Source: Rufibacter sp. LB8 (GTDB taxonomy: Bacteria; Bacteroidota; Bacteroidia; Cytophagales; Hymenobacteraceae). From it: DNA of 64,000 bases. This document shows positions 1 to 64,000 of this stretch, one piece after another. The stretch lies in NCBI RefSeq assembly GCF_014876185.1, contig NZ_JADALJ010000001.1, forward strand, positions 2,151,501 to 2,215,500, in the 5' to 3' direction. Every line of letters starts with the position of its first letter. The first letter of the stretch is position 1. The notes under the pieces were generated by a model. It ran no database searches. It was not told where the DNA came from and saw nothing but the letters and a program-made list of their open reading frames with translations. The position numbers and the translations under genes were made by a program.

Positions 1-725
1 ACCAGAAACCAGGTCACCAGCAACGCCACTACAGACAAAACCTGGTACCCCAGGAACGTAACGGCATTGATGCTTTTCTCATACCACCATAATTTCAGGG
101 CGATGAAGGACGTGAACCCCAGCACCATAAAGCACAGATAAGGAGTGATCAAGGCGCTCAGCCACAACAGAATCAACTGGTACTGGAGCACTTTTCTGGC
201 GCTCATCACAGTTGAATCTGCAAAATACAGGTAAATGGAGCCTAAAAATAGCCATTGGGCTGTTAAGGAAGGGTGCATGCCCCTGTACACCAGCACCGGA
301 TTGGCTACAATAAACAACACCGCCAGAAACGTGTAGATGGGCTTTACCCCAAACCTGTTGAAGATGAGAATAGTGAAGTAGCCCGTCAGCAAATGGCTCA
401 GGTACATGAACAAACCAAAATACTGGAAATCCTCTGGCAAGACCGGCGAGAGCACTTTAAAGAAGAGGGCAAACAGCGGAATGGAGTCTGTGAAGCCCAC
501 ATTGGTGCCCATAGGGGCCATGAGGTTGTTCATTTGCCCCAGCGGAAATCGCCATTCATCTACCCGGTAATTGTACCAGCCCAGGTAATGCCCGCCCCAA
601 TCATGCTTGACCTGCAGAAGCCAGTTGATATTGGTAGGCACCAACACCTCCAGCCCGTAACAGAGATGGAAAAGCAGGGTGATGGCTAGAAAAGAAAAGA
701 TAAAAAGCAGTCTGTTCTGGTTCAT
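1..725 (-). CDS. DUF6311-like polytopic membrane protein (partial, C-terminus outside window)
   Basis: Reading from the ATG at 725 gives at least 241 residues running off the left edge without a stop. The protein opens with a hydrophobic helix, followed by a loop containing HYLGWYNYRVDEWRFPLG and a GFTDSIPLFAL segment. These resemble conserved parts of the DUF6311 family of large membrane proteins, which look like GT-C type glycosyltransferases. Further hydrophobic segments follow. The substrate is unknown. Family assignment is by pattern recognition only; the missing C-terminal half would be needed to confirm it. The nearest gene on the right is separated by about 380 bp holding a family A hairpin. 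Confidence 0.7.
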   Translation of the reverse strand, partial: MNQNRLLFIFSFLAITLLFHLCYGLEVLVPTNINWLLQVKHDWGGHYLGWYNYRVDEWRFPLGQMNNLMAPMGTNVGFTDSIPLFALFFKVLSPVLPEDFQYFGLFMYLSHLLTGYFTILIFNRFGVKPIYTFLAVLFIVANPVLVYRGMHPSLTAQWLFLGSIYLYFADSTVMSARKVLQYQLILLWLSALITPYLCFMVLGFTSFIALKLWWYEKSINAVTFLGYQVLSVVALLVTWFL

Positions 726-1109
726 TCTTGAATAAAAGCTAAAAGATGCAAAGGGCGTAAAGTAGTATGGCAGAATTGGGCTGCTAATATGCAAATATGT
801 TTGAAGGTTGCTCTCCGTTTTGGGGCTCAATTCTGGAAATGAGCCCCAAAACAGAAAACTCCTGACTTCTGGCAATCATCATGTTGTGATCATAACAAAG
901 CAAGAAGGGCAGGCTTCTCAGAATTCCTTTTAAGGACAACCAAGGACAAAAACTTGCCAGGCAAGACAAGAACAGCAAATTTATTACTTTGGAGAAGTTC
1001 TGTACAATACGCCTGTGGCTGGCCTGACAAAGAAAAAAATATTCCTTTGGTTTTTGTCAACTCCTAAAGAGCCTTTTGCCCCTCTGCATTATTTACTGCT
1101 TCTTCCTTC
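726..1109. other. intergenic stretch with one hairpin repeat
   Basis: No convincing gene. A clear family A palindrome lies at 815-856, in the variant whose arms read GGGGCTC and GAGCCCC. A 64-codon reading frame across it (784-978, minus) is an artefact of the repeat. Confidence 0.7.
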
Positions 1110-1622
1110 TCAATCCTGAAACCAACTGGCGTAGAGCACATAATTGTCGGCGGTTTGGGCCATGCCGGCAATCTGTTCCGGGCTCAGGGCTTTCACTTTT
1201 TTGGCAGGCACACCCGCGTAGATATAGCCGCTCTCGCAAATGGTATTCTCCAGCACCACGGCTCCGGCGGCCACAATGCAATGCTGTTGTACCACGGCCT
1301 TGTCCATGACAATGGCGCCCATGCCTATGAGCACGTTGTCTTCCACGGTACAGCCGTGCACCAGCGCGTTGTGGCCAATGCTCACGTTGCTGCCAATGGC
1401 GGTGGGCGCTTTCTGGTAGGTGCAATGAATCACGGCCCCGTCCTGAATGTTCGTCTTGTCTCCTACCCTTATGCTGTGCACGTCTCCCCGCACCACGGCG
1501 TTAAACCAGACGGTGCACTGATTTCCTAAAACTACATCCCCCACAATGGTGGCATTGGGCGCGATAAAACAATCCTGACCAATAACGGGGTGCACTCCTT
1601 TGACCGGAAGAATAACAGGCAT
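1110..1622 (-). CDS. gamma-carbonic anhydrase-like left-handed beta-helix protein
   Basis: A 170-residue protein built from hexapeptide repeats (for example TIVGDVVLG, CTVWFNAVVRGD). This is the left-handed beta-helix of the gamma-carbonic anhydrase/YrdA/PaaY group. The three expected metal-ligand histidines are visible as H66 (VIHC), H84 and H89 (SIGHNALVHG). Length matches the family. Members may hydrate CO2 with Zn or Fe, but many have unproven activity, so the enzymatic role is uncertain. It stands alone, followed by a 186-bp gap with a hairpin repeat at 1704-1744. Confidence 0.9.
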   Translation of the reverse strand: MPVILPVKGVHPVIGQDCFIAPNATIVGDVVLGNQCTVWFNAVVRGDVHSIRVGDKTNIQDGAVIHCTYQKAPTAIGSNVSIGHNALVHGCTVEDNVLIGMGAIVMDKAVVQQHCIVAAGAVVLENTICESGYIYAGVPAKKVKALSPEQIAGMAQTADNYVLYASWFQD

Positions 1623-1703
1623 AGATTTTTAATTAGGAATTGGGAATTACGAATTAGGAATGGCAAGATAACAAGCGCGGCGGAGAAGCATGGCAGGAAA
1701 TAT

Positions 1704-1744
1704 TTCCGTTTTCGGGCTCATTTCTGGAAACGGAGCCAAAAACG
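1704..1744. repeat. family A hairpin (mixed arms)
   Basis: Left arm of the CGGGCTCATTT type, right arm of the AAACGGAGCC type, so the stem pairs imperfectly. It lies between the carbonic anhydrase-like gene and the radical SAM gene. Confidence 0.8.
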
Positions 1745-1808
1745 CCTCAAAACCCATTGAATACAATATCCTTCTACTTGCTACCTGATACCTACTACTT
1801 GCTACCAA

Positions 1809-2789
1809 CTAAGAAAGCATCTTCTTCCAGGTGCCTTTGCGCAAGTTGTATTTGAGCGTGCTGGGAAGGGCTTTCCACCAGTAGCTGTTCATCTCCACCG
1901 CAAAGCTGGGTTGCATGTAGCAGTTGATGGTGCAGCCTTCGCAGGCGGGCAGCCGACCTTCCAGGGCAATCAGTTCCTTTACTTCCTTGGATTTGTAGAG
2001 GTCGTACAAGTTGCCGTTGATGGGGAATTTCTGGGCGCCTAAATGGTAACACGGCAACACCAATTCGTTTTCCGGCGAAATCACCAACGTGGTGCTGGCC
2101 GCTTTGCAGACCGGTTTGTCAATGTGGTTGCCGCCATCTTTGCGCAACTGCACGAAGGCCTCGTTCAGGTACACATATTTCTGCTTGCTGAATTTCACCA
2201 GGTAGTCAAGTTCCGCTTCAGATAGTTGTTCGCCGGTTTCTACCTGGTTGTACTCAAACGCCGGGTTCAAAAGCAGCATCAACTTGTTAGGCAGGCAGAT
2301 TTCATGGTACACGCGCTCTATCTGGGCCAGGTTGTGCTTGAAGACGGTGAAAAGAATATCGGGCCGTTCGCCCAGACTTTTGGCTATCTCAATAGACTGT
2401 AGCACGAAGTCAAAACAAGCCACGCCGCGCCCGGTGTCATGCTCGGTTTTATCGGCGGAGTCCAGGGAGAAATGCAGCATGTCCACCTTGCCTTTCAGGC
2501 GTTCGGCCCATTTGGGGTAGAGCATGCCGTTGGTGGTGAGTGTGGTGATGAAACCCAACTCCTGCGCCACTCCCAGAAACTGGTCCATCTGCCGGTGCAG
2601 CAGCGGTTCGCCGCCCGTAAAGTCCACTACGTTCACGCCCAGCTTTCGCAGGTTTTTAAGGTTTTGGCGCACGTCTTCCAACTGAATGTACGGCGACGGC
2701 TTCTCCCAAATATCACAGAACGAGCACTTGGCGTTGCACCGGTACGTCACGTAATAATTGGCCAGAACAGGGTGATGGATTAAGCGCAT
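1809..2789 (-). CDS. radical SAM protein with C-terminal SPASM-like cysteine cluster
   Basis: A 326-residue protein with the radical SAM 4Fe-4S motif CNAKCSFC (C18, C22, C25) and the SAM-binding GGEP at about 58-61. The C-terminal third carries further cysteines (CKAA, LPCYHLG, CEGCTINC), as in SPASM/twitch domains that bind auxiliary clusters. Such proteins modify peptides, cofactors or lipids by radical chemistry. Nothing nearby identifies the substrate: there is no precursor peptide gene visible. The start at ATG 2789 fits the usual distance to the first cysteine. Specific function unknown. Confidence 0.85.
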   Translation of the reverse strand: MRLIHHPVLANYYVTYRCNAKCSFCDIWEKPSPYIQLEDVRQNLKNLRKLGVNVVDFTGGEPLLHRQMDQFLGVAQELGFITTLTTNGMLYPKWAERLKGKVDMLHFSLDSADKTEHDTGRGVACFDFVLQSIEIAKSLGERPDILFTVFKHNLAQIERVYHEICLPNKLMLLLNPAFEYNQVETGEQLSEAELDYLVKFSKQKYVYLNEAFVQLRKDGGNHIDKPVCKAASTTLVISPENELVLPCYHLGAQKFPINGNLYDLYKSKEVKELIALEGRLPACEGCTINCYMQPSFAVEMNSYWWKALPSTLKYNLRKGTWKKMLS

Positions 2790-3247
2790 GCTGATTTTCT
2801 AAACGGAATACCTTGGCCCTTGCAAGGTACGCATTGCATACGGATTTGCGGCGGCCATGACCATAGACGTCATGTTTGTCCTAGTTTTCAGACGCATTCC
2901 TTCCCCCTTTGAAGGCCCGGGATGATAATGCATTGCAGATATAGTACGGACAGGTCGCGACCTGTCCTGAACGGTGGCCTGAGCACTAGGCTTGCCACGT
3001 AGCAATTCAAAAACCCTTTCGGTCCTACGTGGAATCAGGAATGTTTAGAATCAGGAATTCGTGGGACAGGTCGCGACCTGTCCGTACATTATCAGGAATA
3101 TAAAAAAACAGCAAAAGTTATCATCCCCCTACCCCTTTCAAAGGGGGACGGAATGCGTGAAATCAAATTCCGTTTTTGGCTTCATTTTCCAAACCGAAGC
3201 CAAAAACGGAAAAGCCCCTCTCCGTTGGAGAGGGGTTGGGGTGAGGC
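2790..3247. repeat. repeat-rich intergenic region
   Basis: No gene seen. It contains two copies of a perfect 20-bp palindrome, GGACAGGTCGCGACCTGTCC, at 2948-2967 and 3064-3083. A further copy sits at 55969-55988. It also has G/C-rich short hairpins at about 2895-2923, 3119-3150 and 3213-3247, and a family A hairpin of the GGCTTC type at 3168-3213. The tag GGAATGCGTG occurs at about 3150. Confidence 0.8.
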
Positions 3248-5695
3248 CTAAAACTCCAGCACAAATCCAATTGAGGGCAGAAACGTCACGTCATCTTCGT
3301 CCAAAAGCAAAGGAATGGCGTTGGAACCGTTGGCCTGTAGCGGCTGGCCGTCTGTAGTGGCAAAACCGGAATTGTCGGCGTTGCGCTGGAAGGTGTATTG
3401 CGGCAGCGAAGGGCCTTTGAACCGGAAGATGTTCTGGATGTCCACGTACACATCAAGCGTGGTGCGTTTGTAGTTCCATTTCTTGTCTAGGCGCACGTCC
3501 AGCTGCTGGAAAGAGCGCAATCTTAGCGTGTTCAGGCGGTCATAATCCAGCAGTCCGGTGCCCAAAGAGGCGTAGTTTTGTTGCGAGGCTTCTAAGTCAA
3601 AAGGTGTATAAGGTGAGCCGCCGGCGAAGCGGTATTTCCCGCCCAGTTCCCAGTTCTTGCCAAACTGCCAACCCAGCAACGCCGACACCAAATGCCGGTT
3701 ATCCCACGCCGAGGCGATGTAGCTGTCTGTGTTCAAACCCGTGAATTCGCTACGCACCAAGGTGTAAGAAACAGAGCCGTACAAGCCGTTGGTGAGCTTC
3801 TGCTGGAAGAAAAACTCGGCGCCGTAGGCCCGGCCTTTGCCCACACTGACCACCGCCTCGTTCCCAATTGCCCCGAATTCAATGCCTTGGTTGGCCAATG
3901 AAAGACCGTCACGCACAGAAACCGGGTAATTGCCGTAACGCTTGAAAAAACCTTCCACGGTAATGCGGTTGGCGATGGTAGGCAAGAACTCCAGACCCGC
4001 CACGTAATGGGTGGCTTTGAGGTAATCTGAGTTTTTGTTCGCGTAGGTGCCGGCGGCGTCTTTGTAGCCCAGCACGGTGTAAATAGGCAAGCGGTAATAG
4101 GTGCCCACCGAGGCGTTTAGTTTCCAGCGTTCGGCCAGGGCATACGACGCAGAAACGCGCGGCGACAGGGTTTCCAGCGGGTTGTTGCCGTTGGTGGTGA
4201 ACGAATTCATATCAGTTCTCACGCCCAGTGAAAGACTCAGTTTGTCCTCAAAAAAACTCTTAGACGTTTGCCCGTAGAGCCCGTACCGGAAGAAATTCAA
4301 ATCAGAGTCGAAGTCCAGCACCACGCGCGGCTGCACCACCGTCCCTTTCTGGTCACGCACTTCCTGCCGAATCTGGCTCAGGAAATCATTGGTATAGCCC
4401 ACGTATTGGCCAATGGCCCCGTACGCGAACTTCCAGCCACCCACAAACTTGTTCACGTCAACCCGCAGCTTGTTCTCCTTTTCCTGCGACCGGGCTTTGA
4501 GCACGCGTCTGGATTCATCTCCGTACTGGGCATCTTCAAAACGGTCCAGGCGGTTTTCAAACACGTTTCGGCTGAGGGCCACCTGCACAAACCCATTTTC
4601 CAGCGAGCGCTTCAAACTCAAACCCACGGTGTAATTCCACTGGTTAATCAAAGGATTAGACCGGAGCGCGTACTCTTTCTCGGGGCTTGATTCTTTGGGA
4701 ACGGCAAAGCTGAAATCGTCAATCGCGCCAATGCCCAACGCCGTAATGGTGGTTTTGGCGTTGAGTTGATGCGTGACTTTGTATTGAAAATCCCAATAAT
4801 TCGGCCGAATGGGCAAGTCAATGGCTTTGAACAGCAACTGCAAGTAAGAACGGCGCGCCGATGCCAGAAAAGTAGTCTTGGGCGCCAACGGACCTTCCAG
4901 GGTAGCAGCCAACTCGGTGGCGCTCAGGCGTATATTGCCTTGCAATCTATCTGGGTTGCCGTCGCGCTGCTTGAACTGGAACACGCTGGAAAGCGCGTTG
5001 TCATACTTCGCGTCAAAAGCGCTGGTACTCAAGGTCACATCCTCAATAAAGGACACGTTCAAAATGCCCTGCGGCCCGCCGCTGCTGCCCTGCGTAGAGA
5101 AGTGGTTGATGACCGGTATCTCAATGCCATCCAGGAAAAAAACGTTCTCGCCGGGCCCGCCGCCGCGTATCACAATGTCATTTCTGAAACCAGCGCCCGT
5201 ACTTCCCGCCCCGGCCACGCCCGGCAAGGTTTGAATCACTCTGGAAATATCGAAGTTCCCGCCAGGGTTGCTCTTGATTTCCTCGCTGCTCAAACTCTGC
5301 ACAGACAGCGGCGTTTCTACCGTGGCTACGCGTATGGAACGGTCAAAGGTCACTTCCACGGCCTGCAACTGCGTTTGGCTGGGCGATAATTCCAGGTTCA
5401 ACGTCACGGCGTTGCCTGAGGTCACGGGAATGTTGTAGCGCGTCACAGCGTCGTAGCCCAGATAGGTGGCCTTGATGTTGTAGCTTCCCGTGGGCACATT
5501 CTCTAATCTATAACGCCCTTGCACGTCTGTGGCGGCGGCCAGGGTGGTTTCCTCCAGCGTAACCGTCGCGCCGATGATGGGTTCCTGGGTATTTCTATCG
5601 CGCACCACGCCCGTGATACGGCCGGTGTTTTGGGCGGCCACTTGAAAGGCTATCAGAAAAAAGAGCGTGGTGAGAAGTGTACAGAGTTTGTTCAT
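3248..5695 (-). CDS. TonB-dependent receptor with carboxypeptidase-regulatory-like N-terminal domain
   Basis: An 815-residue outer-membrane receptor. I start it at the ATG at 5695, which gives a clean signal peptide (MNKLCTLLTTLFFLIAFQVAAQ). The open frame continues about 60 codons upstream, but that part is translated hairpin repeat. Residues about 23-110 form a CarboxypepD_reg-like beta-sandwich (GRITGVVRDRNTQEPIIGATV). A plug domain (VIRGGGPGENVFFLDGIEIP) and the beta-barrel follow, ending in phenylalanine. No SusD gene adjoins it, so it is not a SusC pair. The ligand is unknown: siderophore, metal complex or peptide are possible. Confidence 0.9.
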   Translation of the reverse strand: MNKLCTLLTTLFFLIAFQVAAQNTGRITGVVRDRNTQEPIIGATVTLEETTLAAATDVQGRYRLENVPTGSYNIKATYLGYDAVTRYNIPVTSGNAVTLNLELSPSQTQLQAVEVTFDRSIRVATVETPLSVQSLSSEEIKSNPGGNFDISRVIQTLPGVAGAGSTGAGFRNDIVIRGGGPGENVFFLDGIEIPVINHFSTQGSSGGPQGILNVSFIEDVTLSTSAFDAKYDNALSSVFQFKQRDGNPDRLQGNIRLSATELAATLEGPLAPKTTFLASARRSYLQLLFKAIDLPIRPNYWDFQYKVTHQLNAKTTITALGIGAIDDFSFAVPKESSPEKEYALRSNPLINQWNYTVGLSLKRSLENGFVQVALSRNVFENRLDRFEDAQYGDESRRVLKARSQEKENKLRVDVNKFVGGWKFAYGAIGQYVGYTNDFLSQIRQEVRDQKGTVVQPRVVLDFDSDLNFFRYGLYGQTSKSFFEDKLSLSLGVRTDMNSFTTNGNNPLETLSPRVSASYALAERWKLNASVGTYYRLPIYTVLGYKDAAGTYANKNSDYLKATHYVAGLEFLPTIANRITVEGFFKRYGNYPVSVRDGLSLANQGIEFGAIGNEAVVSVGKGRAYGAEFFFQQKLTNGLYGSVSYTLVRSEFTGLNTDSYIASAWDNRHLVSALLGWQFGKNWELGGKYRFAGGSPYTPFDLEASQQNYASLGTGLLDYDRLNTLRLRSFQQLDVRLDKKWNYKRTTLDVYVDIQNIFRFKGPSLPQYTFQRNADNSGFATTDGQPLQANGSNAIPLLLDEDDVTFLPSIGFVLEF

Positions 5696-6177
5696 GTTGG
5701 GTAAAGAAAGGACTTCGTGTTTCAGGATGCAAACCAGCAGCGCCGGTTTTTGTTTCATAAGTAAAAACTGTGGATTCCGTTTTTGGCTTCGTTTCTGGAA
5801 ATGAAGCCGAAAGTGCCTCACGCATTTTGTCCCCCTTTGAAGGGGGTTGGGGGATGATCTCTCATCCTGTTGGCGCATTGATTGCTCTTGCCTCCTTTTC
5901 CATTGTTGGTGTTCTCACCAACAAGCAGGATAGCGTCTGCCAATAACCTATATTTTCTATGGCGCGGAAGTTACTTCCGTGACTTTCCTGGCTTTACTAA
6001 AAAGACACGGAAGTAACTTCCGCGCCATAGAGGGTTTTACCACATTTACGCTGTCGCTAAACTTACGGTAGTTAAAATTGATATCGTAGAGACAAGGCAG
6101 TGCCTTGTCTCTACCACGCATTGCCTTTGTTTCTGTTTTTGGCTCCGTTTTCAGAAATGAGCCCGAAAACGGAAAAA
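5696..6177. repeat. repeat-rich intergenic region
   Basis: No gene seen. From left to right: family A hairpin 5775-5813, G/C-rich hairpin about 5820-5860, a long inverted repeat 5957-6030 with arms reading CTATGGCGCGGAAGT and its complement, a 29-bp palindrome 6086-6114 (half-site GTAGAGACAAGGCA), and a family A hairpin 6131-6176. The long inverted repeat recurs at 51901-51974 and 60529-60585, and the 29-bp palindrome recurs at 18957 and 45152. Confidence 0.85.
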
Positions 6178-6882
6178 TCAACCCAAGCCTTTCAACCGTA
6201 CGTCATGGAAATAATTACAGAGAGACTGCAGTACGCAGACTTCACATTTGGGGGCGCGCCAGGTGCAGACTTGCTGGCCGTGTTTGAGTAGGTGGCGATG
6301 CAAGTTGTAGAGAATCAGCGCGTCTTTAGGCAATAGGTCCAACAGAATCTGGTGGGCTTTGTCATGGGTGACTTTCGCGCCTATAAGGCCCACGCGCTGA
6401 CTGATGCGGTGTACGTGCGTGTCAACGGGGAACACGGGTTTCTGGAAGTTGAACAGCAGCAAGAGCGTGGCCGTTTTGAGACCAACGCCGGGCAGGCGCA
6501 TCAACCATTCCATAGCCTGTGGTACGTCCAGGTCGCGCAGGAAATCCAGGTTGAAGTCTGGGTGCTCGGCCTGAATGAGGCGCAGGGCTTTCTGAATGTT
6601 GACCGCCTTTGCCCCGGGAAACTCGGCGGGCGCCAGCAAATCGGCCAGTACTTCTACGGGTGCGGCCATGACTTCTTCCCAGGTGGGGAATGTAGCTACC
6701 ATCTGCTCGTAGGCTTTTACTTCATTGGCGCGGTTGGTGCGGTGGCTGAGCATGGTGGAGATGAGTTCGTGCATGGGGCTGAAGCGCGCATGCCCAGAAA
6801 GCTCCCCGAAGACTTCTTTCAGGCGCAGGTGCACTTGCCAGATTTTCTCTTGCGGCGGTAAATGTTGCTCAGTGTCAGCCAT
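6178..6882 (-). CDS. endonuclease III-like DNA glycosylase
   Basis: A 234-residue HhH-GPD protein of base excision repair. Visible features: helix-hairpin-helix LPGVGLKTA with the catalytic lysine (K136), catalytic aspartate in VDTHVHR (D154), and a C-terminal 4Fe-4S site with spacing C-x6-C-x2-C-x5-C (C206, C213, C216, C222). The segment that is LSAQ in classical Nth reads LSHRTNR here, so it belongs to a divergent subgroup and its lesion range may differ. It is divergent from the MBL-fold gene at 6999. Confidence 0.92.
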   Translation of the reverse strand: MADTEQHLPPQEKIWQVHLRLKEVFGELSGHARFSPMHELISTMLSHRTNRANEVKAYEQMVATFPTWEEVMAAPVEVLADLLAPAEFPGAKAVNIQKALRLIQAEHPDFNLDFLRDLDVPQAMEWLMRLPGVGLKTATLLLLFNFQKPVFPVDTHVHRISQRVGLIGAKVTHDKAHQILLDLLPKDALILYNLHRHLLKHGQQVCTWRAPKCEVCVLQSLCNYFHDVRLKGLG

Positions 6883-6998
6883 GGTTTCAGATTTCTATTC
6901 AAACAATCCCGTTTTTTCTTGTATTCACGCAATGCCCATTTGTGGCCGTTTACGTAAAAAGCTTTTGCACAGAGACCAAAACGCTGCAGCTTATTGAC

Positions 6999-7730
6999 AT
7001 GAAATTTACTTTTTTAGGGACAGGCGGAGCCTTTGACATAGATTACGGGAATTCTGCCGCGCTTGTGGAGATCAACGGCCACACCATTCTGCTGGACTGC
7101 GGGTTCACGGTCTACCCCATCTTGCGGCAGCACCAGCTTACCCGCACCGTAGACTATATTCTGCTCACGCACCTGCACAATGACCACACCGGCAGCCTGG
7201 CCAATGTCTTGCTGCACTGCAGTTTCTACAACACCAGCTGCAAACGTCCCGCCATTCTCTACCCAGATGATGATTTCAGGGATGAAGTCTATGAGTTCCT
7301 GCGGCTGCAGGTGCAAAAGCCCGAGACCTACGTAGATTTTGTACCGCTGTCTGAGTTCAGGGGCATTACCGCGGTGGACACGTTTGGCCAGCACGTGGAG
7401 AACCTGCAGACCTACGCCTATATCTTTGAGGAAACCGGTCAGCGAGTTGCCTATTCCGGGGATCTGGGCAAGCCCGAAGTCTTTTTCGCCTACCTGCGGG
7501 GCATGCCGCCCAAGCGCACCACCGTGTTCCATGACATTACTTTTAACGAAGAAAACCCCGGCCATACCTTCTACAAGAAACTCATTCCTGTGGCCGACGG
7601 CTTTCAGGTATACGGCTATCACTGCAACCCCACCAAAAGCCCCGAGGACAACCCATTCCCGCTGGTGTACCACCAACCTGAGTTTGTGCTACAAGAAACC
7701 TTGCAGGAGGTGAGTCACTTTGCCAACTGA
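6999..7730 (+). CDS. MBL-fold metallo-hydrolase
   Basis: A 243-residue metallo-beta-lactamase-fold protein. I start it at ATG 6999 (MKFTFLGTGGAFDIDYGNSA), since the glycine-rich opening is typical of the fold and an earlier in-frame start at 6942 adds only unrelated residues. The metal motif is THLHNDH (H58, H60, D62, H63), and YSGDLG supplies the bridging aspartate. Overall it resembles RNase Z/phosphodiesterase-like members, but the substrate cannot be told from sequence. It is followed 78 bp later by the DUF2238 gene on the same strand. Confidence 0.88.
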   Translation: MKFTFLGTGGAFDIDYGNSAALVEINGHTILLDCGFTVYPILRQHQLTRTVDYILLTHLHNDHTGSLANVLLHCSFYNTSCKRPAILYPDDDFRDEVYEFLRLQVQKPETYVDFVPLSEFRGITAVDTFGQHVENLQTYAYIFEETGQRVAYSGDLGKPEVFFAYLRGMPPKRTTVFHDITFNEENPGHTFYKKLIPVADGFQVYGYHCNPTKSPEDNPFPLVYHQPEFVLQETLQEVSHFAN

Positions 7731-7808
7731 CTTAATGGCAACCACTAGAAACCAACCCGTGCGGGCTGTGGTAAAATCCGTATCTTTCAGGTTAAACAGC
7801 CGCAACGT

Positions 7809-8453
7809 ATGAGCTTCTCCTTCGCCCAAGACAAGGAACACACGCATTTCAGTAAAAACCCACTTTTAATTGCCCTGGCCCTTATTTTTGGGGTGTATTG
7901 GGCGTACACCGGCTTCAACACGCCAGACCTGGGCAATTGGTGGCTGGAGAACACGCTCACGTTCACAGCCATTATTTTGCTGGTGGTTTTCTACCGCTAC
8001 TTTAGGTTCTCAGATTTCAGCTACCTGTGCATTTTTGTGTTCATGATGCTGCACGTGTACGGGAGCCAATACACCTATGCCGAAAACCCCTTCGGGTTTT
8101 GGGTGAAGGAACAGCTGAGCCTGGAACGCAACCATTATGACCGGCTGGTGCACTTCGGGTTTGGTTTTTTGCTGGCTTACCCCATGCATGAGGTCTTCTG
8201 GCGGCGCACCAACATGCAGAAACGCTTCACCTACCTGTTGCCCATTGATTTGGCGGTGAGCCTGGGCGCTGTTTATGAACTGGTGGAATGGGCCGTGGCC
8301 GATATCTTTTTCCCCGCGCAAGGCATGGCCTATTTAGGCACGCAAGGCGATGTCTGGGATGCCCAGAAAGACATTGCCCTGGCGCTGCTGGGCGCGGCCA
8401 TCACCATGGCGGCGGTGTTTGCGCTGGTCAGGAATAAAGTAAGAAACCGCTAA
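7809..8453 (+). CDS. DUF2238 (YjdF-like) inner-membrane protein
   Basis: A 214-residue protein with about six hydrophobic helices. It carries the family's signature residues HYDRLVHFGFGFLL and the acidic LGAVYELVEWAVADIFFP and GTQGDVWDAQKD motifs. DUF2238 proteins are inner-membrane proteins of unknown function. Length is typical. It may be co-transcribed with the preceding MBL-fold gene. A family A hairpin begins 4 bp after the stop codon. Confidence 0.88.
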   Translation: MSFSFAQDKEHTHFSKNPLLIALALIFGVYWAYTGFNTPDLGNWWLENTLTFTAIILLVVFYRYFRFSDFSYLCIFVFMMLHVYGSQYTYAENPFGFWVKEQLSLERNHYDRLVHFGFGFLLAYPMHEVFWRRTNMQKRFTYLLPIDLAVSLGAVYELVEWAVADIFFPAQGMAYLGTQGDVWDAQKDIALALLGAAITMAAVFALVRNKVRNR

Positions 8454-8777
8454 GCATTTCCGTTTTCGGCTGCATTTCTGAAAATAAAGCCGAAAACGTA
8501 GGATTCCACCGTAGCGTAGTGGCACTGACACAACGGGGGTTCTACGCAGCAGAAACGTCCCAAATCTTCTGCTACAATTCTCTCCACAATTTCGTCCAGA
8601 AGCAAGGTTTATTTAACCAGAGACTTCCTCGTTTCATGGAGCCACGTCGTGTCGGTGCCACGACGCTACATTTCTGGAACGCACTTCATTTCTCAAAAAC
8701 CGTTTTTGGCTTCATTTCCGGAAATGAGCCCAAAAACAGAAATGCCTCCAGACATTAAATCCTGGAGGCATTCTGGT
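8454..8777. other. intergenic region with two hairpin repeats and a terminator
   Basis: No gene seen. Family A hairpins are at 8457-8498 and 8700-8739, and a terminator-like hairpin is at 8741-8772. The part between also holds a GTAGTGGCAC / GTCGTGTCGGTGCCACGAC pair of short palindromes. Confidence 0.6.
8741..8772 (-). terminator. hairpin downstream of the 8778-9389 lipoprotein gene
   Basis: Ten-base arms AATGCCTCCA and TGGAGGCATT enclose a 12-nt AT-rich loop just past the stop codon. The U tract is short, so intrinsic termination is inferred. Confidence 0.6.
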
Positions 8778-9389
8778 TTAGTCAGGTTTCACTTTGATGT
8801 CCTGGCCTTCAATCTTCACTTTTCCGCGCGAAGTTTCAATCTTGGTTTCTTCCTGGTTGATTTTGATTTTGGTGGGGCCGGCCACAAACTTCACTTCTTT
8901 AGTGGCTCTCCGGTAGTAATGCTGGCGCTGCAACCAGTAATTACGGAGGTTATTCAAGCTCATGCGGCTAGACCGTTTCGCATCTGCGGCCAGGGCGCTC
9001 TGCAGTTGACTTTTGGTGGGGCGCACGTACTTTTTCTTAACGGCAGTGGCCGAGGTGGTCGTTTTAGTGGTGGTAGTAGTTGTTTCTGTGGAAGACGTCA
9101 CCGCCGTGCCGGCACCATTAGTGGGGGCAGAACCGTCACTGGTGGCAAACTCGCGCTGGTCGGCATAGCTTTCAGGTGCTGGTTCATAGGTGGCGTCATC
9201 ATCTGTATAGGCGGCGTTGCCTTCATAATACGTGGTGTCAATTTCCACGGAGTCTGGGGTGAACACCAGCGTGTCTTCTTTGGAGGTCTCCGGTAGTGCG
9301 GCCACCGCCTCCTGGTCTTTCACGCGTTCACAGGCCCCTAAAAGGCCCACCAGGCCGAACAGGAATATGGATTTGGTTATCTTTTTCAT
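8778..9389 (-). CDS. uncharacterized lipoprotein
   Basis: A 203-residue protein starting at ATG 9389. It has a lipoprotein signal (MKKITKSIFLFGLVGLLGAC, lipobox LGAC). A low-complexity acidic and Thr-rich linker (about residues 60-110, with TTTTTTKTTT) leads to a basic C-terminal region with repeated Lys-rich beta-like segments. The linker suggests a spacer between membrane anchor and C-terminal domain. I recognise no family. A further 37 codons upstream are open but would precede the signal peptide. It lies between two terminator-like hairpins. Confidence 0.75.
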   Translation of the reverse strand: MKKITKSIFLFGLVGLLGACERVKDQEAVAALPETSKEDTLVFTPDSVEIDTTYYEGNAAYTDDDATYEPAPESYADQREFATSDGSAPTNGAGTAVTSSTETTTTTTKTTTSATAVKKKYVRPTKSQLQSALAADAKRSSRMSLNNLRNYWLQRQHYYRRATKEVKFVAGPTKIKINQEETKIETSRGKVKIEGQDIKVKPD

Positions 9390-9462
9390 AGTTCTTGGGT
9401 TGGGTAATATCCACTGAAACGGGCATTTGGGCCACAGGTTTACAACGTAGCCTGATTCAACA

Positions 9463-9492
9463 AAAAGGGCTGACCAACCGGCCAGCCCTTTT
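9463..9492 (-). terminator. intrinsic terminator after the OmpA lipoprotein gene
   Basis: Arms AAAAGGGCTG and CAGCCCTTTT form a ten-base-pair stem with A/T ends on both sides, so it could work in either direction. It sits 23 bp past the stop of the gene at 9515-10228. Confidence 0.75.
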
Positions 9493-9514
9493 CTAGACAA
9501 TATTGAATTGTAAA

Positions 9515-10228
9515 TTATTTGATCTCACCGTTCTCAGCGGCTTTCTTCAGCTCCTCGCTGGCGAAGATGGCCACCTCTACGCGGCGGTTCTGCTGACGGC
9601 CAGCGGCGGTTGAGTTATCAGCTACTGGTTGGGTAGAACCGTACCCGCGGGTCTGAATACGGCCTGGCTCCACGCCCAGTGAAATGGCATAGTTGGAAAC
9701 AGCCTGGGCTCTGCGCTCAGAAAGCGGCTGGTTAATGGCGTCTGAACCGGTGTTATCGGCGTGACCTTCTACCAGAATGTTGGTGCCTGGGTATTTTTTC
9801 AGGGTCTCGGCCAATTTCTGGATGTCTGTTTTAGCAGAAGCCTGCAAATCCGCAGAGTTGGTAGCAAACAGGAGACCAGCGTCAAAGGTTACTTTAATAC
9901 CTTCGCCCACACGTTCTACCTGGGCGTTTTTCATCTCACGCTCCAATTCCTCGGCTTGCTTGTCCATTCTACGACCGATGATGGCACCGGTGGTTCCGCC
10001 CACGGCTGCACCAATAATAGCGCCCGCTGCGGTGTTACCTGCTACTTTACCAATAATGCCACCTAGTACGGCTCCACCACCGGCACCAATAATACCACCT
10101 TTGGCGGTCTTGCTCATGCCTTTGTTCTGCGTAGTGTCTGAAGTGGTGCCGGTCTGGCTAGACTGGCAAGAAGAGAATAGCATTGTGCCGGCTATCAATG
10201 CGGTAAATGTTCCTTTTAATAGTTTCAT
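9515..10228 (-). CDS. OmpA-family lipoprotein with glycine-zipper domain
   Basis: A 237-residue lipoprotein (start ATG 10228, lipobox MLFSSC). After a short linker there is a glycine-zipper segment (residues about 45-90, rich in GG, GAGGGAVLGGIIG and AAVGGTTGAIIG). A C-terminal OmpA peptidoglycan-binding domain follows (TNILVEGHADNTGSD, LSERRAQAVSNYAISLGV, NRRVEVAI). The organisation matches YiaD-like proteins that link outer membrane and cell wall. A -7 box TAGATTTG lies at 10328-10321, about 93 bp upstream of the ATG. Earlier in-frame residues are not part of the signal peptide. Confidence 0.9.
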   Translation of the reverse strand: MKLLKGTFTALIAGTMLFSSCQSSQTGTTSDTTQNKGMSKTAKGGIIGAGGGAVLGGIIGKVAGNTAAGAIIGAAVGGTTGAIIGRRMDKQAEELEREMKNAQVERVGEGIKVTFDAGLLFATNSADLQASAKTDIQKLAETLKKYPGTNILVEGHADNTGSDAINQPLSERRAQAVSNYAISLGVEPGRIQTRGYGSTQPVADNSTAAGRQQNRRVEVAIFASEELKKAAENGEIK

Positions 10229-10367
10229 AGTCTTGGGTTTTGGTAATAAATAGAGATAGTTAAAAGAGTTTAGTCTGGACTTACATACTAGAATCAGCAC
10301 AAAATGTTCAGATATAGTAGCAAATCTATATTCTTTACTGTAAGAATCGTGCCAAAAGCCCATAAAA

Positions 10368-10403
10368 AAATCGGTCTCCCTAAAATTTTAGAAAGACCGA
10401 TTT
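10368..10403 (-). terminator. intrinsic terminator after accD
   Basis: Arms AAATCGGTCT and AGACCGATTT with A/T runs on both sides, 17 bp beyond the accD stop codon. Confidence 0.75.
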
Positions 10404-10420
10404 CAAGTAGTGCTTCTTAT

Positions 10421-11314
10421 TTATTTGGAAACTACCTTTTTAGCAGATGTTTTCTCTGTTTTCACGGCAGGCTGGGCCAGCATGGTGATGAGGTTGGCCA
10501 AACGATCTTTCAGTTCTTTTCGGTGTACAATAAAGTCCAGGAAGCCGTGCTCCAAGACAAACTCAGCGCTCTGGAAGCCTTTGGGCAGGTCTTTTCCTAT
10601 GGTTTCTTTGATCACCCTTGGTCCGGCAAACCCAATCAACGCGCCCGGCTCAGAGAAGTTAAAGTCCCCCAGCATGGCGAAGGACGCGGTCACGCCGCCC
10701 GTGGTAGGGTCCGTCAACAATGAAAAATACGGAATGCCGGCCTCAGACAACAGCGCCAGTTTGGCCGATGTCTTCGCCATTTGCATAAGGGAATACCCGG
10801 CCTCCATCATACGCGCGCCCCCAGATTTAGAAATCATGAGAAACGGAACGCGGTGCGCCCGGCTGTAGTCAATGGCACGGGCAATCTTCTCGCCCACCAC
10901 AGAGCCCATGGAGCCGCCAATGAAGTTGAAATCCATACAGGCCACCACCAGATCCAGGTCATTGATTTTGCCGTGGGCCGTGCGCACCGCGTCTTTCAAG
11001 TTGGTTTTGCGCTGGGTGGCCACAATGCGGTCTGGGTAGGCCTTGGTGTCTACAAAGTGGAGCGGGTCTGAGGAACTAAGGTTTTCGTCCAGCTCGGTGA
11101 AGGCGTTGTCATCAAACAGAATCTCAAAGTACTCATGCGAGTTGATACGGTCATGGTGGTCACACTTAGGGCAGGTGTACAGGTTCTGCCGGTGCTCTGC
11201 CGTGCTGTGTACCGCTTTGCATTCCGGGCATTTGTGCCAAAGGCCGTCTGGGGTTTCCTTTTTCTGCTCCGTGGGCGTGACAATGCCTTTTTCTATTCTC
11301 TTAAACCAAGCCAT
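10421..11314 (-). CDS. accD: acetyl-CoA carboxylase carboxyltransferase subunit beta
   Basis: A 297-residue AccD, the beta subunit that, with AccA, transfers carboxyl from carboxybiotin to acetyl-CoA to give malonyl-CoA for fatty-acid synthesis. The N-terminal zinc ribbon is seen as C29-x2-C32 and C48-x2-C51. The crotonase-like core has [12 protein letters not shown] and [19 protein letters not shown], and [12 protein letters not shown] near residue 205. The last 20 residues are a Lys/Thr-rich tail. A -7 box TATCTTTG lies at 11395-11388, about 75 bp upstream. Confidence 0.97.
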
Positions 11315-11888
11315 ACGCTGCTTCTAATTTTTTATGCTACGCCCTAACGGGGTGAATCTTCTGTCTGCGGTTGTCTGTTAAAACGTGCAAAGATAAAAAA
11401 GAAAAGGTAGCGCCCTACTTTGGGGCAAGTAGAAAGGACGCCCGCCCGTTCTTTGCTTGTACCCGCCCGGCCATGCAGAGGTTGCCCTACCTTCTCCCCT
11501 TTCTTTAAGGAATCTTTCAGGCGAATGGGGTTTCAGATGCCTGCCAAGACAAGGCGGCGGACCTAAATTTGGCGAAGGGAAAGTGTTTGCCTGGTTTTAT
11601 CTTTCACTGTTGTGCGGCAATTAGCAACACAGGCGTTTTTTAACCTGAATTTAATCAGGAATTAAAAAGCATTTAATTCGTATTTAAAATAAATACAAAT
11701 TTTTGTCATTTAACGCATTATAGAAATAAAGCACGTAATTAAAGCGGGGAATTCAATATTGTTTTTCAAGTTAAGGCAATTATTCCTTATTTGCAGCCGT
11801 TTTCCATCTGTTATTCATCTGCGGGAAGGGAGCAGGCCGCTACGCCGGCCGCTTAGGCAAACCACCCTTCCTAAAAAACTAAACCACT
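11315..11888. other. AT-rich intergenic region between accD and OmpA genes
   Basis: No gene and no family A hairpin. The stretch 11630-11770 is strongly AT-rich (many AATTTAAT-type repeats) and probably holds the promoters for the OmpA gene at 11889. The -7 box of accD is at 11388-11395. Confidence 0.5.
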
Positions 11889-12599
11889 ATGAAGAAATCA
11901 AGTTTCGCGTCTTCTACCGTTATGCTGGCTTTGGGCGTTGCCCTGCTGGGTTCTTGCGTGTCATCTAAGAAATACAAAGAACTGGAAGCCAGCAAAAACG
12001 CGTTGGAGCAGGAGAAAACCGCCGCGCAGCGCAGCCTGGAAGAAGCCAATGCCAACCTGAGAGACCGTGAATCTAAACTGGCCCAGTACCAGCAGCAGAT
12101 AGCCCAGAAAGAAAGAATCCTCAATGAACTGAGAACCACCGTGAACAACGCCCTGGCGGGTTTCCAGGAGCAAGGCCTCACCGTGAACGTGCGCGACGGT
12201 AAAGTGTACGTGACCATGCCAGAGAAATTGCTGTTTGCCACCGGCAGCACCAAAGTGAACCCCAACGGCCAGGCCGCCCTGGGCAAACTGGCCACCGCCG
12301 TGAAATCACAGCGTGACACGGAGATCATGATTGAAGGACACACCGATGACGTAGCCGTGGCCGCCGACAACGTGACTTACAAAGACAACTGGGACCTGAG
12401 CGTGCTCAGAGCCACTGAAGTAACGCGCCTGCTCATCAACAACGGGGTTCCGCCCCAGATGGTAGTGCCCGCCGGCCGCGGCCAATACACGCCGCTGGCC
12501 ATGACCCGCACCCCGGAGGCGCGCCAAAGCAACCGCCGCACCGAGATTATTCTGGCGCCTAACTTTGAGAAAATCCTGCAGTTGATTCAAACAAACTAA
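11889..12599 (+). CDS. OmpA-family lipoprotein with coiled coil (copy 1)
   Basis: A 236-residue lipoprotein with signal and lipobox (ALLGSC). Residues about 27-85 are a charged coiled coil (KKYKELEASKNALEQEKTAAQRS). The C-terminal OmpA domain has DTEIMIEGHTDDVAV, NWDLSVLRATEVTRLL and QSNRRTEIIL, which bind peptidoglycan diaminopimelate. It is directly followed by a longer paralogue (12813-13808) with the same C-terminal sequence. A sequence AGAGCTTGTTTAAATT just after the stop resembles the ends of the small element at 33822-33919. Confidence 0.9.
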   Translation: MKKSSFASSTVMLALGVALLGSCVSSKKYKELEASKNALEQEKTAAQRSLEEANANLRDRESKLAQYQQQIAQKERILNELRTTVNNALAGFQEQGLTVNVRDGKVYVTMPEKLLFATGSTKVNPNGQAALGKLATAVKSQRDTEIMIEGHTDDVAVAADNVTYKDNWDLSVLRATEVTRLLINNGVPPQMVVPAGRGQYTPLAMTRTPEARQSNRRTEIILAPNFEKILQLIQTN

Positions 12600-12653
12600 G
12601 AGCTTGTTTAAATTGAATTTCTACAGAAAGCCGGGCCTTGGGTCTGGCTTTCT

Positions 12654-12692
12654 GCGTTTTCGGGCTCATTTTCATAAATGAGCCCGAAAACG
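12654..12692. repeat. family A hairpin (perfect arms)
   Basis: Perfect inverted arms GTTTTCGGGCTCATTT and complement, between the two tandem OmpA genes. It may act as a terminator. Confidence 0.85.
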
Positions 12693-12812
12693 GCTTTTTG
12701 CGCTTTGACAAACACGCCAGCTTTCTATCTTTGCATACAAGCCTTTTTCGCGGCGCGAAGCGGGCCGAATGCCAAAATATCTGCCAACCCTTTTACTTTA
12801 TTGCCTACCGTC

Positions 12813-13808
12813 ATGCTTGAGAACCGCTTCCTTCGCCACGCGGGCGTTGTCTTACTGGGCACCTGCCTGCTCAGTTCCTGCACCACCGCCAAGAAATACA
12901 ATGACCTGCTTGCCCAGAAAGTACGGCTGGAGCGCGAGAAAGCCGACTGCCAGACCGACCTCGCCAAAGTGACCCGTGACCGCACAGACCTCACCCAACA
13001 GGTAGCCGACCTGAACAACTACCGCCAGAACCTGGCCGCTGACACCACCTTGCTGGGCGGCACCTTAAGAAAAACCCAGAAACTGTACGGCGAACTGAGT
13101 GACACCTATGACAAGCTCATCAAGAACCATGACCGGCTCATGGCCAACAGCGCGCTGGAGTCTTCCAAGCTTAGCAAAGACCTGGCCCGCCGCGAGGAGG
13201 AGATGAAAAACCTCACCGAGACCCTCACCAAGAACCGCTCCCAGCTAGACAAACTCAGCACCGACCTGAAATCACGCGAAGAGCGCCTGAACGAACTGGA
13301 ACGCATTCTAGCCGAAAAGGACAAAGCCGTGAACGCGCTCAAAACCAAAGTGAGCAACGCGCTCCTGGGTTTCAACAGCAAAGATTTGTCAGTGGATGTG
13401 CGCAACGGCAAGGTGTATGTGTCTTTATCTGAGCAACTGCTGTTCAAGTCCGGCTCTACCAAAGTAGATGCCAAAGGCCAGGACGCCCTCAAGAAACTGG
13501 CCGCCGCCCTCAAAGACCAGCAAGACGTGAACGTGGTGGTGGAAGGCCACACAGATGATGTGCCCGTGGCCCGCGGTACCGCCGGCATGCAAGACAACTG
13601 GGATCTGAGCGTGCTCAGAGCCACTGAGATTACCCGTATTCTCACCACCGCCGGGTTGGCCGGCACCAAAATCACGCCGTCGGGCAGAGCAGAAAATGTG
13701 CCTCTGGATGCTGCCAAAACCGCCGAGGCGCGCCAGAAAAACCGCCGTACCGAAATTATTCTCACGCCAAAACTAGACGAACTCTTCCAGATTCTGGAGG
13801 CCAACTAA
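12813..13808 (+). CDS. OmpA-family lipoprotein with long coiled coil (copy 2)
   Basis: A 331-residue lipoprotein. I start it at ATG 12813, giving MLENRFLRHAGVVLLGTCLLSSC with lipobox LLSSC; the upstream open frame is repeat-derived. It differs from copy 1 by a coiled coil about 100 residues longer (residues about 30-200). The OmpA domain (NVVVEGHTDDVPVARG, NWDLSVLRATEITRIL, NRRTEIIL) is nearly the same as copy 1. A tandem duplication with changed spacer length is the simple explanation. The spacer could set the distance between outer membrane and peptidoglycan. Confidence 0.88.
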   Translation: MLENRFLRHAGVVLLGTCLLSSCTTAKKYNDLLAQKVRLEREKADCQTDLAKVTRDRTDLTQQVADLNNYRQNLAADTTLLGGTLRKTQKLYGELSDTYDKLIKNHDRLMANSALESSKLSKDLARREEEMKNLTETLTKNRSQLDKLSTDLKSREERLNELERILAEKDKAVNALKTKVSNALLGFNSKDLSVDVRNGKVYVSLSEQLLFKSGSTKVDAKGQDALKKLAAALKDQQDVNVVVEGHTDDVPVARGTAGMQDNWDLSVLRATEITRILTTAGLAGTKITPSGRAENVPLDAAKTAEARQKNRRTEIILTPKLDELFQILEAN

Positions 13809-13831
13809 CCACGCAACCGGCCCAGGCAGCA

Positions 13832-13873
13832 TTCCTGTTTTCGGGCTCATTTTTAAAAACGAAGCCAAAAACG
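13832..13873. repeat. family A hairpin (mixed arms)
   Basis: Left arm CGGGCTCATTT, right arm AAACGAAGCC: a hybrid of two arm types that pair imperfectly. Confidence 0.8.
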
Positions 13874-13898
13874 CCCCGCGTTTCCTTAACCAGTACCC

Positions 13899-14363
13899 AT
13901 GAGCCAAGTTATCATCCAGAATTACCAAGACCTGTTGCAGTATGAAGGCGCTGAAATAGGCGTTTCTGACTACCACACCATCACGCAGGAGCAGATCAAC
14001 CTGTTCGCAGACGCCACCCTTGACCACCAATGGATTCACCTGGATGCCGCGCGCGCCCAGACAGAATCGCCGTTCAAGGCCACCATTGCCCACGGGTATC
14101 TAACGGTGTCTTTGTTGCCGTATTTGTGGGGCCAGATCATCACCATAGAAAACCTGAAGATGCAGGTGAACTATGAAATTGAGAGCCTCCGGTTTAACCA
14201 AGCGGTGCTGGTGGACAGCGCCGTGCGCCTGCGCGTGAAACTGCTCAGCGCGAAAGACCTGCGCGGCGTGATCAAGGCCCGCCTGGAAGTGACCATGGAA
14301 GTGGAAGGCGTAAAAAAACCAGCTTTCACCGGCGTAATCACGTTCCTGTACCATTTCAATTAA
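13899..14363 (+). CDS. MaoC-family dehydratase
   Basis: A 154-residue hot-dog-fold protein. The hydratase 2 motif is seen as FADATLDHQWIHLD with conserved D and H, followed by ATIAHGYLTVSLLPYLW. It resembles the NodN/MaoC-like group acting on acyl-CoA thioesters (enoyl-CoA hydration). Length is typical for single-domain members. The exact substrate is not known. Family A hairpins flank the gene on both sides. Confidence 0.9.
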   Translation: MSQVIIQNYQDLLQYEGAEIGVSDYHTITQEQINLFADATLDHQWIHLDAARAQTESPFKATIAHGYLTVSLLPYLWGQIITIENLKMQVNYEIESLRFNQAVLVDSAVRLRVKLLSAKDLRGVIKARLEVTMEVEGVKKPAFTGVITFLYHFN

Positions 14364-15115
14364 GCATCGATTAAAAAATTTCTAAGCACCGCTTCAACTT
14401 TTCCGTTTTCGGGCTCATTTCCAGAAATGAGCCCGAAAACGGATTTTTTTCGACCTAAAACTTGCGAGGCGCACAGCTACAGGAAGGTCTTTTCCGCAAC
14501 TATTTTACCTTGGCGGGTAACCTTTTCTTGCCAACTCCAGAAAAAGCATCTAGCTTTGCCCCATTCATTGGTCCTCATGTTTCACTAAACATGGGAGGTT
14601 TTCAATATGTTAGCCAATTCCCACATATCGCCCCTTCCGCTTTTTGCTTAAGCCAGCAAAGACAAGCACCCTTTTCTTTTTTAGAAAGTAATACTGCGAG
14701 CGCGAAGTCTTTTGACTGCCCCGTTCCCGTTACCGCGTTGCCTTTTTGTAGCTAAGCCGAAGTTGTAGTCCTGTGCCATGCACGCTACGGGCAGATTCTG
14801 CTGCTTGAGTTCTGTCGCTTTTGCGCTTAGCTCCTTCCAGTGAATCCTTCACCACCAATTTCTTCTTTCTCCCCTAATAGTTGCGGCTTAAAAGCTGCCT
14901 GCTACGCACGTTTGGTTTTTCTTATCTGGGAATAAACTGGTCCCGCATTTGCGCTGGGCTCCTTCCCTTTTTTACATGTTTACTTCTACTCTTATGATGG
15001 TCTTTAACAACCAGTACACCTGCAATCTTTCAGAAAGAAGCCGGACTTTTTTGGGCAACTCCTTTAGAGTTCCCTCTTATAAAATGTTGAAAAATAACAG
15101 AATACATACAAGCCC
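14364..15115. other. long unexplained pyrimidine-rich leader before rtcB
   Basis: A perfect family A hairpin at 14401-14443 is followed by about 670 bp without a convincing gene on either strand. The plus strand is visibly C/T-rich, with runs such as CTTTTCTTTTTTAG and CTTCCCTTTTTTAC, and codon use is unlike neighbouring genes. No other repeat family is present. A possible promoter (CTCTTATAAAATG) lies at about 15075-15087, shortly before rtcB. The rest could be a non-coding RNA, a long leader or a decayed gene. Confidence 0.5.
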
Positions 15116-16522
15116 ATGGGCAAACAATCAATCAAATCTAAGGATTTAAGCAAACTCGGGTATCGGCATGATGTTACCCGCGGCCTGGCCATGAACCTGG
15201 CGGCGCGGCACTTCAAGCACGTACCCAAAGAAGAAATACTAGCGCAGCTGCAAGACGTGTTGCTGGAGCCGAAAAAGTACCTGCAACACCCCGCCCTGGC
15301 GCCGTTGGCCTTAAAATTGGCCCCGCCGGTGACCACACAGCCCTTTGAGACTTTTGACTTGAAGCCGGAAAGTGCGCCGCTAAAAATTTATGGGGCCAAG
15401 GAAATAGAAGTGATCGCTAAAAAGCAGATGGAGTTGGCGCTTCGTCTGCCGGTGGCTGTGCAGGGCGCGCTCATGCCAGACGCGCATGCGGGCTTCGGGC
15501 TGCCTATTGGCGGCGTGCTGGTCGTGGACAACGCCGTGATTCCGTATGCGGTAGGTTTGGACATTGGCTGTAGAATGGCGATGTCGGTGTTTAATGTGCC
15601 GGAGAAATTCCTGCAAACCAATGCCTTCCAGCTTAAGAAAGCTCTGAAGGAATTCACCCACTTCGGGATTGAGGGAGGCTTGGACTTTGCACAGGAACAT
15701 GACGTGTTGGACCACCCAGACTTCCAGGCTACCAGCTTGCTCCGGAAACTGCATGGCAAGGCGGTGAAACAGTTGGGCACTTCGGGCACCGGTAATCATT
15801 TTGTTGAGTTCGGAGCGCTGGAGCTGTTGGAACAGAACACCCTGGGTTTACCGGCTGGCACTTATTTGGCCTTGCTTTCGCACTCGGGTTCCAGAGGTTT
15901 TGGGGCGGCGGTGGCCAAACATTATTCGGCGCTGGCAATGGACCTTTGCGAGCTTCCGCGGGAAGCTAAGTCGTTGGCCTGGCTTTCTTTAGACAGCGAA
16001 GCAGGGCAGGAATATTGGCTGAGCATGCAACTGGCCGGTGATTACGCCCAAGCCTGCCATGACCGCATTCACCTGAACCTGGCCAAAGCCATTGGCGAGA
16101 AGCCCGTGGCCCGCGTGGAGAACCACCACAATTTCGCCTGGAAAGAAGTATCCGGCAATGGGCAGGAATTGGTTGTCCACCGCAAAGGAGCCACGCCCGC
16201 GCATGCCGGGGAACTGGGTTTTATTCCGGGGAGCATGACCACGGCCGGTTATCTGGTGAGTGGGAAAGGTGTGGCCGACGCATTATTCTCGGCTTCGCAC
16301 GGGGCCGGCCGCCGCTTGTCACGAGGCCGCGCCAAGGAAAGCTTCACCATGTCTGACCTCAAGAAACGGCTCTCTGGCGCGGGCGTCACCTTGATTGGCG
16401 GCTCCACAGAGGAACACACCTTGGCCTACAAAGACATTGACACCGTCATGCAGGCCCAGCACCAGTTGGTGGACATTCATGGCAAGTTTCTGCCCAAGGT
16501 GGTACGCATGCACAAAGAATAG
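15116..16522 (+). CDS. rtcB: RtcB-family RNA ligase (RtcB2-like, paired with PrfH)
   Basis: A 468-residue tRNA-splicing-ligase RtcB homologue. RtcB joins RNA 2',3'-cyclic phosphate and 5'-OH ends using GTP and Mn2+. Seen: [14 protein letters not shown], the metal-ligand cysteine in DIGCRM (C152), GNHFVEF (H228), SHSGSRG (H256), ENHHNFAW (H337-H338) and the guanylylation site SASHGAGR (H395). GNHFVEF is preceded by GTSGT rather than the usual GTLGGG, marking a divergent subgroup. prfH begins 7 bp after the stop, so the two form one operon. Published work links RtcB2-PrfH pairs to repair of ribosomes cleaved in the 16S decoding centre; applying that here is inference. Confidence 0.92.
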
Positions 16523-16529
16523 ACCGGCC

Positions 16530-17144
16530 ATGGAAGAACAATTAATCCAACTCACGGCGGGCCAAGGGCCCGAGGAGTGCGCCCGCGCAGTAGCCCGGGT
16601 ACTGGACGAATTCCTGAAAGAGGCCCGGGCCCAAAAGCTGGAAACCCAGGTGTTGGAAACCGTGCCCGGTCATTTGCCACACACGTTTCTGTCTGCCTTG
16701 GTGCTGGTGAAAGGGAAAGGCGCCCAAGCGTTTGCGAATCAATGGCAAGGCACCATTCAATGGATTGCGCCTAGCCCGTTCAGGAAATACCACAAACGCA
16801 AAAACTGGTTTATTGGCCTTCAAGCGGTGCAGGTGGCGGGCACGTTCCAATGGCGCGAGCAAGACGTGGTGTATGAGAGCATGCGGGCGTCTGGCCCCGG
16901 CGGACAGCATGTGAACAAAACCGAGTCGGCGGTACGCGCCCGGCATGTGCCGTCTGGGTTGATGGTAGTGGCCTCAGAGCGAAGGTCGCAGCACCAAAAC
17001 AAGGAGGAAGCCCGCCAACGCCTGCAGGAAAAACTGCAGTTCTGGCACGTGCAGCAGGCGGCCCAACTAGCCAAGGAACAATGGCTGCAGCATTACGGGC
17101 TCACCCGGGGTAATGCCGCGAAAACCTTTACCGGCAGGTTGTAG
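16530..17144 (+). CDS. prfH: peptide chain release factor H
   Basis: A 204-residue class I release-factor-like protein. The catalytic GGQ loop is [19 protein letters not shown] (GGQ at 124-126). The ATG at 16530, 7 bp after rtcB, gives the normal PrfH N-terminus; open codons upstream overlap rtcB out of frame. It lacks the codon-recognition domain of RF1/RF2, as expected for PrfH. In the RtcB2-PrfH model it would act on ribosomes stalled by damage and release the nascent chain so that the ligase can seal the rRNA. Confidence 0.92.
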
Positions 17145-17256
17145 CTTCAATTTCGAGGAAGAATCGCATTGCATTCTTCTGGTTTGGCTAAGATTAGAAT
17201 CTTACATTGTTCTAATGATGCCTGAAAATTGAATCAAACGCCATATTACTGTAAAC

Positions 17257-17285
17257 AAAACGCCAGCCTCTTAGGTTGGCGTTTT
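17257..17285 (+). terminator. intrinsic terminator of the rtcB-prfH operon
   Basis: Arms AAAACGCCAGCC and GGTTGGCGTTTT (one G-T wobble) form a stem of about 12 bp followed by a T-rich sequence, 112 bp after the prfH stop. Confidence 0.8.
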
Positions 17286-17325
17286 GTATTCTTGCACAAC
17301 TTTCAGCCTATAACCAGGGTAATAG

Positions 17326-18414
<1,089 letters not shown>

Positions 18415-19368
18415 AATTTCTGTTTTGGGGCTCATTTCTGGAAATGAGCCCCAAAACAGAAATTATTTTTCACGGTCATCCTGAGCATTCTTGAGGCGAG
18501 AGCCGAAGAGAGCGAGCGAAGCTACCGACGGATCTAACGAAGATTCTTTCTTGGACTGTTCAAGCAATTGCCGTTGTTGGTGTTATCACCAACGACCAAA
18601 TCTGCGGTTCCAGCTGCCTTTGTGCACGCCATTTGCCTTCCTTCCAAACCGCCGTTTCATCCTGAGTTTTACAAGACGGCCTTTTGCATAGCTGGGCTCC
18701 GAGCGCTCACGGCCGCGAGGCCCCGCCTTCCCCTCTCGCACTGCCCGTCTTGGCCAACTCTGCAATCTGCATTTAGCCCCGGCCATACAAGGCCAACCCG
18801 CGAGGCGCTCGATGGAAAGGCTGGAAAAGGTGCGGGTTCATGGGCAGTTTGCCAGGTAAGACCTCACAGGTTTCCAAAACCTGTGAGGTCTGCGCCAACT
18901 GCGTTTTCGGGCTCTGGATTGAAAATGGTAACGAAACTGGAATTCGGTTGCCGGTTGTAGAGACAAGGCACTGCCTTGTCTCTACGGTCGAGGTCCCGAC
19001 AGACGCCTGCTCAAAAGACCTCGTAGTGTGCGCAGCTCCTACGAGTGTCTCCGCCAATTGCGTTTTCCGGCTCTAGATTAGAAATGGAGGCCAAACTAAG
19101 AACATCATTTCCTACTTCTACTGCCGCAAGTTTAGCGCAGCGTAACTTGTGGTAGGAAAGACATTTCTGCAAACTTTATCATCCCCCTACCCCCTTCTAA
19201 GGGGGACGAAATGCGTGATAATTTCTGTAGCATGAATTGCAAAGATGAGGCGCTGCCTGTCTTTATGATATGAGACTTTAGCTTTCCATTTTCGGCTTCA
19301 TTTCTGGAAATGAGCCCGAAAACGGAAAAACATCTTCTCCAGCCCACTTCTTCAATTCGGCTTTCTGG
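18415..19368. repeat. 954-bp repeat cluster without genes
   Basis: No convincing gene. Contents: family A hairpins at 18417-18463 and 19284-19329, a TTGGTGTTATCACCAA palindrome near 18577-18593, a CCTCACAGG...CCTGTGAGG hairpin near 18863-18889, a 29-bp palindrome at 18957-18985, a segment 18957-19060 repeated in opposite orientation at 45079-45180, a CCGCAAGTTTAGCGC / GTAACTTG palindrome near 19121-19155, and a G/C hairpin with GAAATGCGTG at about 19178-19216. Confidence 0.8.
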
Positions 19369-22266
19369 TTAAAACTTGAGCATGAAGTCGGTGAGGTTTT
19401 CGCTGCGGTCCAGGAGAAGGCGTTTGCGGAGGCGGTAGCGGCTGATCTCCACGCCTCGCACCGAGATGTTGAGCAGCTGTGCGATGTCTTTGGTGGTGAG
19501 GTTCAGGCGCAGGTAAGTGCTGAGTTTGATTTCCTGGGGCGTGAGGTTGGGAAAATTGCATTGCAGCCGATGGATGAAGTCGCCGTGCACGTGGTTGAAA
19601 TGGAGCTCAAATTGCTTCCAGTCTACCTCACTAGTGATGTTGTGGTCAATGCTCCTGATGATCTTGCGGAGTTCTTCTTGCGGAGCCGTTTTTCCGCCCC
19701 CTTTAAGAATGTCCTGAAGCTCCAGTTTCACGTTGTTGAGCAGTTCGTTTTTATTGATGAGGTGAATGGTGGAATAGGTGAGTTCGCGGTTTTTGTGGTC
19801 CAGTTCGGCCTGGAATTTTTCATTGCGCAGGCGGTCAATCTCCAGCTCGCTCTGGTTGGTGATGTGCCTGATCTCAATTTCCTTCTGCCCCAGTTTGCGT
19901 TCCTTGTCCAGGATTAACCGGCGTTTCTCTACCTTAAACCGCTTGTCTACCTGGTAAAACGCGGCGCCCAGCACCAGCACGCCCAGCAAGGTGTAGAACA
20001 GGTAGGCCCATTTGCTGCGGTAAAACGGCGGATTCACCACAAAAGTAAATGCCTGGGCCTTGCTCACAATGCCGTAGATGTTGCGGGCGCGCACGTGGAA
20101 CGTATAGGTTCCTTCGGGCAGGTTGGTGTATTCCTTCTCAGTTTTGTTTGTCCACTCAGACCAGGCCACGTCAAAGTTCTTCAGGAAATACTGGTACTGC
20201 GTTTTCTCCGGTTTCTCAAAAAAAGTGGAGGCATACACAAACCGAAGGGAATTGAGCGCATACGGCAGTTCTGTGTCTGAGGCTTTGTCCAGCTGTCGGC
20301 CCGAGAGTAGCAGTGAATCCAATTCATTGGAGATGGTAAGCACCTGGGCCAGGCGGGTATGGTAAGGCACCATGCGTTTGGCTTTGGCGGCGTTGTAATG
20401 AATAAAACCTTCCTTGGCCCCAAACAGCACGTTGTTGATGTCCAGCACTTGAATATAGCTCAGGTCATCATTTAACAGCTCCCGTATGTTTTTGAAAAGC
20501 TTGTCGTCCAATGTGGGTTTCCCGAATTTGTCTAACGTAATTTTGCCTACCCGCTGGTCAGAGATGAAGTAGATATTGCCCTGCACGTCTTCCTCCATCT
20601 CAATGATGTGCTCGTTGGCCGCGAACAAAGCCGTGTACTGCTTGTGCTTGACAAACCGGTTTTTGGTTTTGTCAAAGGTGAACATGCCGTACATGGCCGG
20701 GAACACCAACTCCCCGTGCAACTTCTCCATGTTAATGAGCTGGTTGGAGGGCAGGCCGTGACGGGCATTGTAGAACCTGACAGAAGTGATGTTCTCCAGA
20801 GCGGCGTCAAACGTGATCCTGAAAAGGCCTTTGTAGCCGTGGGCCATCCAGAGTTCGCCGTCTTTGTCAAACTCCAGCACCCGTGAAGATTCGTCCAGGC
20901 CTTTAAATTTCTTCACGAATTGCAAGCCCTGCGCCGTGACGTTGTATAGACTTATGCCGTTGTAGGAGCCCATGATCACTTTGTCTGGGTGGTTGGGCAC
21001 CGGAACAAATTCCCAGGAACCGTTTTCGGGGTGAATGAGGGTGGAGTTGGCTTGGTTCACCAGATAAGGCCCGTTGTGATGCCCCATCAAGATCTGCCTG
21101 CCTATCTGGTTTAAGTGGTACACCTGGCCGTTGCTGTTGCCCACGGGCACAAAGCTTTTCTTGTGGTTTTCTGTGCTGGAGACAAACAAGCCGCTGTTGG
21201 TACCCACATACAGATTGGTGCCTTTCTGCAAGGCGGCATACCCCGTGCCAGACAAACCCATGGTGCCGTCTAGCCTGCTGAACGGCGAACTCAACTCCAC
21301 CAAAGACAAGCCGTTATTCAGACCCAGCCATAGATTCTCCTGGCTGTCCTGGTAGAGCGTGTGCACGGTGTTATCCAGCAAACCTTCACGCACAGAAGTG
21401 GAGAGCACCAACTGCCCTTTGTGGTCAATGAGCATGAGGCCTTTGTTCTGGGTAGCCAATGCAAAATTTCCGTCCTTCAGTAAAATGGCCTGGTTGATGA
21501 TCACGCCCTGGTAGATGGGCTCCTGGGGCATGAGGAAAGGCGTTACCTCGCGACCGTCATACAAAAAAGCCCCATCTTGAATGGTAAAAACAATCAACTG
21601 GTTTTTATCAAAGGGCAAAATGGAGGCAATGCGCTTGTAGGCAAAGAATTCGCCGCCGGGCAACACTTTCAAACTCTTGTTGGCCAACTGAGCCAGGCCT
21701 TTGGTCCACACCTGCGTGTACAGGTTCTTGTTCACCTGAAAAGAAAACTCCAACGGGCTAGCAGACTGAATGACTTCTATAGGTTTGCCGGCCACATAGG
21801 TATATATGTTCTTGAACGTAAAGAAATAGATGCGCCCAGACTGCTCATAGATGCGCCACACCTCGTCAAAATTGCGGTATTTCTGAGAGAGACTGTCAGC
21901 CAAGGAGACATACTGCATCTTGCCCAGGGCATCTGCCTGGAAATAGCCAAAATCGCCCTGGCCGCCCACGTAGATTTTCTCATCTTTGCCCACATGCACT
22001 GACCTGATCTTGGTACCGGTTTTGGGCGAATGCAACGACCAGGTAGCCCCGTCAAACTCCAGTAACCCGAAGTTATTGGCCACATACAGCAACTCCCGGT
22101 CATCTTGCACAATGCCCCAGCTCTGTATGCCGCCCTTGAATTCCTCCGGCTTAAAATTCCTGATGACCGGGTTGCCAAAGAAGTAGTGCTGCGCCTGCAG
22201 TGTAGTGTTGACAAAGGCCAGGCAGGCCAACCAAACCACGGCACACAGAACACCAACTCGTTTCAT
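19369..22266 (-). CDS. Y_Y_Y-domain sensor-regulator with C-terminal helix-turn-helix
   Basis: About 965 residues from ATG 22266 (MKRVGVLCAVVWLACLAFVNTTLQAQ, a signal peptide); an alternative ATG is at 22278. Residues about 30-660 resemble the two-component-regulator propeller repeats that form periplasmic beta-propellers. A Y_Y_Y domain follows (RFVYASTFFEKPEKTQYQYFLKNFD, about 680-760). Then come one membrane helix (WAYLFYTLLGVLVLGAAFYQV), a coiled coil, and a LuxR-type HTH (LTPQEIKLSTYLRLNLTTKDIAQLLNIS). There is no kinase domain, so signal passes directly from periplasm to DNA-binding domain. It is divergent from susC, so it probably controls the glucan locus. Confidence 0.88.
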   Translation of the reverse strand: MKRVGVLCAVVWLACLAFVNTTLQAQHYFFGNPVIRNFKPEEFKGGIQSWGIVQDDRELLYVANNFGLLEFDGATWSLHSPKTGTKIRSVHVGKDEKIYVGGQGDFGYFQADALGKMQYVSLADSLSQKYRNFDEVWRIYEQSGRIYFFTFKNIYTYVAGKPIEVIQSASPLEFSFQVNKNLYTQVWTKGLAQLANKSLKVLPGGEFFAYKRIASILPFDKNQLIVFTIQDGAFLYDGREVTPFLMPQEPIYQGVIINQAILLKDGNFALATQNKGLMLIDHKGQLVLSTSVREGLLDNTVHTLYQDSQENLWLGLNNGLSLVELSSPFSRLDGTMGLSGTGYAALQKGTNLYVGTNSGLFVSSTENHKKSFVPVGNSNGQVYHLNQIGRQILMGHHNGPYLVNQANSTLIHPENGSWEFVPVPNHPDKVIMGSYNGISLYNVTAQGLQFVKKFKGLDESSRVLEFDKDGELWMAHGYKGLFRITFDAALENITSVRFYNARHGLPSNQLINMEKLHGELVFPAMYGMFTFDKTKNRFVKHKQYTALFAANEHIIEMEEDVQGNIYFISDQRVGKITLDKFGKPTLDDKLFKNIRELLNDDLSYIQVLDINNVLFGAKEGFIHYNAAKAKRMVPYHTRLAQVLTISNELDSLLLSGRQLDKASDTELPYALNSLRFVYASTFFEKPEKTQYQYFLKNFDVAWSEWTNKTEKEYTNLPEGTYTFHVRARNIYGIVSKAQAFTFVVNPPFYRSKWAYLFYTLLGVLVLGAAFYQVDKRFKVEKRRLILDKERKLGQKEIEIRHITNQSELEIDRLRNEKFQAELDHKNRELTYSTIHLINKNELLNNVKLELQDILKGGGKTAPQEELRKIIRSIDHNITSEVDWKQFELHFNHVHGDFIHRLQCNFPNLTPQEIKLSTYLRLNLTTKDIAQLLNISVRGVEISRYRLRKRLLLDRSENLTDFMLKF

Positions 22267-22389
22267 GGGAAATATCATTTTGACAGAATACCTTTTCAAG
22301 GTAGCGATGTATTTAGTAAAAGTTAATTTTAAGGATAATTTTTTTAACAAAACCTCATTATTCTGCCAGAATACCCCATTTAGCCTATT

Positions 22390-22441
22390 TGATGTAATCC
22401 TGATGTAGTGGCTTGGCAGTCTATGATGTAGTATTGATGTA
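22390..22441 (+). promoter_or_regulatory. four TGATGTA direct repeats in the susC upstream region
   Basis: TGATGTA occurs at 22390, 22401, 22424 and 22435: two pairs, each with 11-bp spacing, the pairs 34 bp apart. They end just before a possible promoter (TACATTTA at 22475-22482). An operator for the divergent HTH regulator is inferred. Confidence 0.6.
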
Positions 22442-22517
22442 GTAGATTGTTAGGTTACGCCACCCCTGCCCACCTACATTTATATCAGCGGAATCGCTAC
22501 CCCTAAACCCATCACCT

Positions 22518-25500
22518 ATGAAGAAAAAATTACTCACTCTTTTGCTGTTCCTCTCCTGCGGAATAGCCTTCGCCCAGAGCACCATTACTGGGCGCGTCAC
22601 CTCGGCTAAGAACGGTGAGCCGTTGCCAGGCGTTAGCGTGGTGGTGAAAGGAACCACCGCTGGTGCGTCAACAGATGTAGACGGCCGGTATCAGATTCAG
22701 GCACCCGCCACCTCAAGTGCTTTGGTATTCTCTTATATAGGCTTTGTTACCAAAGAAGAAGCCATCAATGGCAGAACTACCATTAACCTGGCCTTGCAAG
22801 AAGACCAACGGGCCCTAGAAGAAGTGGTGGTGGTGGGCTATGGCACTCAATTGAAAAGGGAAGTGTCCACGGCCATTTCATCGGTTACCCCAGAGGAAAT
22901 CACCCAAACGCCTATCACACGCATTGAACAGGCTTTGCAAGGAAGAGTAGCCGGTGTGCAGGCCACCAATGTGACCGGCCAACCCGGTGACGCCCCCACC
23001 ATCAGAATCAGGGGAATAGGCTCTACGGGCACCTCAGATCCTTTATATGTGGTAGACGGGTTTCCAGTGGGCGGCATTGACTACCTCAACCCCGGTGATA
23101 TTGAATCAATTGACGTGCTGAAAGACGCAGCCTCCGCGGCCATCTATGGCGCCAGAGGCGGTAACGGCGTGGTCATCATCACCACCAAACAAGGAAAAAG
23201 AGACGGGCAGATGACTGTTTCTTATGACGGCTATGTAGGTGTTCAGAAACCTTGGCGCACTCTAAAGATGCTGGATGCCCGGGAATACGCCGTCATGATG
23301 AACGAAGGGGCTATCAATGCAGGTTCTGCCATTCTGTTCCCAGATGTGAACCAGATAAGCGGCGGTACCAACTGGCAAGATGCCCTTTTTGAGAAAAGTG
23401 CCCCCATCCAAAATCACCAGCTCACTATTAATGGTGGTACCGAGAAATCTGGCTATTCTGCGGCTTTCTCCTACTTTGACCAGGAAGGCATTGTGGGCGG
23501 CGAGAAATCTGGCTTTCAGAGGTACACCGCCAGAGTCAACGCAGACAACCAGGTAAAAAGCTTTTTGAAAATTGGCACCAACCTGGCTTACACCCATATT
23601 AACAGAAGAACCGTGAACGCCAACGGCGAGTTTGGCGGGGCCTTGAGCAATGCCTTGAACATGGACCCCATCACGCCGGTGTATGTGACCAACCCAGAGG
23701 ACTTAGCGCAGCCGCAATATGGCGGAGCCGCTAGCCCTTTGGTGTTTGATGCCAACGGTAGAGTATTCGGGATTTCCAGATATGTAAGCCAGGAAGTGGT
23801 CAATCCCCTGGCGCGCTTACAGGTAAGCAACGGCCTGACCAATGTAGACAAACTGGTAGGAAACGTCTTTGGCGAAGTAAAACTTTTGGAAGGACTTACG
23901 TTCCGGTCCACGTTCTCCATTGACCTCGCGTTTGTTACCGCTACTGACTATTCTCCGGTATTTTACCTGAACTCGGCCACCCAGAACCGCCTTTCTGCCG
24001 TGTCCAGAGGCACCACGCAGTACTTCTCATGGCAAGCCGAAAACTACTTCAATTACAACAAGGTCTTCGGTGACCACAGTCTGGGCTTGACCGCCGGGAC
24101 CAGTGCCCTGGAAGAAAGCAATGAAGGGGTTTATGGCTCCAACAACAACCTGGTGGTGACAGATCCTGCCATGGCTTACCTGAACACCGCCGTAGGCACC
24201 AGAACCCAAAGAGCGTTGGGTGGTGCCGCAGAACGAGCTATCCTCTCTTTCTTTGGAAGGGTGAACTACGCCTTTAAAGAGAAGTACCTGTTTTCGGCCA
24301 CGGTAAGACGTGATGGTTCTTCCAGGTTTGTAGACAATAAGTATGAAACCTTCCCTTCCTTCTCCCTGGGCTGGATATTGTCTGAAGAATCTTTCTTCCC
24401 GCAGAGCAATGTATTGAGCTTAGCTAAACTGAGAGGTTCCTGGGGGCAGAATGGCAATGAAAACATTGGCGGCTTCTATGCCTCCAGAGCTACCATTGGC
24501 ACTGGCAGAGGCTATTCTTTCTACAGCGCCAACCCAGAAGAGCCGGGCTACACCAGTGGTGCCGCTCTGCAAGACGCTGAAAACCGCGAGTTGCGCTGGG
24601 AAACTTCTGAACAAACCAACGTGGGCCTTGATCTTTCCTTCTTCAACAATGCCTTTACGGTTACCTCAGACTACTACATCAAAACCACTAAAGGCTTGCT
24701 GTTGAACCCTCCGGTTCCAGGGTCTGCCGGGTTGCCCATTGCCCCTCCTCAAAACGCCGGCTCGGTAAGAAACACTGGCTTTGAACTGGCGCTTAACTAC
24801 AACGGTACCATAGGTCGTTTTGGCTATAATCTGGGCCTTAACGGAAGCATTAATAAAAATGAGGTAACCGAAGTGAGAAACGCTGAAGGTGTAATACCTG
24901 GCGGTGCTGGCTTCTCTACCTATGGCGCGGTGACCAGAACAGAAGTAGGCATGCCTATCAGTTACTTCTACGGCTATAAAACGGCCGGCATCTTCCAGAA
25001 CCCAGCTGAGGTTTCGGCTTATTCCAAAGACGGCCAGCTGATTCAGCCCCTGGCTAAACCAGGCGACGTGCGGTTTGTGGATTTAAACAACAACGGAGTA
25101 ATTGACAATGGAGACCGCACCAAACTGGGCAACCCCACGCCTACCACCGTGGTGGGCTTCAACCTGGGCGCCAACTTCCTCAACTTTGATATCAGTGCCT
25201 TCTTGTATGGCGCCTTTGGGCACCAGGTGTTCAACGGTACCCGTCGTTTTGACTTGCCACAGGCCAACATGCAAACCAGGTACCTCAACCGTTGGACCGG
25301 CGAAGGCAGCACCAATGAGTATCCGCGCTTCACCTGGAATGACACCAACGGAAATTATAAAAACATTTCTGACCTCTACGTGGAAGACGCTGATTTTGTA
25401 CGCTTGAGAACCTTGCAGCTTGGCTACAGCCTGCCAGGTGCCCTGCTGAACAAAATACACGTCCAGAAACTGCGCATGTATATCTCCGCTGACAACCTGC

Positions 25501-25628
25501 TCACGCTTACAAACTACACAGGTTTTGACCCGGAGATTGGCGCGGCAGGTTCCTTGAACATTGGCATTGACCGGGGCGTGTACCCACAAGCGCAGACTTT
25601 CAGGTTAGGATTCAACGCTACTTTTTAA
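22518..25628 (+). CDS. SusC/RagA-family TonB-linked outer-membrane protein
   Basis: A 1036-residue SusC homologue. It imports oligosaccharides across the outer membrane with TonB energy. Seen in order: signal peptide (MKKKLLTLLLFLSCGIAFAQ), CarboxypepD_reg-like domain (STITGRVTSAKNGEPLPGVSVVVKG, to about residue 100), the SusC signature EVVVVGYGTQ, plug domain with LYVVDGFPV and DVLKDAASAAIYGARGGNGVV, and a beta-barrel ending in F. It is the first gene of a five-gene run with susD 12 bp downstream. The GH16 and GH3 partners point to beta-1,3-glucan oligosaccharides. Confidence 0.96.
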   Translation: MKKKLLTLLLFLSCGIAFAQSTITGRVTSAKNGEPLPGVSVVVKGTTAGASTDVDGRYQIQAPATSSALVFSYIGFVTKEEAINGRTTINLALQEDQRALEEVVVVGYGTQLKREVSTAISSVTPEEITQTPITRIEQALQGRVAGVQATNVTGQPGDAPTIRIRGIGSTGTSDPLYVVDGFPVGGIDYLNPGDIESIDVLKDAASAAIYGARGGNGVVIITTKQGKRDGQMTVSYDGYVGVQKPWRTLKMLDAREYAVMMNEGAINAGSAILFPDVNQISGGTNWQDALFEKSAPIQNHQLTINGGTEKSGYSAAFSYFDQEGIVGGEKSGFQRYTARVNADNQVKSFLKIGTNLAYTHINRRTVNANGEFGGALSNALNMDPITPVYVTNPEDLAQPQYGGAASPLVFDANGRVFGISRYVSQEVVNPLARLQVSNGLTNVDKLVGNVFGEVKLLEGLTFRSTFSIDLAFVTATDYSPVFYLNSATQNRLSAVSRGTTQYFSWQAENYFNYNKVFGDHSLGLTAGTSALEESNEGVYGSNNNLVVTDPAMAYLNTAVGTRTQRALGGAAERAILSFFGRVNYAFKEKYLFSATVRRDGSSRFVDNKYETFPSFSLGWILSEESFFPQSNVLSLAKLRGSWGQNGNENIGGFYASRATIGTGRGYSFYSANPEEPGYTSGAALQDAENRELRWETSEQTNVGLDLSFFNNAFTVTSDYYIKTTKGLLLNPPVPGSAGLPIAPPQNAGSVRNTGFELALNYNGTIGRFGYNLGLNGSINKNEVTEVRNAEGVIPGGAGFSTYGAVTRTEVGMPISYFYGYKTAGIFQNPAEVSAYSKDGQLIQPLAKPGDVRFVDLNNNGVIDNGDRTKLGNPTPTTVVGFNLGANFLNFDISAFLYGAFGHQVFNGTRRFDLPQANMQTRYLNRWTGEGSTNEYPRFTWNDTNGNYKNISDLYVEDADFVRLRTLQLGYSLPGALLNKIHVQKLRMYISADNLLTLTNYTGFDPEIGAAGSLNIGIDRGVYPQAQTFRLGFNATF

Positions 25629-25640
25629 TTGACATTCTCT

Positions 25641-27215
25641 ATGAAAAATATAGTTAAAAAAACTTCTACGCTTCTCTTGGCCAGTTTTCTGTTCGCGGGT
25701 ACCGGCTGTGAGGACTTTCTGGACCGCTCTCCCCTAGACACCAGAACGGCAGACAATTTCTACAAAACCCAGGCAGACGCCAGTGAAGCCCTGGTGGGAG
25801 TCTATGATATCTTGCAATGGAACACCGTAGTGGGCTACCATACCACACCGCTGGTGTTGGATATCATGTCAGATGATTCTTATTCTGCGGGCCAGGCCAC
25901 CTCAGAGCCATCTCTTTTAGAAATGGACCGGCACCAAATCTTGCCTACCAACGGTGAGGTGCATGGTCTTTGGAGGAAACACTACATAGGTATTGCCCGG
26001 GCCAACACGTTGCTGGAGAAAATTGACGGCGTGGCGGCACCAGATGACTTTAAAAAACGCGTAGCCGCCGAAGCCAAATTCCTGCGTGCCCACTTCTACT
26101 TAGACTTGGTACGGTTATTTGAGAATGTGCCGCTGGTTTTGAAAACGCCAAGCCCCTCTGAATACAACCAACCCGCTGCCACGCCCAAGGCGGTCTTTGA
26201 CCAGATTGCCAAGGATTTAGTGGAAGCCATGGTAGACCTGCCCGCCACCAACCTCAAAGGAAGCCAGGGCCGGGCCACCAGATGGGCCGCCAAAGCTTTA
26301 CTTGCCCGAGCCTATCTGTTCCACAAAGGCGTGTACAACCAAGAGTTACAAGCCGGCACCACTGCCGTGAACGCAGCTTATGTGCAGCAACAACTTGCAG
26401 ATATCATTTCCCAAAGTGGCCATGATTTGCTTCCTTCCTACGGCAGCATCTTTACCAAAGCCAATGAGTTCAGTATTGAATCTGTATGGGAAATCTCTTA
26501 TTCAGATGAAAACCCGTGGTTTGACTGGGGCTACATTCACGGTGGCGAAGGAAATATGCAGCCGCAGCAACAGGGGCCTCGCATCATCAATCCAACGGGT
26601 CTGCTGTACGTTCGTGGCTGGAGCACAGGCACCCCTACCCAGGAATTGTATGACGCTTTTGCCGCCAATGACATAAGAAGAGACTCCACTATTTTAGAGG
26701 AGAATGAAGCGGGCGGAAGGGCCAACCTGGACCTAGGCTACCAGCACACCGGGTACTTCAGTCAGAAATACACCACCACCAAAGAATACCAGCCAGAATT
26801 CGGGCAAATGGAACTGAACTGGGGAAACAACTACCGTTCCATCCGGTTTGCAGATGTCCTGTTAATGGCTGCTGAATTAGCTCTGACCACCGGCGGAGAC
26901 GCGCAAGGCCCTTTGACGCGGGTAAGAGCCCGGGTAGGCTTAGACCCCGTACCCGCCACCTTAGACAACATTAGAAAAGAGCGCCGGTTAGAACTAGCTC
27001 TTGAAGGTCACCGGTACTGGGATTTGTTGCGTTACGGCCTGAGCACGGCCAGTGCCGCCATCACCGTGACGCCTAGTCCATTGCCTCCTACCTATGTGGG
27101 TACCCAGAGCGACTTCACCATACAATTCAATACTGCCAGAAAAGGCTTCCTTCCTATTCCACAGAGTGAGATTGATTTGTCTGCTGGGGTTCTGAAACCA
27201 AATGCCGGTTACTAA
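25641..27215 (+). CDS. SusD/RagB-family nutrient-binding lipoprotein
   Basis: A 524-residue SusD-like protein, the lid of the SusC channel at the cell surface. I start at ATG 25641 (MKNIVKKTSTLLLASFLFAGTGCEDFLD) with lipobox GTGC; an upstream ATG adds only four residues. Family marks are EDFLDRSPLDTRTADNFYKT near the N-terminus, the TPR-like helical core (AAEAKFLRAHFYLDLVRLFENVPLVL) and the C-terminal RKERRLELALEGHRYWDLLRYG. It pairs with the preceding susC. Confidence 0.95.
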   Translation: MKNIVKKTSTLLLASFLFAGTGCEDFLDRSPLDTRTADNFYKTQADASEALVGVYDILQWNTVVGYHTTPLVLDIMSDDSYSAGQATSEPSLLEMDRHQILPTNGEVHGLWRKHYIGIARANTLLEKIDGVAAPDDFKKRVAAEAKFLRAHFYLDLVRLFENVPLVLKTPSPSEYNQPAATPKAVFDQIAKDLVEAMVDLPATNLKGSQGRATRWAAKALLARAYLFHKGVYNQELQAGTTAVNAAYVQQQLADIISQSGHDLLPSYGSIFTKANEFSIESVWEISYSDENPWFDWGYIHGGEGNMQPQQQGPRIINPTGLLYVRGWSTGTPTQELYDAFAANDIRRDSTILEENEAGGRANLDLGYQHTGYFSQKYTTTKEYQPEFGQMELNWGNNYRSIRFADVLLMAAELALTTGGDAQGPLTRVRARVGLDPVPATLDNIRKERRLELALEGHRYWDLLRYGLSTASAAITVTPSPLPPTYVGTQSDFTIQFNTARKGFLPIPQSEIDLSAGVLKPNAGY

Positions 27216-27233
27216 TTATTTAAAGCATTCACC

Positions 27234-28667
27234 ATGAAAGAGATGAGAAAAATAATTCCATACATCACGCTGTTGCTGTTGTCAGCCTTTGCGTGGACCA
27301 GTTGTGAAGTGGAAGACCCTGAGCTGGGCCCAGTGCCTACTCCTTCGGCGGAGCAAGCCACCTTTACTTACTCCTACGGCACCAACCCTAACATTGTCAC
27401 CTTTAAAAGCACCGCTCCAGAAGGGGCAGCCGTGCAATGGGAATTTGACGGCGGTTCTACCGTGCAAGGCCGCGAAGTGACGCGCAGCTATCCCTTAAAA
27501 GGTGAATACACCGTCAAAATGACTTTTTCAACCCCTGGGGGCTCAGCTTCCAGTACCAAGACTGTTCCCATTGCCGCCACCAACCCCGCCATGCTCAACC
27601 GCGAAGATTACAACTTCCTGACCGGTGGTATCAGTAACTTACAAGGCAAGACCTGGGTGATTGACCGTGAAAACGGCGGACACCTGGCTCTGGGCCCAAT
27701 TACCAGCAGCACCCCAGAGTGGTACTCCGCGGGTCCTAATGAAAAAGCCTCTGAAGGGTATTATGATGACGAAATGGTGTTCAACCTGAACAATAACTTG
27801 GCTTATACCTATGACAACAAGGGTACCACTTTTACGCACGGCGCTTCAGCAGCTGGCTTAGGTGGCGTACCTGGTGGAGACCACACGTTAGTGTACACCC
27901 CGCCTACCGGCATGCAGTGGAACATTGTGGAAGAAGGAGACAAGAAGTTTCTGGAAATCACCAAAAACGGGTTCATTGGGTATTACACCGGTGTGTCACG
28001 TTATGAAATCCTACGCCTCACAGAAACCGAGCTGTACATCAAATTTGGCAGCACAGCCAATGCAGAACACGGCTGGTACCAGCGCCTGGTTCCCAAGGGA
28101 TTCTCTAAACCTGTTCCTCCCAAAGAATACAAGGCCGCTGACCTGAATGATGACTTTGATTCGCCGGGCAACTTCACCTGGAAAATGGACAACGCCTTGT
28201 TCAATGAAAGCTTTGATAACCCAGCCCAGGTAGCCGCTAACCCATCTGATAAAGTGGCCCGCTATATTAAAGAGGCCGGCCAGGGGAAAGCTTTTTCTAA
28301 TGTGTTCATTGAACTTCCCTATAAAATAGACCTCAGACAGCGCAAAGTATTTAAAGTGAAGGTCTTCTTGCCTAGTTACAATGACTACACCACCATGGGG
28401 GGTGCAGAGGATTGGTCACCGGTAAAAACCTTGCAAAAGCAGCTGGCCGTTAAACTGCAGAACTCAGAACTGGGCGGCAACTCCTGGACTACCCAGGCTG
28501 AGATCATTCAACAAGTGACCGTGATGGACCAGTGGGTAGAGCTCACCTTTGACTTCTCTAATTTTGACCAACGCCAGGACTTTGACAAGATCGTTATTCA
28601 ATTTGGTGGCGAAGCGCATTTTAACCCAGGCATTTTCTATTTAGACGATTTCCGTCTGATGCCTTAG
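27234..28667 (+). CDS. PKD-domain surface glycan-binding lipoprotein
   Basis: A 477-residue lipoprotein (lipobox AWTSC). Residues about 45-115 form a PKD domain (VQWEFDGGSTVQGREVTRSYPLKGEYTVKMTF). A middle domain follows, and a C-terminal jelly-roll-like domain (about 305-477) resembles carbohydrate-binding modules, ending IFYLDDFRLMP. Proteins of this layout sit right after SusD in laminarin loci and act as surface glycan-binding proteins; binding of beta-glucan here is inferred from context. Confidence 0.85.
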   Translation: MKEMRKIIPYITLLLLSAFAWTSCEVEDPELGPVPTPSAEQATFTYSYGTNPNIVTFKSTAPEGAAVQWEFDGGSTVQGREVTRSYPLKGEYTVKMTFSTPGGSASSTKTVPIAATNPAMLNREDYNFLTGGISNLQGKTWVIDRENGGHLALGPITSSTPEWYSAGPNEKASEGYYDDEMVFNLNNNLAYTYDNKGTTFTHGASAAGLGGVPGGDHTLVYTPPTGMQWNIVEEGDKKFLEITKNGFIGYYTGVSRYEILRLTETELYIKFGSTANAEHGWYQRLVPKGFSKPVPPKEYKAADLNDDFDSPGNFTWKMDNALFNESFDNPAQVAANPSDKVARYIKEAGQGKAFSNVFIELPYKIDLRQRKVFKVKVFLPSYNDYTTMGGAEDWSPVKTLQKQLAVKLQNSELGGNSWTTQAEIIQQVTVMDQWVELTFDFSNFDQRQDFDKIVIQFGGEAHFNPGIFYLDDFRLMP

Positions 28668-28734
28668 TTTTTCATAGGGAAATAGGCCAGAGACACTCTT
28701 GTTTCTGGCCCGCTTTTCCTGAATCCCCTTTAAA

Positions 28735-29799
28735 ATGCGGAAATTTAAATATCTGGCCCTTACCCTCTGCCTGGCCTTTGGCGCACCGGCAGTGGCCCAG
28801 ACCAGTACGTTCAATGAATTAGTCTGGAACGATGAATTTGAGGGCGATGGTGCTCCAAATCCGGCGCGGTGGACATATGACTTGGGTACCGGTGAAAATG
28901 GCTGGGGCAACCGTGAATTGCAGCATTACACCAACCAACCAGCCAACGTGCGCATGGCCAATGGTAACCTGGTGATTGAGGCCATTAAACAAAACGGCAC
29001 CTGGACTTCTGCCCGTGTGAAAACTCAGGGCAAGTTCAGCTTTACCCATGGCCGTGTTGAGTTCAAGGCAAAGATGGCACCCGGCGTGGGCACCTGGCCC
29101 GCGCTCTGGATGCTGGGCGAAAGCGTTTCTACCAAAGGCTGGCCTGCCTGCGGGGAGATAGACGTGGTGGAATACATTGACAGGCTTCCGGGTAAAATAC
29201 AAAGTGCCATGCACACGCCTGCCAGCTACGGCAACACCCAGAACATTGGCGCTACGCAAGTACCAGACGCTACTACCGCCTTTCATGTGTATGCCGCAGA
29301 ATGGACGCCCCATGACATAAAATTCTTTGTAGACAACACGCTGTATTACACCTATGCGCCTGCCGTGAAAGACGCCAAGACCTGGCCGTTGAATGACAAT
29401 TTTTTCCTTATCATGAACATAGCCGTGGGCGGCAACATGGGCAGTGAACCGACGCTTGAAACCAACGGGCAGAAAAACGGCGTTGACCCCAACCTGACCA
29501 GCACGCGCATGGAGGTAGACTATGTGCGGGTGTACCAACAATTCAAAGATTTAACGCTCACGGGTCCGGCTGTGGTGAGGCCTGCCGCGCAAAACCTACT
29601 GTTCAAAACCAGCCGCTTGGCCAATGCCACTTATACCTGGTTTTTGCCAAAGGGTGCCACCATTGTGAGGGGTCATAACACCTCAGAAATAGTGATCAAC
29701 TGGGGAAAATCTTCTGGGAAAGTACGCGTGCAGGTACAACACAACGGCCAGACCTATACCAAAACCATGGACGTTAAAACCGGAAATGGTATTGGGTAG
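28735..29799 (+). CDS. GH16 endo-beta-glucanase (laminarinase-like)
   Basis: A 354-residue secreted glycosidase. It has a signal peptide (MRKFKYLALTLCLAFGAPAVAQ) and a GH16 domain at about residues 25-270. The catalytic motif EIDVVE shows nucleophile E141, D143 and acid/base E146; the extra residue in this motif is typical of laminarinase-type GH16. GTWPALWML lines the cleft. The last 80 residues are an Ig/PKD-like module (TYTWFLPKGATIVRGHNTSEIVINWG). It would cut beta-1,3 or mixed-linkage glucans into oligosaccharides for SusCD. Confidence 0.93.
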   Translation: MRKFKYLALTLCLAFGAPAVAQTSTFNELVWNDEFEGDGAPNPARWTYDLGTGENGWGNRELQHYTNQPANVRMANGNLVIEAIKQNGTWTSARVKTQGKFSFTHGRVEFKAKMAPGVGTWPALWMLGESVSTKGWPACGEIDVVEYIDRLPGKIQSAMHTPASYGNTQNIGATQVPDATTAFHVYAAEWTPHDIKFFVDNTLYYTYAPAVKDAKTWPLNDNFFLIMNIAVGGNMGSEPTLETNGQKNGVDPNLTSTRMEVDYVRVYQQFKDLTLTGPAVVRPAAQNLLFKTSRLANATYTWFLPKGATIVRGHNTSEIVINWGKSSGKVRVQVQHNGQTYTKTMDVKTGNGIG

Positions 29800-30060
29800 C
29801 AGTTCAGTTTGCTTAATGGTTTAGTGTGGTTTCTACTTCCAGGTGAATGTTCGCAAGGGACTCCTACGAAATAAATTAGCTGTAAATGATGAACATGGAC
29901 CCAGTGAGCTATGCTTTCGCCAGATTAAGACTACATCTAGTACAAAACGCATTTCAAGCAGCCATTAACCTGGTAAAAGGATGGCCTGCAGCCCGTATTC
30001 TTTCTTTAATTTTTACAGGAAGCTTTTCTTCCTGATTTCAACAACCCTAAAATAAAACCC

Positions 30061-32322
30061 ATGAAAAGGTTTACCGCTACGCTCCTCCTGTTTGTACTTT
30101 CCCTGGGAACATTTTCTTCCTTTACGCCGCCCCAAAAACAGGCTCCCATTGAAAAACGCATAGAAGACCTGCTGGCCAAAATGACGCTGGAAGAAAAAGT
30201 AGGACAGCTCAACTTTGTAGTGGGTGATTTGTTCAACACCGGCCCCACGGTGAGAACGTCACAGTCAGACAAATTCAACCAAGATATTAAAAGCGGCAAG
30301 ATCACCGGCATCTTCAACATTCACGGGGCCGAATACATTGGCAAACTGCAGCGCATTGCGGTGAAGGAATCTCGGTTGGGCATTCCATTGTTGATTGGCG
30401 CCGATATTATCCATGGATTCAAGACTGTTTTCCCAATTCCCTTGGGCGAGTCTGCCAGTTGGGATCTGGCGGCCATTGAGAACGGCGCCCGCGTGGCGGC
30501 CATTGAATCTACGGCCGGCGGCATCAACCTGACCTTCGCGCCTATGGTAGACATTGCCCGCGACTCCCGCTGGGGCCGTACCGCCGAAGGTGCCGGCGAA
30601 GACCCTTATTTAGGTTCCCTCATTGCCGCTGCCCGCGTGCGCGGTTTCCAGGGGAAAGACTTGGCTGACCCCAGAACCATGGCGGCCTGTGTGAAGCATT
30701 TCGTGGCCTACGGTGCCGCTGAGGGCGGGCGCGATTACAACACCACCGACATGTCTGAGTACGTGCTGCGGGACATTTACCTTCCGCCGTTCAAAGCGGC
30801 TTTAGATGCGGGTTCCGCTACGTTAATGTCGTCGTTTAATGAATTCAACGGTATTCCGGCCACGGGCAATATGTTCACCATGGACCAGATTCTGCGCAAA
30901 GAATGGGGCTTTACCGGCGCGGTGATTTCAGATTGGCAGAACATCACAGAAATGGTGCACCACGGCTACTCCAAAGACCACGGCCAAGCCGCTGAGCAAG
31001 CCTTAAGAGCCGGAACAGATGTGGACATGATGGGCGAGGCTTACCTCAACTTCATTCCGGAAATGGTACGGTCTGGCAAAATGGATGTCAAGGTTCTGGA
31101 TGCCTCGGTGCGCCGCGTATTGTGGCTCAAGTTTAAATTGGGCTTGTTTGATAAACCGTACCTGTACTCAGATACCAAGCGCGAGAAAAACGAAATAAGA
31201 AACAAAGAAAACCTGGGTGCCGCCTTTGACATGGCGCGCAAATCCATCGTATTGCTCAAAAACCAGGGCAACGTGCTACCTCTAACCGCGGCTACCAAAA
31301 GAATTGCGGTCATTGGCCCGCTGGGCAACAACAAAGCAGACATGAACGGCACGTGGTCGTTCTTCGGGGAAGAGCAGCACGCCGTGAGTTTCCTGGAAGG
31401 CATTAAGAAATACGCCAAAGGAGCCGAAGTAACCTATGCCCAAGGCTGCGATTTGTACACCAACTCCACCACCCTATTTGCCGAAGCCGTAACCGCCGCC
31501 CGCAATGCTGATGTGGTGATCATGGCCATTGGCGAAAGCGCCGTCATGAACGGAGAAGGCGGTTCCCGCGCCGACATTGGTTTACCGGGCGTACAGCTGG
31601 ATTTGGTGAAGGAAATCCATAAAACCGGCAAGCCGATAGTGGCTATGGTGAGCAGCGGTCGGGCGTTGGAATTGACGTGGCTGGACCAGAATATTCCTAC
31701 CATTCTGGCCACCTGGTCACTAGGGTCTGAGGCCGGAAACGCCGCCGCCAGCGTGTTGTTCGGGGAGTACAACCCAGCCGGTAAATTGCCGCTTTCTTTC
31801 CCGCGCCACGTGGGCCAGTTGCCCTTGTATTACAATCACAAAAATACCGGCCGCATGTATGAAGGCGACCATTCTGAGCCTGGCAGCGAGCGCGTGTACA
31901 AATCACGCTACCGCGATGTGCCTAACACGCCTTTGTATCCGTTTGGCTACGGTTTAAGCTACACTACCTTCAGCTACGGAAAACCAACCTTGAGCAAAAG
32001 CAGCATCACCGGCAAAGAAACGTTAACCGTGACCGTGGACGTGACCAACACCGGGAAAGTAGCCGGCGAAGAAGTGGTACAACTCTACACCCGAGATATG
32101 GTGGGCAGCACGGGCCGGCCGGTGAAAGAACTCAAGAAATTCCAGAAACTTTCCTTCGCGCCGGGTGAGAAAAAGACCATCACCTTCACCCTCACCACCG
32201 CCGACCTCTCCTTCTGGCGGCGTGATATGACCTACGGCGCCGAGCCCGGTGATTTCAAAGTGATGGTGGGTGGCAACTCCCGCGACGTGCAGGAACTTCC
32301 GTTTACCTTGACTTCCTTGTAG
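30061..32322 (+). CDS. bglX: GH3 beta-glucosidase (BglX-type)
   Basis: A 753-residue periplasmic glycoside hydrolase family 3 enzyme. It has a signal-like N-terminus, then the TIM-barrel domain (about 35-385) with SRWGRTAEGAGEDPYL, KHFVAYG and the nucleophile in GAVISDW (D291). The alpha/beta sandwich follows (RIAVIGPLGNNKADMNGTWSFFG; GEGGSRADI), and a C-terminal fibronectin-like domain (TVDVTNTGKVAGEEVVQLY). It releases glucose from beta-linked oligosaccharides brought in by SusCD. A 261-bp gap from the GH16 gene may hold its own promoter. Confidence 0.94.
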   Translation: MKRFTATLLLFVLSLGTFSSFTPPQKQAPIEKRIEDLLAKMTLEEKVGQLNFVVGDLFNTGPTVRTSQSDKFNQDIKSGKITGIFNIHGAEYIGKLQRIAVKESRLGIPLLIGADIIHGFKTVFPIPLGESASWDLAAIENGARVAAIESTAGGINLTFAPMVDIARDSRWGRTAEGAGEDPYLGSLIAAARVRGFQGKDLADPRTMAACVKHFVAYGAAEGGRDYNTTDMSEYVLRDIYLPPFKAALDAGSATLMSSFNEFNGIPATGNMFTMDQILRKEWGFTGAVISDWQNITEMVHHGYSKDHGQAAEQALRAGTDVDMMGEAYLNFIPEMVRSGKMDVKVLDASVRRVLWLKFKLGLFDKPYLYSDTKREKNEIRNKENLGAAFDMARKSIVLLKNQGNVLPLTAATKRIAVIGPLGNNKADMNGTWSFFGEEQHAVSFLEGIKKYAKGAEVTYAQGCDLYTNSTTLFAEAVTAARNADVVIMAIGESAVMNGEGGSRADIGLPGVQLDLVKEIHKTGKPIVAMVSSGRALELTWLDQNIPTILATWSLGSEAGNAAASVLFGEYNPAGKLPLSFPRHVGQLPLYYNHKNTGRMYEGDHSEPGSERVYKSRYRDVPNTPLYPFGYGLSYTTFSYGKPTLSKSSITGKETLTVTVDVTNTGKVAGEEVVQLYTRDMVGSTGRPVKELKKFQKLSFAPGEKKTITFTLTTADLSFWRRDMTYGAEPGDFKVMVGGNSRDVQELPFTLTSL

Positions 32323-32361
32323 CATTTAATTACCCGTTTTCGGGCTCATTTCCGGAAACGA

Positions 32362-32400
32362 AGCCAAAAACGCCCGTTGGTTCTGCGGGCGTTTTTGGCT
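32362..32400. terminator. strong bidirectional terminator partly built from a hairpin repeat
   Basis: Perfect 15-bp arms (AGCCAAAAACGCCCG and complement) with a 9-nt loop lie between the convergent GH3 and NTF2-like genes. The left arm overlaps the right arm of a mixed family A copy at 32333-32372. Confidence 0.8.
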
Positions 32401-32438
32401 TTAGCACGAAATGGAAATCTTGATACTCGTTAGATAAA

Positions 32439-32867
32439 TTACAACTTAAACGCCTGCCGGGCCAACAGTTTCCAGTGGCCGCCTTGTTTCTGCCAGACCA
32501 GCAAAATACCCAGTTTCACGGTGCCGGGAGTACCGCTGTCATTGGTGGTGGCCTGTATTTGGTGCCGCACCACGGCGGTTTTCCCGGTGACCTGAACGGT
32601 TTGGTTGGTCAACTCCATCGTCACGAAATCTGATTTCCCGCTCGCCAGGGTTTCTATGAACGTGGCTTTGTCTTCTATTTTTCCGCTGGAGTGGCCGTAG
32701 CTTAGTTGGTCGGCGACAATCATTTGCAGGGCTTGTTTTTCGCCGGAAAGCATGGCGTTTTTCAGGGCCTCCACCGCGGCGGCTACCTTGCGTTCATCCT
32801 TGGTTTGCGCGGCCACAGAACCTATAAATGCCAGACAAAGCGCCAGCAGGCAGACAATTCTTTTCAT
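32439..32867 (-). CDS. secreted NTF2-like/DUF4440 protein
   Basis: A 142-residue protein with a signal peptide (MKRIVCLLALCLAFIGSVAAQ) and an NTF2-like cone fold of the DUF4440 type (ALKNAMLSGEKQALQMIVADQLSYGHSSG ... HWKLLARQAFKL). Family members are small periplasmic or secreted proteins of mostly unknown function. It is transcribed toward GH3 and shares a terminator with it. A family A hairpin is at 32946-32992 upstream. Confidence 0.82.
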   Translation of the reverse strand: MKRIVCLLALCLAFIGSVAAQTKDERKVAAAVEALKNAMLSGEKQALQMIVADQLSYGHSSGKIEDKATFIETLASGKSDFVTMELTNQTVQVTGKTAVVRHQIQATTNDSGTPGTVKLGILLVWQKQGGHWKLLARQAFKL

Positions 32868-32945
32868 AAACGTTGATGTTGCTGATATTTCCGGAAGGTA
32901 CTTAAATTGCCAGAAACTGTTTTCAATTCAGAGGCCAAACTAAAT

Positions 32946-32992
32946 TTTCCGTTTTCGGCTCCGTTTCCTGAAATGAGCCCGAAAACGGAAAA
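32946..32992. repeat. family A hairpin
   Basis: Arms TTTTCCGTTTTCGGCTCC and ATGAGCCCGAAAACGG, 11 bp past the stop of the gene at 33003-33689. Confidence 0.8.
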
Positions 32993-33002
32993 TCATTGGG
33001 CA

Positions 33003-33689
33003 CTACCACGCCAGCGGCGGCTCTGAGTCTGGGCGCCAGACACGGCTGGCCAGTTCATTGAGCGCCTGGCGGGCAACTTGGAATCCGTCGGCCAGTTGGT
33101 GGTAGATTTGGGTTAGTTCCAGTTGGTAGGCCAGTTTGTGCTCAGAGGCGGTCCTGAAACTGCTTTTGCCAATCTGTTCATAGAACGAGAAATCTGGCGC
33201 GCCCCGGCGTTGCCTCCGCTCAATGAACGCTTTGAACATGCCAGACAGAAAGAGCGCGTAATTGCCCATGTGCACCCGTATCAAAAAGGCTTCGGCGGCG
33301 GTGGCGGTCTCCAGGGCTTCCAGCATTTCTACCATGTACTGGTAGTTCTGGGGCAATTTTTCATGCACGGTATGCAGACGCTGGGTGTGGGAAAATTTCC
33401 AGAGCAAGGCGGCAATGTAGTCAGAGAGTTCGCGGTCGTCCAGGCCCTGGCGCTTGAGCACGGTGCGGGCCAGCACGTAGAAATACAGGTGCTGTGACAC
33501 AAACAACTGCCCTTTCCCCGACAACAGAACTTGCACCAGGGCCTGATGGTCCAGCATTTCATCGCGGCATTCGGGGTCAGAGAGCAATTCTACCAGACTC
33601 ACGCTGCTGCCTTGTTTCTGGGCTAACACGCGGGCCACAAACTCAAAGTCCTGGGCGGTGAACTGGGCCCGGCAATTGGCTAAAACCAT
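33003..33689 (-). CDS. uncharacterized all-helical protein
   Basis: A 228-residue protein that I do not recognise. It has no signal peptide or membrane segment and appears almost wholly alpha-helical, with amphipathic segments such as FVSQHLYFYVLARTVLKRQGL and YQYMVEMLEALETA. Codon use matches the neighbours. It is a single gene, flanked by a hairpin repeat and by a small inverted-repeat element upstream, so context does not suggest a function. Confidence 0.65.
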   Translation of the reverse strand: MVLANCRAQFTAQDFEFVARVLAQKQGSSVSLVELLSDPECRDEMLDHQALVQVLLSGKGQLFVSQHLYFYVLARTVLKRQGLDDRELSDYIAALLWKFSHTQRLHTVHEKLPQNYQYMVEMLEALETATAAEAFLIRVHMGNYALFLSGMFKAFIERRQRRGAPDFSFYEQIGKSSFRTASEHKLAYQLELTQIYHQLADGFQVARQALNELASRVWRPDSEPPLAW

Positions 33690-33821
33690 AGCTCCTACTC
33701 CTTTCTATTGAGTTGGGATTTTGTTCTTCAGATTGACTTCTGAATAGCACCACAGGCCATTCTGGAATTCTACTTAAAAACGGATTAGCATTTTGGAAGG
33801 TTTTCTACCGGTTGCTCTCTA

Positions 33822-33919
33822 AGAGCATGTTTAAATTTGTCTTTTGCGCTGCAAAAACGCTTCGCCAGAACCTTTTGCTATCTTTTTTCGCCTACAAAAT
33901 CAAAATTTAAACAAGCTCT
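33822..33919. mobile_element. 98-bp MITE-like element
   Basis: Ends AGAGCATGTTTAAATTTG and CAAAATTTAAACAAGCTCT are near-perfect inverted repeats. One end-like sequence also occurs at about 12599-12614. No transposase is in the window. Confidence 0.6.
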
Positions 33920-34010
33920 AACTGAATTAAATGCTTTCGGCCCCAAAATCTGGAAGCCAACAACCAAGGCGTTTTCGGGCTCATTTCTGGAAATGAGCCC
34001 GAAAACGGAA

Positions 34011-34042
34011 AATCCCCGCCAGCACTTCTGCTAACGGGGATT
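34011..34042 (-). terminator. hairpin after metB
   Basis: Arms AATCCCCG and CGGGGATT around a 16-nt loop, 23 bp beyond the metB stop. Confidence 0.6.
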
Positions 34043-34065
34043 CTGAAAAGAGAAATTCCTAGTAA

Positions 34066-35205
34066 TTACCCGATGGCTTGCTCCAGGTCTGCAATCAGAT
34101 CTTCCACGTCTTCAATGCCCACGCTGAGCCTGATCAAGGAATCTGACAAGCCGCCTTTCAGGCGCTCCACCTGCGGAATGGTGGCGTGGGTCATGGTGGC
34201 CGGGTGCCCGCACAATGATTCCACGCCGCCCAGAGATTCAGCCAAGGCGAAGTATTTCAATTTTTCCAGCACTTTGATGGCATCTTCCTGCTTGTCGCCT
34301 TTCAGCACAAATGAGATCATACCGCCAAAATCACGCATCTGGTCTTTGGCAATTTGGTGGTTGGGGTGGCTCTCAAACCCGGGCCAGAAGACTTTTTCCA
34401 CCTTGGCGTGGCCTTTAAGGTATTCGGCAATTTTTTTCCCGTTCTCACAGTGGCGCTGCATGCGTATGTGCAGGGTTTTGAGGCCGCGCAGCACCAAAAA
34501 GCAATCTTGCGGGCCGGGCGTTCCGCCGCAGGCGTTCTGCAGAAAGGCCAACTGGTCTGCCAGTTCCTGGTCTTTCACCACAATGGCACCCATGACCACG
34601 TCTGAGTGACCGGCCATGTATTTGGTGAGCGAGTGCATGACAATATCGGCGCCCAGATCTAAGGGCGTTTGCAGGTACGGCGTGCTGAAGGTGTTGTCCA
34701 CCACCAGCGTGAGGTTATGCTTTTTGCTGATTTGGGCGGCGCCTTTGATGTCAATGATGTTGAGCAGCGGATTGGTGGGCGTCTCTACCCAGATCATTTT
34801 GGTGTTCTCTGTGATGTACTGCTCAATGCTGGCAATATCGCCCATGGGCACAAAGGTGAACTTGATGCCGTAGTTCTGGAACACCTTGGTGAAGATGCGG
34901 TACGTGCCGCCGTACAGATCATTGGTGGAAATCACCTCATCGCCGGGCTTCAGCATTTTGATGATGCAGTCAGTGGCGGCCATGCCAGAGGCGAAGCAGA
35001 GGCCGTGGTTGCCGTTCTCCAGCGCCGCCAGGGCGTTCTGCAGGGCGGTGCGGGTGGGGTTGTGCGTGCGGCTGTATTCATAGCCGTTGTGGTCGCCGGG
35101 GGAGCGCTGCACGTAGGTACTGGTCTGGTAGATGGGCGTCATGATGGCCCCGGTGGTAGGATCTGGCTCTACCCCCGCGTGTATGGTTTTGGTTCCGAAT
35201 TTCAT
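34066..35205 (-). CDS. metB: cystathionine gamma-synthase / Cys-Met metabolism PLP enzyme
   Basis: A 379-residue PLP-dependent trans-sulfuration enzyme. The PLP lysine is in HSLTKYMAGHSDVVMGA, with YEYSRTHNPTR at the N-terminus and the C-terminal SLGGVESLCGHPATMTHA typical of cystathionine gamma-synthase/lyase. It joins an activated homoserine to cysteine, or may act as a lyase; sequence alone does not settle which. It is divergent from the TVP38-family gene, and the 268-bp gap contains an inverted repeat with long loop (35307-35359). Confidence 0.9.
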   Translation of the reverse strand: MKFGTKTIHAGVEPDPTTGAIMTPIYQTSTYVQRSPGDHNGYEYSRTHNPTRTALQNALAALENGNHGLCFASGMAATDCIIKMLKPGDEVISTNDLYGGTYRIFTKVFQNYGIKFTFVPMGDIASIEQYITENTKMIWVETPTNPLLNIIDIKGAAQISKKHNLTLVVDNTFSTPYLQTPLDLGADIVMHSLTKYMAGHSDVVMGAIVVKDQELADQLAFLQNACGGTPGPQDCFLVLRGLKTLHIRMQRHCENGKKIAEYLKGHAKVEKVFWPGFESHPNHQIAKDQMRDFGGMISFVLKGDKQEDAIKVLEKLKYFALAESLGGVESLCGHPATMTHATIPQVERLKGGLSDSLIRLSVGIEDVEDLIADLEQAIG

Positions 35206-35306
35206 AGTGTGTTATACGAAGGATGGTCCGCAAGTTAAGGATATTGCCGACAAGTTTCCAGTGGCCCGGTTTCAGCCCAACAACCAATTTTGCCGTACTT
35301 CCCTGT

Positions 35307-35359
35307 GAGTCTGTTGACGTATTGCTTTTACTCCTTACTTTCACGCACCCAACAGACTC
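35307..35359. promoter_or_regulatory. inverted repeat in the metB/TVP38 divergent region
   Basis: Ten-base arms GAGTCTGTTG (35307-35316) and CAACAGACTC (35350-35359) with a 33-nt loop. It could be a leader structure of metB or an operator. It does not match a SAM riboswitch that I can recognise. Confidence 0.35.
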
Positions 35360-35473
35360 CCTACAAAAACAGGTGGCAATCCTACCGAACCGAGCCGCAT
35401 TGGCTTTAAAATGATAATTCACGGCGAGGAAACGGAGGGAAAACTGCCCCCGCCCTAGTTATAGCTAACGTTT

Positions 35474-36172
35474 ATGTGGAAGAAACTCCTGCAACAGAAT
35501 TCGGGCACGGTGCTCTACTCGCTGCTTTTGGTAGTGGTGCCGGTGTTGGCCAGCTCTGGCCTGGCTATTTGGCTGTACAACAACCAGGAACTCATGCATT
35601 CGCTCACGTGGGCGCAAATGCTGCTGTACTACTTCCTGGTTTCGCTCACCATGGCATTTGCCCTCACGCCTACCACGTTTGTGGCGCTGGCCACCGGCTT
35701 TTTCCTGGGTTGGGAAGGATTTCCGGGCGTGGTGGTTTCTTACGGCGTGGCCGCGCTCATTGGCTACAGCATGGCGCAACTTATTGACCAGGGCAAGATG
35801 GAGAAGCTGCTGCAGCAGTTCCCCAAAGCCCAAAGCGTGCGCGATGAATTACAGCAGCAGAGCTGGGGCCTGATCATTCTCTCCCGTATTTCGCCGGTGC
35901 TGCCTTTTGCGTTCATGACCTTTGTGCTGTCTTTGGTGCAGGTGCCGCGCACCCGCTTTCTGCTGGCCAGCATGGTGGGCATGTTGCCGCGTACGCTGTT
36001 CTTCTTCTGGGTGGGCACCCAGGCCCAGGACTTGCTGGCCCTGTTGCAGGACCCCAACGCCGGCACCTCTGGCAAGCTGCTCATGGGGGCGTTGGTGCTT
36101 ATCTCATTTGCCGGCCTGTACCTGGTGCTGAACCGGGCCATTAAAAAAGCACTGTCCAGAAAAAAAGGGTAA
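35474..36172 (+). CDS. TVP38/TMEM64-family (VTT domain) membrane protein
   Basis: A 232-residue polytopic membrane protein. The VTT/SNARE-associated domain shows ALATGFFLGWEGFPGVVVSYGVAALIGY and the conserved LSRISPVLPFAFMTFVLSLVQVPRTRFLLAS. Members resemble DedA/TMEM41 lipid scramblases, so a role in membrane lipid movement is possible. The C-terminal tail is basic. Single gene. Confidence 0.87.
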   Translation: MWKKLLQQNSGTVLYSLLLVVVPVLASSGLAIWLYNNQELMHSLTWAQMLLYYFLVSLTMAFALTPTTFVALATGFFLGWEGFPGVVVSYGVAALIGYSMAQLIDQGKMEKLLQQFPKAQSVRDELQQQSWGLIILSRISPVLPFAFMTFVLSLVQVPRTRFLLASMVGMLPRTLFFFWVGTQAQDLLALLQDPNAGTSGKLLMGALVLISFAGLYLVLNRAIKKALSRKKG

Positions 36173-36479
36173 TATATTAAATCGCTTTTTTATAACCTGA
36201 CTTCCCAAAATAACACAAGACTTTTCCGATAAATCAGGAATAATTTTCAGACTGCATCTTTCCGTTTCCAAGTCTCCTAAGCTGCCGTTTCTGCTTATAA
36301 TTTTGGGCGATTTTAAAGCCTTCAAGTGGTCTTTTATGCCCTTTTCTCTGGCAATCCAAGGCTAGTTTGGGTATGTTTGTCTGGCCAGGCGGTTTCTAAC
36401 ACCTTGTTTTTCCCTGCCGTATTACCAAGGAAACCCTCTTTTCACGTCCTAAATCCCCTTGCATCAACCATTCCCTATC
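36173..36479. other. intergenic region upstream of nhaA
   Basis: No gene and no repeat family recognised. A -7-like box TAATTTTG is at 36298-36305, a weak promoter candidate about 175 bp before nhaA. Confidence 0.4.
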
Positions 36480-37676
36480 ATGAACATAAACTTAAAAGTC
36501 TTTCCAGATTTCTTCAGGTCCGCTTCAGCCGGTGGCATCATTCTGATCATTGCCTTGGTGGTGTCGCTTCTCATTGCCAACTCTCCCTGGGGTGCGGCTT
36601 TCGCCAATTTCCTGAGCCTAGAACTGGGGTATGAATCTGACCAAATCCATCTTAGATACCCCATCCTGCTTTGGGTGAATGACGGACTCATGGCTATTTT
36701 CTTTCTGCTGGTGGGCCTGGAGATTAAACGCGAAATGGTGGAAGGCGAATTGTCTTCCTTCAGAAAAGCGGCCCTGCCGGTCTTCGCCGCCATGGGTGGT
36801 ATGTTCATTCCCGCCGGTATTTATGCTCTGGTGAACGCGGGTACTGATACGGCCAGCGGCTGGGGCATTCCCATGGCCACCGACATTGCCTTTGCCATTG
36901 GCTTGCTTTCCCTTTTGGGGAGCCGGGTGCCCATTGGTTTAAAGGTTTTCCTCACGGCGCTGGCCATTGTAGATGATTTGGGCGCCATTGCCGTGATTGC
37001 GTTTTTCTATTCTTCCGGCATTCAAGTGTCTAACCTTTTATATGCCCTGGGCATATTTCTGGGCTTGTTGGTGTTGAACCGCCTGGGCGTGAAATCGTTG
37101 ATTTTTTACCTGGTGCCCGGTTTCTTCATCTGGTATTTCATTCACCATTCTGGGGTACACGCCACTATTGCCGGGGTGCTCACTGCACTGGCCATCCCCA
37201 CCACCCCAGACGCCACGGAGTCACCGCTGGAAAAACTGGAACATGCCCTCACCAAGCCCGTGAACTTTCTGATCATGCCCATTTTTGCGTTGGCCAACAC
37301 CAACATCAGGTTTGAGGAAGGCATGGTGGAAGGCATATTCAACCCTCTGGGACTGGGTGTGATTCTGGGTTTGTGCGTGGGAAAACCGGTTGGCATTTTG
37401 CTCTCCAGCTGGCTAGCCGTCAAACTGAAAATAAGCGTTTTGCCGCAGGGCGTTAATTGGCCTATGGTAGTGGGCCTGGGCCTGCTGGCCGGTATTGGGT
37501 TCACCATGTCCATCTTCATTGCCTTGCTCTCCTTCTCAGACCCGGCCTACCACACTGAGGCTAAGTTCTGCATTCTGGTGGCCTCGGTTGCCTCTGGGGT
37601 TCTGGGGTACATTACCCTGCGGGTGGTGGCCAACAAACAAGCCGCGGCTTCCCTGCGCCATACCAACGGGCTATAG
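36480..37676 (+). CDS. nhaA: Na+/H+ antiporter NhaA
   Basis: A 398-residue NhaA, which exports Na+ or Li+ in exchange for H+. I start at ATG 36480 (MNINLKVFPDFFRSASAGG); the upstream ATG adds seven residues not typical of the family. Seen: MATDIAFAIG with the conserved Asp of TM IV, LAIVDDLGAIAVIAFFY with the tandem ion-binding Asp pair (E. coli D163/D164), and GIGFTMSIFIA near the C-terminus. About 12 membrane helices, full length. A strong bidirectional terminator follows. Confidence 0.95.
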   Translation: MNINLKVFPDFFRSASAGGIILIIALVVSLLIANSPWGAAFANFLSLELGYESDQIHLRYPILLWVNDGLMAIFFLLVGLEIKREMVEGELSSFRKAALPVFAAMGGMFIPAGIYALVNAGTDTASGWGIPMATDIAFAIGLLSLLGSRVPIGLKVFLTALAIVDDLGAIAVIAFFYSSGIQVSNLLYALGIFLGLLVLNRLGVKSLIFYLVPGFFIWYFIHHSGVHATIAGVLTALAIPTTPDATESPLEKLEHALTKPVNFLIMPIFALANTNIRFEEGMVEGIFNPLGLGVILGLCVGKPVGILLSSWLAVKLKISVLPQGVNWPMVVGLGLLAGIGFTMSIFIALLSFSDPAYHTEAKFCILVASVASGVLGYITLRVVANKQAAASLRHTNGL

Positions 37677-37683
37677 AAACACA

Positions 37684-37717
37684 AAAAGGCCCTTCAGCTG
37701 TAGCTGAAGGGCCTTTT
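37684..37717. terminator. bidirectional intrinsic terminator between nhaA and tRNA-Arg
   Basis: Perfect 15-bp arms AAAAGGCCCTTCAGC and complement with a four-base loop TGTA; A and T tracts on both sides serve both nhaA and the convergent tRNA. Confidence 0.9.
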
Positions 37718-37725
37718 AAGATAAA

Positions 37726-37802
37726 TGGTGGTCGCGAAGGGAGTCGAACCCCTAACCTTCTGATTCGTAGTCAGATGCTCTATCCAGTTGAGCTACGTGA
37801 CC
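37726..37802 (-). tRNA. tRNA-Arg (anticodon ACG)
   Basis: A full cloverleaf of 77 nt including an encoded CCA. Acceptor arms are GGTCACG and CGCGACC, the D stem GCTC/GAGC, the anticodon stem TCTGA/TCAGA with loop CTACGAA (anticodon ACG), and the T arm has TTCGACT. The fifth acceptor pair is A-C rather than a Watson-Crick pair. ACG is normally edited to ICG by TadA to read CGU, CGC and CGA. Confidence 0.93.
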
Positions 37803-38278
37803 AGTTATTTAGTGATGCAAAGGTAGCAGGGTTCCCCTTTATACGCAAGTTCCAGGCAAATATTTTCAAGAAAAAATCATCCTCTTGCCCCGGAAGCCTG
37901 TGTTTCAGCACGTTTCCCAGAAAAAACTTGTTTCAGGCAAAGCTTCCACAATCCTTAGGTGGTTATGCTCCGTGGGGTCTGCGGATGGTGCTGGCCTACG
38001 CAAGCCGCCCAACAATTCTGGTTTTCTGCATCTACCTGAAGAACCAGAAAAATCTATTGCCTCGCACCGCTTGCAAGTGTGGCAGATAACTTCGTACATT
38101 TCCTTTGGAATGGCAGCCGAAGGAAAGGGAGCCAGTTCCGGGAGGTTCCCGCGCGAATATTTTCCGGAGTTTGGCCGTTACCAGCGCTAGAAACAAGCGG
38201 TCAACCAGAGAAAAAAGGCGCTGGCAGGCAGTAGGCCACGGGTGCTTCCACCATTTTCAAATTAACCACCACCAGGCA
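37803..38278. other. intergenic region containing the tRNA promoter
   Basis: Apart from the tRNA-Arg promoter at 37818-37848, nothing recognisable. The open frame from 38105 into the next gene has no coding character before 38279. Confidence 0.5.
37818..37848 (-). promoter_or_regulatory. promoter of tRNA-Arg
   Basis: Textbook Bacteroidota promoter: -7 box TACCTTTG (37825-37818) and -33 TTG (37848-37846) with a 20-nt spacer, 16 bp before the mature tRNA. Confidence 0.8.
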
Positions 38279-38596
38279 ATGGCCACTAAAGAGGAATACA
38301 TTCAGGAGCTGCGGCAGGTGCTGGAGGAAATCAACGCCCTGGACATTAGCTACCGGGCCAACTACCCGTTGCTCACCGAGCACATAGATTCTGTGATCAA
38401 TAGCTGCCACATGCTGCTGTCGTCGGGGTATTCCAGTGAGCAGGAGCAGATCATGAACTATTGCAAAATAAAGCTGAGCCATGCCAAGCAGTTGCTGCTC
38501 AATGACAACGCCGAGGACAGTGTGCAACTCACCAAGGTCACCATTCTTTTCCTGCTGCGCGAAGCCACCATTGAGCCCGTAGAAGAGCAGGACTAA
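38279..38596 (+). CDS. small helical protein of unknown function
   Basis: A 105-residue protein from ATG 38279 (MATKEEYIQELRQVLEEINALD). It is acidic and mostly helical, with two cysteines (NSCHMLL, NYCKIK) and a C-terminal QLTKVTILFLLREATIEPVEEQD. No family recognised. The upstream open region is not counted because it lacks coding character. A strong hairpin with G/C-extended arms (38613-38665) follows and probably terminates it. Confidence 0.65.
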   Translation: MATKEEYIQELRQVLEEINALDISYRANYPLLTEHIDSVINSCHMLLSSGYSSEQEQIMNYCKIKLSHAKQLLLNDNAEDSVQLTKVTILFLLREATIEPVEEQD

Positions 38597-38612
38597 CTTT
38601 CCGGAATTCGTC

Positions 38613-38665
38613 AAAAAACCCGTTTTCGGGCTCATTTTCAGAAATGAGCCCGAAAACGGGTTTTT
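38613..38665. repeat. family A hairpin with extended stem
   Basis: Family A core with extra flanking pairs (AAAAACCCG...CGGGTTTTT), giving a stem over 20 bp followed by T's. A likely terminator. Confidence 0.85.
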
Positions 38666-38732
38666 CTTTTGGGCCTCTGTCACTTACTGGCATGAAACGC
38701 GTATGCTCACTCGTTTCACTTACACAACCGCC

Positions 38733-39410
38733 ATGCCGTCACAGCCTTCTTCCTCGCCGCTTAAAAGGTTTCTGTATGAGAACGGCCTGAGCCTGGTCAC
38801 GCTGGGTCTGGTGCTGCTGGCTATGGTGGGGCAGATTGTGTTTGGCTGGCATGAGTACAATGACGAGCTGGAGCAGATGGAGCTGGCGCCGCTCGCGTTG
38901 GGAGCCTACTTAAAATCTGGACATTTTATTGAGGCCACTTTTGAGAACTGGGAAAGCGAGTTTCTGCAAATGGGCCTCTATGTGCTGCTCACGGTGTGGT
39001 TAAGGCAGAAGGGATCTGCCGAGTCTAAAAAGCCCTACGAGGAAGACGAAGTGGACCGCGAACCCCAGCCACACAAAGACGCACCGTGGCCCGTGCGCGC
39101 CGGCGGGCTCTGGAAAACGCTCTATAAAAACTCGCTGAGCCTCGCCTTTTTTCTGCTGTTTCTGGCTTCGTTCTTTTTGCACGCCTACGGCGGAATGGAA
39201 GTCTACAACATAGAACAACAGCACCATGGGGAGCCAACGGTAGACCTGTGGGGCTATATGGCCACGTCCAGATTCTGGTTTGAGTCTTTACAGAACTGGC
39301 AGAGTGAGTTCATCGCCATTCTCTCTATTGTGGTGCTGTCCATTTACCTCAGGCAGAAAGGCTCGCCGGAGTCAAAGCCCGTAGACATGGCCCACCAGGA
39401 CATGGAGTAG
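38733..39410 (+). CDS. DUF6766-like membrane protein with internal duplication
   Basis: About 225 residues from ATG 38733; an alternative ATG lies at 38703. The protein has two copies of one unit: helix (LYENGLSLVTLGLVLLAMVGQ / LYKNSLSLAFFLLFLASFF), a loop with EYNDELEQ / VYNIEQQ, then FENWESEFLQ / LQNWQSEF and a second helix ending LRQKGSAESK / LRQKGSPESK. This matches my memory of DUF6766 proteins, of unknown function. It converges on hemN. Confidence 0.78.
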   Translation: MPSQPSSSPLKRFLYENGLSLVTLGLVLLAMVGQIVFGWHEYNDELEQMELAPLALGAYLKSGHFIEATFENWESEFLQMGLYVLLTVWLRQKGSAESKKPYEEDEVDREPQPHKDAPWPVRAGGLWKTLYKNSLSLAFFLLFLASFFLHAYGGMEVYNIEQQHHGEPTVDLWGYMATSRFWFESLQNWQSEFIAILSIVVLSIYLRQKGSPESKPVDMAHQDME

Positions 39411-39429
39411 AAAACCGTTCCAGAATGGC

Positions 39430-40836
39430 TTAAATGGCTTTACTGAAGGTGTTTTCGTTGGCTTGGGAAGATTGCCGCAGGCGTTGGTCAAAGACCATGC
39501 AGATGTTCCTGACGAAGGCTTTGCCCAATTGGTTGACTTTGAGCGCATGGTCTGTAAGGGTGAGCAGGTCTTCCTCCATCATTTCTACCAGGGCAATTTT
39601 GGAATCATAATCCAGGGAACCCAGCAGGCTTTGGTCTATGGGCTGCTCGCCTTTACAGATGAGGTTCAAGATAATTTCTTTGGTGCGCAGATCTTCCAGG
39701 GTATGCAAATGCCCCTTGAAAATGGCCAGTTCTCCGCTGGCAACGGCAGTTTTGTAGTCTTCCACTTTCTTCTGGTTCTGCAGGTAGCCGTACTTGGCGT
39801 CACTGATGGACGACGTGCCCAACCCAATCAACAGTTCTGTGTGGCACGTGGTGTAGCCCATGAAATTGCGGTGCAGGGTGCCGTTCTCCATGGCTTTGTA
39901 AAGCGCGTCTTGGGGCAGCGCGAAATGGTCCATGCCGATGTCTGAGTAGCCCAACTCCTTGAATTTCTGCAGGCCCAGTTCATACAAGGCCCGTTTCTCA
40001 GAACCGCTGGGCAGATCTTTGTGCGTATAACTTCGCTGGCCCGGTTTCACCCACGGCACGTGCGCGTAGGAGTAAAACGCAATGCGGTCTGGCATAAGCA
40101 ACGCCACTTTGTCAATGGTGTCAGACACGCTGGTCAGGGTCTGGTAAGGCAAGCCGTAAATCAGATCGAAGTTCACGGACTCGTACCCGATCCTTCGGGC
40201 TTCCTGGGTCACAAATTCCACGTTTTCAAAGGGCTGTACGCGGTTGATGGTCAATTGCACTAGCGGGTCAAAATCCTGAATCCCGAAACTTACGCGCCGG
40301 AAGCCCAGGTCAAACAAGGTCTGCAAATGGGCCGAGGTGGTGTTGTTGGGGTGGCCCTCAAAACTGAACTCGTGGTCAGGATGAATTTCGGCCTGCGCAA
40401 AAATGCCGTCCAGCAACAGTTTCAAATTCTCTGGGCTGAAAAATGTAGGTGTGCCGCCACCCAAATGCAATTCCCTGATGATGGGTTTCTCCGGGAAATG
40501 GCGCAGATACAAGCTCCACTCCTGCAGCAGGCTTTCAATATAACCACCTTCCACGCTGTGGTTTTTGGTGATGCGCGTGTTGCAACCGCAGTACGTGCAC
40601 AGCGCCTCGCAGAATGGTAGATGAAGATAAAGACTGATGCCCTTCTCTTGGTTAGACTCCGTGAACACGCGCTCCACCACCTCAAACCACTGGCTGGCCG
40701 TGGGCGGTGTGGCATCCCAGAAAGGCACGGTAGGGTAACTGGTGTACCGCGGCGCAGGCACATCATACTTCTGTACCAGTTGTTGCTGGATGCGTTGGAT
40801 CTCTGTGAGGCCGGTGTTCAGGGGAAGTGCGTTCAT
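39430..40836 (-). CDS. hemN: oxygen-independent coproporphyrinogen III dehydrogenase
   Basis: A 468-residue radical SAM enzyme that decarboxylates coproporphyrinogen III to protoporphyrinogen IX without oxygen. The cluster motif is FCEALCTYCGCN (C-x3-C-x2-C-x-C), with LHLGGGTPTFF and SFGIQDFDPLVQ downstream. The C-terminal HemN domain (ELIGLGTSSISD, FKGHLHTLEDL) is complete. Its promoter has an FNR/FixK-like box pair like those of the cco genes, which fits expression at low oxygen to supply heme for the cbb3 oxidase. Confidence 0.96.
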   Translation of the reverse strand: MNALPLNTGLTEIQRIQQQLVQKYDVPAPRYTSYPTVPFWDATPPTASQWFEVVERVFTESNQEKGISLYLHLPFCEALCTYCGCNTRITKNHSVEGGYIESLLQEWSLYLRHFPEKPIIRELHLGGGTPTFFSPENLKLLLDGIFAQAEIHPDHEFSFEGHPNNTTSAHLQTLFDLGFRRVSFGIQDFDPLVQLTINRVQPFENVEFVTQEARRIGYESVNFDLIYGLPYQTLTSVSDTIDKVALLMPDRIAFYSYAHVPWVKPGQRSYTHKDLPSGSEKRALYELGLQKFKELGYSDIGMDHFALPQDALYKAMENGTLHRNFMGYTTCHTELLIGLGTSSISDAKYGYLQNQKKVEDYKTAVASGELAIFKGHLHTLEDLRTKEIILNLICKGEQPIDQSLLGSLDYDSKIALVEMMEEDLLTLTDHALKVNQLGKAFVRNICMVFDQRLRQSSQANENTFSKAI

Positions 40837-40854
40837 GCTCAGCTAATTATACTG

Positions 40855-40919
40855 CAAAGCTACAGCCCCCTTCTCCTGAGAAACATGACCTACACCATAC
40901 CGCGCACTGATTTTGGTCA
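40855..40919 (-). promoter_or_regulatory. hemN promoter with two FNR/FixK-like boxes
   Basis: The -7 box TAGCTTTG is at 40862-40855. A half-conserved box TGACCTACACCA lies at 40886-40897, edge-to-edge 31 nt from the -7 box. A full box TGATTTTGGTCA is at 40908-40919, 22 bp further. No -33 TTG is visible. Confidence 0.72.
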
Positions 40920-41131
40920 CATTTCAGATTTGGAGCCCGAAAACGGAAACCCTATTGGTTGAAAGATGAACTGAGCGGAAAAACCAACTCCCGTTTTCGG
41001 GCTCAATTTCAGAAATGAGCCCGAAAACGGGAGTTGCTGGAATGTTAATTCAATAGGCAAAAATTTCTGAGTTCGAATTGGGATGCCTGCGTGATGATAT
41101 AAAAAATGTGATGAATTCTTCACTTAAACTA

Positions 41132-41261
41132 ACCCACCCCTACCCCTCCGAGGAGGGGAATGGAATGCGTAAGTATTAAAAAATCAGGACCATTACTTAC
41201 TAACATCATCTTCAACTAATTGTGCTGAAAATTCCCCTCCGAGGAGGGGTTAGGGGTGGGT
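41132..41261. mobile_element. 130-bp inverted-repeat element (MITE-like)
   Basis: About 30-bp inverted ends (ACCCACCCCTACCCCTCCGA and complement) flank about 70 bp of unrelated sequence. GGAATGCGTA occurs next to the left end. A sister copy is at 57946-58069. Confidence 0.65.
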
Positions 41262-41284
41262 CTTGCTTCGTTCACAAAGTCTCC

Positions 41285-42160
41285 TTACGCCACGGGAACC
41301 GCCTGCGCCGTTGACTCATGTTCATGGTGGCAGAAAGAACAAGAACCGGCGCAGCTTTTCAGTTTCTGCTGGTACAGGTTGAGCAGCGGAATGGCTGTCT
41401 GGCACGACTGGGTTTTGCGGTAGGTGGGCTGCGTGTATTGCTGAGCCAGGTGCGTGTCTTTGGTGGCCATCACAAATAAATCCACGGGCTGTTTCTCCAG
41501 CACTTCCTGCAGGCCTTCAATCAGGTCTTCTTCCTCCATCAGCAAATACGTGGCACCAGAAGATTTCAGCAATCCCCGTAATTCCTCGCCCTGGCGCTTG
41601 ATCTCTGCCAGGTGGTTGCGGTCAGACTTGGGGTAGAAATGCACCAAAGACACAGACGCCCGGAACAGATCTGCCAGGGTTTTCAGTTGGCTCACCACGG
41701 CAGGGTCCTGGTCGGTGAAGTCGGTGGCGTAGACTAAATGCTGAATGGGTTTGTATTCGGCTTTCTCCGGCACCCACAGCACGGGGCAATGTTCAAAATA
41801 TTGCAACGACCAGGCCTGTTGCTCTCCCTGCACCACTTCCAACATCTCAGAACCGGCAATCACTAAATCCGGCTGATGTACCTGCACCAGCAACGGCAGC
41901 GCCTCGGCCCAACGGTCATGACTGAGCAGGCATTCCAGGTGCTGCGGTTGGGCGCGCTGGCGGGTTGGGCAGGCATACCGCTTGGCGAAGCTATGCAGCC
42001 GCTGCGAGTACTGGTAATGATCCGTCATGGACATGGGCGCGCCGTTGGAACTGAAGACCAACAACACATCGGCGCCTTGGTGACAGGCCATCTCCACGGC
42101 ATAGCGGTAGGCGTTCACGCTGTTGTCAGACAAATCTGTGAGTACTAATATCTTTTTCAT
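41285..42160 (-). CDS. universal stress protein with Cys/His-rich tail
   Basis: A 291-residue UspA-like protein from ATG 42160 (MKKILVLTDLSDNSVNAYRYA). It has two tandem Usp folds; the second contains LVYATDFTDQDPAV. The last 22 residues carry CAGSCSFCHHEHE (C270, C274, C277, H278, H279, H281), which looks like a metal or redox site and is not part of normal Usp proteins. It lies 53 bp behind the SafE-like gene in the ccoG operon, so a link to oxidase assembly, copper handling or low-oxygen stress is possible. Confidence 0.85.
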   Translation of the reverse strand: MKKILVLTDLSDNSVNAYRYAVEMACHQGADVLLVFSSNGAPMSMTDHYQYSQRLHSFAKRYACPTRQRAQPQHLECLLSHDRWAEALPLLVQVHQPDLVIAGSEMLEVVQGEQQAWSLQYFEHCPVLWVPEKAEYKPIQHLVYATDFTDQDPAVVSQLKTLADLFRASVSLVHFYPKSDRNHLAEIKRQGEELRGLLKSSGATYLLMEEEDLIEGLQEVLEKQPVDLFVMATKDTHLAQQYTQPTYRKTQSCQTAIPLLNLYQQKLKSCAGSCSFCHHEHESTAQAVPVA

Positions 42161-42213
42161 CTTCAATAGGTTAAGCGTGAACACGTATTTTATTTCCCGG
42201 TTAAGGGCAGTTA

Positions 42214-42930
42214 TTATCTAGGAGAATGGCAGGTGGCAATGGGCTTCTCCCCTGCTTCTGTTTGCGCCAGTTGCGGGCTCACGTACGGAATGCCCAGATT
42301 GAGGCCCCGCAAAATGAACAGCACCGCCATGAACGTGGCCGCGTACGGGATAGACTTCTTAAAGAACCGCCGTAGCCCCGGCCCTACCAATTTGCCAGAC
42401 ACCGAGAGCAAAAACATCAACGGAAACGTGCCCAACCCAAACAGCGCCATATAGCCCATGGCGGCCGGCACGCTAGGCATGCTTACCGCCCCCGCCATGG
42501 CGAAGTACACAAACCCGCAAGGCAGCAGTCCGTTCAACAAACCAATAGCGCCCATGGACCACCAAGACGGATTCTTAAAAAAATGGCCCATGGCTTTCTG
42601 ATTTTTTTGCAGCAGCGCCTCCACCCCGGTTACTTGTCTGAACTTCCCAGACACGGCAGCCGGTACCACCACCAACACCAGAATCAAAACCCCGGAGAAG
42701 ATGGAAAGCCCCTGCTGAAAACCCGCTAACTGGAAACTCTGGCCCAGCAAACCGGCCACCGCCCCCAAGGCAGTATAAGAGATAATGCGTCCCAAATTGT
42801 ACAGCAACCGGCCTGAAAGGAAGGAAAACCCCGCGCCTTTGCCCATGGGCAAGGCCATGGCAATGGGGCCGCACATGCCCACGCAGTGAAAACTGCCCAA
42901 AATCCCGAATAAAAACCCTGCCCAGATCAT
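42214..42930 (-). CDS. SafE/TauE-like membrane protein of the cbb3 assembly cluster
   Basis: A 238-residue polytopic protein of the sulfite exporter TauE/SafE family subtype found with cbb3 oxidase genes. It has FHCVGMCGPIAMALPMG near the N-terminus and LLPCGFVYFAMAGAVS in the middle. The CVGMC and LPCG cysteines suggest metal or redox handling, possibly copper delivery to CcoN. It starts 1 bp after ccoH ends, so the two are tightly coupled. Confidence 0.87.
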   Translation of the reverse strand: MIWAGFLFGILGSFHCVGMCGPIAMALPMGKGAGFSFLSGRLLYNLGRIISYTALGAVAGLLGQSFQLAGFQQGLSIFSGVLILVLVVVPAAVSGKFRQVTGVEALLQKNQKAMGHFFKNPSWWSMGAIGLLNGLLPCGFVYFAMAGAVSMPSVPAAMGYMALFGLGTFPLMFLLSVSGKLVGPGLRRFFKKSIPYAATFMAVLFILRGLNLGIPYVSPQLAQTEAGEKPIATCHSPR

Positions 42931-42931
42931 G

Positions 42932-43408
42932 TTACTCCAGCGTAAGGTCTTGTTTCATGAAATACTGCTGACCCTCGGCCTGCCAGCTTACTTCTACCCG
43001 CCAGAAACCTTTGGCCAGTTGGGCGGTGCTGATGTGCTGCTGCAAATCACTGTTCAAAGCCAAGGCTACTTCTATGTCTTGCTGGCTGTCTGAGGGCCTG
43101 AAAAACCGCACGTTTCCTTTCAGTTTCTGACCTTTAAATGCCTCTGGAAATACCAGACTCACTTGCTCCGCGGCGGCGGCGTGCACAATGGTAAGCGGTT
43201 GCGCCAAGGCCTGGGTTTGGCTCAATTGGTCCATGCGCTGGCCGTATTCCAGTTCCTGTTGGTAGTAGTCTTTTGACACCAGGTTCACTTCGCTCTGCAT
43301 GGCGCCGCGCACCATAAAGGCAATGTAGCAGATGAACAGCACGAAGGCCGTGATGATCAACCTGGGCCACCAGGCGCCACTTTTCTTAGCTGGACTAGTT
43401 GTTGTCAT
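42932..43408 (-). CDS. ccoH: FixH/CcoH family protein
   Basis: A 158-residue protein with one N-terminal membrane helix (WPRLIITAFVLFICYIAFMV) and a periplasmic beta-sandwich containing SKDYYQQELEYGQRMDQ, the hallmark of FixH. CcoH helps assemble or stabilise cbb3 oxidase. It lies between ccoG and the SafE-like gene on the same strand. Confidence 0.92.
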   Translation of the reverse strand: MTTTSPAKKSGAWWPRLIITAFVLFICYIAFMVRGAMQSEVNLVSKDYYQQELEYGQRMDQLSQTQALAQPLTIVHAAAAEQVSLVFPEAFKGQKLKGNVRFFRPSDSQQDIEVALALNSDLQQHISTAQLAKGFWRVEVSWQAEGQQYFMKQDLTLE

Positions 43409-43475
43409 GATTTCTAGGGGTAAGCTCCCGTTGACCAGAAGCAGTTATTTTTATGCTTGTTTGCTGTCTTTTATT

Positions 43476-44876
43476 TTATTTGCCCGGGCCCAGGAACTTG
43501 GTTTTCTCTTTGGAAATCAGTTCATCGCCGCTATACACGCCCAGTTCAATCTCCGTAGACATTCCGCTGAGTTTCTGGCCGTCAATCTCCACGAAGAACA
43601 CGCCTTCAGTGATGCCCTGCGCGGGCAATACCATCTCGTTGCGCACCAGTTTCACCTTACCCGCGGGCCGGAGAACTTTCACGGTGATGGGCATGGGCGC
43701 GTTGGTTTTGTTGATGACTGAGATGTTGTAGAGGTTGCTGATGTGGCCGTTCTCTTTTTTCTGGTAGAGCATGCCCGGTGTGCGCAAGACGGTGGCGTCT
43801 ACGTTGCTTCGGGTCACCAACAGCGCTACAAACCCAGCCATTAACAAGACCAGCACCACGGTGTAGCTTTTCATGCGGGCCGTGAACCGGGTGGGCGTGC
43901 CCAGGGCAATGCTTTCCTCTGACGAATATTTGATCAGGTTCTGCGGCTTGCCAATCAGGTCCATGATGTTGTTGCAGGCGTCAATGCAGGCGGTGCAGTT
44001 AATGCATTCCATCTGCTGCGCGCCGTTCCTGATGTCAATGCCCGTGGGACACACAGACACACACTGGTGGCAGTCAATGCAGTCGCCGGCGGTGCGTTCC
44101 ACGTTTTTGCGGAGTTTCTCACGGGGTTCACCTCGCACGTAATCATAGGCAATCACGCTGGTTTTCTTGTCCATCATGACGCCTTGCAGCCGCCCGTAGG
44201 GGCACACAATGGTACACACCTGCTCCCTGAACCGGGCAAATACGCCGTAAAAAATGCCCGTGAAAATGACCATGGAAGACAAGCCGCCTACGTGGTTGGC
44301 GGGGGCGTCTGTCACTATTTTCTGCAGTTCCTCTACCCCAATAATGTAGGCCAGAAACGTGTTGGCAATCACAAATGAAATGGCCAGGAACGCCAGGTGC
44401 TTCAAGCTCTTTTTCCAGAATTTCTCAAAGGTGAGTGGGGCTTTGTCCAGGGCTTTCTGCTTGTTGAAATCGCCCTCAATCCAGTACTCAATGCGCCGGA
44501 ACACCATTTCCATGAAAATGGTCTGGGGGCACACCCAGCCGCAGAACACGCGCCCAAACACAATGGTGAACAGAATGATGAACAGCACAAAGGCCATGAA
44601 CCCCACCAGCAGAATAAAGAAATCCTGCGGCCAGAAAATCATGCCCATGATGATGAACTTGCGCTCGGGCAAATTGAGCATCAACACCGGCAAATCATTG
44701 ATTTTCAGGAACGGGCCTATGAACAGAAGCGCCAGAAAGCCATAGCTTACCAGCTTGCGGTAGTTGTAGAACTTTCCGCTGGGCTTCTTGGGGTACACCC
44801 ACACGCGTTTGCCGTCTTTGTCAACGGTGGCAATGGTATCCCGGAAGGCGTCATGATCTACTACTACCTGGCTCAT
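43476..44876 (-). CDS. ccoG: cytochrome c oxidase accessory protein CcoG
   Basis: A 466-residue membrane iron-sulfur protein (FixG/RdxA). Seen: VWVYPKKPSGKFYNYRK, several membrane helices, the CGWVCPQTIFME motif, and two ferredoxin clusters (CIDCHQCVSVCPTGIDI and CINCTACIDACN). The C-terminal Ig-like FixG domain ends the protein. CcoG is thought to reduce copper for insertion into CcoN. It is first in an operon with ccoH, SafE-like and probably the stress protein, driven by a promoter with two FNR/FixK-like boxes. Confidence 0.96.
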   Translation of the reverse strand: MSQVVVDHDAFRDTIATVDKDGKRVWVYPKKPSGKFYNYRKLVSYGFLALLFIGPFLKINDLPVLMLNLPERKFIIMGMIFWPQDFFILLVGFMAFVLFIILFTIVFGRVFCGWVCPQTIFMEMVFRRIEYWIEGDFNKQKALDKAPLTFEKFWKKSLKHLAFLAISFVIANTFLAYIIGVEELQKIVTDAPANHVGGLSSMVIFTGIFYGVFARFREQVCTIVCPYGRLQGVMMDKKTSVIAYDYVRGEPREKLRKNVERTAGDCIDCHQCVSVCPTGIDIRNGAQQMECINCTACIDACNNIMDLIGKPQNLIKYSSEESIALGTPTRFTARMKSYTVVLVLLMAGFVALLVTRSNVDATVLRTPGMLYQKKENGHISNLYNISVINKTNAPMPITVKVLRPAGKVKLVRNEMVLPAQGITEGVFFVEIDGQKLSGMSTEIELGVYSGDELISKEKTKFLGPGK

Positions 44877-44930
44877 TTCTTTCTCTGTTTGGGGGTTGCA
44901 CTCAGAAAGGGTCTTCTCCTTTCTACCCTA

Positions 44931-44995
44931 CAAAATTCAGGGTTTTGCCCCAGCCAGAAGATGACGCCGGTCATGTAGCGCAGTGATTCTTGTCA
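44931..44995 (-). promoter_or_regulatory. ccoG promoter with two FNR/FixK-like boxes
   Basis: The -7 box GAATTTTG is at 44938-44931. The proximal box TGACGCCGGTCA lies at 44962-44973, 31 nt edge to edge. The distal box TGATTCTTGTCA is at 44984-44995, 22 bp further upstream. Confidence 0.8.
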
Positions 44996-45852
44996 AAGGC
45001 GATGTGGAGAGGTGGGGATGTAAAAACGATGACGTGCGTTTTCGGGCTCATTTCTGGAAACGAGGCCGAAAACGGACGTTGGCGGAGACACTCGTAGGAG
45101 CTGCGCACACTACGAGGTCCTTTGGGCGGGCGTTTGTCGGAACCTCCACCTGTAGAGACAAGGCAGTGCCTTGTCTCTACCACGCATTGCTCCTTTGTCC
45201 TATATTTGGAGTCATCTTGCGGAAGACTCCAGACAACGGAAGGAATCCAGAAGTGCCCTTACCTGCACAAGAAATCATCCCCCTACCCCCTTCAAAGGGG
45301 GACGGAATGCGTGTAAATAAGACATAAAAATGTAAAAAGCGTTTTCGGGCTCATTTCTGGAAATGGAGCCAAAAACGGATGTTGATAACACAAGGGCTTC
45401 ACCTGCCGCAAGTTTAGCGCTAGCGTAACTTGTGGCAGCACACGTTGTAAGTTTATAAACTTACGTCAGTTGATAAACTGACTCGGTGCATTCCCACAAG
45501 TTACGCTGGCGCTAAACTTGCGGGAGTTTTTTTATGCTATCTATGCTGTTCGGGATTTACCAATCCCGAACCACTCTGTCGGGGATTTCCTAATCCCCGC
45601 TGCTAGAAAACGGGGATTAGGAAATCCCCGACAGATAACTTTCGGATTGGTAAATCCGAAAGAGCTGGGTGACTTGCGTTTTCGGCCTCATTTCAGAAAA
45701 TGAAGCCGAAAACGGAAACTAGCCCTTACCTTTTCGACCCAAATTTCAAGACTTGGAAAACTTTAATTACATACGTTTTATGGCGCGTTCCGTCCCCCTT
45801 TGAAGGGGGACGAAATGCGTAAAAAGCAATGAATGAACATTCCCAAAACAAA

Positions 45853-45913
45853 AAAGGAATGCCCATTGAGCATTCCCTTTCGTTCAAGAGATGTGCGGAA
45901 ATTCCGCATCTCT
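45853..45913 (-). terminator. double hairpin after ccoP
   Basis: Two adjacent hairpins: GGAATGC/GCATTCC near 45856-45876 with A/T flanks, and CGGAA/TTCCG with GAGATG/CATCTC extensions at 45888-45913, just downstream of the ccoP stop. Confidence 0.6.
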
Positions 45914-45934
45914 CCCATTAAACACTAACAATAA

Positions 45935-46831
45935 TTACTTCTTTCCTTCATATTTCTCGCCTTGCGGGGCTTTGCCGTTGGCGGGTTTGGTGCCTTGCAG
46001 GCTGAGGAGGTAGCTGGACACTTCCAGAATCTGGTCATCTGAGAGTTTGCTTTGCCAGGCCACCATGCCTTTGCTGGTCACGCCGTATTTGATCACTTTG
46101 AACACATCGTTCACGTCGCCGCCGTGGAGCCAGAATTCATCGGTGAGGTTGGGGCCTACCATGCCTTCGCCGTTCTGGCCGTGACAGGCCGCGCAGTTCT
46201 GGGTGTAGGTGGCGTGGCCGGCTTCCAGCAGAGCCGCGTCTGTGAGCGGTTTGAAGTTGGTGACTTCCTGGGCATTGCCCGAGCCGTCTTTGGGCTGAAG
46301 CAGGGCCGCTTGCTGCATCTCATGTTGGTATTCTGCGTCCTGCAGTTTGCCGCCCCACACGTGGTAGTTCAGCAGGTACACCACAGAAAACACAATGGTG
46401 GCGTAGAAACTGTATTTCCACCAGGGCGGAAGGTCATTGTCAAATTCATGGATGCCGTCATAGTCATGGTCGTCCAGCACCACGTCGGTGGCTTTGCCGG
46501 TGAGCAGTTGGGCATCGCCACGCAAAAGGGCAATCAGGCGGGCCATGAACGAGTGCTCCAGGCCCGGGCGGGCGTACAGTTTCTCCAGCAACGGCAAACT
46601 CTGCACGAAGACCATGCCGCCCAACACCAGCACCGCCGTTAACAGCAGCCCCGTGAGGCAGAGCACCAGCAAACCCGCCGTGGACAAGCCCGGTATGCCG
46701 AACATGCTTTCAGGCGCGGCTTCTGGGGCAGCGGCGGTTGCAGCTTCCTGCGCCCAGCTGGGCAAACTCAGCAGCCAGGCACCCGCCAGCGCCAGGGCCG
46801 GTTTAGAAGAGAGCGTAAAATTAGTTTTCAT
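45935..46831 (-). CDS. ccoP: cbb3-type cytochrome c oxidase subunit III
   Basis: A 298-residue membrane-anchored cytochrome c. It has a signal-like start, two membrane helices (about 48-75 and 140-160), the FixP N-terminal motif YDGIHEFDNDLPPWWKYSF, and one heme c domain (NCAACHGQNGEGMVGPNL). Proteobacterial CcoP has two heme domains; this one has one, as is common in Bacteroidota. It passes electrons to CcoN. The last codons of ccoQ overlap its start by 11 bp. Confidence 0.95.
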   Translation of the reverse strand: MKTNFTLSSKPALALAGAWLLSLPSWAQEAATAAAPEAAPESMFGIPGLSTAGLLVLCLTGLLLTAVLVLGGMVFVQSLPLLEKLYARPGLEHSFMARLIALLRGDAQLLTGKATDVVLDDHDYDGIHEFDNDLPPWWKYSFYATIVFSVVYLLNYHVWGGKLQDAEYQHEMQQAALLQPKDGSGNAQEVTNFKPLTDAALLEAGHATYTQNCAACHGQNGEGMVGPNLTDEFWLHGGDVNDVFKVIKYGVTSKGMVAWQSKLSDDQILEVSSYLLSLQGTKPANGKAPQGEKYEGKK

Positions 46832-47030
46832 AACGCAGGTGGGTTAACGGCGTGGCTACTTCCTCGCCCTCAGGCTGTTGCAGGGGCATGGCGCTCATGG
46901 CGGCAATGTGCTGCTTGTCTGAGAAAATCACGAACAAGAGCAACCCGATGAAAAACACGAAGAAGATTAAAAACGAGATAATTGGGTAAATGGCGATGCC
47001 GTCAATGGATTGCAGTATATTTTTATACAT
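46821..47030 (-). CDS. ccoQ: CcoQ/FixQ-like small subunit
   Basis: A 69-residue protein with a single membrane helix (AIYPIISFLIFFVFFIGLLLFVIF) and a short cytoplasmic tail. Size and position between ccoNO and ccoP match CcoQ, which stabilises the oxidase. It overlaps ccoP by 11 bp, suggesting translational coupling. Confidence 0.85.
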   Translation of the reverse strand: MYKNILQSIDGIAIYPIISFLIFFVFFIGLLLFVIFSDKQHIAAMSAMPLQQPEGEEVATPLTHLRYEN

Positions 47031-47335
47031 GGCTCTTATGTTAAGTTAAGAGTTGAGAATTATGAGTTAAAAGTTGGGCTCGTTCCAGTTCCCTGGCTTG
47101 AAGCACCCCTGGGGCTTGACTAATTTTTTTTTGTAAAAGAAGCAGGAACAGGTAGGGGCGTTTTCGGGCTCATTCCCCCAAACGAAGCCAAAAACAGCAC
47201 CCTCCCTTTTTCCCCATGCAAATGGGAATTCCTACTTTTCTTTTTGAGACACAAGATGTAAGATACAAGACGCAAGACTTCAACTCTTCAAATTCCACTT
47301 CACATCTCTTGCGTCTTGCGGCTTACATCTTGTGT
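47031..47335. other. gap between ccoNO and ccoQP
   Basis: No gene. It has a mixed-arm family A hairpin at 47159-47197 and an inverted-repeat pair (GACACAAGATGTAAG near 47247 and CTTACATCTTGTGTC near 47322). No FNR/FixK-like box is seen, so ccoQP is probably read through from ccoNO or has another promoter. Confidence 0.55.
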
Positions 47336-49516
47336 CTACTTTTCAGTTTTCACTTTTATGTCAGTGCCCAGGCGTTGCAGGTAGGCAATGAGGGCGACAA
47401 TCTCTTTCTCAGGTTTCACTTCTATGCCTTCCTTGGCCAGCTCGGCAGAGATTTGGGCAGCTTGTTTCTGCAGGTCGGCGTTGGCCTGTTGGGCGTAGCC
47501 GGCGGGATATGGTGTGCCCAGTTTCTGCAGGGCTTCAATCTTGACCGGTGTGTCTGAGGTGTCTAAGTCTTTCTCAAACAACCACGGGTAAGCGGGCATA
47601 ATAGAACCCGGCGACATGCTGGTGGGGTCTAACATGTGGTGGTAGTGCCAGCTGTGCGGGTACTTTCCGCCTACGCGGTGCAAGTCTGGCCCGGTGCGCT
47701 TAGAACCCCACAGGAACGGACGGTCATACACAAACTCGCCGGCTTTGGAATACTCGCCGTAGCGCTCGGTTTCTGACCTAAACGGCCGAACCATTTGCGT
47801 ATGGCAGTTCACACAGCCTTCCTTGATATAGACGTCGCGGCCCTGTAATTCCAGTGATGTGTAAGGCTTCACTGAAGCAATGGTCGGCACGTTAGATTCT
47901 ACTAAGAAGGTAGGAATCATCTCCACAGCCCCGCCAATCAGGATAGCCACGGTGGCCCATACCGCCATTTGAATAGGACGACGCTCAATCCAGCGGTGCC
48001 AGTGTCCTTTATGCTCCACGCCTTTAATCATAGGCATCATTGGCGCGGCGTGGGCTTCTTCGTTGGCGAGCAAAGACCCGGATTTCACGGTCTTAATCAC
48101 GTTGTAGAGCATCACAAACACACCGCCCAGGTACAACACGCCCCCAATACCACGCAGGTAATACATAGGCACCAATTGCAGCACGGTCTCTAAGAAGTTA
48201 GAGTATTGCAACAGGCCGTCTTGGTTAAACTGTTTCCACATTAAGCCTTGGGTGAAACCGGCCCAGTACATAGGAATGGCGTAGAACAGAATCCCCAGCG
48301 TACCTAACCAGAAGTGCACATTGGCCAGTTTTTTAGAATATAGTTTAGTCTGAAAAATGCGCGGCAACAGCCAATAGATAATCCCGAAGGTCAGGAACCC
48401 GTTCCAGCCTAGTGCGCCTACGTGTACGTGTGCTACTATCCAGTCTGTAAAGTGAGCAATGGCGTTCACGTTTTTCAGCGACAGCATAGGGCCTTCAAAC
48501 GTAGCCATACCGTAGGCCGTGATAGCCACTACCATGAACTTAAGCACCGGCTCTTCGCGCACTTTGTCCCAGGCACCGCGCAAGGTCAGGAGGCCGTTAA
48601 TCATCCCGCCCCAGCTAGGCGCCAAAAGCATCACCGAGAACACCACGCCCAAACTCTGCGCCCAATCGGGCAAAGACGTGTACAGCAAATGGTGCGGACC
48701 GGCCCAAATGTAAATGAAAATCAAGGACCAGAAGTGGATGATGGATAATCTATAAGAATATACCGGACGATTAGCCGCCTTGGGCAGGAAGTAATACATC
48801 ATGCCCAGGTACGGCGTGGTCAAAAAGAATGCGACTGCGTTGTGGCCATACCACCACTGCACCAGCGCATCTTGCACCCCGGCGTAACCAGAGTAGCTTT
48901 TCATGAACGTCACCGGAATCTCGTAGGAGTTCACAATGTGTAGCACCGCCACGGTCAAAAAAGTAGCAATGTAAAACCAGATACCCACGTACAGGTGGCG
49001 CTCGCGGCGTTTCAGAATGGTTCCGAACATGTTCCAGCCGAACACTACCCACACTACCGTAATGGCAATGTCAATGGGCCACTCTAATTCAGCGTATTCT
49101 TTAGAAGTGGTGTAGCCCAAGGGCAGCGTAATCACGGCAGCTACAATAATCAACTGCCAGGCCCAGAAATGGATTTTACTGAGCACATCTGAATACATGC
49201 GGGTTTTGCAGAGGCGCTGCAAACTGTAATACACCCCCATGAAAATACCGTTGCCCACAAAGGCGAAAATCACGGCGTTGGTGTGCAAGGGCCGTACCCG
49301 CCCGAAGGTGGTGTACTCGGTGCCCATGTTCAGTTCTGGCCGCGCCAGCTGGAAAGCGATCAGCACGCCGATCATCATACCGGCTATTCCCCAGAACAAG
49401 GTGGCGTACGCAAAGTCCCTGACAATCTTGTTGTCATAGAAGAAGGTATCTACCCAACTGGGGTCGTCGGTTTTCCGGAGCGGCGGATTGGGTTTGGTGA
49501 GGGTTAGCGTTGACAT
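47336..49516 (-). CDS. ccoNO: fused cbb3-type cytochrome c oxidase subunits I and II
   Basis: A 726-residue fusion of CcoN and CcoO. The N-terminal two thirds (about 1-480) are the heme-copper oxidase core with heme and CuB ligand histidines in RPLHTNAVIFAF, QWWYGHNAVAFFL, AGPHHLLYT and VAHVHVGALGWNG. From about residue 510 a CcoO part follows with one membrane helix and a heme c site (GCVNCHTQMVRP). Such fusions are known in Bacteroidota. It is the catalytic core of the high-affinity oxidase. Its promoter has two FNR/FixK-like boxes. Confidence 0.95.
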   Translation of the reverse strand: MSTLTLTKPNPPLRKTDDPSWVDTFFYDNKIVRDFAYATLFWGIAGMMIGVLIAFQLARPELNMGTEYTTFGRVRPLHTNAVIFAFVGNGIFMGVYYSLQRLCKTRMYSDVLSKIHFWAWQLIIVAAVITLPLGYTTSKEYAELEWPIDIAITVVWVVFGWNMFGTILKRRERHLYVGIWFYIATFLTVAVLHIVNSYEIPVTFMKSYSGYAGVQDALVQWWYGHNAVAFFLTTPYLGMMYYFLPKAANRPVYSYRLSIIHFWSLIFIYIWAGPHHLLYTSLPDWAQSLGVVFSVMLLAPSWGGMINGLLTLRGAWDKVREEPVLKFMVVAITAYGMATFEGPMLSLKNVNAIAHFTDWIVAHVHVGALGWNGFLTFGIIYWLLPRIFQTKLYSKKLANVHFWLGTLGILFYAIPMYWAGFTQGLMWKQFNQDGLLQYSNFLETVLQLVPMYYLRGIGGVLYLGGVFVMLYNVIKTVKSGSLLANEEAHAAPMMPMIKGVEHKGHWHRWIERRPIQMAVWATVAILIGGAVEMIPTFLVESNVPTIASVKPYTSLELQGRDVYIKEGCVNCHTQMVRPFRSETERYGEYSKAGEFVYDRPFLWGSKRTGPDLHRVGGKYPHSWHYHHMLDPTSMSPGSIMPAYPWLFEKDLDTSDTPVKIEALQKLGTPYPAGYAQQANADLQKQAAQISAELAKEGIEVKPEKEIVALIAYLQRLGTDIKVKTEK

Positions 49517-49540
49517 GTACGTGGTGTTTATTGAACACTA

Positions 49541-49605
49541 CAAATGTCAGGAGTACCGCCAGGGAAAAAGATGACGGTTGTCAGTTGCGCGGGTGATTGA
49601 TGTCA
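49541..49605 (-). promoter_or_regulatory. ccoNO promoter with two FNR/FixK-like boxes
   Basis: The -7 box GACATTTG is at 49548-49541. Proximal box TGACGGTTGTCA at 49572-49583 is 31 nt away edge to edge; distal box TGATTGATGTCA at 49594-49605 is 22 bp further. Confidence 0.8.
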
Positions 49606-49727
49606 AAAAGGGAGGTAAAGGCGAAAGGGCTAAAACGATTAAAAAGTGGAGCTAGCGCCGTACAATTAAAGGCCCAGAAAAAATTAATACATCACTTAAC
49701 AGGTGAAGTCTGGAAATTCAATTTATT

Positions 49728-50426
49728 TTGAATAACTCTCGCACTCAACCTAAAGCTCCTACCATCAGAACCTCGCGCCCATTTCTTAATTCTTCCACCG
49801 TTTTCACGCTCACGCTGCTGGTTCTGGGGCTTACCGTCTTAAGCGTGTATTTATTCGGCCTTGGCCGACACCATACGTTTTTCCAGAACTCGTTGCTTTC
49901 CACTTCGCTGTTGTCGTTGGCGTTCTTTGGGTTTGTGAGCGCGGGGCTTTATAGAGGCGTGAAATTAAAAGATACAGTAGGCAACATCACAGACAGAATT
50001 CCCTTCCGGCGAGAGACAACCGCAAGCAAGAAACGCACCGGTTGGTCAAATTTTCTAGATGTATCCCCCACCTTCCCTAGCGGTAATTCATCTGGTTCTT
50101 CTAAAAGTGGTTTTGATTTGGGCGACTTAGACGGTGGAGATGAAGGCTGTCTGGTAGTGCTAGCTGGCATCTTGCTTTGGATACTGGCGGCGGTGGTGCT
50201 GAGCGTTGTGCTTTTTCTCTTTGGCGAAGTTCTGTTGGTAGCCGTGTTCGCGTTTATGGCTATGCTCTATTGGGTCTTCTTTAGGGCCTTGCGATTGGTG
50301 TTTCGGCACAGTCACCAGACCAAGGGCCGATTGTTGGCAAGTTTGGGCTTTGGCTTGGTTTATACCTTGTTGTACAACAGCTGGATTTACGGAATTTTTC
50401 TGTTGGTAGAGTATTTTAGATCTTAA
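49728..50426 (+). CDS. uncharacterized membrane protein (TTG start)
   Basis: A 232-residue protein with two N-terminal membrane helices, a hydrophilic Ser/Gly/Asp-rich linker (about 95-140, DLGDLDGGDEG) and about three C-terminal helices. No family recognised. There is no ATG near the N-terminus: the frame is closed by TGA at 49704-49706 and the best start is TTG at 49728. It is divergent from ccoNO but has no FNR/FixK-like box facing it. Confidence 0.65.
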   Translation: MNNSRTQPKAPTIRTSRPFLNSSTVFTLTLLVLGLTVLSVYLFGLGRHHTFFQNSLLSTSLLSLAFFGFVSAGLYRGVKLKDTVGNITDRIPFRRETTASKKRTGWSNFLDVSPTFPSGNSSGSSKSGFDLGDLDGGDEGCLVVLAGILLWILAAVVLSVVLFLFGEVLLVAVFAFMAMLYWVFFRALRLVFRHSHQTKGRLLASLGFGLVYTLLYNSWIYGIFLLVEYFRS

Positions 50427-50471
50427 TTCCGTTTTCGGGCTCATTTTTGAAAATGGGCCCGAAAACGGAAT
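50425..50471. repeat. family A hairpin
   Basis: Near-perfect arms AATTCCGTTTTCGGGCTC and complement at the end of the preceding membrane protein gene. A likely terminator. Confidence 0.8.
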
Positions 50472-50568
50472 GATGTCTTTTTCTGTTTACACTTCCACGC
50501 CAACCTCCAAACTACTTACCAAACACTTTTCTTTCACTTTCTCCGTATCTTTTAAGAAATTGCAGACC

Positions 50569-50805
50569 ATGGGCGCCCTGAAAGAAGACTTGCATAAACT
50601 GATTGAAAGCACCGAAGACGAAGCGCTGCTGCAGAACATTTTCATGCTGCTGTCAAACCCACAGCAACCCGCCGGCCAGATCTGGGAAAGTTTAAGCGCA
50701 GAACAACGGCAACAAGTGCTGGACAATGAAGCCGAGATTGACGACCCAAAAGCCTGGCTCAGCCATGAAGACCAAGTGAAAGCCAATGCCCCATGGCTCA
50801 AATAA
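50569..50805 (+). CDS. antitoxin of a type II toxin-antitoxin pair
   Basis: A 78-residue acidic protein from ATG 50569 (MGALKEDLHKLIESTEDEALLQNIFMLL). Size, helical character and a 13-bp overlap with a RelE/ParE-type gene indicate the antitoxin. It would bind and neutralise the toxin and repress the pair's own promoter. Confidence 0.8.
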   Translation: MGALKEDLHKLIESTEDEALLQNIFMLLSNPQQPAGQIWESLSAEQRQQVLDNEAEIDDPKAWLSHEDQVKANAPWLK

Positions 50806-51080
50806 TTTGGCATAAACGCGCCACCCAACAGTTTCAGGCTATTCAAACCTACCTTTTAGAGGAATTTGGGAAGAAAGCAGCCAAGGAGTTTACTTTTCAT
50901 AGCTTCCAATTTCTGGAATTACTCCAGCAATTTCCCACGCTAGGTACCATTGAAAACCCAGAAAAGAACATCAGAGGTTTTGTCCTGCACCGCCACACCA
51001 CGCTGCTGTACAAATCAGTGAACGAAAAGATTTACCTGCTGGCCTTTTTTGATAACCGGCAAAATCCTTCCAAGAAATAA
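50793..51080 (+). CDS. RelE/ParE-family toxin
   Basis: A 95-residue protein with the RelE/ParE fold: QIIWHKRATQQFQAIQTYLLEEFGKKAAKEF at the N-terminus, GFVLHRHTTLLYKSVNEKIYLLAFFDNRQNP at the C-terminus. These toxins inhibit translation (RelE) or gyrase (ParE); sequence alone does not separate them, though the C-terminal FFDNRQNP resembles the ParE type. It follows and overlaps the antitoxin gene, between ccoNO and the ccoIS operon. Confidence 0.85.
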   Translation: MAQIIWHKRATQQFQAIQTYLLEEFGKKAAKEFTFHSFQFLELLQQFPTLGTIENPEKNIRGFVLHRHTTLLYKSVNEKIYLLAFFDNRQNPSKK

Positions 51081-51087
51081 AATAAAT

Positions 51088-51131
51088 CCCCATTTTCGGG
51101 CTCATTTCTGAAAACGAGCCCGAAAACGGGA
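51088..51131. repeat. family A hairpin
   Basis: Arms CCCATTTTCGGGCTC and GAGCCCGAAAACGGG, 8 bp past the toxin stop codon; a likely terminator. Confidence 0.8.
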
Positions 51132-51208
51132 ATGCTTCTTCCATCCACAAAACTACTCTCAGCTTCTTCAGAGAAAGCAACCACAACGCTGCCTATCCCC
51201 AGAATTAC

Positions 51209-51856
51209 TTACCGTTGGTCTGGAGGCAATTGCTGGTCAAACGGCAGGAAGCGGTTGTTTTTCAGGACATACAGAATGGTGCGGGTCTGTTCAATCACCG
51301 AAACGCCATCCAAGCCCAGCGGTCTTTTTTTCTGGTTCCGGAAGTCAGTCACCACGGAGTCTTTGGGCGCCAGGCGCAGTTGATACACGCTAAACAAACC
51401 GTTGGCCAGTTTCTGCGCCGGATACGTGGCCACCTTCACCAGTTTAGCCTGCCGCGCGAAATCCAGGAACGCCAGCACATGAATAGAATCATTCTCCAGC
51501 ACCTGCACGGCGTAGTCGCGTTTCTGGTCACCGTTAAAATCCCCGATGATGTAGAGCGGATCTTTGACGAACGATTGGTTCTGGGCCAGAATCTGGTCAG
51601 GTAACGCGGCTACTTTGGCCTTGGGCCGCTGCTGCGTGAGCAAGTCAGTGAGCGTGTCGGGCAGCGCGAAGGTGATTTTCCCTTTGCGGGTGGCTTTGGC
51701 CAAACTGTCAATAGAGGCTTTGGCGTCTTCGTCAATCTGGGTTTCAATCACGTCTTCATCGGCGGTCTTGTACCGGCCATCTGCCGATTCTGACTGACAG
51801 CCCGAAAAGCCCAGCAACGAAACAAAAGCGAGCGCATATAAGGTGAGATGTTTCAT
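51209..51856 (-). CDS. uncharacterized lipoprotein with FG-GAP-like motif
   Basis: A 215-residue lipoprotein (lipobox GFSGC). The middle holds YIIGDFNGDQKRDYAVQVLEN, similar to a calcium-binding FG-GAP/EF-hand-like loop, then a beta-rich C-terminus. No family recognised. Upstream lie a long inverted repeat (51901-51974) and a family A hairpin (51994-52040) separating it from ccoS. Confidence 0.7.
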   Translation of the reverse strand: MKHLTLYALAFVSLLGFSGCQSESADGRYKTADEDVIETQIDEDAKASIDSLAKATRKGKITFALPDTLTDLLTQQRPKAKVAALPDQILAQNQSFVKDPLYIIGDFNGDQKRDYAVQVLENDSIHVLAFLDFARQAKLVKVATYPAQKLANGLFSVYQLRLAPKDSVVTDFRNQKKRPLGLDGVSVIEQTRTILYVLKNNRFLPFDQQLPPDQR

Positions 51857-51900
51857 GGTTTCTAATAATATGTAGCTTTTGATAATGGATTTAGAGCAAA

Positions 51901-52040
51901 CTATGGCGCGGATTTACTTCCGTGACTTGCCTTTTTGCCACTTAAAAGTCATGAAAGTAAATCCGCGCCATAGAAGGTGAGCCATAGTTGCCAATTCCTG
52001 TTTTTAGCCTCATTTCTGAAAACGGGCCCGAAAACGGAAA
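51901..52040. repeat. long inverted repeat plus family A hairpin
   Basis: Inverted repeat 51901-51974 with arms CTATGGCGCGGATTTAC... and complement, sister to 5957-6030 and 60529-60585. A family A hairpin at 51994-52040 ends 1 bp before the ccoS stop. Confidence 0.8.
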
Positions 52041-52211
52041 TCAATCTCCTCCTTCTTCTTTCACCGCAGGTTTTTCTTCCTCAAACAACATGCGCACGGC
52101 GGGCGTGTAGTCGTCTTCATATTGACCAGACTTAACCGCCCAGATAAACGAACTCAGAAAAAACAGCGCCACCGTGAGGCTGATGCCAATTAATAAAAAG
52201 ATGATGGTCAT
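52041..52211 (-). CDS. ccoS: cbb3 oxidase assembly protein CcoS
   Basis: A 56-residue protein with an N-terminal membrane helix (MTIIFLLIGISLTVALFFLS) and the CcoS motif FIWAVKSGQYEDDYTPAVRML. It begins 4 bp after ccoI ends. CcoS is needed for cofactor insertion into CcoN. Confidence 0.93.
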   Translation of the reverse strand: MTIIFLLIGISLTVALFFLSSFIWAVKSGQYEDDYTPAVRMLFEEEKPAVKEEGGD

Positions 52212-52215
52212 AGCG

Positions 52216-54660
52216 TTACGCGTTAGAAGTAGAAGTCAAAAAGCCCATGCGCCAGGCCACCCAGCGCACGCCCAGCACCGAGCACAGAATCACACTAATG
52301 GAACTGATGGGCATTAAAATGGCCGAAGCCACTGGCGTAAACTGCCCCGTCACCGCCAAGCTCAGCCCCACAATGTTGTACACAAACGACACCAGAAAAG
52401 AACCCAGAATCACGTACAGCGCGCGCTTGGAGAACACCAGAAATTTGGCCAGTTGCGTGAAAGAACCGGCATCCAGAATGGCGTCACAGCCCGGCGAAAA
52501 CCCGTTTACCGACGACGTAACCGCAATGCCCGCATCGCTCATTTTTAGGGCACCGGCATCGTTCAAACCATCTCCCACCATGATGACTTTCTTGCCTTCG
52601 GCTTTCAGTTTCTCAATGTAGGCCAGTTTATTGGCGGGGGTTTGGTTGAAGTTCAAATCAGCGGCAGGGCCGAATAATACGCGCAGGTTCTCAGCCTCGG
52701 CGGCGTTGTCCCCGGAAAGCACGGCCAGTTGTTTGCCTTGCTTTTGCAGTTCCCTTACCAATTCTTGCAGGCCTGGCCGGTAGTGGTTGCTGAAGGTGTA
52801 AAAGCCTACCACTGCATTTTCCAGGGCAATGTACACACGGGTGGCCAGCGTATTTTTAGTAGTCTGGTTAAGCTGCGCGCCCACAAATTCGGCGGAACCG
52901 ACCTTTATTTCCAGACCGTTGACCACGCCGGTAATGCCTTGGCCCGCCACTTCCTGGTACTGGCTCACGGGCAACACCGGCCCCAGCAGTTGCTGATATA
53001 GACTCTGGCTCAAAGGGTGCGTGGAATGCTGCAACACAGATTTCACGGCGGTAATTTCCGGGGCGTTCAGCACGTTTCCGGTGAACAGAATATCGGTTTG
53101 GGCGCTTTCCGTCAAGGTTCCGGTTTTGTCGAAGACCACGGCATCGGCCTTGGCCAATGTTTCGGCCACATCGCCGTTTTTAAGGTAGAACTTCTGCTTT
53201 CCGAAGATTTTGAGCACGTTAGACAGCGTGAACGGCGTACTCAGCGACAAGGCGCACGGGCAGGCAATCACCAACACCGAGGTGAAGGCTTTGATGGCCA
53301 TGTCCGTATCTCGGGGCACCCAGTACACCAGCGCGCCCAGGGCAATCAGCATGGTCACCGAGATAAACCAACCGCCCACTTTGTCGGCGTACGTGCCCAC
53401 CCCGAAATAGCTTTTCTCCTTTTGAAAAACGTCATTGTTCCAGAGCTGGGTGAGGTAACTCTGCGATACGTCTTTAATCACTTCCAACTCAATGCTTTCG
53501 CCCACCTGACGGCCACCGGCGTAGATGATTTCGCCGGGCACCTTGGGCACCGCCACAGATTCACCCGAGACAAAACTGTAGTCAATAAAGGCGTTTCCAC
53601 GGAGCAGAATAGCGTCTGCGGGCACCAATTCCTGGTTTCTGATTCTAATGCGTTTGGTGGGCGTGAGTTCTTTCACAGCCATGGTGCGCTCCTGCCCTTT
53701 CTCCAGCACGGTCACCGAAATAGGGAAATACGCTTTGTAGTCGCGGTCAAAGGTGAGGGCGTCATAGGTGGTCTGCTGCACGTATTTGCCAATCAGCATG
53801 AAGAACACCAAGCCCGTAAACGAATCCAGAAAGCCGGGGCCGCTTCCGCTGATGATGTCATATAAACTCACACAGAACAAAGACGCCAATCCCAGACTGA
53901 TGGGCGTGTCCAGGTTAATGTGCCGCTGCTTTAGAGATTGCCAGGCCGACGTGAAAAACCCCTTCGCGCTGAACAGCAGCACCGGCAAGGCCAGCACAAT
54001 GCTCAGGTACCCGAAAAACGGCCCAAACGTCTCCTTGATTTCATCTGCCAGCGCGAAGTATTCCGGAAAGCTGAACAGCATAATGTTCCCGAAGAAGAAG
54101 CCCGCCACGCCCAACTGCAGGTTAATGCCCAAGGTGTTTTTCTCTTTCTTAACCGAGAGGTTGTCCAGGTTAAGCGTGGGCGCGTAGCCAATTTTATGCA
54201 ACAGCGTGACCACCGCGCTCAGTTTGGTCTGCGCCGGGTGGTACGAAATGGAAATCTCTTTTCTGGGGAAATTCACGCGTGACTCCAGCACACCCTGGTC
54301 TAGTTTATAGAGGTTTTCCAGAAGCCAGATACAAGAACTGCAGTGCATGTTGGGCACTTTGAAATGCACTTTCTCCAGGGCCTCGCTCTGGAACGTGAGC
54401 AATTGACTGCGCACGGCCGTGGCATCTAAATACGCGAACTGGCCCATGGTCACCTCTTCCTCTTTGACCGCAACGCCAGGTTTTTCGCCCTGTTCCAGGT
54501 TGTAGTAGGTGCAGAGGTTGTTGGCGTAGAGCAGTTCATACACGGCCTTGCAGCCGGTGCAGCAGAAGGCTTTCTCCTCCACGTGCAGCGGTTCAGACGT
54601 GCATTCATCGCCGCAGTGGTAGCAGTGCTCTTTTATCTGGGGGCAGGCGGTTTCAATCAT
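52216..54660 (-). CDS. ccoI: copper-transporting P-type ATPase CcoI
   Basis: An 814-residue P1B-ATPase. The N-terminus has a Cys-rich metal-binding domain (CYHCGDECTSEPLHVEEKAFCCTGC) and a heavy-metal domain (MHCSSCIW). The transport site is CPCALSLSTPF, the phosphorylation site DKTGTLTE, and the hinge VGDGLNDAGALKMSDAG. CcoI exports copper for the CuB site of cbb3 oxidase. ccoS follows in the same operon. The promoter carries an FNR/FixK-like box array shared with the divergent gene. Confidence 0.96.
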   Translation of the reverse strand: MIETACPQIKEHCYHCGDECTSEPLHVEEKAFCCTGCKAVYELLYANNLCTYYNLEQGEKPGVAVKEEEVTMGQFAYLDATAVRSQLLTFQSEALEKVHFKVPNMHCSSCIWLLENLYKLDQGVLESRVNFPRKEISISYHPAQTKLSAVVTLLHKIGYAPTLNLDNLSVKKEKNTLGINLQLGVAGFFFGNIMLFSFPEYFALADEIKETFGPFFGYLSIVLALPVLLFSAKGFFTSAWQSLKQRHINLDTPISLGLASLFCVSLYDIISGSGPGFLDSFTGLVFFMLIGKYVQQTTYDALTFDRDYKAYFPISVTVLEKGQERTMAVKELTPTKRIRIRNQELVPADAILLRGNAFIDYSFVSGESVAVPKVPGEIIYAGGRQVGESIELEVIKDVSQSYLTQLWNNDVFQKEKSYFGVGTYADKVGGWFISVTMLIALGALVYWVPRDTDMAIKAFTSVLVIACPCALSLSTPFTLSNVLKIFGKQKFYLKNGDVAETLAKADAVVFDKTGTLTESAQTDILFTGNVLNAPEITAVKSVLQHSTHPLSQSLYQQLLGPVLPVSQYQEVAGQGITGVVNGLEIKVGSAEFVGAQLNQTTKNTLATRVYIALENAVVGFYTFSNHYRPGLQELVRELQKQGKQLAVLSGDNAAEAENLRVLFGPAADLNFNQTPANKLAYIEKLKAEGKKVIMVGDGLNDAGALKMSDAGIAVTSSVNGFSPGCDAILDAGSFTQLAKFLVFSKRALYVILGSFLVSFVYNIVGLSLAVTGQFTPVASAILMPISSISVILCSVLGVRWVAWRMGFLTSTSNA

Positions 54661-54685
54661 GGGTCTTCGGCCTTTGAATCAATCA

Positions 54686-54781
54686 CAAAATTACCCTGGC
54701 TTGTCCCCTGAAATTATGATGCACATCACTCTTTTAGATGATTCTTACCGCTTTACAGGTAAACTTCTTCCCTCATCTTTG
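54686..54781. promoter_or_regulatory. divergent ccoI / 54890 promoter region with FNR/FixK-like boxes
   Basis: Toward ccoI: -7 box TAATTTTG (54693-54686) with box TGATGCACATCA (54717-54728), 31 nt apart edge to edge. A weaker box TGATTCTTACCG lies at 54739-54750, 22 bp further. From that box a plus-strand -7 box CATCTTTG (54774-54781) is again 31 nt away, so the array may serve both directions. Confidence 0.75.
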
Positions 54782-54807
54782 TACAAAGAGATCCGGCTTT
54801 CCGGCAA

Positions 54808-54852
54808 TTCCCGTTTTCGGCTTCATTTCTGAAAACGAGGCCAAAAACGGAA
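54808..54852. repeat. family A hairpin in a predicted 5' leader
   Basis: It lies between the predicted divergent promoter (54774-54781) and the ATG at 54890, so it would be in the 5' untranslated region of that transcript. Confidence 0.75.
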
Positions 54853-54889
54853 GTCATATTCTACTTCGCAGCACTTAAATCTCTCGTTT

Positions 54890-55354
54890 ATGCGAAACGC
54901 AACCCTAACATTTATTCTCTTACTGGCTCTGTTGTTGTGGGCCGGCATGATCCTGGGCATTTCTTTCTTGGAGGCGCCCGTCAAATTCACCGCCCCTAAC
55001 ATTACCTTGGCCCTGGGGCTGGGCATTGGCCGTCTGGTCTTCGGGTGGCTGAACAAATGCGAACTGGTTTTCTGCGCCATTCTCCTGATTGGTCTGCTCT
55101 TCAACCGCGCCTATGGAAAGGCTTGGGTACCAGCCATCATTCTGGCCACTATACTCCTGTTTCAAACCTTCTGGCTGCTGCCTGCCCTTGACGTGAGGGC
55201 CGTTCAAATCATAGCTGGCCACACGCCTCCGCCCAGTAACCTGCATTTTGGCTACGTGGCACTGGAACTCCTGAAAGTTATGCTGCTTTTGTTCACCGCT
55301 TTTACCGTTTACCGCCAACAGTTGGCATCTGTCCGCGCAACTGCGCTTTCTTAA
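54890..55354 (+). CDS. small polytopic membrane protein (DUF4149-like)
   Basis: A 154-residue protein with four membrane helices. The first has LLLWAGMILGISFLEAPVKF, reminiscent of DUF4149/TMEM205-like proteins; this is a weak similarity. It is divergent from ccoI and 18 bp upstream of a cupin gene. The promoter arrangement suggests control by the same low-oxygen regulator. Function unknown. Confidence 0.75.
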   Translation: MRNATLTFILLLALLLWAGMILGISFLEAPVKFTAPNITLALGLGIGRLVFGWLNKCELVFCAILLIGLLFNRAYGKAWVPAIILATILLFQTFWLLPALDVRAVQIIAGHTPPPSNLHFGYVALELLKVMLLLFTAFTVYRQQLASVRATALS

Positions 55355-55372
55355 ACTTTTATCGCTATTAAT

Positions 55373-55666
55373 ATGGAAAATCTAACCGACCACGTACCGT
55401 ACACCCCCGAGAAATTCAACAGCAAAATCCTCCTGAACCAAGACGGGCAGAAAACCATTCTCTTCGCCTTCGCGCAAGGCCAAGGCCTGAAAACGCACAC
55501 CACGCCCAACCAGGCAGTTTTGGTAGTGCTGGAAGGCACCGCCCATTTCATGATGGAAGACCAAACCCATGACCTGACTTCAGGCACCGCCATCTACATT
55601 CCCGCCAACGTGCCGCACGCCTTAACGGCGGTTACTGATTTTAAAATGTTGCTGGTGAAGCCTTGA
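55373..55666 (+). CDS. small cupin-domain protein
   Basis: A 97-residue single cupin. The beta-barrel motifs are KTHTTPNQAVLVVLEGTAHFMMEDQTHDLTSG and IPANVPHAL, with metal-ligand-like His residues (H42 region and H near 83). It likely binds a metal or small ligand. It is probably co-transcribed with the preceding membrane protein. Confidence 0.87.
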   Translation: MENLTDHVPYTPEKFNSKILLNQDGQKTILFAFAQGQGLKTHTTPNQAVLVVLEGTAHFMMEDQTHDLTSGTAIYIPANVPHALTAVTDFKMLLVKP

Positions 55667-56015
55667 TGAATTTGGAGATTTGAAGATGCGGGAATTTGAA
55701 GGTGTGTAGATGTTGATCTGTAGGGGCGTATTGCATACGCCCTTGCGGTGGCCGCTGTGGTATCTTTTATTCCTGGAAGAGGATGAACCAAATATTCTTG
55801 AATCAGGAATGCGTGAGGGCGTATGCGATACGCCCCTACATCACGCTGGCATCCAAGAGAATGTAGGGACAGGGCTTGACCTGTCCGGAACGGTGGCCCT
55901 CCCATTAGGTAGGCAATGCAACCAAATGGAATGCGCCTTCGGGAATCCGTAGGACCAGGAATGCGAAAGGACAGGTCGCGACCTGTCCCTACATCATCAT
56001 GAATGTACAAATCCT
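55667..56015. repeat. repeat-rich intergenic region
   Basis: No gene. It has an inverted pair (GTAGGGGCGTATTGCATACG near 55721 and CGTATGCGATACGCCCCTAC near 55820), two related palindromes (a degenerate copy at 55867-55886 and perfect GGACAGGTCGCGACCTGTCC at 55969-55988), and CAGGAATGCG tags near 55805 and 55956. Confidence 0.8.
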
Positions 56016-57281
56016 CTACACTTCCTGCTTCATCTCCAGATTAAACAACGCACTCAAACCAGCCAATAACTCCTCAGAATCGCCACGTTTGCAGGCGGCT
56101 TTGAGTTCCAGGACGGGGAGTTTGATGATTTTCTGGAGCATGCTTTTGGTGAGGGCCTCCACGGCTTCTTTCTCAGTAGGGTTCAGGTGCTTGAGGTGGC
56201 GGGCCATCTCTAACTGCCGAATTTCCTCCAGGCGCTTCTTGAAATTCTGAATGGCCGGTGAGAACGCCATTTCTTGGGTCCAGGCCAGGAATTCTTCCAG
56301 AGATTCAGCGATGATGGTATGCACTTCTGGCAAGGCCGCCATTCGTTTTTCCAGGGCCTCAGAGGCGCGGTTCCGGATGCCGTCAATGTTATAGACGCAG
56401 GCGCCCGGAAGCGTTTCAATAGTGCTGTCCACGCTGCGCGGAATGGAAAGGTCTATGAAGAATTTGTTCACGGCCTTCATGCGGGGCGCTACCTGCGCTT
56501 TGCTGATGAAAAACGCATCGCCGGGTACCGAGGAAATGACCACATCGGCTTTGGTGATTTCGGTCCAGACGTTTTCCCAGGGCTGGGCCTGCGCGTGGCA
56601 TTCAAGGGCTAAAGCTTCGGCAGTGGCGAAAGTTCTGTTGACTACCACCAGATCAATGCCGGCAGATTTCTTGAAGTTGCGGCACACGTTGGCGCCAATA
56701 TCGCCCAGGCCAATCATAAGCACCCGCGGACGGTTCAGGTCTTTGGTGAGTTCTTCCACCAGTTCCACCGTAGCATAGGCCGCTGAGGCCGCGCCGTCTT
56801 TAAAACCGGTTTCGTTCACCACGCGCTTGTTGGCGAAGAAAACGGAATGGAGTAAGCGGTGTAGAATTGGGCCAGCCAAATTAGCGTCTGTAGACCATTG
56901 GTAGGCGCTTTTCACCTGATTCAGAATCTGCATATCGCCCACCACCTGCGACTCCACGCCCAGCGCCACCCGGTATAGGTGCTGCATGGCTTCTTTGGGG
57001 TCGGTTAAATGCCGGAAAAACGGACTGATGGATTTAGACGCAATGAAGCCTTTCTCCAGGGCAATCAGTTTGATGATTTCGCGGGAAAGGTCTTTCTCTG
57101 CCGCGTAATAGACTTCGGTGCGGTTGCAGGTGGAAAGCACCAGCACTTCCTTGGCCGACGTGAATTCCTGTATTTTCTGCAACAGGTTACGGCTGGCGGT
57201 TTCATTCAGAGACACAGCCTCTCGGACGGCAATGGGGGCGTGCTTGTAAGAAAGGGTGAGCGCTTTGAATGGAACGTGCAT
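56016..57281 (-). CDS. hemA: glutamyl-tRNA reductase
   Basis: A 421-residue HemA, which reduces glutamyl-tRNA to glutamate-1-semialdehyde, the first step of heme synthesis. Seen: KALTLSYKHAPIAVREAVSL, the catalytic cysteine in LSTCNRTEVYYA, the NADPH fold RVLMIGLGDIGANVCRNF and the dimerisation domain at the C-terminus. I choose ATG 57281 rather than 57314 because the predicted -7 box is at 57302-57309, so a transcript would begin downstream of 57314; 57281 also gives the usual N-terminus. The promoter belongs to the FNR/FixK-like set. Confidence 0.95.
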   Translation of the reverse strand: MHVPFKALTLSYKHAPIAVREAVSLNETASRNLLQKIQEFTSAKEVLVLSTCNRTEVYYAAEKDLSREIIKLIALEKGFIASKSISPFFRHLTDPKEAMQHLYRVALGVESQVVGDMQILNQVKSAYQWSTDANLAGPILHRLLHSVFFANKRVVNETGFKDGAASAAYATVELVEELTKDLNRPRVLMIGLGDIGANVCRNFKKSAGIDLVVVNRTFATAEALALECHAQAQPWENVWTEITKADVVISSVPGDAFFISKAQVAPRMKAVNKFFIDLSIPRSVDSTIETLPGACVYNIDGIRNRASEALEKRMAALPEVHTIIAESLEEFLAWTQEMAFSPAIQNFKKRLEEIRQLEMARHLKHLNPTEKEAVEALTKSMLQKIIKLPVLELKAACKRGDSEELLAGLSALFNLEMKQEV

Positions 57282-57301
57282 GGCTTCGTCTAAATCTAGG
57301 A

Positions 57302-57366
57302 CAAAGTTCGGCACAGGGCCCTTTGCAAAAGATGACGAAGGTCAGTTTCCCTAAAGATGTTGGTCA
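57302..57366 (-). promoter_or_regulatory. hemA promoter with two FNR/FixK-like boxes
   Basis: The -7 box GAACTTTG is at 57309-57302. Box TGACGAAGGTCA at 57333-57344 is 31 nt away edge to edge; a second box AGATGTTGGTCA (one mismatch) is at 57355-57366, 22 bp further. Confidence 0.78.
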
Positions 57367-57945
57367 GGTTTTCCGTTTAGGGGCTCGTTTTGGGAAATGA
57401 AGGCGAAAACGCAAACACTCTACTCCAACTGGTTCAAGTTTTCAACTTGGACCTATCCATGACCTGAAGTTTTCAACTTCAGTGAAGCGAAAGCTTCAAT
57501 TTCTTTGGAGAGGACCGTTCGTTTTTGGGCTCAGTTTTGGAAATGGGGGCAAAAACAGCCCCACCCCTGGCCCCTCCCCAACGGCTAATCTTGCAGGGAA
57601 AAATATAAGTTTGCTGTTCGGGAGTTCTACTCCCGAACCTTCCTGCTGCGGAGTTCCACTCCGCCGGGAACCACGCGCAGACGTAGGGGAGTAGAACTCC
57701 CAATCAGTTTGTTTCTGGAGTAGAACTCCAGAAGAGCAGTCAAGCCCTATCCCTACGGGAAAAATTGCCCCTGAATCACGACTTGATTTAGATGCTGTAA
57801 TTTCAGGAATACGTGGGTTGAAGCTGGCGCTTCACTGAAGTTACAAACTTCAGGTCGTGGGTGGGTCCAAGTTGAAAACTTGAACCAGCGAAAAGGCAAT
57901 TTCCTGTTTTTGGCTCCGTTTTGGGAAATGAGGCTAAAAACGGAA

Positions 57946-58069
57946 ACCCACCCCTACCCCTCCGAGGAGGGGAATTATCAGGAATGCGTGGTTTTGAAAA
58001 CTTATTTTATTTACCAAATCCACCAAGTACACATTTCAATTCCCCTCCTCGGAGGGGGTAGGGGTGGGT
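57946..58069. mobile_element. 124-bp inverted-repeat element (MITE-like)
   Basis: Ends ACCCACCCCTACCCCTCCGA and the near-complement enclose about 60 bp; CAGGAATGCGTG lies next to the left end. Sister copy at 41132-41261. Confidence 0.65.
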
Positions 58070-58096
58070 TATCGCCTGCAGTTTTTCTCTATAAAC

Positions 58097-59158
58097 TCAA
58101 TTCCGCATGCGGGTGAGTTTGTCTGAATTTAAAATGGTGATTTTGCCGCCGGAGATGTTGATGAGTTTTTCGTCTTTGAAGTCTGATAGGGTTCTGATGA
58201 CAGTCTCTTTGGAGGCGCCCACAATGTTGGCCAAATCCTCGCGGGAAATGCTCACCGGCGCGTGTACGCCGTTTTCTTTTTGGTATTGTTTCTCCACTAG
58301 CAGCAGAGATTCAGCCACGCGTTTGCGGACGGAGTTGTAGGCCAGTTTTAACAAGCGTTCTTCACGCTCGGCCAGGTTGTCTGACAGGATTTTGATGAAT
58401 TTGTTGGCGACGTCGCGGTTTTTGTGGAGTAAGGAGAAGAAATCATCTTTGGGGATGAGGCAGACTTCGGTGTCTTCCAGGGCTTCGGCTGATTCACGGT
58501 AGGCTTGGTCTTCCAGCAGATCCAGGTAGCCAATGAAATCGCCTTCTTTGTAGAGGTTGGTGATAAATTCGCGGCCTTCCTCGTTGGTTTTGTAGGTTTT
58601 GACTTTGCCTTTGTTCAAAAAGAAAAGCGTGTGCGGGTACTGGCCTTCAGCGAACAGCTGGTGCTTCTTTTTGTAGGTGACAATTTTCTGGTCTTGCGAG
58701 ATGAATTTGTTCAGGTCTTCCAGGCCTTTGGCCTCTTGCATAAACTCCTGCAGGCCGGCGGCGTTCTTCTGGAAGTCGCCTTTCACAATCTCGTTTTTCT
58801 TGAGGCGCATCTCCACCGCGTCCAGCAGTTCCAGGTCATCAAACGGCTTAATCAGATAATCATCGGCGCCCAAATTCATGCCTTTTCTAAAGTCTTCTTT
58901 TTCAGATTTGGCCGTTAAAAATATAAACGGAATGGTAGCGGTGGCGGGGTTTTTACTCAGGATATTCAGCACACCGTAGCCGTCTAGCTGGGGCATCATG
59001 ATGTCACAAATAATCAGGTCTGGGGCGTGCTGTTTGGCCAGTTCCACGCCTACTTTCCCGTTTTCGGCCTCCAGAATATCATAGTTGGCCAATGCCAAAA
59101 TTTCAGAAATATTCTCCCGTATTTCCGTGTTGTCTTCTATCAAAAGGATTTTTTTCAC
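58097..59158 (-). CDS. receiver-Crp/Fnr fusion transcription factor
   Basis: A 353-residue fusion. Residues 1-120 are a response-regulator receiver with phospho-acceptor D52 (ICDIMMP). Residues about 150-265 are a cyclic-nucleotide-binding-like effector domain. The C-terminus is a Crp-type HTH with recognition helix ASKETVIRTLSDF, keeping the E and R used by FNR/CRP but with I where FNR has S. No N-terminal FNR-type iron-sulfur cysteines are seen, so oxygen is not sensed that way. It starts at GTG 59158, overlapping the kinase stop by 4 bp (GTGA). It is the best candidate to bind the TGAY-N4-RTCA boxes. Confidence 0.92.
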   Translation of the reverse strand: MKKILLIEDNTEIRENISEILALANYDILEAENGKVGVELAKQHAPDLIICDIMMPQLDGYGVLNILSKNPATATIPFIFLTAKSEKEDFRKGMNLGADDYLIKPFDDLELLDAVEMRLKKNEIVKGDFQKNAAGLQEFMQEAKGLEDLNKFISQDQKIVTYKKKHQLFAEGQYPHTLFFLNKGKVKTYKTNEEGREFITNLYKEGDFIGYLDLLEDQAYRESAEALEDTEVCLIPKDDFFSLLHKNRDVANKFIKILSDNLAEREERLLKLAYNSVRKRVAESLLLVEKQYQKENGVHAPVSISREDLANIVGASKETVIRTLSDFKDEKLINISGGKITILNSDKLTRMRN

Positions 59159-60387
59159 AGCTCAGTGGTTTTAGGAAGTTCAACGGTGAACGTGGTGCCT
59201 TGGTGCAGTGCACTCTCAAAGGTGAGCGTGCCCTGCATGATGTCTACGTACCGTTTCACGATGTTGAGACCCAGCCCGGTGCCTTCATAGTTGGCCGCGT
59301 TCTGCGCCCTGAAAAAGAGCGTAAAAAGGTGCTGCTGGTCTTGGGCAGGAATGCCGATGCCCTCGTCTTTCACCGTAATTTTTATTTCTTTGGCAGACGT
59401 CTGGGTGGTAAGATAAATATTTTTTCCTTCTGCAGAGTACTTGCTGGCATTGGAAAGCAGGTTGAGCAGCACGTTTTTGAGCAGTTGCTTGTCCAGCGTA
59501 ACCGCATCTGCGGCGCCCTGGTGCTGGTAGTGGATTTGCTGGCCTACCTTGATGTAACTCTGCATTTCGTCTACCACCTCAGCCGCGAACGGCTCCAGCT
59601 CAAAGGTGGTGGGCACGTTGTAAATCTTGCCTTCCTCAATGCGGCTCAGGCTCAGGAAATCATTGAGAATGCCGGTCAAATTGCTCACCGCGCTCTTGAT
59701 GCGGTGCACGTGTTTCTGGCGCTTGTCATCATCTTCCTCAGTTTGGTAACGGCCAATCAGAGACGCCGACGACAGCACCGTGCTCAGCGGCGTTCTAAAT
59801 TCATGCGAGGCGATGGTCACAAACCGGGATTTCAGCTCGTTCAGTTCTTTCTCTTTCTGCAGTGCTTTGTTGATTTCCTGCTGGGCTTTGAAGAGGCTGC
59901 GGTTAGAGCTCTCCAGTTCTTTGATGGCCTGAGCCAATTCCTGTGTGCGGTCAGCCACGCGCTGTTCCAGTTCTGCGTTCAGTTTCTGGATTTCGGCTAG
60001 GTTCTTGGCGTGCTCCATGCTGTACCTAATGGAGCGCTCCAGATCAAACGGACTGATGGTGCCTTTGACCAGGTAATCAGACGCGCCCAGGCGCATGGCG
60101 CGTTCGTCAGTTTCGCGGTCAGACTGACCGGTGAGTAGGATGAGTGGTGCAGTAGTGCCGCTTTCCAGCGCCTGCGTAATGAGCTCCAGCCCGTCATGCG
60201 CGCCCAGCCGGTAGTCTACCAGGTAAATGTCATGCCGTTTTTCAGCAATGATTTCCAATGCCTCGGTAAACGAAGCGGTCCAATCCAGGGAATATTTGCG
60301 CGCCGGAATGTCTGAGATGATGTCACGGGTGATGATGTAGTCGTCTTCATCGTCATCAATTAGCAGGATTTTGATAGGGTCTGACAT
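59155..60387 (-). CDS. receiver-histidine kinase hybrid
   Basis: A 410-residue soluble protein from ATG 60387 (MSDPIKILLIDDDEDD). The receiver is N-terminal (D58 in YLVDYRLG), then a coiled coil (about 125-185), HisKA with H195 (ASHEFRTPLS), and an ATPase domain with NLLSNASKYS, DEGIGIP and GTGLGLNIVKRYV. It is probably phosphorylated on its receiver and passes signal to the receiver-Crp/Fnr protein encoded with a 4-bp overlap. An upstream extension of the frame runs into repeats and is excluded. Confidence 0.92.
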   Translation of the reverse strand: MSDPIKILLIDDDEDDYIITRDIISDIPARKYSLDWTASFTEALEIIAEKRHDIYLVDYRLGAHDGLELITQALESGTTAPLILLTGQSDRETDERAMRLGASDYLVKGTISPFDLERSIRYSMEHAKNLAEIQKLNAELEQRVADRTQELAQAIKELESSNRSLFKAQQEINKALQKEKELNELKSRFVTIASHEFRTPLSTVLSSASLIGRYQTEEDDDKRQKHVHRIKSAVSNLTGILNDFLSLSRIEEGKIYNVPTTFELEPFAAEVVDEMQSYIKVGQQIHYQHQGAADAVTLDKQLLKNVLLNLLSNASKYSAEGKNIYLTTQTSAKEIKITVKDEGIGIPAQDQQHLFTLFFRAQNAANYEGTGLGLNIVKRYVDIMQGTLTFESALHQGTTFTVELPKTTEL

Positions 60388-60716
60388 ACGCGTGCGCCGT
60401 GTGGTTTTGTGTGGATGATGTGGGTTTCCGTTTTTGGCTTCGTTTTGGCAAATGAGGCGAAAAACAGCCCCACCCCCGGCCCCTCTCCCACGGAGAGGGG
60501 AATTTCTATTTATTTGGATTTCCTTTATATGGCGCGGATTTACTTCCGTGACTAACCATAATATCAGCAAGTAAATCCGCGCCAGAGGTGTCTGCCATAA
60601 GTGAATGATAAAAATTCAACCACTTCTGCAAGCTCCCCTTTCCATTGGAGAGGGGCCGGGGGTGAGGTCCGTTTTTGGTTCCGTTTCCAAAAATGAGCCC
60701 GAAAACGGAAAATCAG
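60388..60716. repeat. repeat-rich gap between signalling operons
   Basis: No gene and no FNR/FixK-like box. It has family A hairpins at 60425-60466 and 60669-60711, a long inverted repeat at 60529-60585 (sister of 5957 and 51901), and G/C hairpins near 60465-60500 and 60630-60667. Confidence 0.75.
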
Positions 60717-61166
60717 CTACACCTTAGGCAGTTCCACCAGTTCAAACCAATAGTCGGTGAGGGTTTTCATCATGTCTACCAGCGCCACGAAAGTGACGGG
60801 TTTGGTGATGAACGAGCTCACGCCCAGGTCATAGGTTTTGATGATGTCTTCCTCGGCTTTGGAGGTGGTGAGCACCACAATGGGAATCATGCGCAGGTGC
60901 GGGTCTTCCTTTATCTCTTTGAGCGCTTCGCGACCGTCTTTTTTGGGCATGTTGAGATCCAGCAGTATAAGGCCGGGCAGCGGGAATTTCTCGCGGTCCT
61001 GGTACTGACCCTCGCCGTGCAGGTAGTCCATGAGCACTTCGCCGTTCTCCACAAACTGCAGGGCGTTTTTCAGCCGGTTTTCCTCCAGCGCTTCTTTGAG
61101 CAACATGCGGTCTTCGGCGTCATCATCGGCTATCAGAATCAGGATAGATTTTTTAGGGTTGTTCAT
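60717..61166 (-). CDS. single-domain response regulator (Rcp1-like)
   Basis: A 149-residue receiver without output domain. Acidic pocket ADDDAED (residues 13-19), phospho-acceptor D70 in LLDLNMP, conserved T in VLTTS and K in FITKPV. This type partners with PAS/phytochrome-like kinases as a phosphate shuttle. It starts 8 bp after the PAS kinase gene. Confidence 0.93.
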   Translation of the reverse strand: MNNPKKSILILIADDDAEDRMLLKEALEENRLKNALQFVENGEVLMDYLHGEGQYQDREKFPLPGLILLDLNMPKKDGREALKEIKEDPHLRMIPIVVLTTSKAEEDIIKTYDLGVSSFITKPVTFVALVDMMKTLTDYWFELVELPKV

Positions 61167-61174
61167 AGGCGCGG

Positions 61175-62725
61175 TTACTCGGTGGTTTGTTTGGTGGCGA
61201 GGGTGATGAAAAACTGCGTTCCCAGGCCGGGTTGGCTTCTGGCGGTGATGTCGCCGCCGTGTCTGATGGCTATTTTACGGCAGATGGCCAGGCCTATGCC
61301 CGAGCCTTCGTACTTCTGGCCGTCTAGCCGCTGAAAGATATTAAAAATTCTGTCAAGGTATTTTTCATGGAACCCGATGCCGTTGTCCTGAATCTCAATC
61401 TCCACTTTCTCGTCGCCGGGGGTGGCCGTGAGGTGCGCCTGGCGCTGGGTCAGGCGGGCGGTGATTTTGATGATGGGTGCCACATCTTCTTTCCTGAATT
61501 TCATGGCGTTACTGATCAGGTTCTGGAACAGCTGGCGCATTTGGGTGGGCTCTGCCTCAATCTCCGGCAACGGCGATCGAATAATCTGCGTGCCCGTTTT
61601 CTCAATGGTCACTTCCAAATCTGACAGCACTTCTGAGAGAATCTGATCCAGGTTCACGCGCACGAATGGTTTGCTTTTGGTAGTCACGCGCGAGAAGGCC
61701 AGCAGGTCATTAATCAGGTTTTGCATGCGCGAAGCCGCGTTGAGCATGCGGTCTACGTAATCTTTTCCTTGCTCACTCAGGTTGTCCAGTTCCTTACTTT
61801 TCAGCCTATCGCCAAAGGCCTGAATCTTGCGCAGCGGCTCCTGCAAATCATGTGAAGACACGTAGGCGAAATCCTGTAATTCCAGATTGCTTCGCTCCAA
61901 TTCTGCCGCGTAGCGGCGCAGGCGTTCCTCGCTTATTTTCTGCAGCGTGATGTCATGGATAAAGCCGGTGTACACCTTGCGGTCACTCAGCTGCACTTCA
62001 CTGATGCTCAGGAAAAACGGAAACGTGGTACCGTCTTTGCGCAAGCCCGTCACCTCACGCCCAATGCCAATAATCTTGCGGTGCCCGGTTGCCTGGTAAT
62101 TATGAATGTAACCGTCATGCTGGCTTTTATCGGGCTCCGGCATGAGCATGTTGATACTTTTGCCAAACAGTTCCTGCGGTTCATAGCCAAACAGTTTGGC
62201 CGCCGAAGGGTTGATCATTTCCATGGTGCCGCGCGTGTCAATGGTAATAATGCCATCTACGGCCGCCTGAATGATGGAAGAGATTTTGTTTTCGCTTTCG
62301 CGAAGTGCGGCCTCTGCTTTCTTGAGGTTGGAAATGTCATGCACAATGCCCGTAAAAATCTGCTTGTCCTGCAGTTTCACTTCACTGATGCTCAGCAGAA
62401 ACGGGAAAACCGTTCCGTCTTTTCTTCGGCCCAAAACCTCGCGTCCAATACCGATTATTTTGCCCACGCCGGTTTGGTGATAGTTCTCAATGTACTGGTC
62501 GTGCTGGCTTCGGTCGGGCTCGGGCATGAGCATTCTGATGTTCTGGCCAATCACTTCGTCTGGCAAATACCCGAAGATGCGGGCCGCCGCCGGGTTCACG
62601 CTCTCAATGGTGCCGCGCGCGTCAATGGTGATAATGCCGTCAATGGCGGTGTCAATGATGGCTTGCAGGCGAGTCCTGTCATCTATGTTCTGCGGGGTAA
62701 CGTCTTGCGGGTTGTCTGGGGCCAT
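61175..62725 (-). CDS. FixL-like sensor kinase with two PAS domains
   Basis: A 516-residue soluble kinase. Two PAS domains (about 18-138 and 147-265) each contain LMPEPD-[RK]-SQHD-x-YI and KIIGIGREV. Aligned to FixL, these keep the proximal heme histidine (H75, H203) and distal arginine (R95, R223). The second FixL distal-pocket histidine (H214) is replaced by lysine. Then come a coiled coil, HisKA (SHDLQEPLRK, H292) and ATPase domain (NLISNAMKF, DNGIGFHEKY, GSGIGLAICRKIA). An oxygen or NO-sensing heme kinase is inferred. An FNR/FixK-like box lies in its promoter. Confidence 0.9.
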   Translation of the reverse strand: MAPDNPQDVTPQNIDDRTRLQAIIDTAIDGIITIDARGTIESVNPAAARIFGYLPDEVIGQNIRMLMPEPDRSQHDQYIENYHQTGVGKIIGIGREVLGRRKDGTVFPFLLSISEVKLQDKQIFTGIVHDISNLKKAEAALRESENKISSIIQAAVDGIITIDTRGTMEMINPSAAKLFGYEPQELFGKSINMLMPEPDKSQHDGYIHNYQATGHRKIIGIGREVTGLRKDGTTFPFFLSISEVQLSDRKVYTGFIHDITLQKISEERLRRYAAELERSNLELQDFAYVSSHDLQEPLRKIQAFGDRLKSKELDNLSEQGKDYVDRMLNAASRMQNLINDLLAFSRVTTKSKPFVRVNLDQILSEVLSDLEVTIEKTGTQIIRSPLPEIEAEPTQMRQLFQNLISNAMKFRKEDVAPIIKITARLTQRQAHLTATPGDEKVEIEIQDNGIGFHEKYLDRIFNIFQRLDGQKYEGSGIGLAICRKIAIRHGGDITARSQPGLGTQFFITLATKQTTE

Positions 62726-62750
62726 GCCGGTTCAGTTCTGGGTGCTAAGG

Positions 62751-62793
62751 CAAAAATACGAATTTCAAGGTAGCATGGGTATGATGAATGTCA
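62751..62793 (-). promoter_or_regulatory. promoter of the PAS kinase with FNR/FixK-like box
   Basis: The -7 box TATTTTTG is at 62758-62751; box TGATGAATGTCA at 62782-62793 is 31 nt away edge to edge. There is no second box at 22 bp. It suggests feedback from the regulator to its sensor. Confidence 0.72.
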
Positions 62794-62815
62794 TTTGTGG
62801 GCTTTAGAAACCTGG

Positions 62816-62860
62816 TTTCCGTTTTGGGGCTCAATTCTGAAAATGAGCCCCAAAACGAGA
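62816..62860. repeat. family A hairpin (GGGGCTC variant)
   Basis: Arms TTTTGGGGCTCA and TGAGCCCCAAAA, a covarying variant shared with 815-856 and 18417-18463. It lies between the PAS kinase promoter and the TolC-family gene. Confidence 0.85.
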
Positions 62861-62881
62861 ATCAGACATTCCTTGTCCATT

Positions 62882-64000
62882 CTAATTTCCCTCCGTTAAT
62901 CTCCCCGCAGCCCACTGCAACAGGTATTTGGCCTTGCCGTATTTGGCCTTGAGTTCATAGAGTTTTATCTGTTGGTTGAGCAGGTTCATCTCTCTGGTGT
63001 TCACCAGAAAAACAGAGCTTTCGCCGTTCTCAAACCGTTGCTGTTCCCCATTGCGTAAGACAAGGCTGTTGGCCACCACCTGTTCCTGCAGGGCAAGCTG
63101 GGTTTCCAGTTGCAGCCGGTCATTGTAGGTGGCTTGTATCTGGTTCTGGGTTTCGCGGCGGCGTTGGGTTAGTTCTAGTTGCGTGCTGGTCACTTTAAGG
63201 CGGGTAAGTTGCAGTTTGCCGCGCTCCTGCCGCAGAAACAAGGGCATACTCACACTGGCCCCAATTTTATAGTTGTTCCGGAAGTATTGGTCCTGCAGCC
63301 AACCCTCGCCCACGGTGGTGCCTTTGCCAAGCAGGTTGTAGTCTAGGTTGACTTTGGGCAGCAGTTTGTTTTGCGCAAAGCGCCGCTCAATGTCCAGTTG
63401 GTTGAGTTTCACCTCTAATTTCAAAAGCTCCGGATGTTGCTGGCCCGCAGTTTCCAGCAGATCAGCCAGCGCCGCCGGTGACAGGACTTCTATTTCAGTG
63501 CCCACCATGGAAGGAACAACGCCGCCGGGAATCTCAACTGGCACGTTGTTTTCACGCCACAGGAAATTAGAAACCAGCAAAGCGGCATTCTGGGTTTCTA
63601 CCTGCGCCTGATTAGCGGACACCAACCGGCTCTGTGCTTCAATCAAGGCTTCCACTGAATCAATGGACGCTAAATCTCCCTGTATCACGCGCTCTTTAAT
63701 AGCCTGCAACCGTACCTGGGCCAGTTGAGAACCTTCCTGCAACAAGCGCCAGCGATGGTAGCTATAGGCCCAGTCCCAGTACGCTTTGGCCGCCTCAAAA
63801 TAAAGTTTGTTGATGAGTTTCACGCGCTCTGTTTCGGCCAAAGCCTGAGCCTGCTGAGCCAATTGCAAGGTGGCCCGGCGTTCATCTATGAGCAAGCCCT
63901 GCGCCAGGGGCAGCGAGAAACCTACATAATGCAGACCTTGTGTTGGGGTGCTATTTTCGCCGTTAACGTTGGGCCCGGTGTTGCGTTCATACCCTACTTT
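62882..64000 (-). CDS. TolC-family outer membrane efflux protein (partial, N-terminus outside window)
   Basis: At least 372 residues, open to the right edge. The sequence is rich in long amphipathic helices with alternating Gln, Ala and Leu (RRATLQLAQQAQALAETERVKL, TLALQEQVVANSLVLRNGEQQRFENGE), the hallmark of TolC channels. The upstream residues KVGYERNTGPNVNGEN and VGFSLPLAQG belong to the first barrel strands. It would export molecules across the outer membrane; partner pump genes should lie to the right. Confidence 0.88.
   Translation of the reverse strand, partial: KVGYERNTGPNVNGENSTPTQGLHYVGFSLPLAQGLLIDERRATLQLAQQAQALAETERVKLINKLYFEAAKAYWDWAYSYHRWRLLQEGSQLAQVRLQAIKERVIQGDLASIDSVEALIEAQSRLVSANQAQVETQNAALLVSNFLWRENNVPVEIPGGVVPSMVGTEIEVLSPAALADLLETAGQQHPELLKLEVKLNQLDIERRFAQNKLLPKVNLDYNLLGKGTTVGEGWLQDQYFRNNYKIGASVSMPLFLRQERGKLQLTRLKVTSTQLELTQRRRETQNQIQATYNDRLQLETQLALQEQVVANSLVLRNGEQQRFENGESSVFLVNTREMNLLNQQIKLYELKAKYGKAKYLLQWAAGRLTEGN

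Follow-up and report, generated by a model that had tools for sequence, protein, structure and literature searches.

In rhizobia, the kinase FixL signals to FixJ, and FixJ in turn activates the fixK gene, as described in PMC7888657 and PMC4999443. The anaerobox of FNR and FixK is given as TTGAT-N4-ATCAA (PMC7888657). The roles of individual FixL residues, including the heme His and the distal Arg, are described in PMC10765370, where the proximal Arg206 (Arg200 in SmFixL) is reported to be important for the inhibition of the kinase by oxygen. In Flavobacterium psychrophilum low oxygen is reported to induce cbb3 and heme genes, and a -7 box has been mapped at -12 to -5 (PMC9723704). In the open-licence literature we found neither a receiver-FNR fusion nor a Bacteroidota cbb3 operator described.

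The window studied here is the whole stretch of 64,000 nucleotides that was analysed from Rufibacter sp. LB8. Its relevant features are listed below; each promoter composite runs from the proximal box to the -7 box.

39430-40836, minus strand: radical SAM protein (Radical_SAM match only), named hemN in the first-pass annotation
40855-40897, minus strand: hemN promoter composite, proximal box 40886-40897 (7/8) to -7 box TAGCTTTG
40908-40919, minus strand: hemN distal box TGACCAAAATCA, 22 bp upstream
42214-43408, minus strand: two genes, FixH (ccoH) and DsbD_2 membrane protein
43476-44876, minus strand: ccoG
44931-44973, minus strand: ccoG promoter composite, TGACCGGCGTCA to GAATTTTG
44984-44995, minus strand: ccoG distal box TGACAAGAATCA
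45935-46831, minus strand: ccoP
47336-49516, minus strand: ccoNO fusion, cbb3 oxidase
49541-49583, minus strand: ccoNO promoter composite, TGACAACCGTCA to GACATTTG
49594-49605, minus strand: ccoNO distal box TGACATCAATCA, offset 22 in 28/30 loci with up to two mismatches
52216-54660, minus strand: ccoI, metal-transporting P-type ATPase
54686-54728, minus strand: ccoI promoter composite, TGATGTGCATCA to TAATTTTG, exact in 19/35 other loci
54739-54750, minus strand: ccoI distal half box CGGTAAGAATCA
56016-57314, minus strand: hemA, glutamyl-tRNA reductase, with the listed GTG start
57302-57344, minus strand: hemA promoter composite, TGACCTTCGTCA to GAACTTTG
57355-57366, minus strand: hemA distal box TGACCAACATCT (7/8), offset 22 in 28/37 relatives with up to two mismatches
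58097-59158, minus strand: REC-CNB-Crp-HTH regulator, probably the protein that reads the box
59155-60387, minus strand: histidine kinase with N-terminal receiver, overlapping the regulator gene; start taken as the first ATG before the receiver
60717-61166, minus strand: single receiver-domain protein
61175-62725, minus strand: FixL-like kinase with two PAS domains, each with the FixL heme His and distal Arg
62751-62793, minus strand: FixL-like kinase promoter composite, TGACATTCATCA to TATTTTTG

The first-pass annotation had proposed that six of these promoters (hemN, ccoG, ccoNO, ccoI, hemA and the PAS kinase) share a class II Crp/Fnr operator, and this is well supported. TGAY-N4-RTCA is present without mismatch as the proximal box at five of the six, hemN having a near match (TGGTGTAGGTCA, 7/8 fixed letters), and the pattern occurs 8 times in the window where 2.37 matches are expected. 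The proposed distance of 31 nt from the end of the box to the end of the TTTG is exact at all six promoters (box-N23-NANNTTTG), and the -7 box begins with TA at three and with GA at three, as had been stated. The second box or half box that had been described 22 bp upstream at five of the six is also there: it is exact at hemN, ccoG and ccoN, matches 7/8 letters at hemA and is a half box at ccoI, while the PAS kinase promoter has no second box at this position. One correction concerns the remark that hemN shows no TTG at -33: the -33 region is not empty, and a T-N-TTT from -35 to -31 is nearly invariant in relatives. The spacing between box and -7 box is fixed. If the -7 box lies at -12 to -5, its position in F. 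psychrophilum according to PMC9723704, the box centre would be -41.5, as expected of a class II promoter. As the listed GTG of hemA (57314) falls inside the promoter composite, this gene probably starts further downstream.

The suggested relation to the FNR/FixK core holds for the inner TGAY-N4-RTCA but not for the full anaerobox, since the outer base on the promoter side is T (RTCAT), never giving RTCAA, in 30/30 ccoNO and 37/37 hemA sites. TGTGA, the half-site of cAMP-CRP, is absent from the ten proximal boxes compared and present in the hemN distal box. Rfam gave no match between positions 38000 and 64000 of the window.

The exact composite was found five times in the window, compared with a mean of 0.017 and a maximum of 1 in 300 dinucleotide shuffles, and not once at any of 30 other spacings. 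When the whole genome was scanned, the histogram of box-to-TTTG distances gave 13 matches at the set spacing, while 26 other spacings averaged 2.5. When the -7 box had to contain its A, there were 13 exact matches versus 1 at a spacing one base longer; except for one site, the two sets of 13 are the same. If one mismatch is allowed, there are 34 matches at the right spacing and 33 at the spacing longer by one base (8 and 15 in the controls read backwards), and because these totals are practically equal the one-mismatch matches taken together do not exceed chance. In the Rufibacter genome an exact composite is carried by the gene for the quinol nitric oxide reductase, and one-mismatch composites are found at the genes for Cu nitrite reductase, Ric/ScdA and a globin. 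At sulfur genes the same geometry is seen with a second Crp operator, GTGAC-N4-GTCAC. Exact matches of this sulfur type elsewhere in the genome were rejected as further members of the regulon, because all eleven examined end in GTCAC and lie in sulfur clusters with their own Crp genes. The presence of the RTCAT and GTGAC-N4-GTCAC operators in one genome, paired with different recognition helices, offers a simple test of specificity.

The geometry is kept in relatives at ccoNO, ccoI and hemA. An exact composite precedes ccoNO in 30/30 loci (our own and 29 relatives), with the box exact in all 13 Rufibacter loci, own included, and the exact composite also precedes hemA in 37/37 relatives; the relatives do not count as independent samples. 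At the ccoNO and hemA sites the spacers have diverged and carry little information, and the box, the T's around -33 and the -7 box are fixed. The ccoNO gene is absent from 38/40 stretches around the relatives' regulators, yet it carries the exact composite. Around related regulator genes throughout the Bacteroidota the operator is enriched, with 63 box matches versus at most 7 at any of 24 other spacings, and the matches precede genes similar to hemA, ccoNO, ccoI, ccoG and hemN; the kinase of the regulator operon, too, does have box matches in other Bacteroidota. Conservation is weak at ccoG (2/29 other loci), hemN (3/10) and the PAS kinase (9/40 relatives, three of them exact; stretch L049 is left out of this count, as the match there sits at hemA and the kinase gene is cut off). 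No composite was found upstream of the regulator or of the second kinase in 40 relatives. Given these numbers for the kinase promoter, the regulator and the second kinase, we dismissed the idea that autoregulation is conserved in the family.

The protein encoded at 58097-59158 is a receiver-CNB-Crp fusion, encoded near the FixL-like kinase. Its receiver domain (Pfam E 3.2e-28) has the phospho-acceptor D52 as well as T82 and K104, all invariant in 12/12 sequences. The receiver starts the protein, and an N-terminal Cys (CxxC) cluster was not found in it, which is why we discarded the possibility of an Fe-S oxygen sensor. The AlphaFold model (mean pLDDT 73.8, pTM 0.39) is too weak to define the domain arrangement. 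The recognition helix is close to that of Cys-type FNRs encoded at most about 4 kb from ccoNO in 20 genomes of the Pontibacter group. REC-Crp proteins track ccoNO, which is found in 91/105 genomes with and in 0/15 without such a protein (p 1.6e-11). Cys-type FNR relatives (E 1e-55) occur in 57/120 genomes of the family and in none of 16 Rufibacter genomes, and do not track ccoNO (44/57 with, 47/63 without; p 0.83). In the Rufibacter genome no more than four HTH_Crp_2 proteins score above the cut-off, and two of these are the sulfur-cluster Crps beside the GTGAC-N4-GTCAC operator. Among 14 regulator-bearing Rufibacter, ten have a single REC-Crp match and four a second one. The reader of the box is probably an FNR-like activator in which a phospho-receiver domain replaces the usual oxygen-sensing iron-sulfur part.

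By sequence, both PAS domains of the FixL-like kinase have the heme His and distal Arg of FixL, the second by alignment to FixL and the first by the same motif, which is found twice in 37/40 relatives' kinases and once in the other three. The position aligned with Arg206 is Asn in both domains. At 66/80 named loci this kinase has no match or a best match of less than 49% identity, and in g5 and g6 the identity is about 20-32%; the sensor is therefore not the same throughout.

The operator itself does not require a REC-Crp protein, because six of eleven Bacteroidia genomes with ccoNO and without a REC-Crp match carry the exact composite, compared with 7/19 with a match; absence is soft here, as at most 14 candidates were scored per genome. 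The box can thus not be regarded as unique to the 58097-59158 regulator. Of the eleven genomes, the six with the composite stand out in one respect. They are the very six genomes in which a gene for a Cys-type FNR lies no more than about 6 kb from ccoNO. Cys-type FNRs of Bacteroidia resemble REC-Crp proteins in the recognition helix, but have a Cys pattern where the receiver stands, and their genes adjoin ccoNO in the Pontibacter group and in six family f6 genomes, where operator and geometry are the same. We lean towards the view that in Bacteroidia the low-oxygen operator is fixed and its reader changes the sensor, being either a Cys-type FNR beside ccoNO (Pontibacter, family f6) or a receiver-fused FNR with PAS kinases, Rufibacter having the receiver form alone.

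Our preferred reading, to which we assign a probability of roughly 0.66, is that 58097-59158 reads the class II operator and, signalled by the FixL-like kinase, activates the cbb3 and heme genes at low oxygen. A dimer of the Crp/Fnr kind would bind at -41.5, in many cases together with another dimer two turns of the helix further upstream, and would bring the housekeeping RNA polymerase of Bacteroidota to promoters whose -7 box often departs from the consensus (GAnnTTTG). In Rufibacter this reader would most likely be 58097-59158, an FNR relative in which a receiver takes the place of the Cys cluster of Fe-S FNRs. When oxygen falls, phosphorylation, probably via the FixL-like kinase, the single receiver and the second kinase, would switch it on. 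Production of cbb3 oxidase and its assembly factors and the synthesis of heme would then rise, perhaps along with the expression of genes for nitric-oxide handling.

It is unlikely, in our opinion, that the boxes are read by a different Crp/Fnr protein of this genome, with 58097-59158 controlling something else. Such a reader could be the REC-Crp paralogue C1:4375227, which is 48% identical and has its own PAS kinase, or an undetected Fe-S FNR; in other Bacteroidia the same box is probably recognised by Cys-type FNRs. However, a second REC-Crp match occurs in just 4/14 regulator-bearing Rufibacter, versus the exact ccoNO box in 13/13 loci, and two of the only four HTH_Crp_2 proteins above the cut-off lie in sulfur clusters beside a different operator. 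Less likely again is that 58097-59158 does read the operator, but responds to nitric oxide or redox state, or that its receiver is fed by a kinase different from the FixL-like one. In its favour are the exact composite at the quinol nitric oxide reductase, the one-mismatch sites at Cu nitrite reductase, Ric/ScdA and globin, the Asn at the Arg206 position and a kinase partner that varies across the phylum. Yet the most conserved targets are the cbb3 and heme genes, the one-mismatch sites do not exceed chance as a group, and the adjacent kinase keeps the FixL His and distal Arg.

That the likeness is due to chance or to inherited intergenic DNA without regulatory meaning is hardly credible. Dispersed repeats lie close to several of the promoters, and the relatives have a common ancestry, but the box is in none of six repeat copies checked, the spacers have diverged around a fixed box, fixed T's near -33 and a fixed -7 box, and exact matches are absent at shifted spacings. 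The preferred reading offers a testable low-oxygen regulon for Bacteroidia, with an operator, a spacing, a likely reader and a likely sensor. If true, the FixL pathway is shortened here by fusion of the receiver to an FNR-like activator, and the sensory part can be exchanged while operator and targets stay.

Compared with the rhizobial FixL-FixJ-FixK system, as described in the sources cited above, the likeness comprises a putative heme-PAS kinase of the FixL type, a probable Crp/Fnr activator with cbb3 and heme genes as targets, and a related palindromic operator. Moreover, rhizobial FnrN and FixK read one box, as the Cys-type FNR and REC-Crp seem to do in Bacteroidia. The anaerobox shares the inner TGAY-N4-RTCA and the inferred centre at -41.5 with the Rufibacter operator, but it ends in ATCAA, while 67/67 ccoNO and hemA sites end in RTCAT, so that the operators differ in their outer base. 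Unlike rhizobial FixL, the Rufibacter kinase has two PAS domains of the FixL type with Asn at the Arg206 position, and in contrast to FixJ and FixK the receiver and Crp parts are one protein.

The window spans G000:C1:2151501-2215500, and the genome harbouring it comprises 4.75 Mb in two contigs. Encoded on the minus strand of the window are ccoNO, ccoP, ccoG, ccoH, ccoI, hemA and a radical SAM gene (named hemN in the first-pass annotation), together with a single receiver and three further sensory genes:

58097-59158, minus strand, regulator REC-Crp, a receiver-fused FNR relative
59155-60387, minus strand, second kinase, overlapping the regulator gene
61175-62725, minus strand, FixL-like kinase

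Six promoters (ccoNO, ccoG, ccoI, hemA, hemN and the FixL-like kinase) had been proposed to share a TGAYN4RTCA box, or a near match to it, ending 31 nt from the TTTG end of a -7 box (TAnnTTTG or GAnnTTTG), and all six boxes and spacings are present in the window sequence as described. This composite is genuine and conserved, and judged from sequence it appears to serve respiration and heme genes as a class II Crp/Fnr operator. In its exact form, TGAYN4RTCA-N24-ANNTTTG, it is found five times in the window at the cited spacing but not once at any of 30 others, compared with a mean of 0.017 and a maximum of 1 in 300 shuffles. In the whole genome the box-to-TTTG distance peaks at the cited spacing, with 13 cases where the 26 other distances average 2.5. 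Exact copies of the full composite number 13 genome-wide versus 1 at one base longer; when one mismatch is tolerated, totals of 34 and 33 mean that such matches are not enriched as a group. Five of the 13 exact composites lie within the window, five in two sulfur clusters and one 356 bases ahead of the given start of a gene for a quinol nitric oxide reductase; of the remaining two, one precedes a DinB-like gene and the other overlaps a CcmB-like gene. Because the GTG start given for hemA (window 57314) falls between box and -7 box, the actual start is probably located downstream.

A 38-bp near-perfect palindrome (CGTTTTCGGGCTCATTT plus its complement) recurs across the window, with copies for example at:

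12655-12692
14404-14441
33970-34007
40992-41029
45037-45074
54812-54849
62820-62857

Its half-arm has 55 matches with up to 3 mismatches (0.96 expected), and one copy folded as RNA gave -28.3 kcal/mol (z -7.7). Copies lie upstream of several composite promoters, yet are not specific to them.

In stretches around the regulator from 40 relatives, the hemA composite is exact in all 37 that include hemA. Nine of the 40 carry it at the FixL-like kinase promoter, three of them exactly and six with a single mismatch, and none of the 40 stretches has a composite 5' of the regulator or the second kinase. At ccoNO it is exact in 30/30 loci, namely the own locus and those of 29 relatives, which together are the best 30 among the 91 ccoNO-bearing genomes of 120. 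At shifted spacings these 30 loci show no exact copy apart from one locus at -7; when one mismatch is allowed, matches appear at -3 in 25 loci and at -7 in six. A wider set (genus groups g5 and g6, a few members of g4 and of the Rufibacter and Pontibacter groups, and named Bacteroidota; short matches or less than 250 bases upstream left out) gave exact composites for ccoNO in 15/35, ccoI 19/35, hemA 11/11, ccoG 2/29 and hemN 3/10, but five of these exact ccoNO sites and eight of these hemA sites come from genomes already counted. In the logo a fixed TGA(C/T)-N4-RTCA-T spans -47 to -35, T's fill -33 to -31, GAnnTTTG predominates from -12 to -5, and the intervening positions carry little information. 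A distal box 22 bp upstream accompanies 28/30 ccoNO and 28/37 hemA sites (up to 2 mismatches) and 33/64 named-locus sites (up to 1 mismatch), with 8 more at 23. Two sequence stretches (L115 17687-17699, L123 17551-17563) contain divergent promoters with two common boxes 22 bp apart, each being the proximal box of one direction.

Near 80 regulator genes from named records, 63 exact composites occur at the cited spacing versus 0-7 at 24 others. In a slightly wider count of 64, with names based on similarity to window proteins alone, the downstream genes are hemA (6), ccoG (2), ccoI (3), ccoNO (2), hemN (3), relatives of the second kinase (12) and the regulator (1), the rest being weak universal-stress-protein matches and many unannotated genes.

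The operator is most likely read by the receiver-fused FNR, in which a receiver that keeps D52, T82 and K104 is joined to CNB and Crp HTH domains. Among the family genomes (14-17 candidates scored in each for REC-Crp, as in the phylum sample below), ccoNO is present in 91/105 with REC-Crp versus 0/15 without (p 1.6e-11), whereas FNR presence does not track ccoNO (p 0.83); as the genomes are related, they are less independent than these p values imply. Of the 120 family genomes, 57 encode a relative of the Pontibacter FNR, and none of the 16 Rufibacter genomes does. All 40 of these 57 that were read have the Cys pattern, CxxC plus a Cys 99 residues past the second Cys, the same step as C23-C122 in E. 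coli FNR. Where Pontibacter-group genomes were read (20), no more than about 4 kb separates this Cys-type FNR from ccoNO.

Across the phylum (40 of 99 ccoNO-bearing genomes examined), the exact ccoNO composite is found in 7/19 Bacteroidia with a REC-Crp match, 6/11 without, and 0/10 genomes of other classes; a bare exact TGAYN4RTCA within about 600 bases upstream occurs in 19/19, 10/11 and 0/10, respectively. In six of the 11 without a match, all from one family (f6), ccoNO has a Cys-type FNR at most about 6 kb away, and the same six carry the exact composite. In three the Cys-type FNR is located elsewhere, and in the last two a Crp protein lacking the Cys pattern adjoins ccoNO (best Crp matches of each genome only). 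In a quick tree the two sulfur Crps, whose branch is very long, separate from the REC-Crps and the REC-less proteins; the REC group falls on one side of a branch with support 79, the REC-less with 48, so that the tree does not show a single origin. A second REC-Crp, 48% identical and with its own PAS kinase, is encoded at 8020-10277 of L216 (G000:C1:4366000-4380000, own genome), where a nearby YceI gene has a one-mismatch composite.

Differences in outer base and recognition helix suggest that two regulons of common geometry may be kept apart by one outer base. In the own genome, G precedes and C follows the box in 11/11 sulfur sites, and T follows it in 10/10 cbb3/heme/NO sites; four of the latter, at hemN, nitrite reductase, Ric/ScdA and globin, contain a mismatch. 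These 21 sites were picked by gene context from 34 composites with up to one mismatch, leaving out two sulfur-side sites also ending GTCAC (1464714, 1467319) and 11 others with mixed endings. The recognition helix reads SREVISR in the sulfur Crps versus SKETVIR in the window protein; the outer G is read by Arg180 in CRP. The two sulfur clusters (L003, G000:C1:663000-682500; L004, G000:C1:1445000-1462000) are parallel: both contain rhodanese/MBL proteins and sulfur transport, L004 also TauE, and in both a Crp/Fnr gene is accompanied by boxes of the GTGAC-N4-GTCAC type that obey the 31-nt geometry as well.

Kinases adjoining the regulator in other Bacteroidota have a PAS domain in 30 of 35 sampled (the window's included), and for the one such neighbouring kinase tested, FixL was the top-scoring PAS match among solved structures. 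The FixL-like kinase of the window possesses two PAS domains, each keeping the FixL His and distal Arg (the second by alignment, the first by the same motif); of 40 relatives, 37 have two copies of the motif and 3 have one. PMC10765370 describes the roles of these two residues and stresses a proximal Arg (206 in BjFixL), and according to PMC4999443, oxygen binding inactivates the FixL kinase. In contrast to BjFixL, both PAS domains of the window kinase have Asn at the Arg206 position, and therefore its oxygen control may differ from that of rhizobial FixL.
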